Origin: Vibrio alfacsensis | GTDB taxonomy: Bacteria > Pseudomonadota > Gammaproteobacteria > Enterobacterales > Vibrionaceae | NCBI RefSeq assembly: GCF_003544875.1 | Contig: NZ_CP032093.1 | Location: 2,728,001-2,792,000, forward strand | Direction of reading: 5' to 3' | DNA length: 64,000 nt | In this document: positions 1 to 64,000 of the stretch, piece after piece | Layout of the letters: each line of letters opens with the position of its first letter | Position numbering within the stretch: position 1 is the stretch's first letter | The notes under the pieces: generated by a model | Told to the model about the DNA's origin: nothing | The model's database searches: none | What the model saw: the letters and a program-made list of their open reading frames with translations, nothing else | Translations under genes and position numbers: made by a program

Positions 1-666
1 GGTACTGTCGACTAACGCCAGTGGCTTGACTTCATCACCCGCATAACCTGTTGCTAAACGATAACCTTTCGCCGCTTTACTCATATTGCCAAGGCGCATA
101 CCACCTGATTCACACAAACTGCGAGCAAGCGTAAATAACGCATCCGTTTGGCCCGATTTTAGCTCTAATTCCACTTCGCAGATTGGCGTTTGTCTTTCTT
201 CACCATCTTCACCTTGGGCAATAACCGCCCCTTGGTCAAAGGCCACTTCAATTTGACTGCCATCAGCCATACCAATTAACCACTGCTCACGTGTGAAGTT
301 GGTCGAAAAAAGAGGCGTTAGTTCAGATTGCAGCGTGGCGATGTCTTTACCTGCTGGCCAGATATCAGATGGGTGAAGTGTGAGCTCAGGATCATTATTA
401 ATGTGCTCAGCATTATATTCTGGTCTTTGATGAAGACCCGCAACAACACGCCCGGCTGTTTTTACTGTTTGAACAAATACATCATCAAAACGACGAATTC
501 TTAAGCCAATATCGTGCTTGCGTAGCCAGTTATCAGCGGTATCAAAGTAAGTGTTACCCAAGTCTCGACAACTGTGCTGAAGTACTTTGGTTTCAGAAAT
601 TTTGTTTTTCAAAGTTTCTGAAAATTCTGGAGAAACAAAAAACTTCAGTTCTATCTCGGTTTCCAT
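1..666 (-). CDS. ygiF: Inorganic triphosphatase YgiF, CYTH domain (partial)
   Basis: The reading frame is open from the start codon at 666 to the window edge, so the C-terminal part lies outside. The protein begins METEIELKF, the ExExK signature of CYTH phosphatases that hydrolyse inorganic triphosphate with a divalent metal. Further charged CYTH motifs follow (GLRIRRF, VQTVKTAGR, CEVELELK). An upstream in-frame ATG at 672 is possible, but an AAAGG ribosome site is better spaced for 666. In E. coli, YgiF has a C-terminal CHAD domain; that part cannot be seen here. It is divergent from the phosphate-uptake pair and near ygiM, as in other gammaproteobacteria. Confidence 0.88.
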   Translation of the reverse strand, partial: METEIELKFFVSPEFSETLKNKISETKVLQHSCRDLGNTYFDTADNWLRKHDIGLRIRRFDDVFVQTVKTAGRVVAGLHQRPEYNAEHINNDPELTLHPSDIWPAGKDIATLQSELTPLFSTNFTREQWLIGMADGSQIEVAFDQGAVIAQGEDGEERQTPICEVELELKSGQTDALFTLARSLCESGGMRLGNMSKAAKGYRLATGYAGDEVKPLALVDST

Positions 667-872
667 AGCCATACCTTTCAAAGCAGATAGAAACAGGATA
701 TTGCCTATTTTCCCCCTCGGCAAGAAAGAAATATCACCAGAATGATGATCTAAAACAGTTTTAAAGAGCCATTGAATGCGTTAACATGCGCGCCTTTATA
801 GCCATCCGTTCAACATTTCGCCAAGAAATGGTGTATGTTTTTTTAAGGTTATAGCTATTAGGTTGAATGACC

Positions 873-1553
873 ATGCCAGTAAATACAATTATGGGGTTAT
901 TTGCAAAGTCCCCTATTAAGCCTTTGCAACGCCACGTTGTGTGTGTCAACGAATGTTGTTCACACCTAGTTAAGTTCTTTGAAGTTTCTTCTAAAGGTGA
1001 CTGGGAAAAAGCATCTGAAATCCGTGCTCAAATTTCTCACCTAGAGAAAGAAGCGGACGTGCTAAAACGTGAAATTCGTCTAAAACTGCCTCGCGGTTTG
1101 TTTATGCCTGTCGATCGTACAGACATGCTTGAGCTACTTACTCAACAGGACAAACTAGCGAACTTGGCAAAAGATATTGCTGGCCGTGTATATGGTCGCC
1201 AACTTGTCATTCCTGAGGCACTCCAACCAAACTTCCTCGCTTACGTTCAACGTTGTCTTGATGCGGCTAACCAAGCGCAAAAAGTAATCAATGAACTTGA
1301 TGAATTACTAGAGACCGGCTTCAAAGGCCGTGAAGTAACGCTCGTTGCTGAAATGATTCATCAGTTGGACGCAATTGAAGATGACACCGATGCAATGCAG
1401 ATTGAACTACGCCAACAATTAATGGCGATTGAATCTGACATGAACCCTATCGATGTCATGTTCTTGTACAAGATTCTTGAATGGGTAGGTGGTATTGCCG
1501 ACCAAGCGCAGCGCGTAGGTGCTCGTTTGGAAGTCATGCTATCTCGATCTTAA
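873..1553 (+). CDS. TIGR00153/DUF47 PhoU-like protein paired with Pit transporter
   Basis: 226-residue helical protein of the DUF47 family (TIGR00153), distantly related to PhoU and usually encoded just before a Pit phosphate transporter. It is thought to modulate phosphate uptake; the exact role is unknown. The start is taken at ATG 873 (MPVNTIMGLFAKSP), which matches the usual family N-terminus; an ATG two codons earlier at 867 is the alternative. The weak AGG at 860-862 fits either. The protein has long amphipathic helices rich in Glu and Gln and no signal peptide. The pit gene follows after 130 bp on the same strand, so co-transcription is likely. Confidence 0.85.
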   Translation: MPVNTIMGLFAKSPIKPLQRHVVCVNECCSHLVKFFEVSSKGDWEKASEIRAQISHLEKEADVLKREIRLKLPRGLFMPVDRTDMLELLTQQDKLANLAKDIAGRVYGRQLVIPEALQPNFLAYVQRCLDAANQAQKVINELDELLETGFKGREVTLVAEMIHQLDAIEDDTDAMQIELRQQLMAIESDMNPIDVMFLYKILEWVGGIADQAQRVGARLEVMLSRS

Positions 1554-1683
1554 AACATAAGTTAACGACATAACGAAGAGCACGATTAGCGCCTGTCACA
1601 TGGACGATGAGTATTTTCATCGTCTAATGGGTTAATGCGCGTCAAATTTTGCTCCGCTTGTTATAAAACAACTAGGTATTACG

Positions 1684-2943
1684 ATGGATATCCTTGCGAA
1701 CTACGGCACTGTCCTGATTATTGTTGCAGCGATTTTTGGTTTCATGATGGCAATTGGTATTGGCGCGAACGACGTAGCCAATGCGATGGGTACATCTGTA
1801 GGTTCAAAAGCGCTAACCGTAAAACAAGCGATCATCATTGCGATGATCTTCGAATTTGCGGGTGCATATCTTGCTGGTGGTGAAGTAACCGACACTATCC
1901 GTAAAGGTGTTATCGAAACATCTCTATTTGCTAGCCAACCTGACGTTCTTGTCTACGGTATGATGTCAGCGCTTCTTGCAGCTGGTACGTGGCTACTTCT
2001 TGCTTCTTACATGGGTTGGCCGGTATCGACTACTCACTCAATCATCGGTGCGATCATCGGTTTTGCGTGTGTGTCTGTAGGTACTGAAGCTGTCGACTGG
2101 AGCAGTGTTCAAGGGATTGTTGGTAGCTGGATCATTACTCCGGTTATCTCTGGCTTCTTCGCTTACGTCATCTTTGTCAGCGCGCAGCGTCTGATCTTTG
2201 ATACAGAGAACCCACTATTCAACGCAAAACGTTTTGTACCAGTTTACATGTTCATCACGACTATGGTGATTGCACTAGTAACGATCAAAAAAGGCCTAAA
2301 ACACGTTGGTCTTCACCTAACAAACGGTGAAGCATGGGTATGGGCAAGTGTCGTTTCAGCAGCAGTTATGATTGGTGGTTACTTCTACATTCAGAAGAAA
2401 TTCGCAAACCGTGAAGAAGACCGTGGCTTTGCTGGTGTAGAAGGTATCTTCAGCGTACTTATGGTTATCACTGCATGTGCAATGGCATTTGCTCACGGTT
2501 CAAACGACGTAGCTAACGCGATCGGCCCACTTTCTGCTGTTGTTTCAACGGTTGAACACATGGGTGAAGTGACCGCGAAAAGCACAATCGCATGGTGGAT
2601 TCTTCCTCTAGGCGGCTTTGGTATCGTCGTTGGTCTTGCAACGCTTGGTCATAAAGTAATGGCAACCGTTGGTACAGGTATCACTGAACTAACGCCAAGC
2701 CGTGGCTTTGCCGCTCAGCTAGCAACAGCATGTACCGTAGTTCTAGCGTCTGGTACTGGTCTACCTATTTCTACAACTCAAACTCTTGTTGGTGCGGTTC
2801 TAGGTGTAGGTTTTGCTCGCGGTATCGCAGCACTTAACCTAGGCGTGGTTCGTAACATCGTGGCATCATGGATCGTTACGTTACCAGCAGGCGCACTACT
2901 GGCGGTTGTATTCTTCTACGGCATCCAAGCTGCGTTCTCGTAA
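1684..2943 (+). CDS. pitA: Inorganic phosphate transporter, PiT family
   Basis: 419-residue inner-membrane phosphate permease driven by cation symport. Both halves carry the PiT signature: GANDVANAMGTSVGS near residue 28 and GSNDVANAIGPLSAV near residue 275, each followed by the P[IV]STTHS/TQT-type repeat (PVSTTHS, PISTTQT). About ten hydrophobic segments surround a short charged central loop (KKFANREEDRG). An AGG lies seven bases before the ATG. It follows the DUF47 gene, the usual pairing, and ends at a strong hairpin terminator. The family may also move metal-phosphate complexes. Confidence 0.92.
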   Translation: MDILANYGTVLIIVAAIFGFMMAIGIGANDVANAMGTSVGSKALTVKQAIIIAMIFEFAGAYLAGGEVTDTIRKGVIETSLFASQPDVLVYGMMSALLAAGTWLLLASYMGWPVSTTHSIIGAIIGFACVSVGTEAVDWSSVQGIVGSWIITPVISGFFAYVIFVSAQRLIFDTENPLFNAKRFVPVYMFITTMVIALVTIKKGLKHVGLHLTNGEAWVWASVVSAAVMIGGYFYIQKKFANREEDRGFAGVEGIFSVLMVITACAMAFAHGSNDVANAIGPLSAVVSTVEHMGEVTAKSTIAWWILPLGGFGIVVGLATLGHKVMATVGTGITELTPSRGFAAQLATACTVVLASGTGLPISTTQTLVGAVLGVGFARGIAALNLGVVRNIVASWIVTLPAGALLAVVFFYGIQAAFS

Positions 2944-3013
2944 GAACACGTTGGTGCTGACGTACTGAGTCAAGACAATGTAAGCGCTTTGTCATTATTG
3001 ACTCAAACGCACA

Positions 3014-3043
3014 GAAAGGGAGGCTTCGCCTCCCTTCTTTGTT
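3014..3043 (+). terminator. Rho-independent terminator after pit
   Basis: A perfect 9-bp stem, AAGGGAGGC/GCCTCCCTT, with a 3-base loop at 3016-3036 is followed by a T-rich tract. Confidence 0.85.
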
Positions 3044-3138
3044 GCACCAACGTTTGAAACTGCATACTATTCGTCTATTTCCGGCTCCAATCATACGGTG
3101 CCTAAGCTGTATCCAAGAAAATCGTTAAGGGATTTATT

Positions 3139-3750
3139 GTGAAAAAACTATTCATCACGGTTTTGTTTACGTTGCTAGCAGCGCCAGCGGCACTAGCGGC
3201 AGACCGTTATATTTCTGATGACCTATTCACTTTTATGCACTCTGGTCCAAACAACACTTACCGTATCATTGGTAGTGTTAACGCAGGCTCTAAAGTACAA
3301 CTTCTGCAAACCAACAAAGACACAGGTTACACGCAAGTTCGTGACGCTCGTGGCCGTACTGGTTGGGTTCAAAACAAGTTCGTGACCAAGCAAGAGAGCA
3401 TGGCAATCCGTTTGCCGCGTATCGAAAAAGAGCTAACCGAAGTCAAAGCTCAACTGGCGAATGCTCGTCAAAACTCAGACACGGAAAAAGCAGGTTTAGT
3501 GACGTCTTTAGAGACTCGTAATCAGCAGATTTCAGATCTCGAGAAGAAGTATTCAGAAATCAGTGAACAACTGACTTCAGTAGAGACAGAAAACCGCGAA
3601 CTTCGCGCGAAGCTAGACACGCAAAAAGACGACATGTTGCTTAAGTACTTCACTTACGGTGGCGGTGTTGCCGGCCTTGGTCTGCTATTCGGTTTGCTTC
3701 TTCCTCACGTGGTTCCTCGTAGAAAGAAATCACCAGCAGGTTGGGCATAA
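3139..3750 (+). CDS. ygiM: TIGR04211 family SH3 domain-containing membrane protein (YgiM-like)
   Basis: 203-residue protein read from a GTG preceded by TAAGGGA. It has an N-terminal signal sequence (hydrophobic core, cleavage near AALA-A), a bacterial SH3 domain at about residues 22-90 (ending in GRTGWVQNKFV), a coiled coil at about 95-165 rich in E, K, Q and S, and a C-terminal transmembrane segment (GGGVAGLGLLFGLLLPHVV) followed by a basic tail. The architecture fits YgiM: an inner-membrane-anchored periplasmic protein of unknown exact role. ygiF lies nearby, as in E. coli. Confidence 0.82.
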   Translation: MKKLFITVLFTLLAAPAALAADRYISDDLFTFMHSGPNNTYRIIGSVNAGSKVQLLQTNKDTGYTQVRDARGRTGWVQNKFVTKQESMAIRLPRIEKELTEVKAQLANARQNSDTEKAGLVTSLETRNQQISDLEKKYSEISEQLTSVETENRELRAKLDTQKDDMLLKYFTYGGGVAGLGLLFGLLLPHVVPRRKKSPAGWA

Positions 3751-3787
3751 TCGTCTCAAGCTCGATTCTAATAAAAAGCTAAATTCC

Positions 3788-3825
3788 ATGAAAAAGCCAG
3801 TCGACTATCGACTGGCTTTTTGTTT
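3788..3825. terminator. Bidirectional terminator between ygiM and exeB
   Basis: A stem AAAAGCCAGTCG/CGACTGGCTTTT at about 3792-3821 has T tracts on both strands. It lies between two convergent genes and can serve both. It also lies inside the false frameshifted C-terminal extension of exeB, which supports an earlier real stop at 3849-3851. Confidence 0.85.
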
Positions 3826-3848
3826 TCAGAAGAGAATACGACTCGCAA

Positions 3849-4594
3849 CTACCCTTTCCACTCGTACAACGCTGGAATACGAATTTGCTGGCCTTGGAAT
3901 TCGACAATGACAGCTTGCGGCTGAATTTCTTTAGCGTGATTTGCCCATCCACGACGTCACCTTGATAATACTCGGTATTATTGATTTTCACCCAACGTCG
4001 TTTTGCATCACTTGAATACATATGAGTTTGTAAGTTAAGTGCCGGCAATCGACCATGCCATTCCTGTGCGTCTCGCTCTAAGTCATCCATTTTCGTCAAT
4101 TGATGTTCAGGTGTCTGACCTGAGTTCGTCAATGCATTTTCAACTTTTAACGCTAAGTCTGGAGACAAAGAAGACAAGTCGAGATCATCGAGAGATAACC
4201 CTAAATCATCGTGGCTTTCCATTGTTGGGCTCGTTTTCTTCACTTGTCCATCCAATGCAAACTGCTCGTATTCATCTTGTACTGACTGATCATTCGTGAA
4301 CGTTTCACCGGCAAAGCTCTCCATATCTAATGGAGACTCAACCGTTGGCCATTCACGCGACAATTGAGCAAGTTGTGTCGCCTCTGGATAACTTAATACT
4401 TCGAATTTCGGTTTAATCGCAGAGAGGGCATTGCTTACATTGCTTTCTTTGCTAAGTTCGACTTCTTGATTCGCTTTGTTCTCCACAACTGCGGTCGGAG
4501 TTTCTAAAGCAAACAACCCCAGATACCAAGCTGCACCGACTGCGGTAATCGTCACGGGTAATAAGAAGAGTCCAACATGTTTGATGACTGACAT
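3849..4594 (-). CDS. exeB: General secretion pathway protein B (ExeB/GspB), apparent frameshift
   Basis: GspB-family protein: an N-terminal transmembrane helix (about residues 8-28), a Pro/Ser/acidic periplasmic linker, and a C-terminal GspB domain. As written, the frame shifts at about 3929-3933 and runs to 3779 with a non-family tail. Adding one base in the AAAG run restores the typical GspB ending (EIQPQAVIVEFQGQQ, then a tail ending EWKG) with a stop at 3849-3851. ExeA and ExeB form an inner-membrane complex that helps the type II secretin pass and assemble through peptidoglycan. The start ATG overlaps the exeA stop by one base (TAATG), implying translational coupling. I suspect a sequencing deletion rather than a dead gene. 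Confidence 0.8.
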
Positions 4595-6243
4595 TATGCC
4601 TGCTCCTCTGTAATTTCTTTTAACTCTGGCGCGTCAGGTTGAACGCCTTGCTGTAACAGCTCCAAAGTGCGTTGACCAGCAATGCCATCCACGCGAATAC
4701 CTTGCCAACGCTGAAACAGCTCAACACGCTCACGAAGGGCTGCATCGAACTTTTCAGTTCCAATCGCTGGCTCATTGACAGCCTGTGCTAAGAGTTGATC
4801 AAGAATTGCAATAGCAGGCCCCTCCATACCTAAGCGAAGCGTCTCTTTGAGTGGTGCTTGCCACAACTCAAGAATATTGCCTTGCCACAGAGGTTTTAGC
4901 CATGAAGTCGGTAAACGCAAGCGCTCGCTGCCATTAAGCACTTCAACTTTGCCGTCACCAATCGCGTACAAAATCACATAGCCTACCCGACCTTGGTAAT
5001 TGAGCTCCAACACCACAGGGCGATTTTGCTGCACCAATTGTGGCCACGTTGCCATTTTACGTTGGCAACGCATCGTCGATTGCGGCTCCGACAAACATAA
5101 ATTGTCACGCACCGATGCACGATAACCCCAAAGCTGATAAAGCTCATTAATCGCGAGACTCGATTGGTTTTGTTCCAACAATAAATCACGCTGTTCGTTC
5201 GTTAGCTGATCGTAAATTAGCGTCTCAATCACGGCATGCTCGCTCACTTTTGGTGAGCTCACCTGAAGCTCTGTTTGCGCGGAATTGAGCGGCTGAACAT
5301 TCAATGATGGCTTTAACGTCAGTTGCTGCGTAACCCCCCATCCAATGCCAACAGCGGCTAAGACGCCAATAGCGGCCGAGCCCCAGACTGGCCATTCAAA
5401 CGTCTGATTCGGCTTATCCTGCTGATAGATCTCAGCTTGGAACTGCATCACTTCTTCACAAGCCTGAGTGACCGTCTGCTTATCAACCGTTCGATTACCT
5501 TTGTAGTAACTCAGGTTAAGCGACTTATCGCAGATCAGGTTAATCAAACGAGGGATGCCATGGCTGTATTTGGCAATTAGCTTAGTCGAACTCCGATCAA
5601 ACAGTTGCTGATCGCCACCAGCGGTATGCAAACGAAAGGCGATGTAATCCGCAGTTTCTTTCTCATCAAGAGGTAGAAGATGGTAGCGTCCGGTAATACG
5701 CTGCGCGAGCTGACGAAGCTGAGTCGTTTGTAGCAATCTTTGCAGTTCTGGCTGACCAACCAATAACACCTTAAGTAGCTTTCTGGTGTCCGTCTCTAAA
5801 TTAGTTAACAGTCGTAACTGCTCAAGCACATCAGCGGCTAAATGCTGGGCTTCATCGATCACCAATAGGGTTTGCCAACCCAACTTGTGATTATCGAGTA
5901 AGTAACCATGGATCGCCTGATTAAGTTGCTTCAAGGTCGCATCTTGTGGGTAAGCCACACGGAACTCATCACAAATCGCTTCAAGTAAATCACGGCTAGA
6001 AAATGTTGGATTAAGGATTAACCCTGCCTTAGTGTTCTCATTCAGATTCGCCAACATCGCTTTTGCGACCGTGGTTTTACCGGTACCCACTTCGCCCGTT
6101 AGCATGGCAAAACCACCGCCATCACCTAACCCCGCCTGCAGATGCGTAATCGCCTCTTTATGGCGTTGACTTAGATACAAATAACGCGAGTTTGGAACAA
6201 TCGAAAATGGCAGTTCAACAAACCCGAAAAAGTCCTTATACAT
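4594..6243 (-). CDS. exeA: General secretion pathway ATPase ExeA/GspA
   Basis: 549-residue protein. The N-terminal AAA+ ATPase region has Walker A GEVGTGKTT near residue 50 and Walker B LLVIDEAQHL near 125. A transmembrane segment lies near residue 290 (AAIGVLAAVGIGWGV). The periplasmic part ends in a peptidoglycan-binding domain (ERVELFQRWQGIRVDGIAG). The full length and domain order fit ExeA, which drives secretin insertion for type II secretion together with ExeB. The exeAB pair lies away from the main gsp operon, as in other vibrios. Confidence 0.9.
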   Translation of the reverse strand: MYKDFFGFVELPFSIVPNSRYLYLSQRHKEAITHLQAGLGDGGGFAMLTGEVGTGKTTVAKAMLANLNENTKAGLILNPTFSSRDLLEAICDEFRVAYPQDATLKQLNQAIHGYLLDNHKLGWQTLLVIDEAQHLAADVLEQLRLLTNLETDTRKLLKVLLVGQPELQRLLQTTQLRQLAQRITGRYHLLPLDEKETADYIAFRLHTAGGDQQLFDRSSTKLIAKYSHGIPRLINLICDKSLNLSYYKGNRTVDKQTVTQACEEVMQFQAEIYQQDKPNQTFEWPVWGSAAIGVLAAVGIGWGVTQQLTLKPSLNVQPLNSAQTELQVSSPKVSEHAVIETLIYDQLTNEQRDLLLEQNQSSLAINELYQLWGYRASVRDNLCLSEPQSTMRCQRKMATWPQLVQQNRPVVLELNYQGRVGYVILYAIGDGKVEVLNGSERLRLPTSWLKPLWQGNILELWQAPLKETLRLGMEGPAIAILDQLLAQAVNEPAIGTEKFDAALRERVELFQRWQGIRVDGIAGQRTLELLQQGVQPDAPELKEITEEQA

Positions 6244-6380
6244 TAGGATCTCCAGTAAAAAAACGATCGCATAACATCAGAACTGGGCAAAGTAGGCTAG
6301 CATCTGATCTTAGGAGTAAAGAAAAGTATCATTGCTTGCTACAATGTCCAACGTCATATCGATAAATTCAGAGGTAATTC

Positions 6381-7622
6381 GTGCAAGTTTATTTAGTTGG
6401 TGGCGCCGTTCGAGATCATTTGCTCGGAATCCGTAGTTATGACCAAGACTGGGTCGTGGTGGGTTCAACCCCGGAGATCATGCTCAGCCAAGGTTATACC
6501 GCCGTTGGTAAAGACTTCCCCGTATTCCTTCATCCAAAAACAAAAGAAGAACACGCCCTAGCACGCACTGAAAGAAAATCGGGGGCCGGTTACACGGGAT
6601 TCGAATGTTTCTTTGATCAAAGTGTCACACTTGAAGACGACTTGATTCGACGCGATCTGACCATCAATGCCATGGCAATGGATAACGAGGGTAAACTCTA
6701 TGATCCTTATGGCGGCCAAAAAGATCTACAAGCAAAAGTACTTCGTCATGTTTCAGCGGCATTTATCGAAGATCCATTACGCGTACTCCGGGTGGCTCGT
6801 TTTGCTGCAAAACTGGCACACCTCGATTTTCGCGTCGCAGAAGAAACCATGCAACTGATGCGCGATATGGTTCAAAACGGAGAATTAAGCACACTAACAC
6901 CAGAACGAGTGTGGCAAGAGTGGCACAAATCACTTTCAACCTCTCGTCCAGACGTATTCTTATCCGTTTTAAAAGAGTGTGGCGCGTTAGCCATTGTTCT
7001 TCCAGAAATTGATGCGCTATTTGGTGTCCCTCAACCAGAGAAATGGCATCCAGAAATCGATACCGGAATCCACACCTTAATGGTCGCTGAGCAAGCTGCG
7101 AAACTGAGTGATTCCTTACCCGTTAGGTTTGCGGCACAAGTGCATGACTTAGGGAAAGGCGTGACACCAGAAAGTGAATGGCCAAGCCACAAAATGCACT
7201 GTCATACTGGATTAAAACTGATCAAAAAATTGTGCGATCGCGTTCGAGTTCCCAATGAGTTCCGTGATTTAGCCTTAATGGTATGTGAGCAACATTCGAA
7301 TATTCATCGTGCTGCGGAGCTAAAGCCACAAACTGTCATCAAGATCCTCAACAAATTTGATGTATGGCGCAAGCCCGAACGCTTACAAGATATTCTCATT
7401 TGCTGCCAAGCCGACCATGCTGGGCGAAAAGGATTAGAAGACCAACCTTATCCGCAAGCCAACTTGTTTATACGAGCTTACCAAGCCGCGGCATCCGTTG
7501 AGGTTCAAGCCATTATCAAAGATGGTTTCAAAGGGCCTGCCATTCGCGATGAACAAGAAAAACGTCGCATTGAGGCGGTTTGCGTTGCGCTAAATAAACC
7601 CCAAACCAATCCGAATAAGTAA
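6381..7622 (+). CDS. cca: Multifunctional CCA protein: tRNA nucleotidyltransferase with HD phosphohydrolase
   Basis: 413-residue enzyme that adds or repairs the CCA end of tRNAs. The start is GTG (MQVYLVGGAVRD), with GAGGT nine bases upstream. The class II nucleotidyltransferase motif is at the N-terminus (VGGAVRDHLLG, then SYDQDWVVVG with the metal-binding D-x-D). RRDLTINAMAMD and the RVLRVARFAAK segment follow. The C-terminal HD domain (AAQVHDLGKG) gives the phosphatase/phosphodiesterase activities of the long gammaproteobacterial form. The gene is divergent from exeA. Confidence 0.95.
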   Translation: MQVYLVGGAVRDHLLGIRSYDQDWVVVGSTPEIMLSQGYTAVGKDFPVFLHPKTKEEHALARTERKSGAGYTGFECFFDQSVTLEDDLIRRDLTINAMAMDNEGKLYDPYGGQKDLQAKVLRHVSAAFIEDPLRVLRVARFAAKLAHLDFRVAEETMQLMRDMVQNGELSTLTPERVWQEWHKSLSTSRPDVFLSVLKECGALAIVLPEIDALFGVPQPEKWHPEIDTGIHTLMVAEQAAKLSDSLPVRFAAQVHDLGKGVTPESEWPSHKMHCHTGLKLIKKLCDRVRVPNEFRDLALMVCEQHSNIHRAAELKPQTVIKILNKFDVWRKPERLQDILICCQADHAGRKGLEDQPYPQANLFIRAYQAAASVEVQAIIKDGFKGPAIRDEQEKRRIEAVCVALNKPQTNPNK

Positions 7623-7627
7623 CCAAA

Positions 7628-7657
7628 AAAATGCCCACTCAACTGAGTGGGCATTAT
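7628..7657. terminator. Bidirectional terminator between cca and uppP
   Basis: A stem AATGCCCACTC/GAGTGGGCATT at 7630-7655 is preceded by an A tract. It lies between two convergent genes. Confidence 0.8.
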
Positions 7658-7707
7658 CAATTTATCTGGCGTTCTTGGTAGAGCGGCGTTCTTTATCGAG
7701 CGATTAG

Positions 7708-8510
7708 CTACGCACTCAGTAAGATCGCAAACAAGCCAAAACCTAGAATCAGACGGTAGATAACGAATGGCGTCATACCCATGCGTGAAATCATCTTCAA
7801 AAAGAAGTGAATACAGATGTACGCACTGATGAACGACGTGACAATACCTGTCAATAAAAAGCCAACGTGCACCGGCTCGCCACTCGTCACAAGTTTCATC
7901 CCTAAATAACCACCCGCTAGCGTGATGATTGGAATAGACATTAAAAATGAGAATCGTGCAGCGGCTTCACGTGTAAAGCCAAGATAAAGCGCAGCAGTAA
8001 TGGTTGCGCCAGAGCGAGAGGTACCAGGGATCATCGCTAGAGCCTGCGCAATACCAATGAACAAGGCTTTTTTCCAACCAGTTTGATACTCATCTGCAAT
8101 GAGCTTCGCGTTCTTATCTACCCACCAAAGTAGCAAGCCGAAAATGATGGTGGTAGTTGCAATAACGTAAGCACTACGCAGGTAAACCTCGATGATGTCT
8201 TTCATCAATAAGCCAAACACACACGCTGGGATCGTCGCGATCACAATCATCCATGCAAGCTTAGATTCTTTACTGCGTTCGCCTTTAAAGATCGAGCCAA
8301 ACAGCGCGCGGAACAATGTAATCACTTCTTGACGGAAGTAAATCACCACCGCCATTAACGTCCCCACGTGAACCGCAACGTCAAATGCCAAGCCTTGGTC
8401 TTCCCAACCAAAAATCGCCGATGGCAAGATCAAGTGTGCTGAACTAGAGATCGGTAAAAACTCGGTAAGCCCTGAATAAGAGCCAAAATAAAGGCTTCAA
8501 AATAACTCAT
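7708..8510 (-). CDS. uppP: Undecaprenyl-diphosphatase UppP (BacA), apparent frameshift
   Basis: Integral membrane phosphatase that recycles the C55 lipid carrier for cell-wall synthesis. The continuous frame starts only at about 8433, but the usual N-terminus ([15 protein letters not shown]) is present from ATG 8510. It is joined to the rest if one A is added at about 8466-8468 (GGCTTA then CCGAG; the family expects TTA-ACC-GAG, that is L-T-E-F). The restored 267-residue protein contains LPISSSAHL and the GTSRSGAT motif with several membrane helices. The start overlaps the folK end. Because uppP is a near-essential housekeeping gene, a sequence error is the likeliest explanation. Confidence 0.87.
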
Positions 8511-9006
8511 GTAAATAGCTCAAAATTAAAAGAAAAGAAACAGGTTTGAGTGAGTCGATAGGCTGCATCGCTAGCCAAACCTCTGCGATTGTTCGTCCAT
8601 CACCTGGTATCACCAAATGAGGCTCGAGATCATACAGAGGCTTTGTGACAAAAGGATATTTATAGATATCACTGCGAGGTAGCTCAGGTTTTTGTTGCGA
8701 AATACACTCACCAAACAAAACGATATCGAGATCTAACGTGCGATCTTGATACTTCTGTGCATCTTCTTCTCGTCCCCATTTGTATTCGATTTCACGTAAA
8801 CGGTCACTGAGCTCGTTAAGTGATAAATGAGTAGAAAAGCCGATGACAAAATTATAAAAACGAGAACTGCTGAACCCGATAGGTTCGCATTCATATATCG
8901 GCGATACGCAAAGATCAGAGCCTAACTGCTGTAACTCTTGGTAAGCTATCTTCGCATGTCGCTCTCTATCAATATTCGTACCTATTCCGATATAGGCTTT
9001 TATCAT
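8497..9006 (-). CDS. folK: 2-amino-4-hydroxy-6-hydroxymethyldihydropteridine pyrophosphokinase
   Basis: 169-residue HPPK, which transfers pyrophosphate from ATP to the pterin in folate synthesis. The N-terminus MIKAYIGIGTNIDRE and the HPPK signature DRTLDLDIVLFG (metal-binding D-x-D) are clear. The start overlaps the folB stop by 4 bp, and its tail overlaps the uppP start, so folB-folK-uppP form one minus-strand operon. The last about 15 residues are unusual and may reflect drift of a non-conserved tail. Confidence 0.9.
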   Translation of the reverse strand: MIKAYIGIGTNIDRERHAKIAYQELQQLGSDLCVSPIYECEPIGFSSSRFYNFVIGFSTHLSLNELSDRLREIEYKWGREEDAQKYQDRTLDLDIVLFGECISQQKPELPRSDIYKYPFVTKPLYDLEPHLVIPGDGRTIAEVWLAMQPIDSLKPVSFLLILSYLHELF

Positions 9007-9362
9007 GCTTGGCCTCGTTCAATCACGACACCTACGGCGCGAGCTTGAGGAACCGCACCCGGTTTCGCTAAGCGAATTTTCACCCAAGGCACGGAAAAGC
9101 GTTGCATGATCAGCTCTGCAACTTCTTCTGCAACCCGCTCTACCAACAAAAAGCGACCATTCTCGATGTGATTCAATACCGCTTCACTCACTTGTGAGTA
9201 ATCCAAAGCATCTTGCACATCATCGCTCTTGCCTGCTGGCTTATTGTCATGTGCCATTTCAATGTCTAAAACTAACTTTTGCTTGATCTGCTGCTCCCAA
9301 TCGTAAACGCCGATTGTTGTGATCACTTCAAGTTGTTCAATAAAGACTTTATCCAGAGCCAT
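9003..9362 (-). CDS. folB: Dihydroneopterin aldolase
   Basis: 119-residue enzyme of the folate pathway, acting just before FolK. The chosen start gives MALDKVFIEQLEVITTIGVYDWEQ, the standard N-terminus with the conserved GVYDWE; the frame stays open upstream to 9431 without family similarity. VERVAEEVAELI and the C-terminal VKIRLAKPGAV are typical. It is the first gene of the folB-folK-uppP operon and is divergent from plsY, as in many gammaproteobacteria. Confidence 0.92.
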   Translation of the reverse strand: MALDKVFIEQLEVITTIGVYDWEQQIKQKLVLDIEMAHDNKPAGKSDDVQDALDYSQVSEAVLNHIENGRFLLVERVAEEVAELIMQRFSVPWVKIRLAKPGAVPQARAVGVVIERGQA

Positions 9363-9628
9363 CTTGTGTCCTTCTGTTTCAGAGGTCGGATACCCATTTA
9401 GGGCAATTTGATCGTAAAATTCTATACCCAAGCCACCTAAGTGACCGACAGCTAAATAGCGCGGGCGAAAAAGCCGCTTGGGTATAGAAGCGGTGAAGCC
9501 CCTTTATATACAAGAAAACTCATAATGCAAGTTCAATCGCAGAGAGTGATTTTGATCACCGCAGAATCGCGCTATGATAGCAACTACTCTGGAACTGAGC
9601 ATTAATTTCCAATCCATCAAGGACCTCT

Positions 9629-10240
9629 ATGGACGCACTGGCTCTCATAATGACAATGGCCGCATACTTGCTGGGCTCGATTTCCAGCGCGGTATTGATT
9701 TGTCGTTTGTTAAAACTGCCAGACCCTCGTGACGTCGGCTCTCATAATCCTGGAGCTACCAATGTTCTGCGCATCGGGGGCAAAGGCGCCGCTGCGTCTG
9801 TACTGCTGTGCGATATGCTCAAAGGCACCATCCCTGTTTGGGGGGGCTATTTCTTAGGTATCGATCCAATTATTCTTGGGGTCATCGCCATAGCCGCTTG
9901 TTTAGGTCACATGTACCCAATCTTCTTCCATTTTAAAGGAGGGAAAGGCGTCGCAACCGCATTAGGCGCAATTGCACCTATCGGATTAGACCTAACTGGT
10001 CTGGTGATGATCACTTGGCTCTTAGTGGCCGTATTGTTCCGTTACTCTTCACTTGCCGCTTTAGTGACGGTACTGGTCACGCCTTTCTATGCTTGGATGT
10101 TTAAGCCGCAATACACCTTACCCGTTGCCATGCTGTGCTGTTTGATTGTCTTTAAACACCACCAAAACATTCGTCGGCTGCTTTCTGGTGAAGAACCAAA
10201 GATCGGTGAGAAAAAACTGGCAGAAAAAAACTCGGCATAA
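9629..10240 (+). CDS. plsY: Glycerol-3-phosphate acyltransferase PlsY
   Basis: 203-residue inner-membrane enzyme that transfers acyl groups from acyl-phosphate to glycerol-3-phosphate, the first step of phospholipid synthesis. The PlsY motifs are all present: [42 protein letters not shown] and [17 protein letters not shown]. It has five or so hydrophobic segments. An AAGGA lies seven bases before the ATG. The stop codon lies in the loop of the terminator hairpin. Confidence 0.95.
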
Positions 10241-10256
10241 TACCGAGTTTTCGTTT
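10227..10256. terminator. Terminator overlapping the plsY stop codon
   Basis: A stem AAAACTCGG/CCGAGTTTT at 10227-10251 has the plsY TAA in its loop. T tracts on both strands make it usable by the convergent hydrolase gene too. Confidence 0.75.
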
Positions 10257-10272
10257 GGGGTTGATTGATTCC

Positions 10273-11091
10273 CTACTGCACGTGCACGCTATTTAAGAAA
10301 TCAATCAGCATCTGATTCACAAATTCTGGTTGTTCAAGTGAGCTAATGTGCCCTGCTTGTGGGATCTCCACCAGTTTGCTGCCCGTAATACAATCGCTCA
10401 TCAAGTAAGACTCAAACACTGGACGCGGTTTATCTTCTCGACCAACAGCAATCAAGGTTGGCAAAGCAAACATTTCAGAATCTTCAATCACATCACGACG
10501 ACCAAATACCATGCGACCCATTCGGGCTACTTCGACCGCTCGCTCGCCATGTAATGATTCAAGGCTCTGTCTAAATGATGCAACCAGTTCAGGATTAATT
10601 TGCTCGGCATTATTCGCAAAGAACAATGGCGTTACCGCATCCACAATCGATGCTGGCACAGACTGAAATTCATCGATGGTATCAAGCATTGTGAAGTATT
10701 TCTTGTGTGCCACTTCCGGCTCTAAACCAATAAAAGTATCCATCAGTACCAAGGATTTCACTCGCTGTGGCGCTTGAGAAGTTAGCTCAGCTCCCCACAT
10801 ACCACCAACCGATAAACCAACAATAGAGAATTGCTCGATTTCTAGGTGGTCCATCAATGCCAACATGTGCTGAGCATAATCCACCAACGAACGCATAGAC
10901 GTCGGTGCGTTATCGGACTCACCATGCGCCCAAAGGTCTGGCACAATACAGCGATATGATTGACTCAATACTTCGATTTGTGGCGCCCACATTTGGCTAT
11001 CCCAAAGATAACTGTGGCCAAACAGTAATACTGGCCCCTTACCCTTATCTAAGTATGCGAGTGACTGACCTTCAATTTCAAATTTGTTCAT
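10273..11091 (-). CDS. Alpha/beta-fold hydrolase
   Basis: 272-residue alpha/beta hydrolase. The nucleophile elbow is GLSVGG (Ser), an oxyanion-region FGHSYLWDSQMW lies near residue 35, and the C-terminal catalytic His is in QAGHISSLEQP. There is no signal peptide, so it is probably cytoplasmic. The start is placed at MNKFEIEGQS (11091); the frame stays open ten codons upstream. It resembles the broad group of esterases and haloperoxidase-like enzymes; the substrate cannot be told from sequence. It is monocistronic, between the plsY and tsaD terminators. Confidence 0.8.
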   Translation of the reverse strand: MNKFEIEGQSLAYLDKGKGPVLLFGHSYLWDSQMWAPQIEVLSQSYRCIVPDLWAHGESDNAPTSMRSLVDYAQHMLALMDHLEIEQFSIVGLSVGGMWGAELTSQAPQRVKSLVLMDTFIGLEPEVAHKKYFTMLDTIDEFQSVPASIVDAVTPLFFANNAEQINPELVASFRQSLESLHGERAVEVARMGRMVFGRRDVIEDSEMFALPTLIAVGREDKPRPVFESYLMSDCITGSKLVEIPQAGHISSLEQPEFVNQMLIDFLNSVHVQ

Positions 11092-11155
11092 GCTTATTTC
11101 CATGTGTCGGTTTGAATGCATCCATCATTTAAACGATGTCCAAAGAGACCATAAA

Positions 11156-11184
11156 CAAAAGGTCTCTGCGTTGAGAGACCTTTC
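11156..11184 (-). terminator. Terminator after tsaD
   Basis: A stem AAAGGTCTCT/AGAGACCTTT at about 11159-11184 is followed on the minus strand by TTTTG. Confidence 0.75.
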
Positions 11185-11204
11185 AAATTAACGAATCATT
11201 TTAA

Positions 11205-12227
11205 TCAAGACGACGCAATCGGCTTGAGTTGATCAATTGGCCAACGTGGACGTGCTTCTACAGCCATGTCTGACACTTCGCCATTCTTCAGGCGTTGCAT
11301 ACCAGCGTACGCAATCATTGCACCGTTATCCGTGCAGAACTCAGTACGTGGGTAGTAAACTTCGCCGCCAACTTTCTTCGCTAACTTCTCAAGTTCCGCT
11401 CGCAAGCGACGGTTTGCACTCACACCACCCGCAATAACGATGCGTTTCATACCGGTTTGCTCAAGTGCTCGCTTACATTTAATCGCAAGTGTTGCACATA
11501 CCGCATCTTCGAATGCATAAGCGATATCTGCACGGGTCTGTTCATCATCACCGTTGGCTGCAATCGTGTTCGCTGTGAAGGTTTTTAGACCAGAAAAGCT
11601 CATGTCCAAACCCGGCACATTCGTCATCGGACGCGGGAACTTAAAGCGACCTGGCGTACCTTTTTCTGCCAATTTAGACAGTAATGGACCACCTGGGTAA
11701 TCCAAGCCCATCAGCTTAGCGGTTTTATCAAATGCTTCACCCGCGGCGTCATCAATTGACTCACCAAGGATCTTATACTCACCAATGCCTTTTACTTCGA
11801 CCATCATAGAGTGGCCGCCTGACACCAATACCGCCACAAATGGGAACGGTGGAGGGTTATCTTCGAGCATAGGCGCCAACAAGTGACCTTCCATATGGTG
11901 AACAGGTACGGCTGGCACTCCCCACGCGTAAGCAATACTGCGACCAATCGTAGCTCCAACCAATAACGCACCAACTAAACCCGGACCTGCCGTGTACGCC
12001 ACTCCGTCAATATCTTTCGGCGTTAAGTTTGCTTCTTTCAACGCTTCTTTAATAAGAGGAATGGTCTTCTTAACATGGTCACGTGAAGCCAACTCAGGCA
12101 CAACACCGCCGTAGTCTGCGTGTAGCTTAATTTGGCTGTATAATTGGTGTGACAACAAGCCTTTTTCATCATCATAGATTGCGATGCCTGTCTCGTCACA
12201 AGAGGTTTCAATACCGATAATGCGCAT
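11205..12227 (-). CDS. tsaD: tRNA N6-threonylcarbamoyladenosine transferase TsaD
   Basis: 340-residue catalytic subunit of the machinery making t6A at position 37 of ANN-decoding tRNAs. The start is at [14 protein letters not shown] (12227); the open frame upstream lacks family similarity. Metal-binding His residues are visible in [10 protein letters not shown], and the ASKHA fold motifs in [22 protein letters not shown] and [13 protein letters not shown]. It is divergent from rpsU, the classic gammaproteobacterial arrangement next to the macromolecular synthesis operon. Confidence 0.95.
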
Positions 12228-12457
12228 GGTTTTCTCAGTATGCTTTCTGTCTAGAGGAAATTTGGGCGTCATATTACCCTGCCTTTCCCTTTCAAACAAA
12301 TTTTGTACAGACAATAAACGATAAAACACTTTACAAAGCTGTTGTGATCGGATTAAAATTCCGCACCATTTTTGATCAAGCTGGTAAGTGATCAAACAAT
12401 TGTGATTTGGTCCATTGAACGCCAGCGTTAACGAATAACCCCTGAGGTGAAAGGCAT

Positions 12458-12673
12458 ATGCCAGTAGTTAAAGTACGTGAAAACGAACCGTTCGACGTTG
12501 CACTACGTCGTTTCAAGCGCTCTTGCGAAAAAGCAGGTATCCTTTCTGAAGTGCGTCGTCGTGAGCACTACGAAAAACCAACTACAGTTCGCAAACGCGC
12601 TAAAGCAGCAGCTCAAAAGCGTCACGCTAAGAAGCTAGCTCGCGAAAACGCTCGTCGCGTTCGCCTGTACTAA
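12458..12673 (+). CDS. rpsU: 30S ribosomal protein bS21
   Basis: 71-residue, strongly basic protein ([23 protein letters not shown]) identical in form to bS21 across gammaproteobacteria. It has a CCTGAGGTGAAAGG ribosome-binding region. It is the first gene of the rpsU-yqeY-dnaG-rpoD macromolecular synthesis operon, here with yqeY inserted between rpsU and dnaG. Confidence 0.97.
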
Positions 12674-12701
12674 TAACTGAGCTCCTGAAAGGAATTTAGT
12701 T

Positions 12702-13145
12702 ATGGCTCTGATTGATCAACTCAAAGAAGAGCAAAAATTAGCGATGAAAGCCAAGGACAAATTGCGCCTTGGTACTATTCGTTTAGCCCTGTCAGCAATT
12801 AAGCAACGTGAAGTTGACGAACAGATCACTCTGTCCGATGACGACATTATTGCCGTGATGACTAAAATGGTTAAACAACGTCGCGATTCTGTTACGCAAT
12901 ATGAAGCGGCTGGTCGTCAAGACCTCGCTGATGTGGAACAAGCAGAAATTACCGTTCTTGAGGACTTTATGCCTCAACCACTGACAGATGAAGAAGTGGC
13001 TTCTCTTATCGAGAAAGCAATTGTTGAATCTGGTGCAGCTGGCATGCAAGACATGGGCAAAGTAATGGGCGTTCTGAAACCACAAATTCAAGGGCGTACA
13101 GATATGGGTAAAGTGAGCGGTTTAGTTCGCACTAAATTGGCTTAA
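12702..13145 (+). CDS. yqeY: GatB/YqeY domain-containing protein
   Basis: 147-residue YqeY protein, related to the tRNA-binding tail domain of the amidotransferase subunit GatB. It begins MALIDQLKEEQKLAMKAKDK and contains the conserved LEDFMPQPLTDEEV and MGKVMGVLKPQIQGRTDMGKVS. The role is not settled; it may bind tRNA. It lies 28 bp after rpsU with a GGAA ribosome site and is followed by an attenuator-like hairpin before dnaG. Confidence 0.9.
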   Translation: MALIDQLKEEQKLAMKAKDKLRLGTIRLALSAIKQREVDEQITLSDDDIIAVMTKMVKQRRDSVTQYEAAGRQDLADVEQAEITVLEDFMPQPLTDEEVASLIEKAIVESGAAGMQDMGKVMGVLKPQIQGRTDMGKVSGLVRTKLA

Positions 13146-13163
13146 CATCCCACCCAATTGCAG

Positions 13164-13200
13164 CAAGCCGTGCTATCCTTTGGAACGCACGGCTTGTTTG
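13164..13200 (+). terminator. Internal terminator/attenuator before dnaG
   Basis: A 10-bp stem CAAGCCGTGC/GCACGGCTTG (13164-13173/13187-13196) is followed by TTTG. In E. coli the same operon has a terminator between rpsU and dnaG that keeps primase levels low; this hairpin is placed to do the same. Confidence 0.65.
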
Positions 13201-13292
13201 TATCTGGATAACTGATTTGATACGCACCCTTGTGCGATTGCTTTATTCACTTATCTACCTCTCTCATTCGTTTTCTTTTTTTGTTAGGTTTT

Positions 13293-15065
13293 ATGGCTGG
13301 ACACATCCCTCGCAGTTTTATTGATGATCTCCTAGCTCGGCTTGATATTGTCGACATCATCGACGCACGCGTGAAACTTAAGAAAAAAGGCAAAAACTAC
13401 GGTGCTTGCTGCCCTTTCCACAATGAAAAGACCCCCTCTTTTAGCGTCAGCCAAGAGAAGCAGTTCTATCACTGTTTTGGATGTGGTGTACACGGCAATG
13501 CCATCGACTTCGTTATGGAGTTCGAACGACTCGATTTTGTCGAAGCCATAGAAGAGTTAGCTTCCTACCTCGGGCTAGATGTGCCGCGTGAACAGCGAAG
13601 CGGTGGTGGACAATCCCAATCTGGCCCACAAGCAAGCAGCAGCGAAAAGCGCAGCCTTTATGACCTCATGGGTAGCATTGGGCAGTTTTATCGTAACCAA
13701 CTCAAACAGCCGGCAAGTAAAGTCGCGATTGAATACCTTAAAAACCGCGGCCTATCCGGTGAGATAGTTCAAAAGTTTGGTATTGGCTATGTTGCTGATG
13801 AGTGGGATTTAGTTCGTAAGAATTTCGGCCAACAAAAAGACAATCAAGACATGCTGGTAACCGGTGGCATGTTGATTGAAAACGAAAAAGGTAACCGCTA
13901 CGACCGCTTCCGTGGTCGTATTATGTTCCCTATTCGAGATCGCCGTGGGCGTGTAATTGGCTTTGGTGGTCGGGTACTTGGCGATGGCACACCTAAATAC
14001 CTAAACTCACCAGAAACGCCTATATTTCATAAAGGTAAAGAGCTTTACGGCCTGTATGAAGTATTGCAAGCATACCGTGAACCGCCACGAATTTTAGTGG
14101 TTGAAGGTTATATGGACGTTGTCGCGCTGGCCCAGTATGGCGTAGATTACTCTGTTGCTTCACTCGGAACATCCACCACTGGCGATCACATTCAGATGTT
14201 GTTCCGTCAGACCAATACCGTAGTGTGTTGTTACGATGGTGACCGTGCTGGTAAAGAAGCGGCATGGCGTGCATTAGAAAATGCGCTTCAATACTTAAAA
14301 ACGGGTAATACGTTGAAGTTCTTGTTCTTACCTGATGGTGAGGACCCTGACAGCTACGTACGTAAATATGGTAAAGCGGCACTTGAGCAGCAAATAGAGC
14401 ACGCGACGCCACTATCAAGTTACTTGTTTGACAACCTCATTGAACTTCACCAAATTAATTTAGGGAATCATGAGGGTAAGTCGGCACTAAGAGCCTACGC
14501 CAGTGCCTTGATCGACAAAATTCCTGACCCATACTTTCAGGAGTTACTTGAAAAACTTTTGGATGAGCGTACGGGGTTTGACAACAACTTACGTCAGGCT
14601 CGTAGAAAAAATACGGATACTCGACCTCAACCGCATAAAGAGATCAAACGCACGCCAATGCGTGAGGTTATCGCTCTACTTATCCAAAATCCGAGCTATG
14701 CTCAAATGGTACCGGATCTCTCAAGCGTAAAAGAGCTATCCATACCAGGTTTAAGTTTATTTGTTGATGTACTTGATAAATGTCAATCGCATCCCCATAT
14801 CAACACAGGCCAATTATTAGAGCATTGGCGCAACAGCCAAAATGAGACACTTCTGTCTCGTCTTGCGAGCTGGGATATCCCTCTCGATGAAGACAATCAA
14901 GAAGAAGTATTTTTTGACTCACTGGACAAAATCATTGCCCAGTGCGTAGAAAGACAAATTGAAAACCTGCAGGCCAAAGCAAGAAGTGTCGGTTTATCAA
15001 CCGAAGAAAAGGGAGCTTCAAGATTTAATCATGAGAGACTTGAAAGCGTAACCCTGATTAATTAG
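13293..15065 (+). CDS. dnaG: DNA primase
   Basis: 590-residue primase that makes RNA primers at the replication fork. The start is MAGHIPRSFIDDLL at 13293, with TTAGG upstream; the upstream 21 codons are not family-like. The N-terminal CHC2 zinc finger is visible (C-x2-H then C-x2-C in CCPFHNEKTPSF and YHCFGCGVHG). The TOPRIM domain follows near residues 255-345 (VVEGYMDVVALAQ, CYDGDRAGKEAAWRAL, PDGEDPD). The C-terminal DnaB-binding region is divergent, as usual. It lies between yqeY and rpoD. Confidence 0.96.
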   Translation: MAGHIPRSFIDDLLARLDIVDIIDARVKLKKKGKNYGACCPFHNEKTPSFSVSQEKQFYHCFGCGVHGNAIDFVMEFERLDFVEAIEELASYLGLDVPREQRSGGGQSQSGPQASSSEKRSLYDLMGSIGQFYRNQLKQPASKVAIEYLKNRGLSGEIVQKFGIGYVADEWDLVRKNFGQQKDNQDMLVTGGMLIENEKGNRYDRFRGRIMFPIRDRRGRVIGFGGRVLGDGTPKYLNSPETPIFHKGKELYGLYEVLQAYREPPRILVVEGYMDVVALAQYGVDYSVASLGTSTTGDHIQMLFRQTNTVVCCYDGDRAGKEAAWRALENALQYLKTGNTLKFLFLPDGEDPDSYVRKYGKAALEQQIEHATPLSSYLFDNLIELHQINLGNHEGKSALRAYASALIDKIPDPYFQELLEKLLDERTGFDNNLRQARRKNTDTRPQPHKEIKRTPMREVIALLIQNPSYAQMVPDLSSVKELSIPGLSLFVDVLDKCQSHPHINTGQLLEHWRNSQNETLLSRLASWDIPLDEDNQEEVFFDSLDKIIAQCVERQIENLQAKARSVGLSTEEKGASRFNHERLESVTLIN

Positions 15066-15150
15066 TCAGCAACAATTTAATTTGTTATAGTAAGTGGTTT
15101 GCATTTCGCATACTGATTCCTTCACCAGATTACGAAGTTGGATACCGTCT

Positions 15151-17019
15151 ATGGATCAAAATCCGCAGTCACAGCTAAAGTCACTTGTTATTAAAGGCAA
15201 GGAACAAGGCTATCTGACCTACGCCGAAGTAAATGACCACCTACCTGCTGAAATCGTAGATTCAGAACAGGTAGAAGACATCATTCAAATGATCAACGAC
15301 ATGGGTATCAAGGTAGTAGAAACTGCCCCAGATGCTGATGATCTTGCACTGAACGATGACACAAACATTACCGATGAAGATGCAGCTGAAGCTGCAGCAG
15401 CAGCACTTTCTAGCGTAGAAAGTGAAATTGGTCGTACAACAGACCCAGTACGTATGTACATGCGTGAAATGGGCACTGTTGAGCTGCTGACTCGCGAAGG
15501 CGAAATCGACATCGCAAAACGCATTGAAGAAGGTATTAACCAAGTTCAATCGTCTGTTGCTGAATACCCAGGCACTATCCCTTACATTCTTGAGCAGTTC
15601 GACAAAGTTCAAGCTGAAGAGCTACGCCTTACAGACCTGATCTCTGGATTCGTTGATCCTGATGCAGAAGATACTGCTGCACCAACGGCAACACACATCG
15701 GTTCTGAATTGTCTGAAACTGATCTTAAAGATGAAGACGAAGAAGATGTTGAAGATGATGATGAAGACAGCGATGACGATTCAGAATCGGAAACAGAAGA
15801 AGATGTAGGTATTGACCCTGAACTAGCGCTTGAGAAATTCAACCAGCTACGCAGCACTTACCAAAACCTTCAGCTTGCGATCAACGAGCACGGCTACGAA
15901 AGCCCGAAAGCAACCGTTGCAAACGAATTGATGCTAGACGTATTCAAAGAATTCCGTCTAACGCCAAAACAGTTCGATCACCTAGTGAACGAGCTGCGTA
16001 CAGCAATGGATCGTGTTCGCACGCAAGAACGCTTAATCATGAAAGCTGCGGTTGAATACGGCAAAATGCCGAAGAAATCATTCATCGCACTATTCACTGG
16101 CAATGAATCAAATGATGCTTGGTTAGATGAAGTTCTTGCTTCAGACAAACCATACGCAGAAAAGATCAAACGCAGTGAAGAAGAAGTCCGTCGTTCAATC
16201 ATGAAACTAAAAATGATTGAAGAAGAGACATCTCTAACCGTTCAAAACATTAAAGACATCAGCCGTCGCATGTCTATCGGTGAAGCAAAAGCTCGCCGAG
16301 CGAAGAAAGAGATGGTTGAAGCGAACTTACGTCTAGTAATTTCTATCGCGAAGAAATACACCAACCGTGGTCTACAGTTCTTGGATCTTATCCAAGAAGG
16401 TAACATCGGTCTGATGAAAGCGGTAGATAAGTTCGAATACCGTCGTGGTTACAAGTTCTCGACTTACGCAACGTGGTGGATCCGTCAGGCTATCACCCGT
16501 TCTATCGCAGACCAAGCACGTACGATTCGTATTCCGGTACACATGATCGAAACGATCAACAAGCTAAACCGTATCTCTCGTCAAATGCTACAAGAGATGG
16601 GTCGTGAACCGTTACCGGAAGAACTGGCAGAGCGTATGCAAATGCCAGAAGACAAAATTCGTAAAGTTCTGAAAATCGCTAAAGAGCCTATCTCTATGGA
16701 GACACCTATCGGTGACGACGAAGATTCGCATCTAGGTGATTTCATCGAAGATACAACGCTAGAACTGCCGTTAGATTCTGCAACAGCGACAAGCCTGAAA
16801 ATGGCGACAAAAGATGTCCTTGCAGGCCTAACGCCACGTGAAGCGAAAGTACTTCGTATGCGCTTTGGTATCGACATGAACACTGACCACACTCTAGAAG
16901 AGGTAGGTAAGCAGTTCGACGTTACTCGTGAACGTATCCGTCAGATCGAAGCAAAAGCTCTACGTAAGCTTCGTCATCCAAGCCGTTCAGAAACACTGCG
17001 CAGCTTCTTAGACGAATAA
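15151..17019 (+). CDS. rpoD: RNA polymerase primary sigma factor (sigma-70)
   Basis: 622-residue housekeeping sigma factor. The start is [12 protein letters not shown] (15151). Region 1.1 is N-terminal; [16 protein letters not shown] marks region 1.2. The non-conserved region contains a very acidic stretch (about residues 190-220, nearly all D/E/S). Region 2.3-2.4 reads [17 protein letters not shown], and region 4.2 has the helix-turn-helix [20 protein letters not shown]. It ends in LRSFLDE. It is the last gene of the macromolecular synthesis operon, followed by a strong terminator. Confidence 0.97.
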
Positions 17020-17035
17020 TCCAAGCGATTAGAAT

Positions 17036-17067
17036 CAAAAAAGGTGACCCTAGGTCACCTTTTTATT
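17036..17067 (+). terminator. Terminator after rpoD
   Basis: A stem AAAAGGTGACC/GGTCACCTTTT with a 3-base loop and a T tract begins about 17 bp after the rpoD stop. Confidence 0.9.
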
Positions 17068-17162
17068 ATTGATGATACTAAGTGAATAAAAACTAAGCGC
17101 AATTGCCCTATCTAGTGTCTAGACACCTTGCAACGCTTCCCCTATAATCGTTCACCTATTAA

Positions 17163-17238
17163 GGCCCCTTAGCTCAGTGGTTAGAGCAGTCGACTCATAA
17201 TCGATTGGTCCCCAGTTCAAGTCTGGGAGGGGCCACCA
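17163..17238 (+). tRNA. ileX: tRNA with CAT anticodon, tRNA-Ile2 type (lysidine-modified)
   Basis: A 76-base cloverleaf with an encoded CCA end. The acceptor stem is GGCCCCT/AGGGGCC, the D arm GCTC/GAGC, the anticodon loop CTCATAA, and the T arm contains TTCAAGT. The anticodon CAT could mean Met, but the body closely resembles E. coli ileX/ileY (GGCCCCTTAGCTCAGTGGTT start), whose C34 is converted to lysidine to read AUA. In V. cholerae the corresponding tRNA next to rpoD is the insertion site of VSP-II; here the 3' end is intact and no integrase follows. Confidence 0.93.
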
Positions 17239-17248
17239 TATTCCATAA

Positions 17249-17283
17249 GGCCTGAGAGCGTTTTCGCTGTCAGGCTTTTTTCG
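17249..17283 (+). terminator. Terminator after the tRNA
   Basis: An inverted repeat GCCTGAGAGCG/CGCTGTCAGGC with a TTTT loop and a following T6 tract, about 11 bp after the CCA end. Confidence 0.8.
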
Positions 17284-17331
17284 TTTTTAGTCCTCTGGAC
17301 TACCTATGGACTACATCCTGTCAGTTAGAAC

Positions 17332-17616
17332 TCAATGCGCGCTGACCGCCCTCTCTAACTCTAAAGCTCGGGCTTTATATTCTTGAGTTGCCGATACTAA
17401 GGTAGGTCGATTAATGATTCGCCACAAAAAGAATGGCGGAATCAAAAACGCGACAAAGTAAAACGATTCATGAAAGAACGTATTCGCGATGTTATTCTGA
17501 TGCTCATACCACGCCGTCAGAGCAAAGATATCCAATAGGATACCCAGCACACCAAACACAACAGAAATGATGACAACGAGTCCTAGCAACTCTCGAAGGT
17601 AGTGTTTATAAGCCAT
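17332..17616 (-). CDS. Small two-helix membrane protein, unknown function
   Basis: 94-residue protein that I do not recognise as a named family. Two clear hydrophobic segments are at about residues 11-33 (LGLVVIISVVFGVLGILLDIF) and 52-67 (FYFVAFLIPPFFLW), with a charged N-terminus (MAYKHYLRELL) and a charged C-terminus. It is single, between the tRNA and the left end of the Tn7-like element, and so belongs to the original glmS-rpoD interval rather than the cargo. Confidence 0.6.
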   Translation of the reverse strand: MAYKHYLRELLGLVVIISVVFGVLGILLDIFALTAWYEHQNNIANTFFHESFYFVAFLIPPFFLWRIINRPTLVSATQEYKARALELERAVSAH

Positions 17617-17848
17617 TTTTTGTCATTCCATCTAGACAATAACGTCACATAAAATTACGCCTCTCTCAGCCCGCCAGACTTGATTTGTATCAACGTTGAT
17701 ATCGCACTGATAAGAACTTAGTTTTATAAAAAAGAGCTTATAGTCTCTTTCGTCATACCCATCAAAAATGTCTTTGTCTGCACACTGATAACGCGTACTA
17801 CCGTGCGATTAATGCGACCTCATTAAAGCTACCATTATTAACACATAC

Positions 17849-17874
17849 AAAAAAACCGAGGCAAAACCTCGGTT
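17849..17874 (-). terminator. Displaced glmS terminator left of the Tn7-like element
   Basis: On the minus strand this reads as a stem AACCGAGG/CCTCGGTT (17854-17861 and 17867-17874) with a TTTTG loop, followed by T7. Joining the left flank to the right flank at the duplicated TCGGT rebuilds the sequence directly downstream of the glmS stop, so this is the original glmS terminator, now 21.5 kb away. The last stem base is supplied by the first T of the element. It is now placed to end the transcript of the Crp-like gene at 18053-18691. Confidence 0.8.
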
Positions 17875-18010
17875 GTCGGTAGACATTAAAGTTTGATCGA
17901 TTTAGGAGCGAAAGTACTTCATTTTGAGCATATTCGCTTTTATAGTTTGATCATTCTTCTAACTCCTGAACTTGGTTTTCAGTCATTTGAGAACAATAAA
18001 GTTTGATCAA
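17874..18010 (+). repeat. Left end of the Tn7-like element: three spaced TnsB-type repeats
   Basis: Three copies of the motif (ACAAT)AAAGTTTGATC: 17882-17899 (GACATTAAAGTTTGATCG), about 17938-17953 (core AGTTTGATCA) and 17993-18010 (ACAATAAAGTTTGATCAA). They are about 55 bp apart, like the spaced transposase-binding sites of Tn7L. All point the same way. Confidence 0.88.
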
Positions 18011-18052
18011 ATAGAATTGAATACTTACCAAGCGCCTGTTTACCAATGAGTG

Positions 18053-18691
18053 CTATATACTATCCATTGATAATTTCAATTTAAACTTTAGAAATGCATC
18101 CCTATTTTTCACATGGAGTTTTCTACTTGAATCATCTAGAGCTCCACATTTTTTGAGCTCCTTGCAAAAGCGAATCACAGTCGTGGTATCAGTGCCACTG
18201 TATTCACCCACTTCACGATACGTCCACTGGTACTCTGGGTGGTTATCAAACAAGTAGCCAATAGCATCCATAATTCGCACTTTGGCGCTGTTCGACGTCA
18301 TTTGAGTTAAACGACTTTCGGCCTCTCCTAGTTCATAGCACACGCCTCGAACCAAAAAACCCGACAACTCTTTCGAGATCGCCTCTACCTCGTGAAAAGT
18401 ATCCAATTGGATATGTGAAAGATGGCTAGGCAGCATAGCGCGCGCCGTCGAGCGATAATCTTGCTCTGTAAACAGTGAACGGTAGCCAAAGAAATAACCC
18501 GGCCCATAAATACGCAGCAAACTCTCTTTACCTGATTCGGTGGTTTGATAGATGCCGATCAGACCAGATTTTACATAGTAGAAACCTTTTGTTGGGTTCC
18601 CACCTCGGTACACCACTTGGTGCTTAGTGAACTCTTGCTCTTTTGTGTATGCAGACACTTCGCGCAACACCTGATCAATCATACTTTTCAT
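18053..18691 (-). CDS. Crp/Fnr-family transcriptional regulator
   Basis: 212-residue regulator with an N-terminal cyclic-nucleotide-binding-like beta barrel (about residues 15-120; GFYYVKSGLIGIY, YGPGYFFGYRSLF) and a C-terminal winged helix (about 150-205; WTYREVGEYSGTDTTTVIRFCKEL). The Arg/Ser phosphate cassette of Crp is not preserved and there is no Fnr cysteine cluster, so the ligand is unknown. The start at 18691 is preceded by AAAGG. It is divergent from the TauE-GH127 operon with 124 bp between, so it may control that operon. It is the first cargo gene inside the left end and has no terminator of its own except the displaced glmS one. Confidence 0.85.
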   Translation of the reverse strand: MKSMIDQVLREVSAYTKEQEFTKHQVVYRGGNPTKGFYYVKSGLIGIYQTTESGKESLLRIYGPGYFFGYRSLFTEQDYRSTARAMLPSHLSHIQLDTFHEVEAISKELSGFLVRGVCYELGEAESRLTQMTSNSAKVRIMDAIGYLFDNHPEYQWTYREVGEYSGTDTTTVIRFCKELKKCGALDDSSRKLHVKNRDAFLKFKLKLSMDSI

Positions 18692-18815
18692 CTACCTTTC
18701 GCCAACGTGTAACTGAGTTTAACAGGTTTTAATCTGCCATTTATGATCCCGACTATAAAACCTTACGGGGGGTCAAAATTACACTTAAGTCAATCTCATT
18801 ATTTGGCAATTTTTG

Positions 18816-19643
18816 ATGTTAACTGAACTCCCTCTTGTGTACGAAATTCTCACCAGCAGCAACATTTTAGTGAAGCTTGGACTAGGCTTTACGTTTGGTC
18901 TTTGTCTTGGTCTCACTGGCGTGGGAGGTGGCGTTTTACTTATTCCACTGCTGCAATTTGTGCTAGGCATGCACACGGTATTGGCGGTTGGAACAGCAAG
19001 TATTATCGCGTCACTGGTAAAAGTTAGCGCCGCCGCCACTCATGTCAAACAGCGCAACGTAGAGTGGCGACAGGTAAGCCTTATGTTCATGGGTGCGCTA
19101 CCACTTACACTTTTAAGCACTCAGCTTATCGTGGCGCTTAATAAAGTCCCAGCTTACCAAGTCGCGCTCAATCAATTTGTTCAAGCTCTCATCGTTTTGG
19201 TCATGATTGCCTCACTCGTGCTAGTCATCCGAAAATACAAAGCGCAAGACAATAATGTCGCTAGCGCCGAAGCCGTAGCACCCAGAAAACGGACCTCTCT
19301 GCTGTCTGGCATGTTTTGTGGTTCACTGCTTGGTTCCACTGGCGTTGGTGGTGGGGTCATTTTACTTCCGCTACTCAACTCGGTCATCGGCATCAACATC
19401 AAACGTGCCGTTGGCTCTTCTGTTGTGCTCTCTTTGATGCTCTCTGCAATCACAGCTTGGAGTTATACCAATAACGGCCAAGGTGACCTTACGACCGCAC
19501 TAATTTTAGTGACGGGCGCGGTCGCAAGTATCCCTCTTACCAGCTATTTGATGAAGCGCATCAGCGATAAGAGCGTATATCGCATCACCATTGGTGTAAT
19601 AGCGCTTAGCCTAATTATAACCATTGCAACTGAGGTTCTATAG
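18816..19643 (+). CDS. Sulfite exporter TauE/SafE family transporter
   Basis: 275-residue membrane protein of the TauE/SafE family. It has two repeats, each opening with a Gly-rich motif (GLTGVGGGVLLIPLLQ near residue 35; GSTGVGGGVILLPLLN near 170), and about eight hydrophobic segments. Family members export sulfite, sulfoacetate or related anions. Its stop codon touches the GH127 start with no gap, so the two are co-translated. Because a sulfatase is also in the cargo, export of a sulfur anion is a reasonable guess, not a demonstrated role. The start is ATG 18816; a TTG directly before is the alternative. Confidence 0.83.
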   Translation: MLTELPLVYEILTSSNILVKLGLGFTFGLCLGLTGVGGGVLLIPLLQFVLGMHTVLAVGTASIIASLVKVSAAATHVKQRNVEWRQVSLMFMGALPLTLLSTQLIVALNKVPAYQVALNQFVQALIVLVMIASLVLVIRKYKAQDNNVASAEAVAPRKRTSLLSGMFCGSLLGSTGVGGGVILLPLLNSVIGINIKRAVGSSVVLSLMLSAITAWSYTNNGQGDLTTALILVTGAVASIPLTSYLMKRISDKSVYRITIGVIALSLIITIATEVL

Positions 19644-21512
19644 ATGCAACGTACTCTACACTCACCACTTTCAGGCTCAATTGTGCCAACAGGGTGGATA
19701 AAAAAACAATTAGAATTTGATTTAAACCAGGGCTTTGTTGGCGCGCTAGACGCGTTAGTTCCCGATCTGATCCTCGACGATGATATCTACGACAAACATC
19801 GTTTAACCTCTGCAGACAAAGCGAAAGATGTTGGCGCCGTCGCGCAAGATGCCGATTGGGAAGTTCAGTACCTTTGGTGGAATTCGGAAACACAATCAAA
19901 CTGGTGGGATGGCTATGTTCGTCACGCACTGTTAGCAGGTAATATCGAGCAGCAGCAAAAAGTAGAAGACTACATTGAAGCGGTACTTGCTAGCCAAGAA
20001 GAAGATGGTTACCTTGGTATTTATGCGCCTGACTTAAGATACCAAGCCACTGGCGAAAATGGTGAGCTTTGGGCGCAAGCTTCTCTACTTCGAGTGCTAC
20101 TGGGCTACTACGAACACACCAAACGCCAAGATGTGTTGGATGCTGTCATTCGTTCGGTTAAGCTCACTATGGATACCTGGCCAATTGGACCTAGCCAACC
20201 GTTCAACGTCAAAGATCCCTATGCAGGGGTTGGCCATGGCCTTGTCTACACCGACGTACTAGACAGATTGTATGATTATACAAAGGACAGAGGCTATCTC
20301 GACTATGCTAACTTCCTCTATCTCGATTATTCCCGCTACGAGCTTTGTGACAACGATATCCAATGGCCAAAGCTATTAGATGAAAGCTATCGTTTTCAAG
20401 GTCATGCGGTTCACACTTGGGAACACCTTCGCCCTCTGGTTGTTTCGTGTTATGCATCTCAATGTTCCTTGTTACGCGAAGGTTTAGATGCGTTTTTAAA
20501 GCGCCTGCCTAATTACTTAACACCGTCTGGTGCGCCGATTGGCGATGAGTTCATACTTGGAAAATATGTAGATTCAACCAAAGTAGGTTACGAATACTGC
20601 TCTTTGCAAGAGTGGCTAGATTCATTGATTACCTTAACCAAAAATACGGGCGACCTAGCTTGGTTAGATAAAGTAGAGAACGTATTCTACAACGCCGCTC
20701 TTGGCGCTCGACACCCCGATGGAAAAGGCATTGCCTATCTGAAAACAGATAACTCCTATTCAATGACTGGCGATGCTGGTTGCCATGAGTATGGCGACAG
20801 TGTTCATGAGGTACAAACACGCTATAAATACTCACCTACCCACCAAGAGGCCGCTGTATGTTGCGTACCAAATGCCGGCCGAATTACACCGTATTTCGTT
20901 AAATCCATGTGGATGGAAAATGAAGCAGGTGTCGTAAAAGCACTTTATGGCCCTAGCCTATTCCAGACTACGATATCAGACACAAAGGTCGAGTTTGAAG
21001 AAGTGTCATCGTACCCATTAGAGCTAGGTTCAACCATTTATGTTCGCAGCGAAAAACAGGTTGAGTTTACCCTAACCCTTCGTATCCCAGCATGGGTTGA
21101 TTCTGTGTCCATCAATGGGAAGTCGACCTCATTCTCTAATGGCACACTAGAAATTACGCAAGAGTGGTGTGAAACAACATTGGACATTCAGTTTTCAACT
21201 ACGCCTAAATCGCACCAAGATGAGCAAGGGGAGCGATACTTCACTTATGGCCCAGTGCTGTATGCGCTGCCAATTGAAGCCGAGCAAGAGATAGAAAGAG
21301 AGTTTCTCGGCGGCCAGTTTGCAGACCGCAAGTACAAACCAGAAAATGAGTACACTCCACTTACCCTAAATCGCAAACTTGAGCCTGTCCTCAATGAAGA
21401 AAAACCAGTACCTCTAAACGGTCATAAGGTGCCGAGTTTAAATGTTGGCAAGCTCAATTTGAGACCTATTGCGGAGACGATTCTAAGGCAAGTGACTTTC
21501 GTCGAACACTAA
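19644..21512 (+). CDS. Glycoside hydrolase family 127-like (beta-L-arabinofuranosidase, DUF1680)
   Basis: 622-residue cytoplasmic enzyme with no signal peptide. It is an (alpha/alpha)6-barrel hydrolase: WWDGYVRHALLAGN near residue 88, LGYYEHTKRQDVLD near 153, YEYCSLQEWLDSL near 315. The Cys-Cys pair in EAAVCCVPNAGR (about residue 407) matches the zinc-bound catalytic cysteine of the HypBA1 type, with another Cys in GDAGCHEYG. GH127 members release beta-L-arabinofuranose; the wider DUF1680 group (GH146 and others) has other substrates. It directly abuts the TauE-family gene and ends at a terminator. Confidence 0.85.
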   Translation: MQRTLHSPLSGSIVPTGWIKKQLEFDLNQGFVGALDALVPDLILDDDIYDKHRLTSADKAKDVGAVAQDADWEVQYLWWNSETQSNWWDGYVRHALLAGNIEQQQKVEDYIEAVLASQEEDGYLGIYAPDLRYQATGENGELWAQASLLRVLLGYYEHTKRQDVLDAVIRSVKLTMDTWPIGPSQPFNVKDPYAGVGHGLVYTDVLDRLYDYTKDRGYLDYANFLYLDYSRYELCDNDIQWPKLLDESYRFQGHAVHTWEHLRPLVVSCYASQCSLLREGLDAFLKRLPNYLTPSGAPIGDEFILGKYVDSTKVGYEYCSLQEWLDSLITLTKNTGDLAWLDKVENVFYNAALGARHPDGKGIAYLKTDNSYSMTGDAGCHEYGDSVHEVQTRYKYSPTHQEAAVCCVPNAGRITPYFVKSMWMENEAGVVKALYGPSLFQTTISDTKVEFEEVSSYPLELGSTIYVRSEKQVEFTLTLRIPAWVDSVSINGKSTSFSNGTLEITQEWCETTLDIQFSTTPKSHQDEQGERYFTYGPVLYALPIEAEQEIEREFLGGQFADRKYKPENEYTPLTLNRKLEPVLNEEKPVPLNGHKVPSLNVGKLNLRPIAETILRQVTFVEH

Positions 21513-21568
21513 ACTACTGCCAATAAACTATTGGAAGTTAGTTCTCTGGTAGTTTAGAAAAACAAAAC

Positions 21569-21604
21569 GCGGATCCATGATTAATGCATCCGCATTTTTT
21601 ATTC
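21569..21604 (+). terminator. Terminator after GH127
   Basis: A stem GCGGAT/ATCCGC (21569-21574/21588-21593) is followed by ATTTTTTATT. Confidence 0.65.
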
Positions 21605-21621
21605 CTCGCCAAATTAAACCT

Positions 21622-24600
21622 TTAGGTTGTTATTCGGAGCGTCTTTACCTCAAACGGCGTAAACTCAAGTTCGAGCTTGCCTTCACGAGCGCCAATAAAG
21701 ACATCTGACTCTTCAATCATGTTGACTTCAGCGACTTCATTGCCAAAGTAGCTAAGGTCCACGGATGCACGTTGGTTTTTCCCGTAAGTTTCAAATAGTC
21801 GAACAACAACGCCGTTTCCATCTTCCGCAAGCTTTAGGGTTTCAATCACCACAGCTGTATTATCACAGCTCACCACGGAATCAATGGGTTTGATCTCACC
21901 TTGCTGAACGGCAATAGGTGAAACCTGCAGTTCCCTCAAAGCATAGCCCTGTTCCACAACGCCACCTTCTCGGTAATCTCCTGCATGGGTAGCGATGAAA
22001 TAACTAAAGCTATGCTCACCAATATCACCGAAATTTTTCGCAGTGTAATCGGCGTCATCAGAATGGCCAAACTCAGAGCCTGGTTTCTTCTGGGAACGGA
22101 GCATAGTTATCTCAAGCTCCTGATCTTTCACGCGATAACCATACTTAGCGTCCGCCATGAGAGCGATTCCTTGTTGGCCGTTCGTTACATCAACCCAGCG
22201 GTGGGCAGGGATCTCGTCTTTGGCCGCAGCAAAACTGTCGTAGCTGTGGGTTGGTCTGTCTATCACGCCAAACTGAATGTTACATTGGGCATCTTCAGCT
22301 TGGACAGTCACTGGGAAGTTAGCTTTTAAAGAAATATCTTGGTCTTGCCAGTTAATTCTGGTGCTAAACTCAACTCGAGCACTGCCCTCAACGATACAAA
22401 TCTCTTGAGTCAGCGTTGAATTCTTATAGCGGTAACATTGCTTAACCACGGCCAGAGGTCCATCAACATAAGCACTGCTGTCGAACAACTCTAAGGTAGT
22501 TGCCTCGGAAGTTCGATAATCATCGGCAAAGTCCCATGCCGCATACTCGGTCGCTCGCTCTTTGTATGCGGTTAATAGGTTCCCCCTTGGCTGCGAAACA
22601 AACTCATAATTGAGGACTTTATTGAACAGCGAGGTGATCTGGCCCTGAGTGTTAAACTCAACTTTCACTTGGGTATTTTCAAGTTTCAGAGGCTCAGCGA
22701 ACGGTGCGTTAAACGGCGTCGCATTCGCCTCAACAACGCGATAACTAAACGCAGGTATGCTGACCTTCTGCCAAACATTCTTCACCTTCAACCACTCATT
22801 ACGGGCAAACGGAGCAAGGTTGTAAACAATGTGTGGTATAGCGAACATTGATGTATTGAGACCTCTTTCAAACTTGTACTTTAGCTTTGAAATGAGCTGT
22901 TCAGTTATAGCCACTAATTTCCCGTAGTCGGCTTCAGCTTCCTGATAAACTCGCACAATGGATGATCCCGGCAAAATGTCATGAAACTGCAGGGTCAATG
23001 TCTCTTTCCAAAGCCTATCTAACTCGGCTTTATAGGTGTTATCGCCTGTCACTGCCATCAAAGCCTCTAACTGGCCAAGCAGATATTCCATATCTCGGTT
23101 GCCCTGTTTGGTTCGCGACTCTGTTGTAAAACATCCCTGATGCGCCTCGAAATAGAGCTCACCATTCATCACCGGCAACTGTTCTCGATACTTTTCCACC
23201 CTTGTAAAAAATGAATCAACCCGTCCGTTTTGAGCTTTAGGCAAGCCCTCTAAGTCTTGAATACGGTGGAATCGCTCAATGTGTTCTTCTGCGGGACCAC
23301 CGCCGCCATCGCCTACGCCATAAACCATGAGAGCCTCAGGGCAAATATGCTTCTCTTTATAATTTGCTTCTATCTTCAGTGAAGAGGTCGCACGCGCACG
23401 GCTATCATAGGTGTCTTCAGGGAAGTTATGCATGATCACTTCAGAGCCGTCTAGCCCTTGCCAGCGAAACGTGTGATGAGGGAAAGGGTTAATTTTGTTC
23501 TGAGATAACTTTTGCGATGCAATGTAGTCAACACCGGATTTGGCTAGTATCTGGGGCAATGCTGCGGTGAAACCGAATACATCGGGTTCCCACAAATAAT
23601 TCACGCTTTGGCCGAAGTGCGCTTGAGTGAACTGGCGACCATACATGATCTGGCGAATCAACGACTCCCCACTGACAAGGTTTAGGTCTGACTCAACCCA
23701 AAAACAGCCTTGAAGCTCAAATCGCCCCTCTTTAACGTGATCTTGAATGCGTGAGAACAACTGGGGATAGTCCTGCTTCACCCATTCAAACAGTTGATAC
23801 TGACTGGCACCAAACAAGTAGTCTTGATACTTATCGAGGTTTGCTACCGCAGTAGTGAAAGTACGCATTGCTTTACGTTTGCCTTCACGAAGTGGCCACA
23901 TCCAAGCTAGATCTAGGTGTGCGTGCCCGGTCGCCGTAATATCCACGCTACCTAAATTTGATGGTACATCATAGACTTCCGATAAGATAGCTCGACACTG
24001 TGCTATCTCATCTGCAGTATAGTGAACCAGAGTCTGCTCTACACGGGCCATCAGTTGGATAAATAACGAAAAACGCGCTTCGTTGCTTTCAAGCTTCAGC
24101 TCTTGCCTTGCTTGCACTCCTTTGGGCTGATGAGAAACAAAGCCTTCGTCGCCATTAATCCAATCAATAAGCACCTCTAGGTCATAATACAAACCTTTCA
24201 GTGCAGTATTGCAACTGCCCAAATGGGCATCAGTAATTACCCCGCCGTTTTGCACGTAGCCAAAAAGGTCGTTACAGCCAGCGTCTACCCAAACTTCGAA
24301 CTGCTCACCCGGCTGGCTATTGAGGTCAATCACCCACTTACCCGGTTTATCCGGCGGAATTCCGTATGAAGATATCTTGTTGGTAATACCACGCACTGGG
24401 TTAGCTTGGCTATCGAGCACTAAACCCTCACCGCCCACATCCACCATTAGAACAAGGTCATGTTCATGTTTCGGTACAGTTCCAGATAACCTGAACCAAG
24501 CACAATCAAACAAGCCTCCCCATGAATCACCGATATTAAATCGACGGTAGTCGCCAGAGTCTCTATTTGCAAAAGAGCACGGCTCTTTAGTGAGCCACCC

Positions 24601-24690
24601 TTCTATCTTAAGTTCAGTCAATGGTTGATAGATTCGATGCCCAATTTGGTTAAGTAAAGCCGTGATGTTGTCAGGTACATAAATGGCCAT
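21622..24690 (-). CDS. Alpha-mannosidase, glycoside hydrolase family 38
   Basis: 1,022 residues with no signal peptide, so probably cytoplasmic. The zinc-binding motif HAHLDLAWMWPLREGKRK lies near residue 258; the nucleophile Asp is in WEPDVFGF near 368; YGVGDGGGGP and QFHDILPGSSI are further GH38 signatures. The long C-terminal beta-sandwich is typical of bacterial and class II mannosidases. The start is MAIYVPDN at 24690, with GAGGA eight bases upstream; a GTG at 24705 would overlap the SemiSWEET stop. It is the last gene of the trmB-esterase-SemiSWEET-GH38 operon. Confidence 0.92.
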   Translation of the reverse strand: MAIYVPDNITALLNQIGHRIYQPLTELKIEGWLTKEPCSFANRDSGDYRRFNIGDSWGGLFDCAWFRLSGTVPKHEHDLVLMVDVGGEGLVLDSQANPVRGITNKISSYGIPPDKPGKWVIDLNSQPGEQFEVWVDAGCNDLFGYVQNGGVITDAHLGSCNTALKGLYYDLEVLIDWINGDEGFVSHQPKGVQARQELKLESNEARFSLFIQLMARVEQTLVHYTADEIAQCRAILSEVYDVPSNLGSVDITATGHAHLDLAWMWPLREGKRKAMRTFTTAVANLDKYQDYLFGASQYQLFEWVKQDYPQLFSRIQDHVKEGRFELQGCFWVESDLNLVSGESLIRQIMYGRQFTQAHFGQSVNYLWEPDVFGFTAALPQILAKSGVDYIASQKLSQNKINPFPHHTFRWQGLDGSEVIMHNFPEDTYDSRARATSSLKIEANYKEKHICPEALMVYGVGDGGGGPAEEHIERFHRIQDLEGLPKAQNGRVDSFFTRVEKYREQLPVMNGELYFEAHQGCFTTESRTKQGNRDMEYLLGQLEALMAVTGDNTYKAELDRLWKETLTLQFHDILPGSSIVRVYQEAEADYGKLVAITEQLISKLKYKFERGLNTSMFAIPHIVYNLAPFARNEWLKVKNVWQKVSIPAFSYRVVEANATPFNAPFAEPLKLENTQVKVEFNTQGQITSLFNKVLNYEFVSQPRGNLLTAYKERATEYAAWDFADDYRTSEATTLELFDSSAYVDGPLAVVKQCYRYKNSTLTQEICIVEGSARVEFSTRINWQDQDISLKANFPVTVQAEDAQCNIQFGVIDRPTHSYDSFAAAKDEIPAHRWVDVTNGQQGIALMADAKYGYRVKDQELEITMLRSQKKPGSEFGHSDDADYTAKNFGDIGEHSFSYFIATHAGDYREGGVVEQGYALRELQVSPIAVQQGEIKPIDSVVSCDNTAVVIETLKLAEDGNGVVVRLFETYGKNQRASVDLSYFGNEVAEVNMIEESDVFIGAREGKLELEFTPFEVKTLRITT

Positions 24691-24694
24691 AGGG

Positions 24695-24982
24695 TCAGTC
24701 CTCACACTCTGTTAATTTTCTTCTTCTAAGAGTGTGGCGGATTTTGATCCCCCAGATGATGCTCGCCAGCAGAAGAGTAATAGCGTTAGCGAGCATCACA
24801 GGTAAATCCGCCACAATAAAACCATAAGTCATCCATAAGAACACCCCCAAAATGAAAATGGTGTACATGCCAAGGGATATGGATGAGGTATCTTTCGTTT
24901 TTAGAATATGCATAACTTGAGGAATAAAAGCGCAGGTGGTGCAAGTCGCGGCAATATATCCAAGGATTGTTTCATTAATCAC
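24695..24982 (-). CDS. SemiSWEET family sugar transporter
   Basis: 95-residue protein with three transmembrane helices and the PQ-loop (CAFIPQVMHILKTKDTSSIS), followed by TIFILGVFLWMTYGF. SemiSWEETs dimerise to form a facilitative sugar carrier in the inner membrane. It sits four bases upstream of the alpha-mannosidase start and downstream of the esterase, so it probably moves a mono- or disaccharide of this pathway, in or out. Confidence 0.85.
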   Translation of the reverse strand: MINETILGYIAATCTTCAFIPQVMHILKTKDTSSISLGMYTIFILGVFLWMTYGFIVADLPVMLANAITLLLASIIWGIKIRHTLRRRKLTECED

Positions 24983-25062
24983 GTTACTTTCTCCAGGCGT
25001 CAGAAAACAGAACCCCCCTCATTGAGAGAGGCACAAAATATAAAAGAAGCTCGTTGGTTGGT

Positions 25063-25884
25063 TTAGCTGAAGAAGAAGTTCAGCATTTCCGGGTAGCGTT
25101 TGGCCCAAGCAGACTCGGTATGCTCAGCGCCTTGGTCAACAATATATTTAAGCGAAACATTGTCTTTTCCAATCAGCAATTGCTCGGCTTGATTCGCATC
25201 ATCTAAATATATTTTCTCAAAACCAATACCACGACCGCTGCTCTCTTGGGTTCCAATATCCATATAAACCTGAATAGGCACGTCAAGCTGCTGATTTTGA
25301 ATATAAGCAAACATCTCTGGTTTGTTAAACCAGAATGCAGGAGAGAAAACACCCGCTTTAGCAAAGACATCTGGTCGCAGTAAAGCCCCAAATAGGCTAA
25401 TAAAACCACCCATTGAACTACCGGCAATCACGGTGTTGTTGCGATCCGATAGGGTTCTGTAATTTTGGTCAATGTAAGGTTTCAAAGACTCAACAATAAA
25501 GCGGATGTATCGCTCGCCGTCACCACCGGATTGGTAAACCGCAGGATCCCAGTCTGATAACACAAAGTCTTGATCCATTTTCCACGGCGAGTACTCATAC
25601 ATGCGGCACAAGCCATCAAACTCGGAACCATTGTCGATTCCGACAACGATGACGCCATCTCGCTCAGCGAAGAACTCATCCACATTGGTCGGAATTTCCC
25701 AAGAGGAACCACCAAAACTCACTGAATTATCAAACAGATTTTGCCCATCATGCATGTAAATCACAGGATAAGAATGTTGCGACTCTTGGTAGCCTTTCGG
25801 CAGATACACTCGTACGGTTCGCTTACGTTCTAACTGGGGAATATCAAAGCCTTCAATTACATGATAACGATCAAAATCCAACAT
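25063..25884 (-). CDS. Alpha/beta hydrolase-fold esterase (esterase D/Fes type)
   Basis: 273-residue putative serine esterase: VRVYLPKGYQ, VIYMHDGQNLFDN, nucleophile elbow GSSMGGFIS near residue 155, and a C-terminal catalytic His in GAEHTESAW. This is the PF00756 group, which includes feruloyl and acetyl esterases acting on glycans. With no signal peptide it would act on imported oligosaccharides. It lies one base after trmB and 80 bp before the SemiSWEET gene, in the same operon. Confidence 0.8.
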   Translation of the reverse strand: MLDFDRYHVIEGFDIPQLERKRTVRVYLPKGYQESQHSYPVIYMHDGQNLFDNSVSFGGSSWEIPTNVDEFFAERDGVIVVGIDNGSEFDGLCRMYEYSPWKMDQDFVLSDWDPAVYQSGGDGERYIRFIVESLKPYIDQNYRTLSDRNNTVIAGSSMGGFISLFGALLRPDVFAKAGVFSPAFWFNKPEMFAYIQNQQLDVPIQVYMDIGTQESSGRGIGFEKIYLDDANQAEQLLIGKDNVSLKYIVDQGAEHTESAWAKRYPEMLNFFFS

Positions 25885-25885
25885 A

Positions 25886-26719
25886 CTACGCCTTTTTGTT
25901 TTTAGTCAGCTTTTGGTCATCCATTACCATGTCGTTGGTTTGCTCATGAATAGTATTGATACGGATAGCTTCAAGCTGAGAGTTCTTATGAAATTCGGTG
26001 AGATAAATATCATTATGAATATGCTCAGCGGTCATTTTGACCATTAAGCGATTATTGGTATAAAGCCCTTTGGTTTCATCACGGTGCGAGAAAATCAGCG
26101 CCTGAGCCATATCCACCACCAGCATAAATCGGTGCGATGGGTATAGGGTTTCTAGCTCGTCACTGCGAGAGAAGAACTCCATTTTTTCGTGCGGCTTTTC
26201 AATGCGGTTGAAAGAGAATCCAATAATGCGCACACCGCGTTCAATGGCGTTGCAAATCTCGTCATGGTATTCATCAAGGCGGAAGTCGGCATTCATGTAA
26301 ATCTCGACTTCGGCTTGATTGATCAGCTCTTTCGCTTTTTGAACTGAGTTCTCATAGCCCGTGAGGTTGTAGACGAATTCTTTCTCTTCTTGCAGCATCA
26401 TCTTCGACAGCTCTTTCTTCAAGATGCCGATGTTCTCAACCGTCTTTTTCTCGATCTGATTAAAGATCAGCTCTGGTGATTTCGCTTCGTACTCTTTGGT
26501 GTCTCCGTCTGAAAGGAAGATGTACCCGTTGTTGTACAGGTTATCGATCGACGAGTAGACAGACGAGCGAGATAAAGAGATCTCTTTAGCGATTTTGTAA
26601 CCGCTCGCTCGACCATTTTTTAGCAGGTTAATGTACACAAGAGCATCTGTTTTGGTGAACCCAAAATCCATTAACTTAGTCACTAGATCCGACACAGGTT
26701 GTCCTTTAAAACTATTCAC
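25886..26719 (-). CDS. TrmB-family sugar-responsive transcriptional regulator
   Basis: 277 residues with an N-terminal TrmB winged helix (about 10-80; GFTKTDALVYINLLKNGRASGYKIAKEISLSRSSVYSSI shape, wing near NGYIFLS), a helical linker (about 85-120, KKTVENIGILKKELSKM) and a C-terminal sensor domain of the phospholipase D-like kind. TrmB proteins repress or activate sugar importer genes depending on maltose, trehalose or other ligands. It heads the operon trmB-esterase-SemiSWEET-GH38 and is the best candidate to bind the TAGTAGTA inverted repeats seen at the importer, porin and sulfatase operons. Confidence 0.87.
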   Translation of the reverse strand: MNSFKGQPVSDLVTKLMDFGFTKTDALVYINLLKNGRASGYKIAKEISLSRSSVYSSIDNLYNNGYIFLSDGDTKEYEAKSPELIFNQIEKKTVENIGILKKELSKMMLQEEKEFVYNLTGYENSVQKAKELINQAEVEIYMNADFRLDEYHDEICNAIERGVRIIGFSFNRIEKPHEKMEFFSRSDELETLYPSHRFMLVVDMAQALIFSHRDETKGLYTNNRLMVKMTAEHIHNDIYLTEFHKNSQLEAIRINTIHEQTNDMVMDDQKLTKNKKA

Positions 26720-26823
26720 AATCAGCCCTTTAGATTACCACTATGTTGTAGGTGCGTCTAAGCTATGTTAGCCATTACAATGCGACGAATAAGACACGCA
26801 CCTCACACACAAATAAAACGCTA

Positions 26824-26890
26824 TAGCAATATGGATTTAAGCCAATCCACATTGCAATAGAGTTTAGGGGGAGGCGCACCTCCCCCAAAC
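26824..26890 (-). terminator. Tandem hairpins after the GH13 gene
   Basis: An 8-bp GC-rich stem GGGGGAGG/CCTCCCCC (26867-26874/26879-26886), with a CGCA loop, lies directly after the GH13 stop. A second imperfect hairpin (26824-26860, ATTGCAAT-type arms) follows on the minus strand. Neither has a long T run, so termination is probable but not certain. Confidence 0.5.
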
Positions 26891-26891
26891 A

Positions 26892-28667
26892 TTAAAGCTC
26901 TAGGATCTCATAGCCATACGCTGAAAGCATAACTGGTTGATTCTCGACTAAAACTGTCTTCTCTTTATCCGAGTTATTTAGAACAAAAGTCAGTGGTCCA
27001 CGCTGGTACGCGACACATGTTTCGTCTTCGACCTCTACCCACTCAATTGAGGCATCATTAAGTGCTGGGTAGGTTAGGCGCATTTGAATTAACTTCTGGA
27101 TGAAAGCACGGAATTCCAGATCTTGGTTCTCTTCTTCCCAAATCATGCAACGACGATTTTTGTCGTAAGCCATACCGCGGTCACCTATCATGCCGATTTC
27201 ACCACCGTAGTAGATACATGGAGAACCCACCTGAGTGAACATGAATAGGTACGCAAGCTTAGCTTTCGCTTTGTTGTCACCACATAGGCTGATGATTCGC
27301 GACGTATCGTGGCTGTCCAGCAAGTTAAACATAGCTTTGTTCACATTACGTGGGTAAGACATGTATGAACGGCTAACATCGCTAATAAAGCCTTGCTTGT
27401 CCGACAGCCCTTGTGCGAAGAAGTCGGTAATCGCTTGAGTCATCGGGTAGTTCATTAGTGAGTCATATTGGTCGCCACGCAGCCAAGCCATCCCTTCATG
27501 CCAAATTTCACCAAGAATGTAGCAGTCAGGCTTAATGCCTTTCACCACTCGGCGGAAATCTCGCCAGAACTCGTGATCAACTTCGTTCGCTACGTCCAAT
27601 CGCCAGCCATCAATATCGAACTCTTCTACCCAATGACGCGCAACATCAAGAAGATATGCACGGCACTCTTCGTTTTCCGTGTTGAGCTTCGGCATCTCAA
27701 TTACATTGGCAAAAGTCTCGTAGTTGAAGTTCCAAAAATCCCACTCATCTTTCGGAGTATCTGGGTAGACAGGAAACTCATTAATCCAGAACCAATCTGC
27801 GTACTTGGACTCCTTGCCTTTTTCGACCACATCGAGCCAAAGTGGTGATTGATCACCAATATGATTGAATACGGCATCCAGCATCACACGCATACCGCGT
27901 TTGTGCGCTTCTTTCACGAGCGCTTTAAATGCCTCATTGCCACCAAAAGCCGGATCGACGTTGTAGTAATCCACTGTGTCATATTTGTGGTTCGCATTCG
28001 CGGTGAAAATAGGACAGAAATAAAGACCATTGACACCAAGATCTTGCAGATAATCGAGCTTATCTAATACACCCCAAAGATCACCACCCATGAAGTTAAA
28101 GGCCGTTGGTTCTGAACCCCAAGGCTCTACACCTTCAGGCGAAATCTCTGGTCTGCCATTCGCAAATCGCTCAGGGAAAATCTGATACCAAACCGTTTTT
28201 TCTACCCACTTTGGTGTATCCAGTACATCGCGTGGATTGAGGTATGGAAAGCAGAAGAAGTTACTGATATTACTCAATTCAAGCTCTTGAGCTTTTGGGT
28301 CACTAATATCAACGACACGCTTTTCACCATAAACCAGCTTTTCACCATCCTTTCCGTAAAGAATGAAGCCATAACGTGTACGTCGTTTAGGTGGAGTGAA
28401 CTCTGCAAACCAATGATCATGATGATCTGTCTGACCTTCTAGTTCCATTTCCACCTCAGTGCCACCTACCCAACCATGAGCCTCGCTGCCACCTAAGTTA
28501 CCACCATCAAGGCCACCTTCAGCCCAGTGGTAAGGGTCACCAATCCATAGAACAACACGTTCTACCTCAGCCTTTGCTGTGCGCAGTCTTAAATGAAGTG
28601 TCTCTTTATTAACGGCGTAAGCGTCCGCACTCTTTGGCGTGTGCGCAATAGAGCTTTTCGTTATCAT
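26892..28667 (-). CDS. GH13 alpha-amylase family enzyme (cyclomaltodextrinase/neopullulanase type)
   Basis: 591 residues with an N-terminal CBM34-like beta domain (about 1-140, including WIGDPYHWAEGG), then the (beta/alpha)8 barrel. The catalytic triad is visible: nucleophile Asp in DGWRLDVANEVD (about 357), acid Glu in ILGEIWHEG (about 387), and Asp in LLDSHDTSRI (about 452). DAVFNHIGD is GH13 region I. There is no signal peptide; such enzymes cut imported linear or cyclic maltodextrins in the cytoplasm. It is the last gene of malE-malF-malG-GH13, so it probably processes the importer's substrate. Confidence 0.9.
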   Translation of the reverse strand: MITKSSIAHTPKSADAYAVNKETLHLRLRTAKAEVERVVLWIGDPYHWAEGGLDGGNLGGSEAHGWVGGTEVEMELEGQTDHHDHWFAEFTPPKRRTRYGFILYGKDGEKLVYGEKRVVDISDPKAQELELSNISNFFCFPYLNPRDVLDTPKWVEKTVWYQIFPERFANGRPEISPEGVEPWGSEPTAFNFMGGDLWGVLDKLDYLQDLGVNGLYFCPIFTANANHKYDTVDYYNVDPAFGGNEAFKALVKEAHKRGMRVMLDAVFNHIGDQSPLWLDVVEKGKESKYADWFWINEFPVYPDTPKDEWDFWNFNYETFANVIEMPKLNTENEECRAYLLDVARHWVEEFDIDGWRLDVANEVDHEFWRDFRRVVKGIKPDCYILGEIWHEGMAWLRGDQYDSLMNYPMTQAITDFFAQGLSDKQGFISDVSRSYMSYPRNVNKAMFNLLDSHDTSRIISLCGDNKAKAKLAYLFMFTQVGSPCIYYGGEIGMIGDRGMAYDKNRRCMIWEEENQDLEFRAFIQKLIQMRLTYPALNDASIEWVEVEDETCVAYQRGPLTFVLNNSDKEKTVLVENQPVMLSAYGYEILEL

Positions 28668-28719
28668 AGATTTTCTTTCCTAGTTTTTGTTTCTCTTGGC
28701 GGTGCTTCCGCCAATCGAT

Positions 28720-29559
28720 TTATTCTTTTACAGCGCCACTGACTAGGCCCTTAGCAATGTGTTTCTGAGTTGCTACAAAAAGTAATGTGATAGGTACCGC
28801 GACCAATAGTGCACCTGCGGTAAATAGAGTGAAGTTCTCGGCTGAGTTGGAACGAATCCAACTGAAAATACCGATCGCTAATGTCATTTTCTCTTCACTG
28901 CGTAAGATCAAGGTTGGCAAAATGAAATCCATCCAAGGTGCAGTGAAAGACATCAGTGCCACAAATACCAATATTGGTTTTGCCAATGGCAAGATGATTT
29001 CGAAGAAAATGGTTAAGTGACCTGCGCCGTCAATCTTCGCCGCTTCATCCAGTGAAGTTGGAATAGCATCGAAGTAGCCTTTCACTAACCAAGACAAGAA
29101 TGGCAGGCTACCTGTTACGTAGACCAACAACAGGCCCCAGTAGCTATCTATCAGATTCAACTTGGAGAGCAGAACATAGATAGCAGTCATGGATAGAAAT
29201 GCTGGAAACATCTGTAATACTAGAATGCTCAGCATGACATTACGCTTGCCACGAAAACGGTAGCGAGAGAACGTATACGCTGTGATGGTAACCAGAACCA
29301 GCGAGATAAGCATGTTTGCTACCGCTAGATAAAACGTATTCTTATACCATTGGATATAAGGAGTATCGTTTAACAGCGTACGGTAGTGGTCCAGAGTAAA
29401 CTCGAATCCAGTAAAGGTTGAGCTAAATAGGTTGGTACCGGGCTTAAATGAAGCCAAAATCGTCCAAATCACTGGAGCCAACACCGCTAACGCATTAAGC
29501 GACAAGAAGATATAGACGAATACGGTACTAATTTTTAGAGGTTTCTTAGTCGTCGACAT
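28720..29559 (-). CDS. malG: Maltose/oligosaccharide ABC transporter permease, MalG family
   Basis: 279 residues with six transmembrane segments. The EAA loop is visible (SLDEAAKIDGAGHLTIFFEIILPLAKP), the contact site for the ATPase. It is two bases downstream of the MalF-like gene. The second permease half of a carbohydrate importer (CUT1 family); the symbol reflects family, not proven maltose specificity. Confidence 0.88.
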   Translation of the reverse strand: MSTTKKPLKISTVFVYIFLSLNALAVLAPVIWTILASFKPGTNLFSSTFTGFEFTLDHYRTLLNDTPYIQWYKNTFYLAVANMLISLVLVTITAYTFSRYRFRGKRNVMLSILVLQMFPAFLSMTAIYVLLSKLNLIDSYWGLLLVYVTGSLPFLSWLVKGYFDAIPTSLDEAAKIDGAGHLTIFFEIILPLAKPILVFVALMSFTAPWMDFILPTLILRSEEKMTLAIGIFSWIRSNSAENFTLFTAGALLVAVPITLLFVATQKHIAKGLVSGAVKE

Positions 29560-29561
29560 AA

Positions 29562-30848
29562 TTACATACCTACATCTTCTTTGAATGATTTCATTCTTCT
29601 AAATTGCCAAATCGCAATCGTAGAAAGGAACAAGAAAATAACTATCGAGACAACCGCGGCAATATGATATTGCTGGAAGTCTAGGGTCAACTTATAGATC
29701 CAAGTAATCAAGATATCGGTATGGCCCGCAAAGCGATAATCCGGATTAATTGGCCCGCCTTCTGTCAATAGGTATATTGCACCAAAGTTGTTGAAGTTAT
29801 GGGAAAAAGTCATCACCAAAGACGGTGCTAATTGAGACAAAACCATAGGTAACGTGATTTCTTTAAACTGCTGGAACTTACTCGCGCCATCAACCTCAGC
29901 CGCTTCATAAAGGTCCGCAGGAATATTGGTCAATGCACTTGAGATCATCAGCATGAAATATGGGGCGCTCGCCCAAACACTCACCAAAATAACGGTAATC
30001 TTGGCTGTAAATGGATCGGATAAGAACCCAATTGATTCTATACCGATGCTGTTTAGCAGGTTGTTTACCGGACCTACACCATTGAGCAAGAGACGGAAAA
30101 CAAGCAAAGTCACAAACGCCGGAATCGCATAAGGTAAAATAAAGATTAAACGCCATGCTTTCTTGAACTTGATGTCACGATTTTCTACCGCAAGCGACAA
30201 TAAAAAGCCAAATCCAAAGGTAAAGACGGTCGCACAAACTGCCCAGATTACCGTCCAAGTTGCTACACCAAAGAAGGTGCCAGACCAGATTTTCAGTTCA
30301 AACAGAGCGCTAAAGTTCTTAAAGCCAACCCAATCCACTAAACTTCTTGGCGGAATATGATTCGGCGCAGAATAGTTAGTGAAAGCTACCATCACCGTGA
30401 TGGAGATTGGCAATATGATGAATAGCAATGTGGCAGCAGCAGCCGGTGTAAGCATCAAGAAGGCAAAGTTCTTCTCGTACATACGAACCCATTGCTGTTT
30501 CAAGGTTAGCGGCTTCTGGTCAGCCAGAGTCTTAGCATCATTGACGTTTGCTCGGTAAACCAAAGCAAACAGGGCGATGATCAAGATGGCTACCACACCT
30601 TCTACCAACATAAAGATCGAGTTATCACCTTGGATAATGTCGAAGCCTTTACGGGTCTGGGCTACCTCACCTAAGCTAATCAGTCCTTTGATGGCTGCAA
30701 ACAGATCCATCGCAAAGTAAACAAAGGCAATCTGGATAAATAGAAAGGCAAAGCCCTTCAGGTGAGCACCGCTTCTTAGTTGACTCCCCCCCATAATGAA
30801 CAGGGAGATAGGCGCGCTAGGCGCCTCATTCTTAGCAGTTAATTGCAT
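29562..30848 (-). CDS. malF: Maltose/oligosaccharide ABC transporter permease, MalF family
   Basis: 428 residues, shorter than E. coli MalF (514) and closer to the Gram-positive/MdxF form because the large periplasmic loop is reduced. It has about eight hydrophobic segments, with two in an N-terminal extension (residues 30-120). The EAA loop reads LYEAAEVDGASKFQQFKEITLPM. It lies 18 bp after the binding-protein gene and is followed at once by malG. CUT1 family importer; the exact sugar is unknown. Confidence 0.88.
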   Translation of the reverse strand: MQLTAKNEAPSAPISLFIMGGSQLRSGAHLKGFAFLFIQIAFVYFAMDLFAAIKGLISLGEVAQTRKGFDIIQGDNSIFMLVEGVVAILIIALFALVYRANVNDAKTLADQKPLTLKQQWVRMYEKNFAFLMLTPAAAATLLFIILPISITVMVAFTNYSAPNHIPPRSLVDWVGFKNFSALFELKIWSGTFFGVATWTVIWAVCATVFTFGFGFLLSLAVENRDIKFKKAWRLIFILPYAIPAFVTLLVFRLLLNGVGPVNNLLNSIGIESIGFLSDPFTAKITVILVSVWASAPYFMLMISSALTNIPADLYEAAEVDGASKFQQFKEITLPMVLSQLAPSLVMTFSHNFNNFGAIYLLTEGGPINPDYRFAGHTDILITWIYKLTLDFQQYHIAAVVSIVIFLFLSTIAIWQFRRMKSFKEDVGM

Positions 30849-30866
30849 AGCGAATAATCCAAATAA

Positions 30867-32093
30867 TTACTGTTGCATTGAGATTTGCTGTTGGACGATG
30901 GTTTGCGCCTTGTTCAGCACACCCTCTACGTCCTTACCGTTGTTCCATACCTCAGTAACAGCCGCAGCCATTGGTTGCCAGATGTAGCCCATCTCAGGGA
31001 TAGACGGCATCGCATCAGCGTGGAAGCCTTGGTTAATAACAGCCTGAGTCAGCGGTGTTGCACTCGACTCAATATCTTGCATAACGGTAGTTACTGGAGG
31101 AATCGCACCCGTCATCTCATAGCGTTTTTCCGCCATCGCTTCTGACGATAAGAAATCTGCAAACAATTGAGATGCGCGTGGATACTCAGTAAACGCAGAC
31201 ACAACGGCAAGGCGAACCGTTGAGAAAGTACGTGGATGATGACCATCTAGAGTAGGAATAGAAGTAACACCTAGATTAATGCCAGACTTCTTAAAGCCCG
31301 CTTCTGCCCAAGGACCATCAATAAGCGTAGCGACTTTGCCCTCTTGGAACAGACCGCGACGTACTTGCGGGTCAGTCAGGTCAGCCGAATTTGCGCTGTT
31401 CGCTTCTTTAAGTTTGAGCATTGCAGTTAAGCCCTTAACCGCTCCCTCATTAGCTATACCCAAGTCTTGAGGGTTAGAGCCCTCATCACCAAACTCATAG
31501 CCACCGTTCATCGCAAAAAACATACGAGACTCGTAGTAGTTCTGTACGTTCCACAGCAATGCGTATTTCTTCTGGCGAGAGTTATTAAACGTCTTTGAGA
31601 AATCGATGATCTCTTCAAAAGTCTTTGGCTCTTCGTTAAGCAGGTCTTTGTTGTAGTACATCGCTAGAGTTGCAAAAGAGACTGGGAAGCCATAGCCAAC
31701 GTTGTTTGCTTTAGATGCGGCAACCGCGCCTGGGATGAACTCTTTTTCGATGCGGTCTGCACTAACGAGGTTCTCCATTACGCCACCCGCAACCACTAGG
31801 CGACCTAAGGTATCGTGTTCGATTTCAACAACATCTCCCACACGCGTCGTTCCGCCGTCTTGAATCAAACGTGTTGTAGTATCGACGGGAGACAAAGAGC
31901 GAAAGGTAAATGACACGTCATAACCATTCTGCTCATTAAATTCTTTGGCAGCGTACTCCATAAATTGCGTGCTCGGGCCATGGTCTGCCCAAATAAGGAG
32001 TTTAGCATTAGCTTCTGGAACAATTTCTTGAGCCACCGCTGAACCGCAAATGCAGCTCGTCGCGATCAAGGTAGATAAGATGGCTTTGTTCAT
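30867..32093 (-). CDS. malE: Extracellular sugar-binding protein, MalE family
   Basis: 408 residues with an N-terminal signal peptide (MNKAILSTLIATSC..., cleavage near AVA-QE). The mature part has the solute-binding family 1 pattern (KLLIWADHGPSTQFMEYAAKEFNEQNG; FPVSFATLAMYYNKDLL; VATLIDGPWAEAGFKKSGINLG). It delivers an oligosaccharide from the periplasm to MalFG. It is the first gene of the malEFG-GH13 operon, divergent from the porin operon across a 411-bp control region with two TrmB-type operators and two Crp-like sites. Confidence 0.9.
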   Translation of the reverse strand: MNKAILSTLIATSCICGSAVAQEIVPEANAKLLIWADHGPSTQFMEYAAKEFNEQNGYDVSFTFRSLSPVDTTTRLIQDGGTTRVGDVVEIEHDTLGRLVVAGGVMENLVSADRIEKEFIPGAVAASKANNVGYGFPVSFATLAMYYNKDLLNEEPKTFEEIIDFSKTFNNSRQKKYALLWNVQNYYESRMFFAMNGGYEFGDEGSNPQDLGIANEGAVKGLTAMLKLKEANSANSADLTDPQVRRGLFQEGKVATLIDGPWAEAGFKKSGINLGVTSIPTLDGHHPRTFSTVRLAVVSAFTEYPRASQLFADFLSSEAMAEKRYEMTGAIPPVTTVMQDIESSATPLTQAVINQGFHADAMPSIPEMGYIWQPMAAAVTEVWNNGKDVEGVLNKAQTIVQQQISMQQ

Positions 32094-32127
32094 TATTGGT
32101 TTTCCTTGTATGGATTCTTTTGCTAAT

Positions 32128-32150
32128 TAGTAGTACACCCTGTACGTCCA
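32128..32150. promoter_or_regulatory. Putative TrmB operator at the malE operon
   Basis: TAGTAGTA at 32128-32135, a 7-base spacer, then TACGTCCA at 32143-32150. It has the same left arm, spacing and TAC start of the right arm as the sites at 32445 and 35839. It lies 34 bp upstream of the malE start codon. Confidence 0.65.
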
Positions 32151-32206
32151 ATTAAACTCCCTGTTTAATTTAAGATCAATGACAGACTCAAAGCCGAATA
32201 CTATTT

Positions 32207-32222
32207 TGTGATAGCCATCATC
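32207..32222. promoter_or_regulatory. Possible Crp-binding site
   Basis: TGTGA-TAGCCA-TCATC: a perfect left half and a 3/5 right half of the Crp consensus TGTGA-N6-TCACA, placed upstream of malE. A weak single-site match. Confidence 0.35.
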
Positions 32223-32383
32223 AATCGTAGCCCTTAATCCCAATAAAACATGGGACAAATCGAAGTTTTCACTGACTAGTGATAAATACTAATAAATAGT
32301 CTAACAGCAACCAATAAATTCCCCTTTCCACCTATTTACACCCAAACATTTTGAGATCTGACGCATACATTCTATTTTCCGAA

Positions 32384-32399
32384 CATGACAAATATCACA
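32384..32399. promoter_or_regulatory. Possible Crp-binding site
   Basis: CATGA-CAAATA-TCACA: a perfect right half and a 3/5 left half of the Crp consensus, 46 bp upstream of the porin-side TrmB operator. A weak match, reported because sugar porin operons are often Crp-controlled. Confidence 0.35.
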
Positions 32400-32444
32400 T
32401 TATTCTACTCATCCCAGTGACTAATAAAGCAACATCCTAAATAT

Positions 32445-32467
32445 TAGTAGTACGCCCTGTACCACCA
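32445..32467. promoter_or_regulatory. Putative TrmB operator at the porin operon
   Basis: TAGTAGTA at 32445-32452, 7-base spacer, TACCACCA at 32460-32467. The surrounding TAGTAGTAC(G/A)CCCTGTAC is shared almost base for base with the malE-side site. It lies 38 bp before the porin ATG. Confidence 0.65.
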
Positions 32468-32504
32468 TTATTGAATTACCTAATCTACCAAAACGGAACT
32501 TAAA

Positions 32505-33530
32505 ATGAACAAGTCAATCTTGTCGGTACTTATCGCTAACGCGTTCATCGCACCTCATGCACTCGCTGATATCTACTCCACGGATCCACAATCAGCAGAG
32601 CAAGACTTTTTCTCATCATTAATCGATGGTACAGGGGGAAATGTCGGGGCTTTTTACGAAAGAGAGGATAAAAAATCTTACGCAGCTGATGGCTCACTGA
32701 TCGGCAACAACACGTACACTGAGAATAGCTTAATCACCGGCTATCTATACAACAACGAACTGCCACTGTCGCTCAACTACTCATATAAGCAGATCACTGA
32801 TATTTGGGACCCAGCAGCGGAAGGGGCAAACTCTTCAGTAAGAACCAGTGACCAACTTGCGACAAACCTGAGGTATCGAAGAGCGCTTGGTAACGGGTTT
32901 AATACTGGCCTTGGTTGGCAAACTGAGATTGAGCGCGGTGACCATAGACAAGGCTCACAGGTCGGTGATATCACCAAGGACCAACATCAGTTTTATACCT
33001 TCCTTGGGTACTGGAACAACGATTGGAAAGGTGGTTTCTATGCTCAGGCTTCCTATGGCCTGCAAAATACGACTGATGACCTCAATACCAGTGTATGGGG
33101 TGACAAAGATCAGACATATTACAAACTGATGATTAAGCCTTATAAGAATTTTGGCAAAGTATTCGCTGGTGTTGAGATTTATTATGAAGACAAAGACACC
33201 GATAGCGGCGTATCCGGTGAGCAATTAGAGAACTTTAAAGAACTGTATATTGAACCAGAAATTGCATACAGCTTTGATACGGGCGGTCGAGTGTTCATTA
33301 AACAACGCTATACCGAAAAAACGACCAAAAACTTAGCTAATGGCAATGAGTATTTTGGTACCGTCAACAAAACAACTTTAGGTTACCAGCACAACTTCGA
33401 AGATTGGATGGTGAGCGCTGAGGTTGAACTGTTCAACGAAGATAAACAAGAAGACACGGGCAGCGGCAAAATTGACTCAGGTAACGAAGAGTACAATAAG
33501 CTAAAACTGATGGCTCTGTATCGCTTCTAA
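32505..33530 (+). CDS. Outer-membrane oligosaccharide porin (beta barrel)
   Basis: 341 residues with a signal peptide (MNKSILSVLIANAFIAPHALA-D). The mature part alternates hydrophobic and polar residues in repeated aromatic strands (ITGYLYNNELPLSLNYSYKQ; QFYTFLGYWNNDWKGGFYAQ) and ends in LMALYRF with a C-terminal Phe, the assembly signal of outer-membrane barrels. It is acidic in its loops. The length and context resemble OmpG/KdgM-type sugar porins, but I cannot assign it firmly to either. It is the first gene of porin-LpxD-like-MalK. Confidence 0.75.
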   Translation: MNKSILSVLIANAFIAPHALADIYSTDPQSAEQDFFSSLIDGTGGNVGAFYEREDKKSYAADGSLIGNNTYTENSLITGYLYNNELPLSLNYSYKQITDIWDPAAEGANSSVRTSDQLATNLRYRRALGNGFNTGLGWQTEIERGDHRQGSQVGDITKDQHQFYTFLGYWNNDWKGGFYAQASYGLQNTTDDLNTSVWGDKDQTYYKLMIKPYKNFGKVFAGVEIYYEDKDTDSGVSGEQLENFKELYIEPEIAYSFDTGGRVFIKQRYTEKTTKNLANGNEYFGTVNKTTLGYQHNFEDWMVSAEVELFNEDKQEDTGSGKIDSGNEEYNKLKLMALYRF

Positions 33531-33548
33531 CCTATTAAGGAAATCGTA

Positions 33549-34562
33549 ATGATAAAGGTCACTGACATCGCCACGCTATTAAATGGTGTTGTAAAAGGTA
33601 ATCCTGAATTGAGCATCGATAGTATTGTCGAACTCACTCACCCTAGCCCTGGAGGTTTGGCGATTGTTCGTCAGCCCAGTGACCTTAAAAAAATTAAGCG
33701 ATGCTTGGCAGACGTCATTATTGGACCAGAATCCATTTGCCAAGACACATCCGCGACAGTCATCATCATAGACCGACTGAAAGCAGAGGATATAAACGCT
33801 TTACTGACCTGGTACAAAGTTCAGCGTTATCGCTTAGATGACCAAGAAAACACGTCTGAGATAGCGGATGTTTACATTGGCAAACACACAACGATTGGCG
33901 ATAACTGTCACTTCAAGCCGGGTGTCAAAATCATGAATGGTGTGACCATTGGTAACAATGTAGCTATCCACGCCAACACCGTTATCAAAGAAGGCACTGT
34001 AATTGGCGACAATGTCACCATCGATTCCAACTGCTCTATTGGCAACTACAGCTTTGAATATCTCAATGATGAAAAGGGCCAGTATGTTCGCTTAGAGAGC
34101 GTAGGACGAGTGATCATTGAAAACAACGTCGAAATAGGCTGCAACAATGCCATCGACAGAGGCACATTAGGCGATACGGTGATCGGGTTGGGAACTAAAC
34201 TCGACAATTTGATTCAAATTGGCCACGACGTAAAAATCGGCCAAAACTGCCTACTGGTTTCCCAAGTTGGTATTGCCGGCTGGACGATCATTGAAGACAA
34301 CGTATTAATCCACGGACAAGTGGGAATCACTGGCGGCGTGACCATAGGTCAAAACAGCCGTATCAAAGCACAAGCTGGGGTCACTCGTTCTTGCCCAGCA
34401 AACAGTCACCTTTCTGGCTACCCAGCCAGAGAGACTAACGAATACTTAAAAACGCTAGCAGCACTAAACAACTTGGTCAAATCACGTAAAAAACAGCCAG
34501 CAGCATCACAACAAGCAGTCGACTCTCAACTGAGTTGGCTACGCAGAATTTTTAATCTTTAA
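33549..34562 (+). CDS. LpxD-like hexapeptide acyltransferase (paralog in the sugar operon)
   Basis: 337 residues. The N-terminal LpxD-type domain (about 1-100) is followed by left-handed beta-helix hexapeptide repeats (about 105-290; IGDNCHFKPGVKIMNGVTIGNN). The region GRVIIENNVEIGCNNAIDRG, then LIQIGHDVKIGQN with the catalytic-type His, and SGYPARETNEYLKTLAALNNL match LpxD closely. LpxD adds 3-hydroxyacyl chains to the glucosamine amino group in lipid A synthesis; the housekeeping lpxD normally sits with bamA-lpxA, so this is probably a paralog. It is 18 bp after the porin gene and 19 bp before the ATPase gene. Its role here is unknown. Confidence 0.78.
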   Translation: MIKVTDIATLLNGVVKGNPELSIDSIVELTHPSPGGLAIVRQPSDLKKIKRCLADVIIGPESICQDTSATVIIIDRLKAEDINALLTWYKVQRYRLDDQENTSEIADVYIGKHTTIGDNCHFKPGVKIMNGVTIGNNVAIHANTVIKEGTVIGDNVTIDSNCSIGNYSFEYLNDEKGQYVRLESVGRVIIENNVEIGCNNAIDRGTLGDTVIGLGTKLDNLIQIGHDVKIGQNCLLVSQVGIAGWTIIEDNVLIHGQVGITGGVTIGQNSRIKAQAGVTRSCPANSHLSGYPARETNEYLKTLAALNNLVKSRKKQPAASQQAVDSQLSWLRRIFNL

Positions 34563-34581
34563 TAAGGTTGCGGAGTAAATC

Positions 34582-35703
34582 ATGGCAACGGTAAGCCTAC
34601 GTAAAGTAGAAAAGCAATACGAAAACGGTTTTAAAGCTGTGCATGGTATCGATCTTGATATCCATGACGGTGAATTCATGGTCTTTGTTGGGCCATCAGG
34701 TTGTGCCAAATCGACCACACTACGCATGGTTGCAGGCCTAGAGGAAATATCCGGTGGTGAAATCCGTATCGGCGAGCGCGTGGTTAACGACCTTGCGCCT
34801 AAAGATCGTGGGATCGCCATGGTGTTCCAAAACTACGCGCTCTATCCGCATAAGACCGTTTTCGACAACATGGCTTTCGGCTTAAAAATGCAGGGGAAAC
34901 CCAAAGAAGAGATCAAAGAGCGTGTCACTGAAGCTGCGGAAAAACTCGAAATCACTGATCTTCTTTACCGCAAGCCTAAAGAGATGTCCGGTGGTCAAAG
35001 ACAGCGTGTGGCAGTAGGTCGAGCCATTGTACGTAAGCCGGAAGTGTTCTTATTCGATGAACCGCTTTCAAACTTAGACGCCAAGCTGCGTGTATCAATG
35101 CGCGTAAAAATTGCCCAGCTTCACCAATCATTGAAAGAAGAAGGCAACCCGGCGACCATGATTTACGTCACCCACGACCAAACTGAAGCTCTGACGCTGG
35201 GCGATCGCATTTGCGTACTCAACAAAGGCGAAATCATGCAAGTCGACTCTCCAGCTAACTTGTATAACTACCCTGCCAACAAATTTGTTGCAGGCTTTAT
35301 TGGCTCACCTGCGATGAATCTGGTCGACACGGCTTTACGTGAAGAAGATGGCAACTACTTCATTGAGCTTGCACCTGGCTCACGCGTAGTAATTCCAACA
35401 CACAAAACGACTAAGTTTAGTCAGCATATTGATACCAAAGTGTATTTTGGTATTCGCCCTGAACATATTTCAATTTCTGAAACTGCCGATGCGTTGAACA
35501 CCATTGAAGGCAAGCTTTCTGTCGTTGAAAACATGGGTAACGAAAAATACCTACATTTCCGAGTTGGTGGCAATCTGATCATCGCTCGCGTGTCGTGTAT
35601 CGATGTTACTACAGCGGATATTGGTAGAAGATTCTACTTCAATCTCGACACTAGCTTTTGCCATATCTTTGATGGCAAAACAGAAGAAAACATCTCTTTA
35701 TAG
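34582..35703 (+). CDS. malK: Sugar ABC transporter ATP-binding protein, MalK/UgpC family
   Basis: 373-residue ATPase expected to serve the MalEFG-type importer encoded divergently. Motifs in order: Walker [10 protein letters not shown] (37-45), Q-loop [11 protein letters not shown], signature MSGGQRQR, Walker [14 protein letters not shown]-loop VTHDQTEA, and a C-terminal MalK/TOBE regulatory domain ([18 protein letters not shown]). Walker A has Ala42 where Gly is usual (GCGKS). It follows the LpxD-like gene by 19 bp and ends at a strong terminator. Confidence 0.92.
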
Positions 35704-35718
35704 AGAGTTTTAAACGCA

Positions 35719-35750
35719 AAAAGAGAGCACAATTGTGCTCTCTTTTGCTT
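35719..35750 (+). terminator. Terminator after the MalK-like gene
   Basis: A perfect 12-bp stem AAAAGAGAGCAC/GTGCTCTCTTTT with an AATT loop (35719-35746). Confidence 0.85.
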
Positions 35751-35838
35751 AAATAACAGACAGCGTTATGATCATCGCCATAAAATCAGCCTCACACTTT
35801 GCTGGTCTCTCGCTAGGACAATGCACCAAAATACAATA

Positions 35839-35861
35839 TAGTAGTACACAACCTACTACTA
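35839..35861. promoter_or_regulatory. Putative TrmB operator at the sulfatase operon
   Basis: A perfect inverted repeat, TAGTAGTA (35839-35846), 7-base spacer CACAACC, TACTACTA (35854-35861), ending 12 bp before the sulfatase start codon. It is the most symmetrical of the four copies, and its position would block RNA polymerase or the ribosome-binding region. Confidence 0.72.
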
Positions 35862-35873
35862 TTGAGAATAACA

Positions 35874-37241
35874 ATGAAGAACAAAAAACCAAACGTGATT
35901 TTTATTGTTGCTGACCAGTGGTCAACTGCAATGGCAGACGGCTCAGGTAAAAACGAATTCGTCCAAACCCCGGGGTTAGATACGCTTGCCGAAGAAGGCA
36001 AACGATTTGAACAAAGTTACAGCTCTTACCCACTTTGCTGCCCCGCGCGCGCAAGTATGTTTACTGGCTTAATGCCGCACAATCACGGTTTGATCGACAA
36101 TGAAGAAATCATCGAACACCAAACGGGTGAGTTTCCAACTACCGAAAACTTCCTAGCCAGTGCAAAAACCATGGGTGAAGCGTTTAAGGAAGCCGGTTAC
36201 GACACAGGTTTCTTTGGTAAAGAGCATGCGGCAGGCTATGGTTGGAAAGGCATCGATGAACAAGGCAGTATGAGCTACACGGGTGGCGGTTATCTTGCGG
36301 AAGGTTCGGTATACGATACCGTCTTTGCCAAAGACGCAATCGACTTCATTAAGAAAGATCGTGAGAACCCCTTCTATCTGACTCTGTCATTCATCAACCC
36401 ACATGACATTTGTAAGACTTTAGGTGGCCCTGTCGGTGGTAAAAACATCTCTGATGCGATCTTCTTTTGCCGTAACGATGACGAAAAATACCTACGCGAT
36501 GAAGAGCGCAAAGGCCTACCGGAAAACTTCTCTGACAAGTACATTGAAGGCATGATCAAACATGAAGATTACATGTACAAAGAGCTCGATGATCTGGATG
36601 AAAATTACTGGAAGCAGTTCATCTCAACATACGGTTTACTGATTGAAAAAACCGATTGGCTCGTCGCGTTAGTCCTTGAGCAACTAAAACAGCAAGGCAT
36701 TGATGATAATACCATTGTGGTGTTTACATCCGATCATGGTGAGATGATGGGCAGCCACCGTTTGATCGCCAAGACCGTTTTTTATGAAGAGTCCGCTAAA
36801 ACACCAATGATTATTCGCTATCCACAAGCGATCCAAGCTGGTGAAGTGGATAACCAAAACATGGTTTCGACCGTTGACATCATGCCAACGCTGCTTGACC
36901 TGTGTGATATTGATGTTCCAGAAAACATCGATGGTAAAAGCTTTAAACAGAGCTGTTTAAACGAAAATTCCGTTACGCACAAAGAAGTATTCTGTGAGAA
37001 CTACTTCTCGCGCATGTTCCGATTTGATCAATACAAGTACGTTGAGAGCTTGGTCTATGACAAGCATTACAAGATCCTCATCGACCTTGAGAAAGATCCA
37101 AAAGAGACAGAGAACTTGTTCAATACCAAAGGGTACGAAGAGATCTCGTCCTTTGCCGAGCGACGGATGAAAGAGTGGCTCGAAAAAGAGAACATTGGCT
37201 TAGAATTCGATGCCAAAAATCTGAAGAAGAAAATCGCTTAA
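35874..37241 (+). CDS. Sulfatase, Cys-type (type I, formylglycine-dependent)
   Basis: 455 residues. The sulfatase signature is C55-C-P-A-R59 followed by ASMFTGLMPHNHG; C55 is the residue converted to formylglycine. Metal-site motifs are N-terminal NVIFIVADQWS and SDHGEMMGSH. It starts MKNKKPN and has no signal peptide, so it acts in the cytoplasm, unlike most polysaccharide sulfatases; that implies the sulfated sugar is imported first. A TTG at 35862 is in frame but lies next to the operator; ATG 35874 is preferred. The maturase gene follows in the same direction. Confidence 0.92.
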   Translation: MKNKKPNVIFIVADQWSTAMADGSGKNEFVQTPGLDTLAEEGKRFEQSYSSYPLCCPARASMFTGLMPHNHGLIDNEEIIEHQTGEFPTTENFLASAKTMGEAFKEAGYDTGFFGKEHAAGYGWKGIDEQGSMSYTGGGYLAEGSVYDTVFAKDAIDFIKKDRENPFYLTLSFINPHDICKTLGGPVGGKNISDAIFFCRNDDEKYLRDEERKGLPENFSDKYIEGMIKHEDYMYKELDDLDENYWKQFISTYGLLIEKTDWLVALVLEQLKQQGIDDNTIVVFTSDHGEMMGSHRLIAKTVFYEESAKTPMIIRYPQAIQAGEVDNQNMVSTVDIMPTLLDLCDIDVPENIDGKSFKQSCLNENSVTHKEVFCENYFSRMFRFDQYKYVESLVYDKHYKILIDLEKDPKETENLFNTKGYEEISSFAERRMKEWLEKENIGLEFDAKNLKKKIA

Positions 37242-37248
37242 ACTACAC

Positions 37249-37273
37249 GTTCCCGCCCAGTGCGGGAACTTTT
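37249..37273 (+). terminator. Hairpin between sulfatase and maturase genes
   Basis: A stem GTTCCCGC/GCGGGAAC (37249-37256/37262-37269) followed by only TTTT. It may lower transcription into the maturase gene, or stabilise the sulfatase mRNA end. The maturase ribosome site lies in the 3' arm, so pairing could also limit its translation. Confidence 0.5.
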
Positions 37274-37276
37274 CGT

Positions 37277-38440
37277 ATGGGTGCAGACATGTCACAATCT
37301 CCTTTTCACATCATGACCAAACCAGTCAGCCATCAATGTAATCTCAAGTGCGACTACTGCTTTTACCTTGAGAAAGATGCCTTCTATCCGCAGCAAAGCC
37401 GAATGAGTATGGAGATGCTTGAAGAGTATGTCAGAACTTATATCGAAAGCTCTCCTCAACAGCATGTGGATTTTGCTTGGCAAGGTGGTGAACCGACACT
37501 GGCTGGTCTCGACTTTTACAAGTCAGCAGTCGAGTTTCAAAACAAGTACAGCGCAGGTAAAAGGATCACCAATAGTTTCCAAACCAACGGCATAGCCATC
37601 AACCATCAATGGGCAGAATTTTTTGCTCAGCATCAGTTCCTTATTGGACTATCGGTGGATGGTGACGCGTCCATCCATGACAAATATCGTATTTCAACCA
37701 ATGGCAAGCCGACATTCGAGCGAGTAAAGCACGTCATCGGCCTACTCTTAGAACACAAGGTTGAGTTTAACACTTTAACAGTGGTCAATGACGCAAATTG
37801 GGACAAAGGAAAACAGGTCTACCAAACTTTAAAGTCTCTAGGCTCAACCCATATGCAGTTCATTCCTGTGGTTGAACAAGATGCCCTACAGAAAGAGAGA
37901 TTTGACCCAACCCTCACCCAAGAGGTCACGCCATTCTCGGTCCCTAAATCTGGATATGGCACCTTCATGACCGATGTCTTTGATGAGTGGGTCAAACAAG
38001 ATCTAGGTAAGATACACATTCAAGCATTTGAAATGCTACTGGCGCAACATTTAGGTTATCCAGCAGGACTGTGCATTTTTAGTGAGAACTGCGGTGATAA
38101 TTTGGTACTTGAGGCCAATGGCGATCTCTACTCATGCGATCACTTTGTTTATCCTGAAAACAAGCTGGGTAATATTCATTCTCAGCCTATGTTGGAACTT
38201 GCTCAAAGCAAACAGCAGAAAGCATTTGGTCAAAGTAAATCGGCAACACTTACCGCGCTTTGCCAGAGCTGTGAGTACTTATCGCAATGTCATGGTGGTT
38301 GCCCTAAACAAAGAATTGTTCCTGTAGAAGGGGAAACTCACAGGCAAAATTATCTATGTGAGTCCTACAAGAAACTGTTCTCTCATACGCACAAACCTAT
38401 GGCTTCAATGGCAAAGCAAATAGCATCACGTCGCCACTAG
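37277..38440 (+). CDS. Anaerobic sulfatase-maturating radical SAM enzyme (anSME)
   Basis: 387 residues. The radical SAM cluster motif CNLKCDYCF (C-x3-C-x2-C) lies near residues 20-27, followed by FAWQGGEPTLAGLDFY. The C-terminal SPASM-type cysteines for extra 4Fe-4S clusters are visible (GLCIFSENCGDNL..., YSCDHFVYPE, CQSCEYLSQCHGGCPKQR). Such enzymes oxidise the sulfatase Cys or Ser to formylglycine without oxygen, in the cytoplasm. It lies directly behind the Cys-type sulfatase, its probable client. Starts at 37277 (MGADM) or 37289 (MSQSP) are both possible. Confidence 0.92.
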   Translation: MGADMSQSPFHIMTKPVSHQCNLKCDYCFYLEKDAFYPQQSRMSMEMLEEYVRTYIESSPQQHVDFAWQGGEPTLAGLDFYKSAVEFQNKYSAGKRITNSFQTNGIAINHQWAEFFAQHQFLIGLSVDGDASIHDKYRISTNGKPTFERVKHVIGLLLEHKVEFNTLTVVNDANWDKGKQVYQTLKSLGSTHMQFIPVVEQDALQKERFDPTLTQEVTPFSVPKSGYGTFMTDVFDEWVKQDLGKIHIQAFEMLLAQHLGYPAGLCIFSENCGDNLVLEANGDLYSCDHFVYPENKLGNIHSQPMLELAQSKQQKAFGQSKSATLTALCQSCEYLSQCHGGCPKQRIVPVEGETHRQNYLCESYKKLFSHTHKPMASMAKQIASRRH

Positions 38441-38514
38441 ATTTTATGGCGCAGGCCATAAAGTTCGTCGCAAATTAAGCTTAATAAACTGGACAAAGAG
38501 TCGCCAAGAAAATA

Positions 38515-38537
38515 TAGTAGTACCAAGTGAACGACGC
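38515..38537. promoter_or_regulatory. Degenerate TrmB-type half operator
   Basis: TAGTAGTA at 38515-38522 is exact, but the right arm (AACGACGC at 38530-38537) matches only partly. No gene starts directly downstream; a candidate small transcript does. Confidence 0.4.
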
Positions 38538-38619
38538 TGAGTAAGTCACTGAATTTAAGCAGTTTCATTTACTTATTTCATGTTCTTAACTTTTTGTTAT
38601 TTTGTGTTGAATATCGCTA

Positions 38620-38771
38620 TCCGCTGTCGGTAAGAATAGAAGAATACGTTCTCCTCCGTTCACCTGAAAGGCAGGTTCTTGGCTCCCCCCGAGAACTATC
38701 AGAATCGCAAGCGAAGCGATTGCTAGTACGAAACTTGATCTTTTTCGGAGGCCATTGGCCTCCTTTTTTTT
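38620..38771 (+). ncRNA. Candidate structured small RNA ending in a terminator
   Basis: No convincing reading frame. Successive stems are ACCTG/CAGGT (38662-38676), GTTCT/AGAAC (38675-38696), AATCGC/GCGATT (38703-38721) and GGAGGCC/GGCCTCC (38747-38763), the last followed by T8 (38764-38771). The final hairpin is a good terminator, either for an independent RNA or for the long 3' end of the sulfatase-maturase mRNA. The 5' end is a guess. Confidence 0.4.
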
Positions 38772-39345
38772 AAAAAACTTTTGAATTCGACTTCAGTATC
38801 TATATCGATAAGTGGTTTTATCCACTTCAGGTTCATTTTGAGATCGTTGGAGACTTCTTGATCGGTAAAAATGGGACAGGGTACTTTTACTGCTTCCCAG
38901 TACGCTTTCTCTATTTGAAGCTTTTCGACAATGCGCTTGTCATCAAGCTTTAGAGCTGGCTTTACGGGGATCGCTAACTGGGAGCCATCAGCAAAATCGA
39001 TGATTAAGTCCGTAGTCACTATTTTAAGCTCGCCCTTTTCTTGAGGGTGGCGAATACCTAGTTGGCGGCAAATAATCAAAGAGTCAGCAAGAGGAATAGG
39101 AAACTGCTCTCGAATGTCGATGACCTCTTCACACCAATCGAACACCAAAATGCGGCAAGCTCATTTCCAGAGAATAAGTGATGGACTCGGCCAACAGTGG
39201 CACTTTTAACACGAACGCTTTCGCCAGAACTGCTGAACTCTCCGACTTTAATGAAAGGAACATAGTCCTTCCCCGTCCCTTCTGCCTCGTTTTCATCTAA
39301 ACGCTTTTGGTCTTTCTTATTGAGTGGCTTATCTGCATCTGATAT
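38723..39345 (-). pseudogene. tnsA: Truncated, frameshifted transposase endonuclease subunit TnsA
   Basis: Two frames together give an N-terminal TnsA: GTGKDYVPFIKVGEFSSSG, GRVHHLFSGNELAAF, then after a one-base loss in a T run at about 39148-39152, VFDWCEEVIDIREQFP, LGIRHP, VTTDLIIDF, VKPALKLDDKR and YWEAVKVPCPIFTDQE. The nuclease residues of Tn7 TnsA (E63, D114, K132) have counterparts in NELAAF, TTD and VKP. There is no ATG: a GGAGG is followed by ATA at 39345. Similarity stops near 38771, about two thirds of the way through a 273-residue TnsA; the last codons read backwards through an unrelated terminator. TnsA makes the 5' cuts during Tn7 excision. This copy is dead. Confidence 0.85.
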
Positions 39346-39385
39346 AAAACCTCCGACTAAGTTAAACTTAGCAGGAGGTCAAAAA

Positions 39386-39431
39386 CGATCAATCTTTATT
39401 GTATATGATCAAACTTTATTGTCTTCCGACA
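39386..39431 (-). repeat. Right end of the Tn7-like element: two adjacent TnsB-type repeats
   Basis: On the minus strand, TGTCGGAA then GACAATAAAGTTTGATCA (39423-39406) and ACAATAAAGATTGATCG (39402-39386) lie 20 bp apart, close-packed as in Tn7R and unlike the wide spacing at the left end. The outermost base of the element is 39431. Confidence 0.88.
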
Positions 39432-39456
39432 TCGGTTCTTTGTTTCAAACTAACCC

Positions 39457-41289
39457 TTACTCAACCGTTACCGCTTTTGCTAAGTTACGAGGTTGGTCTA
39501 CGTCGGTACCTTTGATCAGCGCTACGTAGTAAGACAAAAGCTGCATTGGGATCGTGTAGTAGATCGCCGCTGTGATTTCACTAACGTGTGGCATCTTGAT
39601 GATCTTCATCGTTTCATCCGCTTCGAAGCCTGCGTCTTCATCTGCAAATACGTACAGCAAGCCACCACGAGCACGTACTTCTTCTACGTTCGATTTCAGT
39701 TTTTCCAATAGATCGTTGCTTGGCGCAACAACAACAACTGGCATGTCAGCATCAATCAGCGCGAGAGGGCCATGTTTTAGCTCACCGGCTGCGTACGCCT
39801 CTGCGTGGATATAAGAAATCTCTTTCAGTTTAAGAGACGCTTCCATCGCGATTGGGTAGAACTCGCCACGGCCTAAGAACAATGTGTGGTGCTTATCCGC
39901 AAAGTCCGTCGCCAGTTCTTCAATCTCTTTCTCAAAAGATAGGGCGGCATTGATTTGCTTCGGTAACGCGTGCAGCGCTTCTACGATCTCTTTTTCTTTC
40001 TCTTTACTAATGCGGTTTTGTTGCTTACCAAGTGCCGTCACTAACATGAGTAATGCAGAAAGCTGAGTGGTGAACGCTTTGGTTGAAGCTACACCAATTT
40101 CCACTCCTGCACGAGTCATGAATGCAAAGTCAGATTCACGCACTAAAGAAGAACCAGCTACGTTACAGATGGTCATTGCCGCCATGTAGCCTTTCTCTTT
40201 TGCAAGGCGAAGTGCAGCCAGTGTATCCGCCGTTTCACCAGATTGAGAAAGCGTGATCAGCAGACTATTAGGACGCGTTACAAACTTGCGGTAACGGAAT
40301 TCAGACGCAATTTCTACGTCACAGCTCACGCCCGCAATATCTTCAAACCAGTAACGTGCGGTCATACCAGCATTGTAAGAGGTACCACATGCGACGATCT
40401 GTACGTGTTCTACTTTGCTCAGGATTTCTGCCGCGTTGACACCAATGGCTTCAGTAACAACAGAATCTGCCGTGATACGGCCTTCCATTGTATTGATCAG
40501 CGCCGTTGGTTGCTCATAGATTTCTTTTTGCATGAAGTGACGGTACTGACCTTTATCGCCAGCGTCATGTTCTGCGTTTGATTCAGTGATCTCTCGCTCG
40601 ACACGCTCACCCGTTGTATCAAACACAGTCACCTCGCGGCGAGTGATTTCTGCAACATCCCCCTCTTCTAAGTACATGAAACGACGTGTCACGTTAAGAA
40701 GAGCAAGTTGGTCTGATGCAAGGAAATTCTCACCCACACCAAAACCAATGACGATTGGGCTACCAGAGCGAGCAACGACGATTCGAGATGGGTCTTTGCG
40801 ATCCACAACGACGGTGCCATAAGCCCCCTCTAATTGCTTCGCCGTTTTCTGTAGCGCTTCAAGTAGTGTTTCTGATGTACGCAGCTCCCACTCAACTAAG
40901 TGAGCGATCACTTCGGTATCGGTTTGAGATTCAAAAACGTAGCCACGAGATTGAAGTAACGCTCGTAGCGATTCATGGTTTTCAATGATGCCGTTGTGTA
41001 CCACCGCGATGTCACCAGACATGTGTGGATGCGCGTTGACTTCTGATGGTTCACCATGCGTTGCCCAGCGTGTGTGCGCAATACCAGTACCACCAATCAC
41101 CTTTGCTTGTTCAACGGCATCAGCAAGCTCTTGTACTTTCCCCAAACGACGAATACGCGTTAGGTTAGCGTCACCATCGACAATCGCCACTCCCGCAGAG
41201 TCATATCCGCGATATTCTAAGCGGCGTAGGCCTTCTACCAAAATTTCCGCAACGTCTCGTTGTGCTACTGCACCTACGATTCCACACAT
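39457..41289 (-). CDS. glmS: Glutamine-fructose-6-phosphate aminotransferase (isomerizing)
   Basis: 610 residues. N-terminal Cys nucleophile [12 protein letters not shown] for glutamine hydrolysis, then two SIS sugar-isomerase domains ([50 protein letters not shown]) and the conserved C-terminus [12 protein letters not shown]. It makes glucosamine-6-phosphate for peptidoglycan and LPS. The codons for the last residues are the Tn7 target recognised by TnsD; the element sits 20-25 bp beyond the stop. Its own terminator has been displaced to 17849-17874. Confidence 0.97.
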
Positions 41290-41471
41290 GTTTTTCTCTC
41301 CATTTATAGTTTTGTTCTTCCCTGGCTCAATAACAATCGTAGTAAGTAATGGGTCATTTTAGCTTGTGATAACGCACGCTAACTCTGATCACTTACTTTG
41401 CTTGGTATCATTCCAATAGAGGCAGCAAGCAAAGGCCACTTTGGTTTGGGAAGGTAAAGATAATTCGGTTT

Positions 41472-42233
41472 TTAAGCGCAAATAACCCTTACGCCATGTT
41501 CTGCAATCTGTTCTTTGTGTTCAGGCTGTAAGTCTGCATCGGTAATCAGCACATCAATTTGTTGCCAAGCCAACTCTAAATTAGGGATCTTACGTCCCAC
41601 TTTCTCAGACTCGATCATCACGATGACTTCACGTGACACCTCAGCCATGACCTTGCTTAAGCCAACCAACTCGTTAAATGTTGTGGTCCCACGCTCGAGA
41701 TCGACCCCATCTGCGCCAATAAATAACTGGTCAAAGTCGTATGCTCGCAATACGGATTCGGCGACTTTGCCTTGAAAGGATTCTGAATGGGTATCCCACG
41801 TGCCACCGGTCATAAGTAACGTCGGTTCACTTTCTAATTCATTCAAAGCATTGGCGACATGCAACGAATTTGTCATCACAACCAAGCCACGTTTATCGTT
41901 CAATTGCTGAATGAGTGCCGCCGTTGTACTGCCACTGTCGATAACAATCCGATTGTGATCTCGGATCAAAGCTGCAGCTGATTTTGCGAGCTTTAACTTT
42001 CGAGTCGAAACTACCGGACTCATTTCTTCATGAATAACTTCGGTAGGAATGGCAATCGCTCCACCGTAACGACGTAAGAGCTGGCCATTTTTCTCCAAAG
42101 AAGCTAAGTCCTTTCTGATCGTGACTTCAGAGGTTTCAAACTTCTGAGCCAGCTCATCAACACTGACTTCACCCAGTTCATTTACTAGGTTAGAAATGGC
42201 ATGTCTTCTTAGTTGCGTGTTTCGTTTCGACAT
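41472..42233 (-). CDS. DeoR-family transcriptional regulator upstream of glmS
   Basis: 253 residues from MSKRNTQLRRHA, the usual start; the frame is open 15 codons further upstream. The N-terminal DeoR helix-turn-helix (VDELAQKFETSEVTIRKDL, then RRYGGA) and a C-terminal sugar-phosphate sensor domain (VIDSGSTTAALIQQL; NSLHVANAL; GADGVDLERG) are clear. It is in the same orientation as glmS, 180 bp upstream, and is present at this site in other vibrios, so control of amino-sugar genes is likely. A palindrome just upstream of its start may be its own operator. Confidence 0.88.
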   Translation of the reverse strand: MSKRNTQLRRHAISNLVNELGEVSVDELAQKFETSEVTIRKDLASLEKNGQLLRRYGGAIAIPTEVIHEEMSPVVSTRKLKLAKSAAALIRDHNRIVIDSGSTTAALIQQLNDKRGLVVMTNSLHVANALNELESEPTLLMTGGTWDTHSESFQGKVAESVLRAYDFDQLFIGADGVDLERGTTTFNELVGLSKVMAEVSREVIVMIESEKVGRKIPNLELAWQQIDVLITDADLQPEHKEQIAEHGVRVICA

Positions 42234-42248
42234 TTTAATTTTATTTAT

Positions 42249-42267
42249 AAGTTTCGATATGAAACTT
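42249..42267. promoter_or_regulatory. Palindrome upstream of the DeoR gene, possible operator
   Basis: AAGTTTC-GATAT-GAAACTT, a perfect 7-bp inverted repeat 16 bp upstream of the deoR-type start codon. Related half sites (CCGAAACTTTTAG, ATTTCGATC) follow at 42280-42306. The placement suggests autoregulation. Confidence 0.45.
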
Positions 42268-42491
42268 ATTATAGTCAAACCGAAACTTTTAGTCTATTTA
42301 TTTCGATCTAAAAATTAATAATTCTCGATAAAACCTTGTCCTAAGACAATTCTTAAACAGTGATATTGGATTCATTCAGTGGTAGAATTCGCGACCGAAA
42401 AGAAAAAATTACAGAATTGACGGTTATTTTTTGCAACTTACTGCATATAAAGCGGCATTAGTCACAAAATAGTAACCAAAATCGCCGAACT

Positions 42492-42512
42492 TTTAGTCAT
42501 AAAATGACTAAA
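42492..42512. promoter_or_regulatory. Palindrome upstream of pykF
   Basis: TTTAGTCAT-AAA-ATGACTAAA, a perfect 9-bp inverted repeat 148 bp upstream of the pykF ATG. It has no T run, so a protein-binding site is more likely than a terminator. The regulator is unknown. The rest of the 42,268-42,660 interval shows no gene. Confidence 0.4.
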
Positions 42513-42660
42513 CTTGGTGAAAGACTTTCAGAACCTGAAGTTCCAATAATGTGGCGAAAAATCGGTAGGTGACAGGCACTAAATGTCACCCAAAACGCCC
42601 CTACTTCAGAGTAAATACCGACTTTCAAATTGTAACTATACTTACCGGAGAGTATCTTCC

Positions 42661-44073
42661 ATGAAAAAGACCAAAATCGTATGTACGATTGGCCCTAAAA
42701 CTGAATCTGTAGAGAAGCTAACTGAACTAGTAAACGCAGGCATGAACGTTATGCGTCTTAACTTCTCTCACGGTGACTACGCAGAGCACGGCACTCGTAT
42801 CGCGAACTTCCGTGAAGTAATGAAGAACACTGGCAAACAGCTAGCTATCCTTCTAGATACTAAAGGCCCAGAAATCCGTACTATCAAACTAGAAGGCGGC
42901 AACGACGTTGATCTAGTAGCTGGTCAAGAATTCACTTTCACAACTGATATCTCAGTTGTTGGTAACAAAGACAAAGTTGCAGTAACTTACGCAGGTTTTG
43001 CTAACGACCTAAACGCTGGTAACACTATCCTTGTAGACGACGGTCTAATCGAGATGGAAGTTATCTCTACAACTGAAACTGAAGTTAAGTGTAAAGTTCT
43101 TAACAACGGTGCTCTAGGTGAAAACAAAGGCGTTAACCTACCTGGCGTTTCTGTAAACCTACCTGCTCTATCTGAAAAAGATAAGAACGACCTTAAGTTC
43201 GGTTGTGAGCAAGGCGTTGACTTCGTAGCTGCTTCTTTCATCCGTAAAGCTTCTGACGTTCAAGAAATCCGTGAAGTACTTTCTGCAAACGGCGGCGAGA
43301 ACATCCACATCATCTCTAAGATCGAAAACCAAGAAGGTGTTGATAACTTCGACGAGATCCTAGAGCTTTCTGACGGCATCATGGTTGCTCGTGGTGACCT
43401 AGGTGTTGAAATCCCAGCAGAAGAAGTAATCTTCGCTCAGAAAATGATGATCGAGAAGTGTAACCGTGCTCGTAAGATGGTTATCACTGCAACTCAAATG
43501 CTTGATTCTATGATCAACAACCCACGTCCTACTCGCGCAGAAGCAGGCGACGTTGCTAACGCAGTAATGGATGGTACTGATGCAGTAATGCTTTCTGGTG
43601 AAACTGCTAAAGGTAAGTACCCAGTAGAAGCGGTAACAATCATGGCTCAAATCGCTAAACGTACAGACTCTGTACTAAAAGCTGAGCTAGGTTCACGTCT
43701 AGATAGCCCACGTCTACGTATCACTGAAGCAGTATGTAAAGGTGCGGTAGACACAGCTGAGAAATTGGCGGCTCCACTAATCGTTGTTGCAACGGAAGGT
43801 GGTAAGTCTGCACGTTCAGTACGTAAGTACTTCCCAACTGCAAACATCCTAGCACTGACAACTAACACTAAGACTGCTGCACAGCTAGTTCTTACTAAAG
43901 GTGTTACTCCAGTCGTTGTTGATTCTATCGAGAACACTGATGCGTTCTACGTAGCGGGTAAAGAACTTGCTCTAGAATCTGGTCTAGGCAACAAAGGCGA
44001 CATCGTAGTAATGGTTTCTGGTGCTCTAGTTGCTTCAGGCACAACAAACACTGCGTCTGTACACGTTCTATAA
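42661..44073 (+). CDS. pykF: Pyruvate kinase (type I)
   Basis: 470 residues from [16 protein letters not shown], with GGAGAG upstream; the open frame before it (from 42583) has no family similarity. It converts phosphoenolpyruvate and ADP to pyruvate and ATP. Motifs: [11 protein letters not shown], the active-site [29 protein letters not shown], and [18 protein letters not shown]. The C-terminal allosteric domain ends [14 protein letters not shown]. Codon use is strongly biased (many CTA, GGT, CGT), as expected of a highly expressed Vibrio gene. Confidence 0.96.
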
Positions 44074-44099
44074 GACTGAAGAATTCAATCATCAGTTAA

Positions 44100-44128
44100 A
44101 TAAAAAGAGGGCTTATGCCCTTTTTTAT
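44100..44128 (+). terminator. Terminator after pykF
   Basis: A stem AAAGAGGGC/GCCCTTTTT with a TTAT loop and a T6 tract. Confidence 0.8.
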
Positions 44129-44219
44129 ATATTTTATCTTGCCCTCATAATCAGTACGCTATATTATCACTCACAACAGAACTACGTACCGTTTAATTTA
44201 TCAATACGATAAAATTTCA

Positions 44220-44891
44220 ATGAGGCAGCTTGTGTCTAGTCCCACTCTTACCGACAAAGTATCAAAGATGATCTGTCAAGATATCCTGACAGGTGAACTC
44301 CAACCAGGTCAAAAGCTTGTCGTGGCGGATCTGAAAGAAAAGTACAACGTGGGCGCATCACCAATCCGTGAAGCATTAGCACTATTGTCTTGGAGTAAGT
44401 ACGTAATACTTGAACCTCAGAAAGGTTGCTGGGTTGCTCCAGTATGCAAAAAAGAGTTAAACGACCTCTATGAAAGCCTGCGTGTGATTTCTTCTGTGTT
44501 GCTGAAAAAGGCGATCTTAGCTGGCGATGAAAATTGGGAATTGGAAGTACTCACCTCTTATCACAAGCTGTCTCGTCTGCACTTTAATGAGACCTTTTGC
44601 TGGAAAGAATGGGAAGATAAGCACCATCAATTTCACGCTTCACTGCTTGAGGGCGCTGACTCGAAAAACATGTTTGAGTTCTTCACGGATTTGATTAACC
44701 AAATCAAGCGTTACCGCTTCTATGCAATGCAAACATTAAACTCAACGCAAGATGATCTGTTTAATATCCAAGAGCATGAGATGATCATGAAGCTTGTACT
44801 TGCCAAAAATAGTGAGGAGGCAAGCGAACTATTAGACAAGCACCTCCTCAATACAATGCAGCGCATCGAAAACATTCTCGAAATCGCTTAA
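44220..44891 (+). CDS. GntR-family (FCD domain) transcriptional regulator
   Basis: 223 residues. The N-terminal GntR winged helix (ILTGELQPGQKLVVADLKEKYNVGASPIREALALL) is diagnostic. The C-terminal all-helical FCD sensor domain (about 85-220) has spaced acidic/His residues (D/H in DKHHQFHASLLEGA, EHEMIMKLVL) that usually bind metal and a small organic acid. It resembles CsiR-type regulators; the target is unknown and no catabolic operon is adjacent. Confidence 0.85.
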   Translation: MRQLVSSPTLTDKVSKMICQDILTGELQPGQKLVVADLKEKYNVGASPIREALALLSWSKYVILEPQKGCWVAPVCKKELNDLYESLRVISSVLLKKAILAGDENWELEVLTSYHKLSRLHFNETFCWKEWEDKHHQFHASLLEGADSKNMFEFFTDLINQIKRYRFYAMQTLNSTQDDLFNIQEHEMIMKLVLAKNSEEASELLDKHLLNTMQRIENILEIA

Positions 44892-44921
44892 TACGTTCGA
44901 CCTAGTACGTTCAAAAGATCC

Positions 44922-44952
44922 AAAAAAATCGGGCTTTCCCGATTTTTTCTTT
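44922..44952. terminator. Bidirectional terminator between gntR and the diguanylate cyclase
   Basis: A stem AAAAAATCGGG/CCCGATTTTTT with a CTTT loop between convergent genes. Confidence 0.88.
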
Positions 44953-44971
44953 TGGTATTAGCGTTTTAGGT

Positions 44972-46857
44972 TTAAGCGGTATCATCAAAACTATGGCAAA
45001 CAGAGATACGGTTTCTCCCCGCATTTTTCGAGTCGTACAATGCAATATCGGCACATTTATAACTGTGTGTTCGGTCTGCGGTTAAATCGCTGTAGCCAAC
45101 ACTGATTGTTACTGGTAGATCATTACTCAATTCCACCGCGATTCTAAGCCGATTCAATACAATTTTGGCCTCATTCATCGTCGTGTGAGGCATAATTACT
45201 GCAAACTCCTCCCCTCCCACACGAGCCACAATATCGGTATTACGAACGCCATTTAGTAACGTTTCAGCGACTTGTCGAATGACCTTATCGCCCTCATCAT
45301 GACCCAGTTGATCATTGATCTTTTTAAAATGATCAATATCAATCAACGCGAGGCAGGTGCTTTGCATGTCAGGATAACGCTCTATCACATTGGCATGAAA
45401 GAGTAACTGCTCTTCAAACTTTCGACGATTCCACAATCCGGTCAGACTGTCTTTTTCACTTAAATTACGCAGTTTCTCTTCTAATTGCTTGCGTTCGGAT
45501 ATATCAACAAGGGATGTGATGTAGTAACTCACTTTGCCAGGCTTCGCCATAATGGCTTGAATACGCATAATCGCCGTAAATACATGGTTGAGTTTCGTAC
45601 GACAACGCACTTCCCCCTCCCACACTTGCTCTACGCTTAGTTTGTTCCAAATGGCCAGAATGTTTTCTATATCCACCGGAAGAAAAATCAGTTGATGCGC
45701 ATTCCAGCCACGCACTCGCCCGGACGCATAGCCCATCATGTTCTCAAACTCTTGGTTGACCATGATGATGCGATGCGATGGATCAGAGATCATGACCGCG
45801 GTCATGCCATCAAGCGCAGCACGGGCTAATTTTGATTCCACACTAAAACGTCGATAGTGCCAAACTAACGCAGTGATGGGTAAAGCGAATACCAAGACAA
45901 AGCTCAGCATCAAGCTCGCTTCTTGAACCAGATTTTCGATCTCATCATGCGCTCTTTCACTCAGTTGAGTATCAGCAAGATCAACAACCAAGTATAGGGA
46001 CTCGCCCGGCACAAAATTAATCGTATTGAACACGACTAATCTTTTGCCATCGTATTCATAGCCCATTTTGTTTGAGCCTAATTTTTGCCATACCTTGGGG
46101 TGTATTAGACCCAAGTTAAAACGCGAGCGATCCGGGATGATATTGCCATACAGTTTGTCTTGATGGGCGCTTGCCACATAAAAGCCTTGTTGATTAATCA
46201 GTTCAATATTGAAATCTCGTACTGGGGAGTAATTAAGCCGAGCAGAAAGGTACTCGATATCCACATTTAAAACGAGATACCCGACTCTTCGTTCATCTAT
46301 AGCAACGGGCGTAACTAAACGAACGGATGGACGGTATGGGTAGACAATCTCACCACTCTCTTGCTCCAGCTCAATCCCTGATGAGCCTATTTTCCCGTTG
46401 GCGAGAGCTGTCGCATCTTGAAAATATGCACGAGGTGATTTGTCTTCTAACTTGAAAATCGGGGTAGCAAGCGCAATTCCAGAGGAAAATCATACTTAAT
46501 TTTTATCTTCTCTTTACCTGCGCTATCAAGAAAACGGATTTGGGTATACCACTTTTGGTTCACCGCAACTGACCGCCAAACTTTCTGCAAGATCAAGAGG
46601 TGTGTGTCACTGGGTTCACGAACGTAATCGTAAAGACTCTGACTATGAGCAAGAAGATCGCTAATGGACACCATTTGATCTTTAATGTTGCTGTATTCTC
46701 GTTCCGAATAGGAAAGCTGATGAAGGGCTTCTTTTGCTGTGCTCTCGATATTATTAACGAGCAAAGCTTGATACTTCTGATAGTAATAAACAGAAATAAG
46801 CGCACTAAGCACAAGTGTCGTTGCTAGCAATGATCCGATTAGTTTTCTAATTTTCAC
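44972..46857 (-). CDS. Membrane sensor diguanylate cyclase (PAS-GGDEF), apparent frameshift
   Basis: About 628 residues if one base is added near 46482-46485 (GATTTTCC then TCTGGA); without it the gene splits into a 136-residue N-terminal part and a 430-residue part starting at GTG 46264. Order: N-terminal transmembrane helix (about 8-28), a periplasmic sensor region (about 30-290, continuous across the break), a second transmembrane helix (LMLSFVLVFALPITALVW), a PAS domain (DGMTAVMISDPSHRIIMVN), and GGDEF with active GGEEF (RVGGEEFAVIMP). It would make cyclic di-GMP in response to an external signal. No EAL domain. Confidence 0.85.
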
Positions 46858-47013
46858 ATGTACGCCTATCGTATGAATTCACTAAGCGATCATCATATCA
46901 TTGTTTATTATCAAAAAGTTGAATAAGACAATTTCAGAAAAATGACTTAGTCGGACAATAGCACGGCAATTTGGATCCTAAAGCTGAGCATAATTAAAGA
47001 AGATTACTCTATA

Positions 47014-47037
47014 AAAAGCCACCCTAATAGGATGGCC
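47014..47037 (-). terminator. Terminator after ilvIH
   Basis: On the minus strand, GCCATCC/GGGTGGC (one G-U pair) followed by TTTTTA. It lies 56 bp beyond the ilvH stop. Confidence 0.7.
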
Positions 47038-47092
47038 TCAATAAAATAATGATAAATACCGCACATCAGAAAAATCTACCGTGAGATCTCCG

Positions 47093-47587
47093 TTACGGTT
47101 TTAGAGCACGCTCACCACGAGCTATCCCCACAACACCACTTCTCGCCACTTCAACCACATCGGTCACTTCAGAAATGGCTTGAATAAAAGCATCGAGCTT
47201 TTCACTGGTGCCTGCCAACTGCACAGTATACTGGGCAGAAGTAACATCAACGATTTGACCACGGAAGATATCAGCGGTTCGTTTAACCTCGGCTCGAGCG
47301 AACCCACTCGCCTTGACCTTCACCATCATAAGCTCACGCTCGATGTGATCAAACTCGGTGACTTCTTGGACTTTCAGCACATCAATCAACTTATTAAGTT
47401 GCTTCTGAATTTGTTCAAGTTGCATTTCATCCGATGTCGTTGTGATGTTGAGGCGCGATAAGGTTTCATCATCCGTAGGGGAAACCGTTAGAGATTCAAT
47501 GTTGTAACCACGCTGAGAGAATAGCCCCACAACTCGAGATAATGCGCCCGGTTGGTTTTCCAATAACAAAGAAATAATGTGTCTCAT
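47093..47587 (-). CDS. ilvH: Acetolactate synthase III small (regulatory) subunit
   Basis: 164 residues. It starts MRHIISLLLENQPGALSRVVGLFSQRGYNIESL, the ACT domain that binds valine for feedback control; a second ACT-like half follows (about 80-160). It pairs with IlvI in branched-chain amino-acid synthesis and begins one base after the ilvI stop codon. Confidence 0.96.
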   Translation of the reverse strand: MRHIISLLLENQPGALSRVVGLFSQRGYNIESLTVSPTDDETLSRLNITTTSDEMQLEQIQKQLNKLIDVLKVQEVTEFDHIERELMMVKVKASGFARAEVKRTADIFRGQIVDVTSAQYTVQLAGTSEKLDAFIQAISEVTDVVEVARSGVVGIARGERALKP

Positions 47588-47588
47588 A

Positions 47589-49313
47589 TTAAGTTCTCTC
47601 CGTTTTGCTTAGCCACATCTTATCCATACCCTCACCTTTAATTTGCATTGGGTATACGTGTTCAGTTTCGTCAACATTGATATCAACGAAAACCAGACGA
47701 TCTTTCATATCTAACGCTTTTTGCAAACCAGCCTCTAGCTGATCTGGCGTTTCAATACGAATGCCGACGTGACCATAAGCTTCTGCAATTGCGGCAAAAT
47801 CCGGAACGGAGCTCATGTATGAGTTAGAGTGACGGCCTTGATAAATAATGTCTTGCCATTGCTTTACCATGCCCAAAAATCGGTTATTCAAGTTAATGAT
47901 CTTCACCGGAATATCGTATTGCATTGCCGTCGATAGCTCTTGAATATTCATCTGGATGCTACCATCACCAGTAACCACCACGACTTCTTCCTCTGGCATG
48001 GCAAACTTCACGCCCATACCCGCTGGTAAACCAAAGCCCATAGTGCCTAGACCACCAGAGTTGATCCAGCGACGCGGTTTATTAAATGGGTAATACAAGG
48101 CTGCAAACATTTGATGCTGACCAACATCAGAGGCAACGTACGCATCACCATTTGTCAGCTTATGCAGTGTTTCAATAACTTGCTGAGGTTTGATGCGTTC
48201 TTCTGACGTTTCATAACTTAAACACTGACGATCTCGCCACACTTGGATGGCATCCCACCAAGAATCTAGAGCCGCTCTATCATTCGCTAGTCCTTGATCA
48301 TTAAGCAACCCAACCATGTGTTCCAATACTTTTTCAGCGGAACCTACGATAGGCAGATCCACTTTAACGTTTTTGGAAATCGAAGATGGATCGATGTCGA
48401 TATGCATGATTTTGGCGTTTGGACAGTACTTCTCAAGATTGTTAGTCGTACGGTCATCAAATCGAACACCAATACCAAAAATCAAATCTGCCTCGTGCAT
48501 CGCCATATTGGCTTCATATGTGCCATGCATGCCAAGCATACCGAGTGAGTGTTTATGAGTCCCAGGGAAAGCCCCTAATCCCATCAAAGTACTGACAACC
48601 GGAAGATTTAATTGATCCGAAAGAACTTGAATATATTCATGAGCTCCTGAAATGACAGCGCCACCACCGATGTATAGCACAGGTTTTTTGGCTTCAACCA
48701 AAGCTTTCAGCGCTTTCTTGATTTGACCTTTATGACCCGAGGTCGTTGGTTTGTAGGAGCGCATCAAAATGCTTTCAGGGTATTCATAAGGAAGCTTGAT
48801 TTGTGGGTTCAAAATGTCTTTTGGTAAATCAATCACAACCGGACCAGGTCGACCAGTCGTCGAGATATAAAACGCTTTTTTGATCGTTTCAGGGATATCT
48901 TCTGCTTTTTTCACCAAAAAACTGTGTTTCACCACAGGACGAGAGACACCAACGATGTCACACTCTTGAAAAGCATCATTGCCTATCAGGTTATTTGGCA
49001 CGTTACCTGAAATCACGATCATTGGGATCGAGTCCATATAGGCTGTCGCAATACCGGTAATCGTATTTGTCGCTCCAGGGCCTGAGCACACTAGCACCAC
49101 ACCAGGTTTACCTGTTGCGCGGGCATAACCATCCGCCATGTGTGTTGCCGCTTGCTCATGTCGCACTAATACATGTTTAATTTGATCGGTTTTAGCATGC
49201 AGTGCGTCATAAATATCCAAAACGGAGCCGCCTGGATAACCAAAAATTTGCTCTACATCCTCTTCTATCAGAGACTGAACTACCATCTCTGCACCTGACA
49301 ACATCGCTGTCAT
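47589..49313 (-). CDS. ilvI: Acetolactate synthase III large (catalytic) subunit
   Basis: 574 residues, a thiamine-diphosphate enzyme that joins two pyruvates or pyruvate and 2-ketobutyrate. Catalytic Glu in [24 protein letters not shown]/central domain DFLVKKAED...; the ThDP motif [12 protein letters not shown]...[12 protein letters not shown]. It forms an operon with ilvH. The codon start [15 protein letters not shown] is typical. Upstream there is a 370-bp region without an evident leader peptide, consistent with Lrp-type rather than attenuation control. Confidence 0.96.
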
Positions 49314-49685
49314 AATTGCTCTCCTTACCAGTACCTCACCGTAAGGCCAACGGATCGGTCTGGTTTTACATAGTCTAGGTCTTATTCGTAGCCTAATCGA
49401 AATACTTCCGCGTTTTCAGCTATGTCTTGCGCTTGTCATAACAACACGCAAGTTACCACAACAAATGTAACGTTTTATTATCAATGGGTCTAACGCGACA
49501 TTGGTCTAATTTTGAACAAGATACTGCAAATAAGAATAAAGGCAGGGTTAGGCGCTATTTAGAGAGGCAAATTCAGAACTAGAAAGGGAGAGTAATTAAA
49601 AATAGAGTAGATAATTTCATCAAACAGAGACCATCTTCCTATTCTCGCTTGAATAAGGTGATAAGCATCCGTTATATCCGAACAT
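49314..49685. other. Intergenic region upstream of ilvI
   Basis: About 370 bp with no reading frame of note. It is AT-rich, as expected for an Lrp-regulated ilvIH promoter, but I cannot pick out a specific site. Confidence 0.4.
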
Positions 49686-49728
49686 AAAAAATCCCCATGA
49701 GCAGCACAATGTACACATGGGGATTTTT
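49686..49728. terminator. Terminator after the acyl-CoA ligase gene
   Basis: A 13-bp stem AAAAATCCCCATG/CATGGGGATTTTT with a 17-base loop, T-rich on both strands. Confidence 0.8.
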
Positions 49729-49757
49729 CATCAATCTACAATTTAAAATCGTCTAAA

Positions 49758-51565
49758 TTACTTTTTATCCGACTTTTCATTGTACATTTCTTCAATTTCA
49801 TCTTGGTATTTGTCATGAATGACTTTGCGACGAAGTTTTGTGTTGGGGTCAACTCGCCATCATCCATCGAGAACGCTTTTGGTAACAGTTTGAATTTCTT
49901 AACTTGCTCAAACTTAGCCAGTTCTTTTTGTAAGTCATTCACGCGCTTTTCAAGCATCTCAACGATTTGATGGTGTTTGATCAATTCCACACGATCGTGA
50001 TACGCAATGTTCAACTCTTTTGCGTACTCTTCCAGAGAATCAAAACAAGGAACAATCAGTGCCGACACGAACTTACGTGTGTCTGCAATAACGGCAATCT
50101 GCTCGATAAAGTGATCTTTACCGATAGCCCCTTCCACAACTTGTGGTGCAATGTACTTACCGTTTGATGTCTTCATCAACTCTTTAATACGATCGGTAAT
50201 AAACAAGTTACCATTTTCATCAATGTAACCAGCATCACCCGTTTTTAAGAAGCCATGTTCATCAAATGTCTTCTCGGTTTCTTCTGGCATCTTATAGTAA
50301 CCGCGCATTACCATTGGGCCGCGCACTAAGATCTCATTGTTTTCACCGATCTTAACTTGTGCTCCCGGCATCGCCATACCGATAGAACTTGGATCAAAAC
50401 ATTGATCATCCCAGCAAGAAACCGTCGCAGTGGTTTCTGTCATGCCATAACCGAGCTTGACGTTAATGCCGATCGCATGGAAAAAGCGACCGATAGTCTC
50501 GTCTAGTTTTGCTCCGCCACATGGCATAAAGTTAATTCGTCCACCTAGCAACGCTCGTAACTTGCTCAGCACGATCTTATCGGCCAATGCGTAAGATTTG
50601 CGTAACGCCAATGATGGTTCACGTTTTTCTTGATGGCATGCCGCCATCTTCGCGCCCATATTCACAGCCCAAGTGAACATGATCTTACGGTGGAACGGTG
50701 CACGAGATACTTTTTCATGAATCGCAGAGAAAATTTTCTCATAAAAACGAGGGACAGCACTCATTACCGTTGGGCGAACTTCACTTAATGCGTCACGAAC
50801 CTGCATCGTGTCTTGCAGGTAACAGTTAGTGCCGCCTTTATAGAGTACGTAGAATGTCCACGCACGCTCAAATACATGTGATAGTGGTAGGAAACATAGC
50901 GATACGTCGTCTTCTGTCAGGCTTAAGCGTTGATCGTGACCTTCAAGTTGTGCAGAGATATTTGCATAATCCAACATCACACCTTTCGGCTGGCCTGTTG
51001 TGCCCGACGTGTAAATCAGAGTCAGCAGATCATCTTCTTGCGCTTGCTCTAAACGAGTCTCTAGCTCAACGTGACGGCTTTCATCACCCTTTGCCATAAA
51101 GTCTTTCCAAGATATCGCAAAGCTGTACTCACCAAGCTCGATCTCATCAGACATCGCAACAATAAGCTCAAGTTGACGGCATTGGTCAAAGATACTGACT
51201 GCTGCATCAAACTGTGGTTGCTCACCAACAAACAGCACTTTTACGTCTGCGTTATCGATGATGTAAGCAGACTGCGCTGCTGTATTAGTTGGGTAGATAG
51301 GAACCGTCACACCACGTAATTGTAGTGCTGCGAAATCAGCAATGGTCCACTGCGGCATGTTGTTTGAGAAAATACCGATCTTATCTTGAACGCCCAATCC
51401 CTGAGCCAAAAGTGCAAGCGACAAAGCATCCACTTGCTGACCAAATTGCTCCCATGTAATACCTTGCCATGTGTCACCAACTTTATGTTTTAGCGCAACA
51501 CGAGTACTACCTTTCGCAATTTGTTCACGAATACGTTTAACGATATGAAAATCTAACTTGGCCAT
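49758..51565 (-). CDS. Long-chain acyl-CoA synthetase (AMP-binding, FadD15/FAA1 type), apparent C-terminal frameshift
   Basis: About 602 residues. It has the AMP-binding motif [19 protein letters not shown], then [14 protein letters not shown] and the C-terminal [34 protein letters not shown]. It activates fatty acids with ATP and CoA. As written, the last about 35 residues leave the family pattern after DDGELTPT; adding one base at about 49836-49840 gives [20 protein letters not shown] and a stop at 49758-49760. As read, the frame instead runs to 49736. It lies between ilvI and leuO, as VC2484 does in V. cholerae. Confidence 0.88.
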
Positions 51566-51765
51566 TCTTTACATTACCTTTTGGCTTACAGTCGTAAGCT
51601 CTTTGAGCGCACAAGTGTAACCTCGGCACCTAAAACGCAACTGACCATTATCAAACTTATCATTATTAAGAGAGCACTATCACTAATGAGAGCTTAGTAC
51701 ATATTTAACTGTCGAAGGTTTAATCAAGTTAAGTTGCTGTTTCAACTATTAATTAGCAGACATAA

Positions 51766-51797
51766 AAAGACCCCGAGAAACAAGATGCTCTCGGGGC
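51766..51797 (-). terminator. Terminator after leuO
   Basis: On the minus strand, CCCCGAGAG/CTCTCGGGG-type arms (51774-51797) are followed by TCTTTTTA. Confidence 0.7.
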
Positions 51798-51862
51798 CAA
51801 GGAATTGTAAAAATTGATGATTACAAGTCCAGTCTGACCAGTTGATCAGGCTGAAAATAAAC

Positions 51863-52822
51863 CTATTTCAGCGCAACAACTTCACCACAGGTGATCATTA
51901 ACTGATCACGAAGCCAAATGTGGCCTTTGTCTTTTTCACTAGACTCATGCCAGCTTAGATAACCACTGATTTCTTTGTTTTCAAATGGTAAGTCTAAAAT
52001 TTGAAGTTGACTGCTGTTTACTGCATTTTCAGCCATCCATCGTGGTGCAATAGTGACAAGTTCAGATTGGCTCACCACATAAAGTAAATTGCTTAGGCTT
52101 GAACCCTCATAAGCCGCTTGGCAATCAAACTCACGGTATGCTTGCTCAGAGAAGCTACGTTGACCATGTACGCGAGATAGCTTCGCGTGTTTCTCATTGA
52201 TCAGTTGCTCTGCAGAAACACCGCCTTGAATACGTGGATGTGTTTTTGAGGCAATAACGACTAGCTCGTCTTTAAAAATTTCTGTGCTTGAAAAACCTTG
52301 GTCATCGAATCGTGCATAGTCGATAACGAAGTCAATTTCTTGATAACGCATACGCTCCGAAAGAAGTCGATCAAACTCGGCATCGAGATGAAGCTGTACG
52401 CTTGGTGCTTGTTCATTGATGTTTGCCATAATGCGTGGTGCAAAGCGCATGTCGCATGGGCTACAAATCGCAAGTTTGAACAGACGAGTTGAAGATTCAG
52501 GTTGGAAAACAGAGCTTGGTAGTTCATTGCGGATAAGTTGCAAAGCTTGACGGATTGGGCCAAACAATTGACGAGCACGCTGAGTCGGTTGAATACCACG
52601 GCCTTGGCGCATGAAAAGCTCATCATTAAACATGACTTTTAAGCGAGCAACCGCGTTACTTACTGCAGGCTGTGACATACCAAGATTGTGTGCAGCACGA
52701 GTAATGTTCTGCTCTTGCATGACAGCATCAAATACCGTCAGTAGGTTTAAATCAACACCACGAAGTGTGCTTTCCATACGGTAGCTAGCAATTGCGCTCA
52801 TCGCATCTTTTTTTTCTAACAT
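51863..52822 (-). CDS. leuO: LysR-family regulator LeuO
   Basis: 319 residues. It has the N-terminal LysR helix-turn-helix (VDLNLLTVFDAVMQEQNITRAAHNLGMSQPAVSNAV) and the C-terminal co-inducer domain. The extended N-terminus (MLEKKDAMSAIASYRMESTLRG) and the position two genes from leuA match Vibrio LeuO, a ToxR-regulated repressor linked to acid and bile stress. An internal ATG eight codons in is possible as a start. Confidence 0.9.
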   Translation of the reverse strand: MLEKKDAMSAIASYRMESTLRGVDLNLLTVFDAVMQEQNITRAAHNLGMSQPAVSNAVARLKVMFNDELFMRQGRGIQPTQRARQLFGPIRQALQLIRNELPSSVFQPESSTRLFKLAICSPCDMRFAPRIMANINEQAPSVQLHLDAEFDRLLSERMRYQEIDFVIDYARFDDQGFSSTEIFKDELVVIASKTHPRIQGGVSAEQLINEKHAKLSRVHGQRSFSEQAYREFDCQAAYEGSSLSNLLYVVSQSELVTIAPRWMAENAVNSSQLQILDLPFENKEISGYLSWHESSEKDKGHIWLRDQLMITCGEVVALK

Positions 52823-53303
52823 TGAGTGCGCCTCTTAAATCATCAATTTGGTTCAACGAGTTCTATACGAACAGGGCTTACTTTTGCCAATACATGGCAA
52901 CGTTTTTCTGCTCGTGTCTTGTGGAATAGAAAACCGAACTTACTGTTATATTTATATTTCGGATACTTCCGAACTGAACCGTACTATCAACGAATCAATT
53001 AGGGTTTCGCAACTAGATTGACATTTAATCACTAAATTTTAGCCTATTAGGTATTTAGTTAAACCAAATCAAACATTTAACTAAAACATAAAAACTATAA
53101 AATGCGTTTTAGCCATTTCATATCAAGTATTTATCGTATCTATACAAAATATAACGACACAAACAATACATTTAGCCACATTATTATTACCCTACTCATT
53201 TAAGAGTTAGTACGAATGATTCACTGACCAATGAGATAATGAACGCTAAATTATGCAGACAAAGCGCAGGGAAGAAGCCTATCGAACAATACAGTCATAA
53301 GCT
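52823..53303. other. AT-rich intergenic region upstream of leuO
   Basis: About 480 bp without a gene. It is strongly AT-rich (many AAATA, TTTAG and TTAAC runs), as expected for an H-NS/ToxR-controlled leuO promoter. I see no terminator or clear operator. Confidence 0.4.
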
Positions 53304-54350
53304 TCATAAATGGGACACATAGCTAGGAAAATCCACTTGCTGCCAAAGCTTGTCGGCAAGTCTAGCTTGCGTGTTCCAATCCCCCTCAACAACCCAATGT
53401 GCTATCGCTTTCGCGACATCAGGATAAGTCACACTTTCTACATGTGAGTCTCTGAGCCACTGGCGAACCGAAGAAATATCGAGACTGTCCATGGATGTCG
53501 CTAGCCCCAATTGATCTAATGTTGCAACGTTGCTTTGTTGTTCAAACTGTCCTGCTAAAGGTTTTAGCAGCAGTTTCTTACCTAGAGAGAGCGCTTCTGA
53601 GGGCAACTCAAATCCTCCATTCGCGATCACGCCACGGCAGCGATGTAAGTGATGTTGAAAACGACCGTGGGACAAGGGTTGCAACTCGATGTTTTCGACT
53701 TGTGAAGATTCCATTACATCAGGGTGATAGCAAATAAATGGCTGCTGATTGAAGTGAAAAAGAAGATCCGTGATGTCCTCAATCGCCTCGAAAGGCAGAT
53801 ACACCAAGACAAAGTCCCCCTCATCACTCACCTCTGATGAGGTATGGATGATGGGTGGTAATATGGGCTGATCATAGTGATACCAATGCAGCCCAATATG
53901 GTGTTGTGCAGGCGCAAAATATTCGATAACGGACTTATCAATCCAATTCGCTCCCTTAAGTGGCACTGAGTAGCGAAAAGCGTTCTGATGGCTAATGCCA
54001 ATGCAGGGCTTTTTTTGCTTACGAGCGGCCCATGCCGATACGGGTTCAAAATCATTGATCACTAAATCGTAAGAAGAGAGATCAAGTTGTGTTACCTCTT
54101 TGAAAAACTGCATCAAATTATTGCTAAGCGCTGTCTTGGTATAACTGACCGAGCCCTTTTTAGTCTCAAACGTAAAACCACGACGCGTTTGATAATCACC
54201 AAATGCCTCCATTGAGAAATACTTCTCGGGTGCACGACCAGAAAACAAAAAATCCACCTGCACATTGTGCATTTTAAAGGCTTCACTCATCGCTCGCGCT
54301 CGAGCTATATGACCATTTCCAGTGCCTTGAACTCCATATAGGATTTTCAT
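53304..54350 (-). CDS. MJ1255/VC2487 family glycosyltransferase
   Basis: 348 residues from MKILYGVQGTGNGHIARARAMSEAF; the open frame upstream is not family-like. It is a GT-B fold protein of the MJ1255/VC2487 group (TIGR00661): N-terminal GxGNGH loop, central LVINDFEPVSAWAARKQKKP, and the C-terminal donor site HRCRGVIANGGFELPSEALSLGKKLL. The acceptor and sugar are unknown. Its ATG overlaps the stop of the PAP2 gene by 4 bp, so the two are translationally coupled, suggesting a lipid-linked glycan step. Confidence 0.82.
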   Translation of the reverse strand: MKILYGVQGTGNGHIARARAMSEAFKMHNVQVDFLFSGRAPEKYFSMEAFGDYQTRRGFTFETKKGSVSYTKTALSNNLMQFFKEVTQLDLSSYDLVINDFEPVSAWAARKQKKPCIGISHQNAFRYSVPLKGANWIDKSVIEYFAPAQHHIGLHWYHYDQPILPPIIHTSSEVSDEGDFVLVYLPFEAIEDITDLLFHFNQQPFICYHPDVMESSQVENIELQPLSHGRFQHHLHRCRGVIANGGFELPSEALSLGKKLLLKPLAGQFEQQSNVATLDQLGLATSMDSLDISSVRQWLRDSHVESVTYPDVAKAIAHWVVEGDWNTQARLADKLWQQVDFPSYVSHL

Positions 54351-54901
54351 CCACTTACTCCTACTATGTCGATTGCGAAAGAAGCACACAGACTACCTAG
54401 CACCGCGCCAACAATAATGTCAGTAAAGAAATGGACCCCAAGCAATATGCGCGACAAACCAATGAGGCTCGCCCATAGAAAGGCAAACGCCCCTAGTTCT
54501 GGATAGAAATGGTGAATCACGCTCGCCATGACAAACCCTGCAGCCGTATGGCCTGAGGGCAAACTGTAGCGATCTGATGGTGTAATGAATGCAGGAAGGT
54601 GTTCGCTTAACTCTTTCGGTCGACGGCGTTTAACGCTGTTTTTTAGAACCCAGTAAATGGGCAGTTCCATTGCAAAAGCAACCAAGCCTACCCATAAAAA
54701 CCATTGCCCATGTTGCTTATCTAGCAACCAAGCTAATAGTCCAATAACAAGATAAAGGTGCCCGTCTCCACTGTGTGAAATCCCCTTACTTACGTTGGCA
54801 ACGGGTAAGCTAAAACGATGGCGTAAACAAATGTGGGAAAACGCCACGTCAAATTTCGCAATCGTGGCGATAGGCAGTGCAATTGTCTCAATAGTTCGCA
54901 T
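54347..54901 (-). CDS. PAP2-family membrane phosphatase
   Basis: 184 residues with about five transmembrane segments. The three PAP2 motifs are visible: K-x6-RP (KNSVKRRRP), PSGH (YSLPSGHTAAGF) and SR-x5-H-x3-D (LSRILLGVHFFTDIIVG). Family members remove phosphate from phosphatidic acid or prenyl diphosphates such as undecaprenyl-PP at the periplasmic face. It is coupled to the downstream glycosyltransferase by a 4-bp overlap. Confidence 0.87.
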   Translation of the reverse strand: MRTIETIALPIATIAKFDVAFSHICLRHRFSLPVANVSKGISHSGDGHLYLVIGLLAWLLDKQHGQWFLWVGLVAFAMELPIYWVLKNSVKRRRPKELSEHLPAFITPSDRYSLPSGHTAAGFVMASVIHHFYPELGAFAFLWASLIGLSRILLGVHFFTDIIVGAVLGSLCASFAIDIVGVSG

Positions 54902-55039
54902 GTCGCTTTCCTGTACTTTGACACTCTCTGCAAAGTAGGCGTTTGAAATGACAGCAACATGACGAGATGTTGGAGAATTAGTGACACGTCAACATTATGG
55001 GCATCATGCTTTTATACATTGATACAAATAAGACACCAC

Positions 55040-55831
55040 TTAGAGGGGCTTGGTATTCGTCTCAGGAACATCGATATACCAAATTTTTCTCTGCTTACGA
55101 CACGCTCTTAGGGACGCAGTGGTAACACGTTCATCCTTAGTGAGTTCATACACCAAGTCACGGCAAGTATAACGACCAAATAATTCACTCTTCGAGGTTA
55201 TCTGGCGTGCATTTTCACTGCGAGCAAGCAATTCGTTTGGCTTGGTAGACAAAATATCATGGTCTAAAACATTACTGCGCGCGTACTCTTGGTGAATATA
55301 ACCCTTAACCATTCCATCTTGCTCAACGAGCAACCAAGGTTCCCCTTCTACTTTGGCAATAGCATTGAAATCTTCGTCTTTGCTCAACTCCCCTACCCTA
55401 AAGCTATTTGTGTCAGGGTGAGCAAGTAAATGAAGCGTAGTTTTAGCGCGGTAAGGCACATCCATGAACTCAAAATGGTAAGAGGTATCAACCCCCTTTA
55501 CCGTAGCTTGCTTTATTTCTGCTTCTTTCCATTGGTTTGGCTGAACGAGAATGTTCCACCAAGAATAAGTCTCTGGATCCTTACCTTTAAAACGATCTCT
55601 ATTATCTGACTCCAACGCCACCAGCATCTGATTCAAAAATGATTCACGTCCATCTTCACTCAAATATTGAGCCATCTGTTTGTTGATCACCTGAATGCTT
55701 TGCTCATGATCGATCATCATTACCGAAGTTGGCGTTTCATCTGTATCCACGAGTTGCAACAACTGACACCCAGGTAAGCTAACCAGAGAGAGACTTAACA
55801 CGAAACGTCCAAATTGTTTTGCGAGAACCAT
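55040..55831 (-). CDS. SH3-domain lipoprotein, unknown function
   Basis: 263 residues from ATG 55831; a TTG at 55858 is an alternative. It has a signal sequence ending in the lipobox LPGC (Cys22), so it is probably an outer-membrane lipoprotein. The middle part has an SH3-like stretch (EPWLLVEQDGMVKGYIHQEYAR). The C-terminus has two Cys-containing segments (FGRYTCRDLVYEL and LRACRKQRK). I do not recognise a named family. It lies between the PAP2 gene and the leu operon and faces away from leuA. Confidence 0.65.
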   Translation of the reverse strand: MVLAKQFGRFVLSLSLVSLPGCQLLQLVDTDETPTSVMMIDHEQSIQVINKQMAQYLSEDGRESFLNQMLVALESDNRDRFKGKDPETYSWWNILVQPNQWKEAEIKQATVKGVDTSYHFEFMDVPYRAKTTLHLLAHPDTNSFRVGELSKDEDFNAIAKVEGEPWLLVEQDGMVKGYIHQEYARSNVLDHDILSTKPNELLARSENARQITSKSELFGRYTCRDLVYELTKDERVTTASLRACRKQRKIWYIDVPETNTKPL

Positions 55832-56084
55832 TCTTCCCAACCTATTCACTCTAATCAAAAAGCCCGTATATCTTGCGGTGCGAACCTCACTATAAATCGT
55901 CTTAGAAAATTGTCGTAACCCAATTGAGGCCTTTGTGTACTAAGTCGCAAAGCGTGTTACTTTGCTCTGTGCCACTAGAAAAACAAGGCAAAAATTATCA
56001 TTATCGATCTCTACTCCCCCCTCACTTTGCCGTCCCTCTTTTTCACTCGACTGATCCGATATGAACAAAAAATCGTCTTTGGGG

Positions 56085-56113
56085 TTGACGTGTTCCATAG
56101 AGTGCGGTACTAA
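56085..56113 (+). promoter_or_regulatory. Promoter of the leu operon
   Basis: TTGACG (56085-56090), 17 bases, TACTAA (56108-56113), a good sigma-70 match about 35 bp before the leader peptide. Confidence 0.7.
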
Positions 56114-56148
56114 TTTGTTAACTTAATTTTGTGGAATGCTTAACAACT

Positions 56149-56211
56149 ATGTCAGCACATTTTTCTATCCTGCTTAACCTCCTCCTGATCGTGACCAGTT
56201 CGCGCGGGTAG
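56149..56211 (+). CDS. leuL: leu operon leader peptide
   Basis: A 20-residue frame, MSAHFSILLNLLLIVTSSRG, ending in TAG. Five of six consecutive codons are leucine (CTG CTT AAC CTC CTC CTG), then Ile and Val. It precedes a terminator hairpin and leuA. When leucyl-tRNA is scarce, ribosomes would stall here and prevent the terminator from forming. The order promoter-leader-terminator-leuA is the standard attenuator. Confidence 0.85.
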   Translation: MSAHFSILLNLLLIVTSSRG

Positions 56212-56243
56212 GTTGTGGAAGAAAAATAACCACACATCTTCTA

Positions 56244-56276
56244 AGAAGCCCGCATGAAAATGCGGGCTTTTTTATA
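56244..56276 (+). terminator. leu attenuator terminator
   Basis: A stem AGCCCGCAT/ATGCGGGCT with a GAAA loop (56247-56268) and a T6 tract, between leuL and leuA. Confidence 0.88.
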
Positions 56277-56339
56277 TCTAAATACTGGAAGTAAACGATT
56301 CACTTACGCGAAAGTGTAAAAATCATGAAGGATGCAAAC

Positions 56340-57887
56340 ATGAACGATCAGGTCATTATTTTCGACACCACATTGCGTGATGGCGAACAAGCGTTGTCAG
56401 CAAGCTTGACGGTTAAAGAAAAACTGCAAATTGCCTATGCGCTTGAAAGGCTGGGTGTTGATGTTATCGAAGCGGGATTCCCTGTCTCTTCTCCGGGTGA
56501 TTTTGAATCTGTACAAACCATCGCAAAACACATCAAAAATAGCCGAGTTTGTGCCCTTTCGCGTGCCGTTGCGAAAGACATCGATGCGGCAGCACAAGCA
56601 CTAAAAGTTGCAGATGCATTTCGAATCCACACTTTCATCTCTACTTCTACCGTTCACGTTCAAGACAAATTGCGACGCAGCTATGATGATGTCGTAGAAA
56701 TGGCCATTAAAGCCGTTAGGCACGCTCGCAACTATACCGATGACGTTGAATTTTCTTGTGAAGATGCGGGCCGTACTCCCATCGACAATCTATGCCGTAT
56801 GGTTGAAGCCGCTATTGATGCGGGCGCTAGCACCATCAACATTCCTGACACGGTTGGCTACACAGTACCAAGCGAGTTTGGCGGTATCATTCAAACACTC
56901 TTTAACCGTGTGCCTAACATCGATAAAGCAATCATCTCCGTGCACTGTCATGACGATTTAGGTATGTCTGTCGCCAACTCAATTGCAGCGGTACAAGCCG
57001 GTGCGCGTCAAGTTGAGGGGACAATCAACGGTATCGGCGAACGGGCAGGCAACTGCTCTCTTGAAGAGATCGCAATGATCCTTAAAACACGTCAAGAGTT
57101 TATGGGCGTACACACGGGGCTAAAACACGATGAGATTCATCGCACCAGTAAACTCGTTAGCCAGCTATGCAACATGCCGATCCAAAGCAACAAAGCGATC
57201 GTTGGCGCTAACGCATTCAGCCACTCTTCAGGCATTCACCAAGATGGCATGTTAAAGAACAAAAATACTTACGAGATCATGACGCCAGAATCGATTGGTC
57301 TTAAGAACCAGGCGCTAAACCTAACCAGTCGCAGTGGTCGTGCCGCCGTGAAGAGCCACATGGACGCAATGGGTTACAAAGACGAAGAGTACAACCTAGA
57401 CGCATTATACGAGGACTTCTTGAAGCTGGCCGACCGTAAAGGTCAAGTGTTCGATTACGATCTAGAAGCCCTAATGCACTTCTCGAACTTGCGTGAAGAA
57501 GACGACTTTTACAAGTTGAACTACCTAAGCGTGCAATCTGGCAGTGTCATGGCCACCACCAGTGTAAAAATGCAATGTGGTGATGTGGAAAAATCTGAAG
57601 CGGCCGTCGGTAATGGTCCGGTTGATGCGCTATACCAATGTATCTACCGCGTGACAGGTTACGAGATCGTGCTAGACAAGTTCGACCTAACCGCGAAAGG
57701 CGAAGGGGAAGATGGGCTTGGTCAGGCTGACATCATCGCCAATTACAAAGGCCGCAAGTACCACGGAACTGGCGTTTCAACTGACATCGTAGAAGCCTCT
57801 GGTCAGGCGCTATTGCACGTCATTAATAGCATCCATCGTGCCGATACCATCGAAGAAATGAAACAAAAGAAAATTGCGACCGTTTAA
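56340..57887 (+). CDS. leuA: 2-isopropylmalate synthase
   Basis: 515 residues from [19 protein letters not shown], with AAGGA eight bases upstream; an ATG at 56325 lies in frame before the ribosome site. It condenses acetyl-CoA with 2-ketoisovalerate. Motifs: [39 protein letters not shown], and a C-terminal leucine-binding regulatory domain (about 390-515). First structural gene of leuABCD. Confidence 0.97.
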
Positions 57888-57965
57888 TGGGATTCATTGG
57901 AGTCTGAACCACACCTCAAACTTCAACCAAATTCATTTAGATATGCTCCAAAATAAAAAATTTAA

Positions 57966-59066
<1,101 letters not shown>

Positions 59067-59089
59067 TAATTACATGGAAGTAAATGAGC

Positions 59090-60502
59090 ATGGCTAAAAC
59101 GCTTTACGAAAAGGTTTACGATGCGCACGTCGCCGTTGCCGCTGAGGGTGAAAACCCGATTCTTTATATTGATCGACACTTGGTTCATGAAGTGACCTCT
59201 CCTCAAGCATTTGATGGTCTGCGTGAGAAAGGTCGTCAAGTGCGTCAGGTGAGCAAGACGTTTGCCACCATGGACCACAATGTTTCCACCACCACCAAAG
59301 ACATTAATGCCTCTGGTGAGATGGCGCGCATCCAGATGGAAACCCTATCGAAAAACTGTGAAGAGTTCGGTGTCACCCTTTACGACATTAACCACAAGTA
59401 CCAAGGGATTGTGCACGTTATGGGCCCAGAGCTAGGGATTACTCTACCGGGCATGACCATTGTGTGTGGTGACTCACACACCGCTACCCACGGCGCGTTT
59501 GGTTCGCTCGCTTTTGGTATCGGTACGTCGGAAGTTGAGCACGTATTGGCGACACAAACGCTAAAACAAGCACGCGCAAAAACGATGAAAATCGAAGTGA
59601 AAGGCAAAGTTGCATCGGGTATTACTGCAAAAGATATCGTGTTAGCCATCATCGGTGAAACCACGGCTGCCGGCGGCACCGGTTATGTTGTTGAGTTTTG
59701 TGGCGAAGCCATCACTGATCTTTCTATGGAAGGTCGTATGACAGTATGTAACATGGCGATTGAACTAGGCGCAAAAGCCGGTTTGATTGCACCTGATGAA
59801 ACCACATTCGAATACATCAAAGGGCGTAAATTCTCACCTCAAGGGGCGGATTTTGATGCTGCCGTTGAATATTGGAAAACACTAAAAACTGACGATGATG
59901 CCCAGTTCGATGCCGTCGTAACGCTAAACGCAGCAGACATCAAACCACAGGTGACTTGGGGCACTAACCCTGGCCAAGTGATTGCGGTAGACCAACCAAT
60001 TCCTGCACCAGAAAGCTTTGCAGACCCTGTAGAAAAAGCATCGGCAGAGAAAGCGCTCGCTTACATGGGGCTAGAAGCAGGCAAATCATTATCGGATTAC
60101 AACGTTGATAAAGTCTTCGTTGGCTCTTGCACTAACTCACGTATTGAAGATATGCGTGCAGCAGCAGACGTAGCAAAAGGCCGTAAAGTGGCCGCTCACG
60201 TTCAAGCACTTATCGTTCCTGGTTCTGAGCAAGTCAAAGCGCAAGCGGAAGCTGAGGGTTTGGACGTTATCTTTAAAGAAGCAGGCTTTGAGTGGCGTTT
60301 ACCAGGCTGCTCCATGTGTTTAGCGATGAATAACGACCGTCTCGGCCCTCATGAGCGCTGTGCGTCAACATCAAACCGTAATTTTGAAGGTCGCCAAGGT
60401 CGTGATGGACGTACCCACTTAGTGAGCCCTGCGATGGCAGCGGCGGCAGCGATTGCGGGTCACTTCGTTGATATTCGTGAATTGGCTTTTTTTGATAAAT
60501 AG
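59090..60502 (+). CDS. leuC: 3-isopropylmalate dehydratase large subunit
   Basis: 470 residues from [13 protein letters not shown]; an ATG two codons earlier (59084) is closer to the GGAAG ribosome site than usual. An aconitase-family protein with the 4Fe-4S cysteines in [13 protein letters not shown] and [11 protein letters not shown], and the motif [22 protein letters not shown]. With LeuD it isomerises 2- to 3-isopropylmalate. Confidence 0.96.
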
Positions 60503-60520
60503 GACTAGAGGAAAGAACAG

Positions 60521-61123
60521 ATGTCAGGTTTTAAACAACACACTGGTTTGGTTGTGCCTCTAGATGCCGCCAACGTCGATACCGATGCGATCATTCCTAA
60601 ACAGTTTCTACAAAAGGTTTCGCGCCTTGGTTTTGGGAAGCACTTGTTCCATGACTGGCGTTTCCTAGATGATGCTGGCGAGCAGCCAAACCCAGAATTC
60701 GTAATGAACGCTCCACGCTATAAAGGCGCGTCTATTTTGCTCGCGCGTGAAAACTTCGGTTGTGGCTCATCTCGTGAGCACGCGCCGTGGGCACTCGCCG
60801 ATTACGGCATCAAAGCGATGATCGCCCCAAGCTTTGCCGATATTTTTTACGGCAACTCAATCAACAACCAAATGGTGCCCGTTCGTCTTACAGAGCAAGA
60901 AGTGGATGAGATTTTCCAGTTCGTTGAAGCCCATGAGAATGCTGAAGTGGAGGTGGATCTCGAAGCCAATGTGGTTCGTGCTAACGGCAAGGAGTATGGT
61001 TTTGAAATCGACTCGTTCCGTCGCCATTGTTTGCTAAACGGTTTAGACAATATTGGCCTAACTCTGCAACACGCAGATAAAATTGCGGAGTACGAAGCGA
61101 ATATTCCAAGTTTCTTAAGCTAA
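60521..61123 (+). CDS. leuD: 3-isopropylmalate dehydratase small subunit
   Basis: 200 residues: [30 protein letters not shown], then [16 protein letters not shown], the swivel domain of the aconitase family. It is 18 bp after leuC with GAGGAAAG upstream. Last gene of leuABCD. Confidence 0.96.
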
Positions 61124-61144
61124 TTTGATTCTCAATCAAGCAAA

Positions 61145-61178
61145 CAAAAAAGGTTGGTATGTGCCAGCCTTTTTGTTT
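61145..61178 (+). terminator. Terminator after leuD
   Basis: A stem AAAAAGGTTGG/CCAGCCTTTTT (one G-T pair; 61147-61174) and a T-rich tail. Confidence 0.82.
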
Positions 61179-61257
61179 TATTCCCATGGTTTAAGGAAAG
61201 AAATTCCATCGTGCAGCGGTCTACACTATCAATAAGGTTAAGCCCTAAGGATTCCCT

Positions 61258-62037
61258 ATGAAGCGTCTACTCTTGCTATTGTGTGCCCTCGTGTCGTTTT
61301 CGACATTTTCTGCTCCTAAATCGGATTTGTGGCCGTATTGGAAGCAATCAAATGAAGCGAACCAAAACCAAATATCTCATCAAGAGTGGCAGCAACTGAT
61401 CGATACTTACCTCGTTGAACAAGGCGAAAATACGTTATTTCGCTATAACAAGGTGTCTTCTACCCACAAAGCAACATTGAAGCAGTATATCCAACGACTG
61501 GCGAAGCTCGACCCTTTGCAATACAAGCAAGCAGAACAATACGCGTATTGGGTGAACCTTTACAACGCCATCACGGTAAAGCTAATCCTAGACAACTACC
61601 CTGTCGAATCAATTACTAAACTTGGTGGCTTATTTAGCTTTGGGCCTTGGGGAGAAGACGTGGTGGTGATTAACGGTAAAAGTCTGACTTTGAACGACAT
61701 CGAACACCGAATTTTGCGCCCTATTTGGAATGATCCACGAACCCATTACGCCGTGAACTGTGCGAGTTTAGGCTGCCCAAACCTTCAAACTCTGGCATTT
61801 ACCGCAGATAACACACAAGCGCTACTCGATAACGCCGCAAAACATTCATCAACAGCAAAAGGCGTCTCTGTTCAAGGTAACACCGCGCAACTGTCGTCAA
61901 TTTATGAGTGGTTTGCCAATGACTTTGGTGGTGAAAAACAACTGTTCAACCATATTTCCAAGTACGCACCGCAATACAAAAACTTCTCAGGAAAGGTGAC
62001 ATACGAGTATGACTGGAGCTTAAATCAAGCACAGTAG
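61258..62037 (+). CDS. DUF547 domain-containing exported protein
   Basis: 259 residues with a signal peptide (MKRLLLLLCALVSFSTFSA). The DUF547 core is clear: YAYWVNLYNAITVKLILDNYPVESITKLGG, NDIEHRILRPIWNDPRTHYAVNCASLGCPNL. The conserved Asn, Asp, His and Cys suggest a cysteine-based active site, but the family function is unknown. It is monocistronic after leuD. Confidence 0.85.
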   Translation: MKRLLLLLCALVSFSTFSAPKSDLWPYWKQSNEANQNQISHQEWQQLIDTYLVEQGENTLFRYNKVSSTHKATLKQYIQRLAKLDPLQYKQAEQYAYWVNLYNAITVKLILDNYPVESITKLGGLFSFGPWGEDVVVINGKSLTLNDIEHRILRPIWNDPRTHYAVNCASLGCPNLQTLAFTADNTQALLDNAAKHSSTAKGVSVQGNTAQLSSIYEWFANDFGGEKQLFNHISKYAPQYKNFSGKVTYEYDWSLNQAQ

Positions 62038-62160
62038 TCTTTCTTTAATTCTCTGACTCTCTGATTCCTTAAAAAAAGCATTTGGACACCTGTAACCCAA
62101 AAGCAAAAAGACAACTGTGGGCCAAATACTCGTTCTAAGATCCCAAAGACACCAAAAATC

Positions 62161-62188
62161 AAAAAAGGGCACTGAGTGCCCTTTTCTT
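62161..62188. terminator. Bidirectional terminator between DUF547 gene and djlA
   Basis: Arms AAAAGGGCA/TGCCCTTTT with a short loop between convergent genes. Confidence 0.8.
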
Positions 62189-62212
62189 CATTGATTGATA
62201 AAAATCCGAGGT

Positions 62213-63064
62213 CTATTTAAAACCTTTTACCTTTTTTATCAGGTCATAAGCGTTTTGAATTTCTTGAGATTTTTCTTTCGCGACGTTCATCATCTCCGGC
62301 GGTAGACCTTTCGCCATCAATTTATCTGGGTGATGTTCATTCATCAATTTACGATACGCTCGCTTAACGGTTTTGCTATCTGCGTCTGATGACACATCCA
62401 GAATTTCATACGCATCTGCCAACTTATCCGCCTGAGAAGCTTGCTGCCAATCTGATGACTGATATTGGCCTTGTTGACCATGGAAACCGCCTTGGCTTTG
62501 AAAGCGAAAAGCCGCTTCTTGCATATGCAAGCGTCGCTCTAATTGTTCAGATGAAAAGCCTAAGCCACGTGCGATCTTGTGTAATACATTACGTTCACTT
62601 GGGTGAACCGCACCATCGGCAAATGCCGCAGAGATCTGTAACTCAAGGAAGAATTGCAACAAATCAAAACGACCAGAAGATGAAATTTTTACCCGCATCA
62701 ATACATCGTCAAGCGGGAAGTCACTTTCTTTGCCCTCTCGAAACGCATCCTGCGCTGCACGACGTTGCTCGCCATGCAAATTCATGCGTTCCATCATGGC
62801 AGAAGCCAATTGAATTTCTTCTTTTGTCACTTGGCCTTTTGCTTTTGCCACGTGTCCCATTACCGCGAATGCCGCCTTGAAAAACTCTTCTTGTCGCTGC
62901 GCCTGGCTTGGCCCCTTACCAAAACCGCCAGTAGAAAAGCCCGCTTGGCTCAATCGACGAGCTTTATCAAACTGATGTCCAATAAATAGACCAAGCAACA
63001 AACCAAATGGGCCACCGAGCAACAAGCCAAAAAAGGCACCCAATATTTTGCCAAAAATCTGCAT
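62213..63064 (-). CDS. djlA: DnaJ-like co-chaperone DjlA
   Basis: 283 residues. The N-terminal membrane segment (GKILGAFFGLLLGGPFGLLLGLFIGH) with paired glycines matches DjlA, a central TerB-like domain lies at about 55-180, and a C-terminal J domain carries the HPD motif (MNEHHPDKLMAKG). DjlA is an inner-membrane partner of DnaK. It is divergent from lptD, as in other gammaproteobacteria. Confidence 0.94.
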   Translation of the reverse strand: MQIFGKILGAFFGLLLGGPFGLLLGLFIGHQFDKARRLSQAGFSTGGFGKGPSQAQRQEEFFKAAFAVMGHVAKAKGQVTKEEIQLASAMMERMNLHGEQRRAAQDAFREGKESDFPLDDVLMRVKISSSGRFDLLQFFLELQISAAFADGAVHPSERNVLHKIARGLGFSSEQLERRLHMQEAAFRFQSQGGFHGQQGQYQSSDWQQASQADKLADAYEILDVSSDADSKTVKRAYRKLMNEHHPDKLMAKGLPPEMMNVAKEKSQEIQNAYDLIKKVKGFK

Positions 63065-63333
63065 TATGTGTTCTCTATCAATGAATTTTTATCGACGACA
63101 GCGGTCTTATAGTGCCGGACGCAACGATTTCCTTTATGATAATGGAATTAGTTTAAATTTGGTCAGGTCTTTTACCTGCCCATCTTTTCAGCGATCGTCA
63201 GTAATATTATGCCACAGCGTACCCATGCTCTGGGATAAATACTAATGATTGTTGATTCATTTTGGCTATCTCTGCGCGGGAACAACTAGCCCTATAGCCA
63301 TCGAGTATTAGTGACACAGGAAAGTTCAATTCA

Positions 63334-64000
63334 ATGCAACATTTCTCCCGCACATTTTTAGCGGCCTCTATCAGCACCGCCTTGCTTGTACCCACAACAC
63401 AAGCTGAAGTGAATATACAAGATAGTGTGCAGGAAATGCCCACCACAGATCAATGTCTGGTCACAGCAAGTGGTGAGGAGGACGCACTCAATGCCCCTGT
63501 GGTTGTTCAAGCTGACAGCCTACAAGCAATCAACGGTGACAAAGCACAGTACTCGGGCAATGTTGAAGTAACACAAGGTCCGAAAAAAATTACCGCTGAT
63601 AGCGTGACGCTTCATCAGCAAGATAATGTCGTTGTCGCCGAAGGTAACGTGACGTTCAATGATGGACAAGTTAAAGCACGCTCTGATCGTGTAACGAATG
63701 ACATCAATCAAGACACGTTCTCACTAGAAAACACCGATTACCAGTTCCTATGTCAGCAAGGACGAGGAACCGCGGCGTATATTGCACGCACTGGTCAATC
63801 TGTCTATGAGCTAGAAGATGGCTCTATCACATCTTGCCCTCAAGGCGATAACTCTTGGCGCTTAGTGGCATCAGGTATCGATGTTGATCAAGATGAAGAA
63901 ACAGCAACACTGCATCACCCTCGCTTTGAAATACTTGATGTACCTGTTTTCTATGTGCCTTATCTAACTATGCCGATTGGCGACACCCGTAAGACCGGTT
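63334..64000 (+). CDS. lptD: LPS assembly outer-membrane protein LptD (partial)
   Basis: The frame is open from ATG 63334 to the window edge (222 codons). A signal peptide ([25 protein letters not shown]) is followed by the OstA/LptA-like jellyroll domain ([42 protein letters not shown]). Cys residues in DQCLV, FLCQQG and SCPQG include those used in the essential disulfides. LptD with LptE inserts lipopolysaccharide into the outer leaflet. The barrel lies outside the window. AGGAAAG is about ten bases upstream. Confidence 0.93.

Follow-up and report, generated by a model that had tools for sequence, protein, structure and literature searches.

Transposon Tn7 carries spaced repeats at its left end and duplicates 5 bp of its target upon insertion. 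Tn7-like insertion into the glmS terminator has already been published. The Tn7-family literature on which we draw (PMC8649781, PMC11406308, PMC2918618, PMC12823268 and PMC10201428) describes homing of Tn7 to a site 3' of glmS (PMC2918618) and names yhiN as a home site of Tn7-like elements (PMC10201428).

Within the window, a 64,000-nucleotide stretch of Vibrio alfacsensis (NZ_CP032093.1, 2,728,001 to 2,792,000), a Tn7-type element of 21,558 bp occupies positions 17874-39431, directly 3' of glmS in the chromosome. A sequence-only reading had placed a Tn7-like element of this length at attTn7, and its boundaries are borne out to the base. The features that define the two junctions are as follows.

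17854..17874, minus strand: native glmS terminator (AACCGAGGTTTTGCCTCGGTT and T-run), now 21.5 kb from glmS
17869..17873, no strand: target duplication TCGGT, left copy
17874..18009, plus strand: Tn7-type left end, three TnsB-like sites (17882, 17936 weak, 17992)
39386..39431, minus strand: Tn7-type right end, two packed TnsB-like sites
39432..39436, no strand: target duplication TCGGT, right copy
39457..41289, minus strand: glmS, target gene, stop codon 39457-39459

The left end, TGTCGGTAGACATTAAAGTTTGATC, begins at 17874 and is identical at 23 of 25 positions to the right end (reverse complement TGTCGGAAGACAATAAAGTTTGATC), which terminates at 39431. While an 11-mer alone is not significant (27 matches in the window, mean 24.1 in shuffles), the three best matches to the 18-mer GACAATAAAGTTTGATCA in the whole 4.9-Mb genome, with 0, 1 and 2 mismatches, all fall within these two ends, and a chance pairing of two TGTCGG words was rejected on this ground; at up to three mismatches the genome holds 12 matches against 6 for a reversed control. 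The TnsB-like sites lie ~55 bp apart on the left, where the middle site (17936) matches only 13 of 18 positions, and 20 bp apart on the right, in agreement with the spaced and close-packed arrangement that had been described; the right end has two repeats here versus three in five aligned copies from four genomes. As the element ends at 39431 and the glmS stop codon occupies 39457-39459, the two are separated by 25 bp, exactly as claimed, and the corresponding distance is 23-25 bp in three genomes (G056, G090, G161). The locus thereby shows the features by which Tn7-like elements are recognized, namely TGT termini, several TnsB-type repeats of ~20 bp, spaced on the left and packed on the right, a 5-bp target duplication, and a position ~25 bp 3' of glmS with the right end proximal. 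There is no clear composition step at the borders (GC 0.41-0.48 throughout), and a tRNA-targeted island was rejected, the sole tRNA of the window (Met, 17163-17238) lying at neither junction.

In Vibrio, attTn7 acts as a hot spot, with three stacked Tn7-like ends in one genome (G148), and the island might instead have been swapped by homologous recombination between glmS regions with different Tn7-like ends, with no transposition involved; matched ends and an exact 5-bp duplication flanking precisely 17874-39431 make this very improbable. The flanks themselves are consistent with an interrupted terminator, as a stem similar to the native one stands unbroken 3' of glmS in other Vibrio. An empty site reading ...CCTCGGTTCTTTG... 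with a single TCGGT had been predicted, and at least 7 of 196 genomes of the genus do contain sequence that aligns with the joined flanks straight through the junction; the glmS terminator is uninterrupted in all four of these whose junction sequence was inspected, though the neighbours differ from those here. No empty site with exactly the same two neighbours was found, so that the prediction is borne out only in part; three relatives that are close in their rpoD and glmS sequences have 9.8-12.5 kb between those neighbours.

The cargo is a catabolic island of 16 genes, ~20 kb in length.

18053..18691, minus strand: Crp/FNR-like regulator
18813..19643, plus strand: TauE/SafE sulfite-exporter family protein
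19644..21512, plus strand: GH127-like glycosidase
21622..24705, minus strand: GH38 alpha-mannosidase-like
24695..24982, minus strand: SemiSWEET/PQ-loop sugar transporter
25063..25884, minus strand: esterase
25886..26719, minus strand: TrmB-family sugar regulator
26892..28667, minus strand: GH13 neopullulanase/cyclomaltodextrinase-like
28720-29559, minus strand: MalG-like ABC transporter gene
29562-30848, minus strand: MalF-like ABC transporter gene
30867-32093, minus strand: MalE-like ABC transporter gene
32505..33530, plus strand: CymA-like cyclodextrin porin
33549..34562, plus strand: LpxD-like acyltransferase, within the sugar island
34582..35703, plus strand: MalK-like ATPase
35862..37241, plus strand: sulfatase
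37175..38440, plus strand: anaerobic sulfatase-maturing enzyme (anSME), TIGR03942 above cut-off

From this gene content we infer that a sulfated oligosaccharide is probably taken up through the CymA porin and MalE/F/G/K, that the GH13, GH38 and GH127 enzymes, the esterase and the anSME-matured sulfatase probably cut it, in a compartment likewise judged from the genes, and that TauE probably exports a sulfur anion during sulfated-sugar breakdown. A SusC/SusD polysaccharide utilisation locus was rejected, as a CymA porin and a MalEFGK transporter take the place of a SusC/D pair. Defence cargo was also rejected; seven of the 16 cargo proteins were run through PADLOC, and the only matches, to CasR/CARF, were weak and came from the TrmB-type regulator. 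The metabolic character of the cargo was read correctly, but setting it apart from the usual cargo was too strong, because Tn7-like elements with metabolic cargo, those of Vibrio among them, are already published (PMC8649781).

All 16 genes recur in the same order, with extra reading frames, on contig 2 of another Vibrio (G083), where a 38-kb stretch contained no Tn7 end even with 6 mismatches allowed; the island thus also occurs outside its Tn7 vehicle. The sequence-only reading had named the same cargo with different ends as evidence against its boundaries; such cargo does occur in this Vibrio, which shows an island independent of the vehicle rather than faulty boundaries. Photobacterium rosenbergii (NZ_PYMB01000005) has 12 of the 16 genes in a 23-kb locus whose edge cuts MalK. 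GH38 relatives at E 1e-50 occur in 2 of 196 same-genus genomes, our own included, and a scan of the genome collection, reaching close relatives only, gave one named locus. No plasmid carrying this cargo was found by megablast, which matched five records: one Vibrio record through the tnsA end only and four others through short ABC ATPase pieces.

Between the cargo and the right-end repeats lies what is left of the transposition genes.

38747..38763, plus strand: terminator-like hairpin where cargo and tnsA meet (one found; shuffles of this stretch give 1.3)
38780..39345, minus strand: tnsA remnant in two frames, covering residues 1-72 and 65-189 of 273, with the remainder gone
39348..39380, minus strand: right-end hairpin with T-run, proposed to replace the glmS terminator and to shield tnsA

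A broken tnsA adjoins the right end, as had been noted; it reads inward and is split over two frames, its DNA homology to relatives ends at 38785, and the gap between cargo and tnsA (38441-38784) gave no convincing match to any tns protein. No tnsB, tnsC or tnsD/tniQ family was detected among the 16 cargo proteins scanned, and the junction stretches match only tnsA. Genome-wide, TnsB gave no match, where the same query matches in 6 of 8 genomes tested, nor did TniQ, whose profile matches only 2 of 14 control genomes, neither above cut-off. A CRISPR-associated transposon was rejected, no Cas protein appearing among 17 proteins scanned with Pfam. With tnsB/C/D/E absent from the element and tnsA broken, the shell could not move alone, and it looks like a dead, transposase-less member of the Tn7 family.

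Fuller relatives exist. A class-wide TnsA search matched 9 of 369 genomes, our own included. In four other Vibrio genomes (G148, G178, G075 and G174, the last a V. gigantis plasmid, NZ_AP025494) the DNA of the right end and tnsA is 87-97% identical to that here; all but G075 retain a same-family TnsB. One relative located 3' of glmS has TnsA, TnsB, TniB/AAA and TnsD/TniQ, with a weak TnsE match below cut-off, and three further Vibrio genomes have only a right end and a short tnsA piece 3' of glmS. Where scanned, genes in or near the relatives include restriction-modification (G148) and type VI secretion with a ketosynthase (G178). Such elements could have moved this one in trans, in which case it arrived without tns genes as a mobilisable, non-autonomous element and did not decay in place. 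The element does retain its two ends and a perfect duplication despite the loss of tns genes, and same-family TnsA and TnsB are available in other Vibrio, once on the V. gigantis plasmid, whose copy looks damaged itself. We nevertheless regard arrival in trans as unlikely, given the broken tnsA piece still at the right end, the missing right-end TnsB repeat and the failure to find a TnsB or TniQ helper in this genome.

The right-end hairpin sits between the TnsB sites and tnsA; its T-run is short, and a stricter terminator scan does not call it. We scored 54 tnsA leaders (L101 and L102, for which no start was set, had been dropped beforehand) with a criterion fixed after the data had been seen (score 23 or higher, 5 or more T in 8, 0/100 shuffles), and 20 passed. 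Every Vibrio leader abutting glmS has the hairpin (8/8), as against none of 12 abutting a YhiN-like gene, a class assigned by translation in seven cases, one of them also by Pfam (HI0933-like, which we take to be YhiN), and by eye in five. The remaining passes are one of four non-Vibrio leaders abutting glmS, the three class-wide failures arguing against a universal rule, and 11 of 30 others, of which four are plasmid records and seven are Vibrio leaders that do not abut glmS. The hairpin thus tracks the family and not the site alone. L121 (YhiN class) fails only by being one T short, with 4 where 5 are required; L028, scoring 21.3, does not pass, and neither does L109 at a contig end, with a score of 26.4, 4 T and 1/100 shuffles. 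In a survey of 109 glmS loci, two without a readable stop, a strong terminator is present in 14 of the 21 right-end-bearing loci, a group assigned by hand, each time at 84-132 nt and past the repeats, and absent in seven; it is present in 79 of 87 other loci and in 3 of 108 single shuffles.

That the hairpin is a promoter palindrome or a feature of TnsB assembly, and not a terminator, is doubtful. In Tn6677, a palindrome lying 97-107 bp from the right end influences the orientation of insertion by only one of its arms and was suspected of promoting tnsABC transcription (PMC10201428), and here predicted tnsA promoters overlap the hairpins. However, a stem and T-run recur immediately ahead of tnsA in stems of unrelated sequence, a similar predicted start is kept without such a hairpin in the YhiN-class leaders tested, and copies with a truncated tnsA still have the hairpin. 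Our literature search, with most subscription papers outside its scope, found no paper in which the hairpin is described as terminating glmS transcription or shielding tnsA.

We consider it very probable that this locus arose by glmS-directed Tn7 insertion with catabolic cargo, followed by tns loss to an immobile shell whose right end is probably a replacement terminator. A Tn7-family transposon would have inserted by the TnsABC+TnsD route, as its anatomy suggests, 25 bp 3' of glmS and inside the glmS terminator, producing the TCGGT duplication, with the 16-gene island carried along or acquired. Transcripts from glmS would then run into the hairpin and T-run, whereas a tnsA transcript initiated at the promoter predicted here would start beyond the hairpin's 5' arm and escape termination. 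More tentatively, and with not quite an even chance in our estimation, in Tn7-proper elements that home to glmS the right end may be a two-way switch within the tnsA promoter, its -35 box within or next to the innermost TnsB site, its start point inside the terminator hairpin and a GG-containing 3' arm just before the tnsA start codon. With the start point so placed, glmS-derived transcripts would stop without transposase expression while the element's own promoter escapes; decayed shells would retain the hairpin as a glmS terminator, restoring the one displaced by insertion. The hairpin pattern suggests a straightforward explanation for the harmlessness of an insertion in an essential gene's terminator.

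The locus offers a base-exact example of a whole catabolic pathway fixed behind glmS in a Tn7 shell and also existing outside Tn7. Plasmid R721 (NC_002525), which we take to carry Tn7, likewise has packed right-end repeats and an inward-reading tnsA beside them, and its hairpin, which passes our criterion, has the same placement before tnsA as here. R721 TnsA scores like a record annotated as Tn7 TnsA and is 38.6% identical to that of the nearest fuller relative. Gay, Tybulewicz and Walker reportedly mapped a glmS transcript end ~127 bp inside Tn7 in 1986. Relative to the Tn7 prototype, the element described here has lost its tns genes and carries catabolic cargo; it is a clean case of a kind already known, likely with a transcription stop signal built into one end.

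The two 25-bp termini of the insertion proposed by the sequence-only reading are alike at 23 of 25 positions, and the target duplication that it had described, TCGGT, lies directly outside both. The short terminal repeat alone is not significant within the window; the three best genome-wide matches to the 18-bp repeat fall exactly at the element's two ends. Spaced repeats at the left end and packed ones at the right end had been noticed; the spacing is ~55 bp on the left, where the middle copy is weak, and 20 bp on the right. As claimed, the element's right end and the glmS stop codon are separated by 25 bp. Two right-end repeats are left in the window, compared with three in five aligned copies from four genomes. 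The features concerned are as follows.

17874-39431, 21,558 bp: Tn7-type element, defined by its ends and flanking duplication
17854-17874: native glmS terminator, now in the left flank of the element
39457-41289, minus strand: glmS

The tnsA remnant reported beside the right end is indeed a Pfam TnsA match, of which only residues 1-189 of 273 survive, split over two frames; its DNA homology to relatives ends at 38785. A TnsB query found no match in the window's own genome, while matching in six of eight genomes tested (only distantly in G075), and a TniQ profile, whose positive controls were weak, likewise found none in this genome. Given a tnsA fragment only, no TnsB or TniQ match in the genome and two remaining right-end repeats, the element is therefore a shell, comprised of the left end, a catabolic island, a 344-bp stretch of no recognisable origin that contains a terminator-like hairpin, the tnsA fragment and the right end.

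TnsA matches occur in 35 of 196 Vibrio genomes, own genome counted. Copies in four others (G148, G178, the V. gigantis plasmid NZ_AP025494 of G174, and G075) are 84-95% identical in protein sequence within the aligned segment, and their right end plus tnsA DNA is 87-97% identical; G178 holds four TnsA copies of this family. Type VI secretion genes adjoin same-family elements (L024 and L026, in G174 and G178): VipB and ImpA are seen in G178, and reading frames in G174 share their starts. On G148 contig 85, three Tn7-like right ends (L022, L023, L050) are stacked behind glmS, each preceded by an identical ATGGG; the first two have tns genes and the third short tnsA homology only.

The claim of metabolic cargo holds up in Pfam and NCBIfam, which identify a Crp/FNR regulator, TauE, GH127, GH38, SemiSWEET, an esterase, TrmB, GH13, MalG/F/E/K, a CymA porin, an LpxD-like protein, and a sulfatase with its maturase. 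The nearest solved structures are neopullulanase/maltogenic amylase for GH13, sulfatases for the sulfatase, two receptor fusion constructs followed by solute-binding protein 2zyk and maltodextrin-binding proteins for MalE, and, weakly, a GH127 beta-L-arabinofuranosidase for GH127. From its gene set, the island may process an oligosaccharide that is sulfated and contains alpha-glucosyl units, perhaps together with mannosyl or furanosyl ones. The TrmB-type regulator (25886-26719) matches models that name this family largely from archaea. The LpxD-like protein (33549-34562) scores above two NCBIfam LpxD cut-offs, and its gene is kept inside the island in G083 and Photobacterium rosenbergii. Metabolic cargo in Tn7-like elements, Vibrio included, is already described in PMC8649781.

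The sequence-only reading had held that the same cargo with different ends would count against its call. On contig 2 of G083 all 16 island genes occur in the same order, interspersed with additional reading frames, and no Tn7 end was found in 38 kb at up to 6 mismatches; 12 of the 16 lie within the 23-kb locus examined in P. rosenbergii. The island therefore exists outside the window's Tn7 vehicle, but the boundaries of the element stay as called. At this G083 locus (L046/L047), two of the extra frames, between the GH127 and GH38 genes, look like a candidate insertion sequence; one further frame, of 347 aa, lies between MalK and the sulfatase.

The empty site that had been predicted was recovered in part. 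A match running through the joined flanks, junction included, is present in at least 7 of 196 genomes (G020, G147, G048, G113, G038, G140, G154), and the glmS terminator is uninterrupted in the four with sequence inspected, with an ACCGAGG stem in G020, G147 and G113 and a variant stem in G048; however, no empty site between the element's own two neighbours was found. The rpoD-glmS distance is ~1.8 kb in G139, G076, G145 and G163, and 9.8-12.5 kb separate glmS from the small gene adjoining rpoD in three genomes that rpoD and glmS mark as close relatives (G157, G099, G149). Same-family right ends with a short tnsA piece recur 23-25 bp behind glmS in three genomes lacking a TnsA match in the 196-genome search: G056 (L052), with three right-end repeats, and G090 (L049) and G161 (L051), with two, as in the window. 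Their left ends were not found within the stretches examined. Metabolic proteins encoded on the element side, dihydroxyacetone kinase and CoA-transferase in G090 and a mannitol-type dehydrogenase and DctP-type binding protein in G056, are candidate cargo; those in G161 are uninformative.

Between the TnsB sites and tnsA sits a hairpin followed by T's (-20.3 kcal/mol, z -2.95 in the window; z -4.75 in G148; z -3.43 in plasmid R721, NC_002525, with the Tn7-prototype right end). We scored 54 leaders, the stretches from right end to tnsA, by one script, and 20 pass a criterion chosen post hoc (score at least 23, at least 5 T in 8, 0 of 100 shuffles): 8/8 Vibrio leaders abutting glmS, 1/4 non-Vibrio leaders abutting glmS, 4/4 Tn7 relatives on plasmids (two of them, R721 and A. 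schindleri, with an identical leader), and seven more Vibrio leaders away from glmS, including a stacked element and window-family copies located elsewhere. None of 12 leaders abutting a YhiN-like gene passes, L121 failing on its T-run alone. Because passing Vibrio leaders include window-family copies elsewhere than glmS, the hairpin follows the element family. Stem sequences are unlike between families; within families there is one clear two-sided stem change (L115), and L221, a truncated tnsA copy, has a better-paired stem. The predicted start of the best promoter match lies past the hairpin 5' arm in all 12 hairpin leaders tested; the five YhiN-class leaders tested have a comparable predicted start. 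The window's hairpin has a shortened T-run and is not called by a stricter terminator scan. A right-end palindrome in Tn6677 affects insertion orientation, according to PMC10201428.

A survey of glmS loci covered 109 from Vibrio, of which 107 could be read, and the window itself; 21 were assigned right-end-like repeats by hand. A strong terminator lies within 200 nt of glmS at 14 of these, at 84-132 nt and always beyond the repeats. The 87 loci without such repeats have one in 79 cases, at a median of 56 nt, and single shuffles gave 3/108. We predict that the right-end hairpin may serve as a replacement glmS terminator that also shields tnsA.

The same-family element of G148 has tns genes behind glmS (TnsA, TnsB, TniB/AAA and TnsD/TniQ, plus a weak TnsE match below the model cut-off), whereas the window element has a broken tnsA only. 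A 1986 paper reportedly names insertion into the glmS terminator in its title. Such insertion and metabolic cargo being already known, the newer aspect is the putative replacement terminator and tnsA shield.
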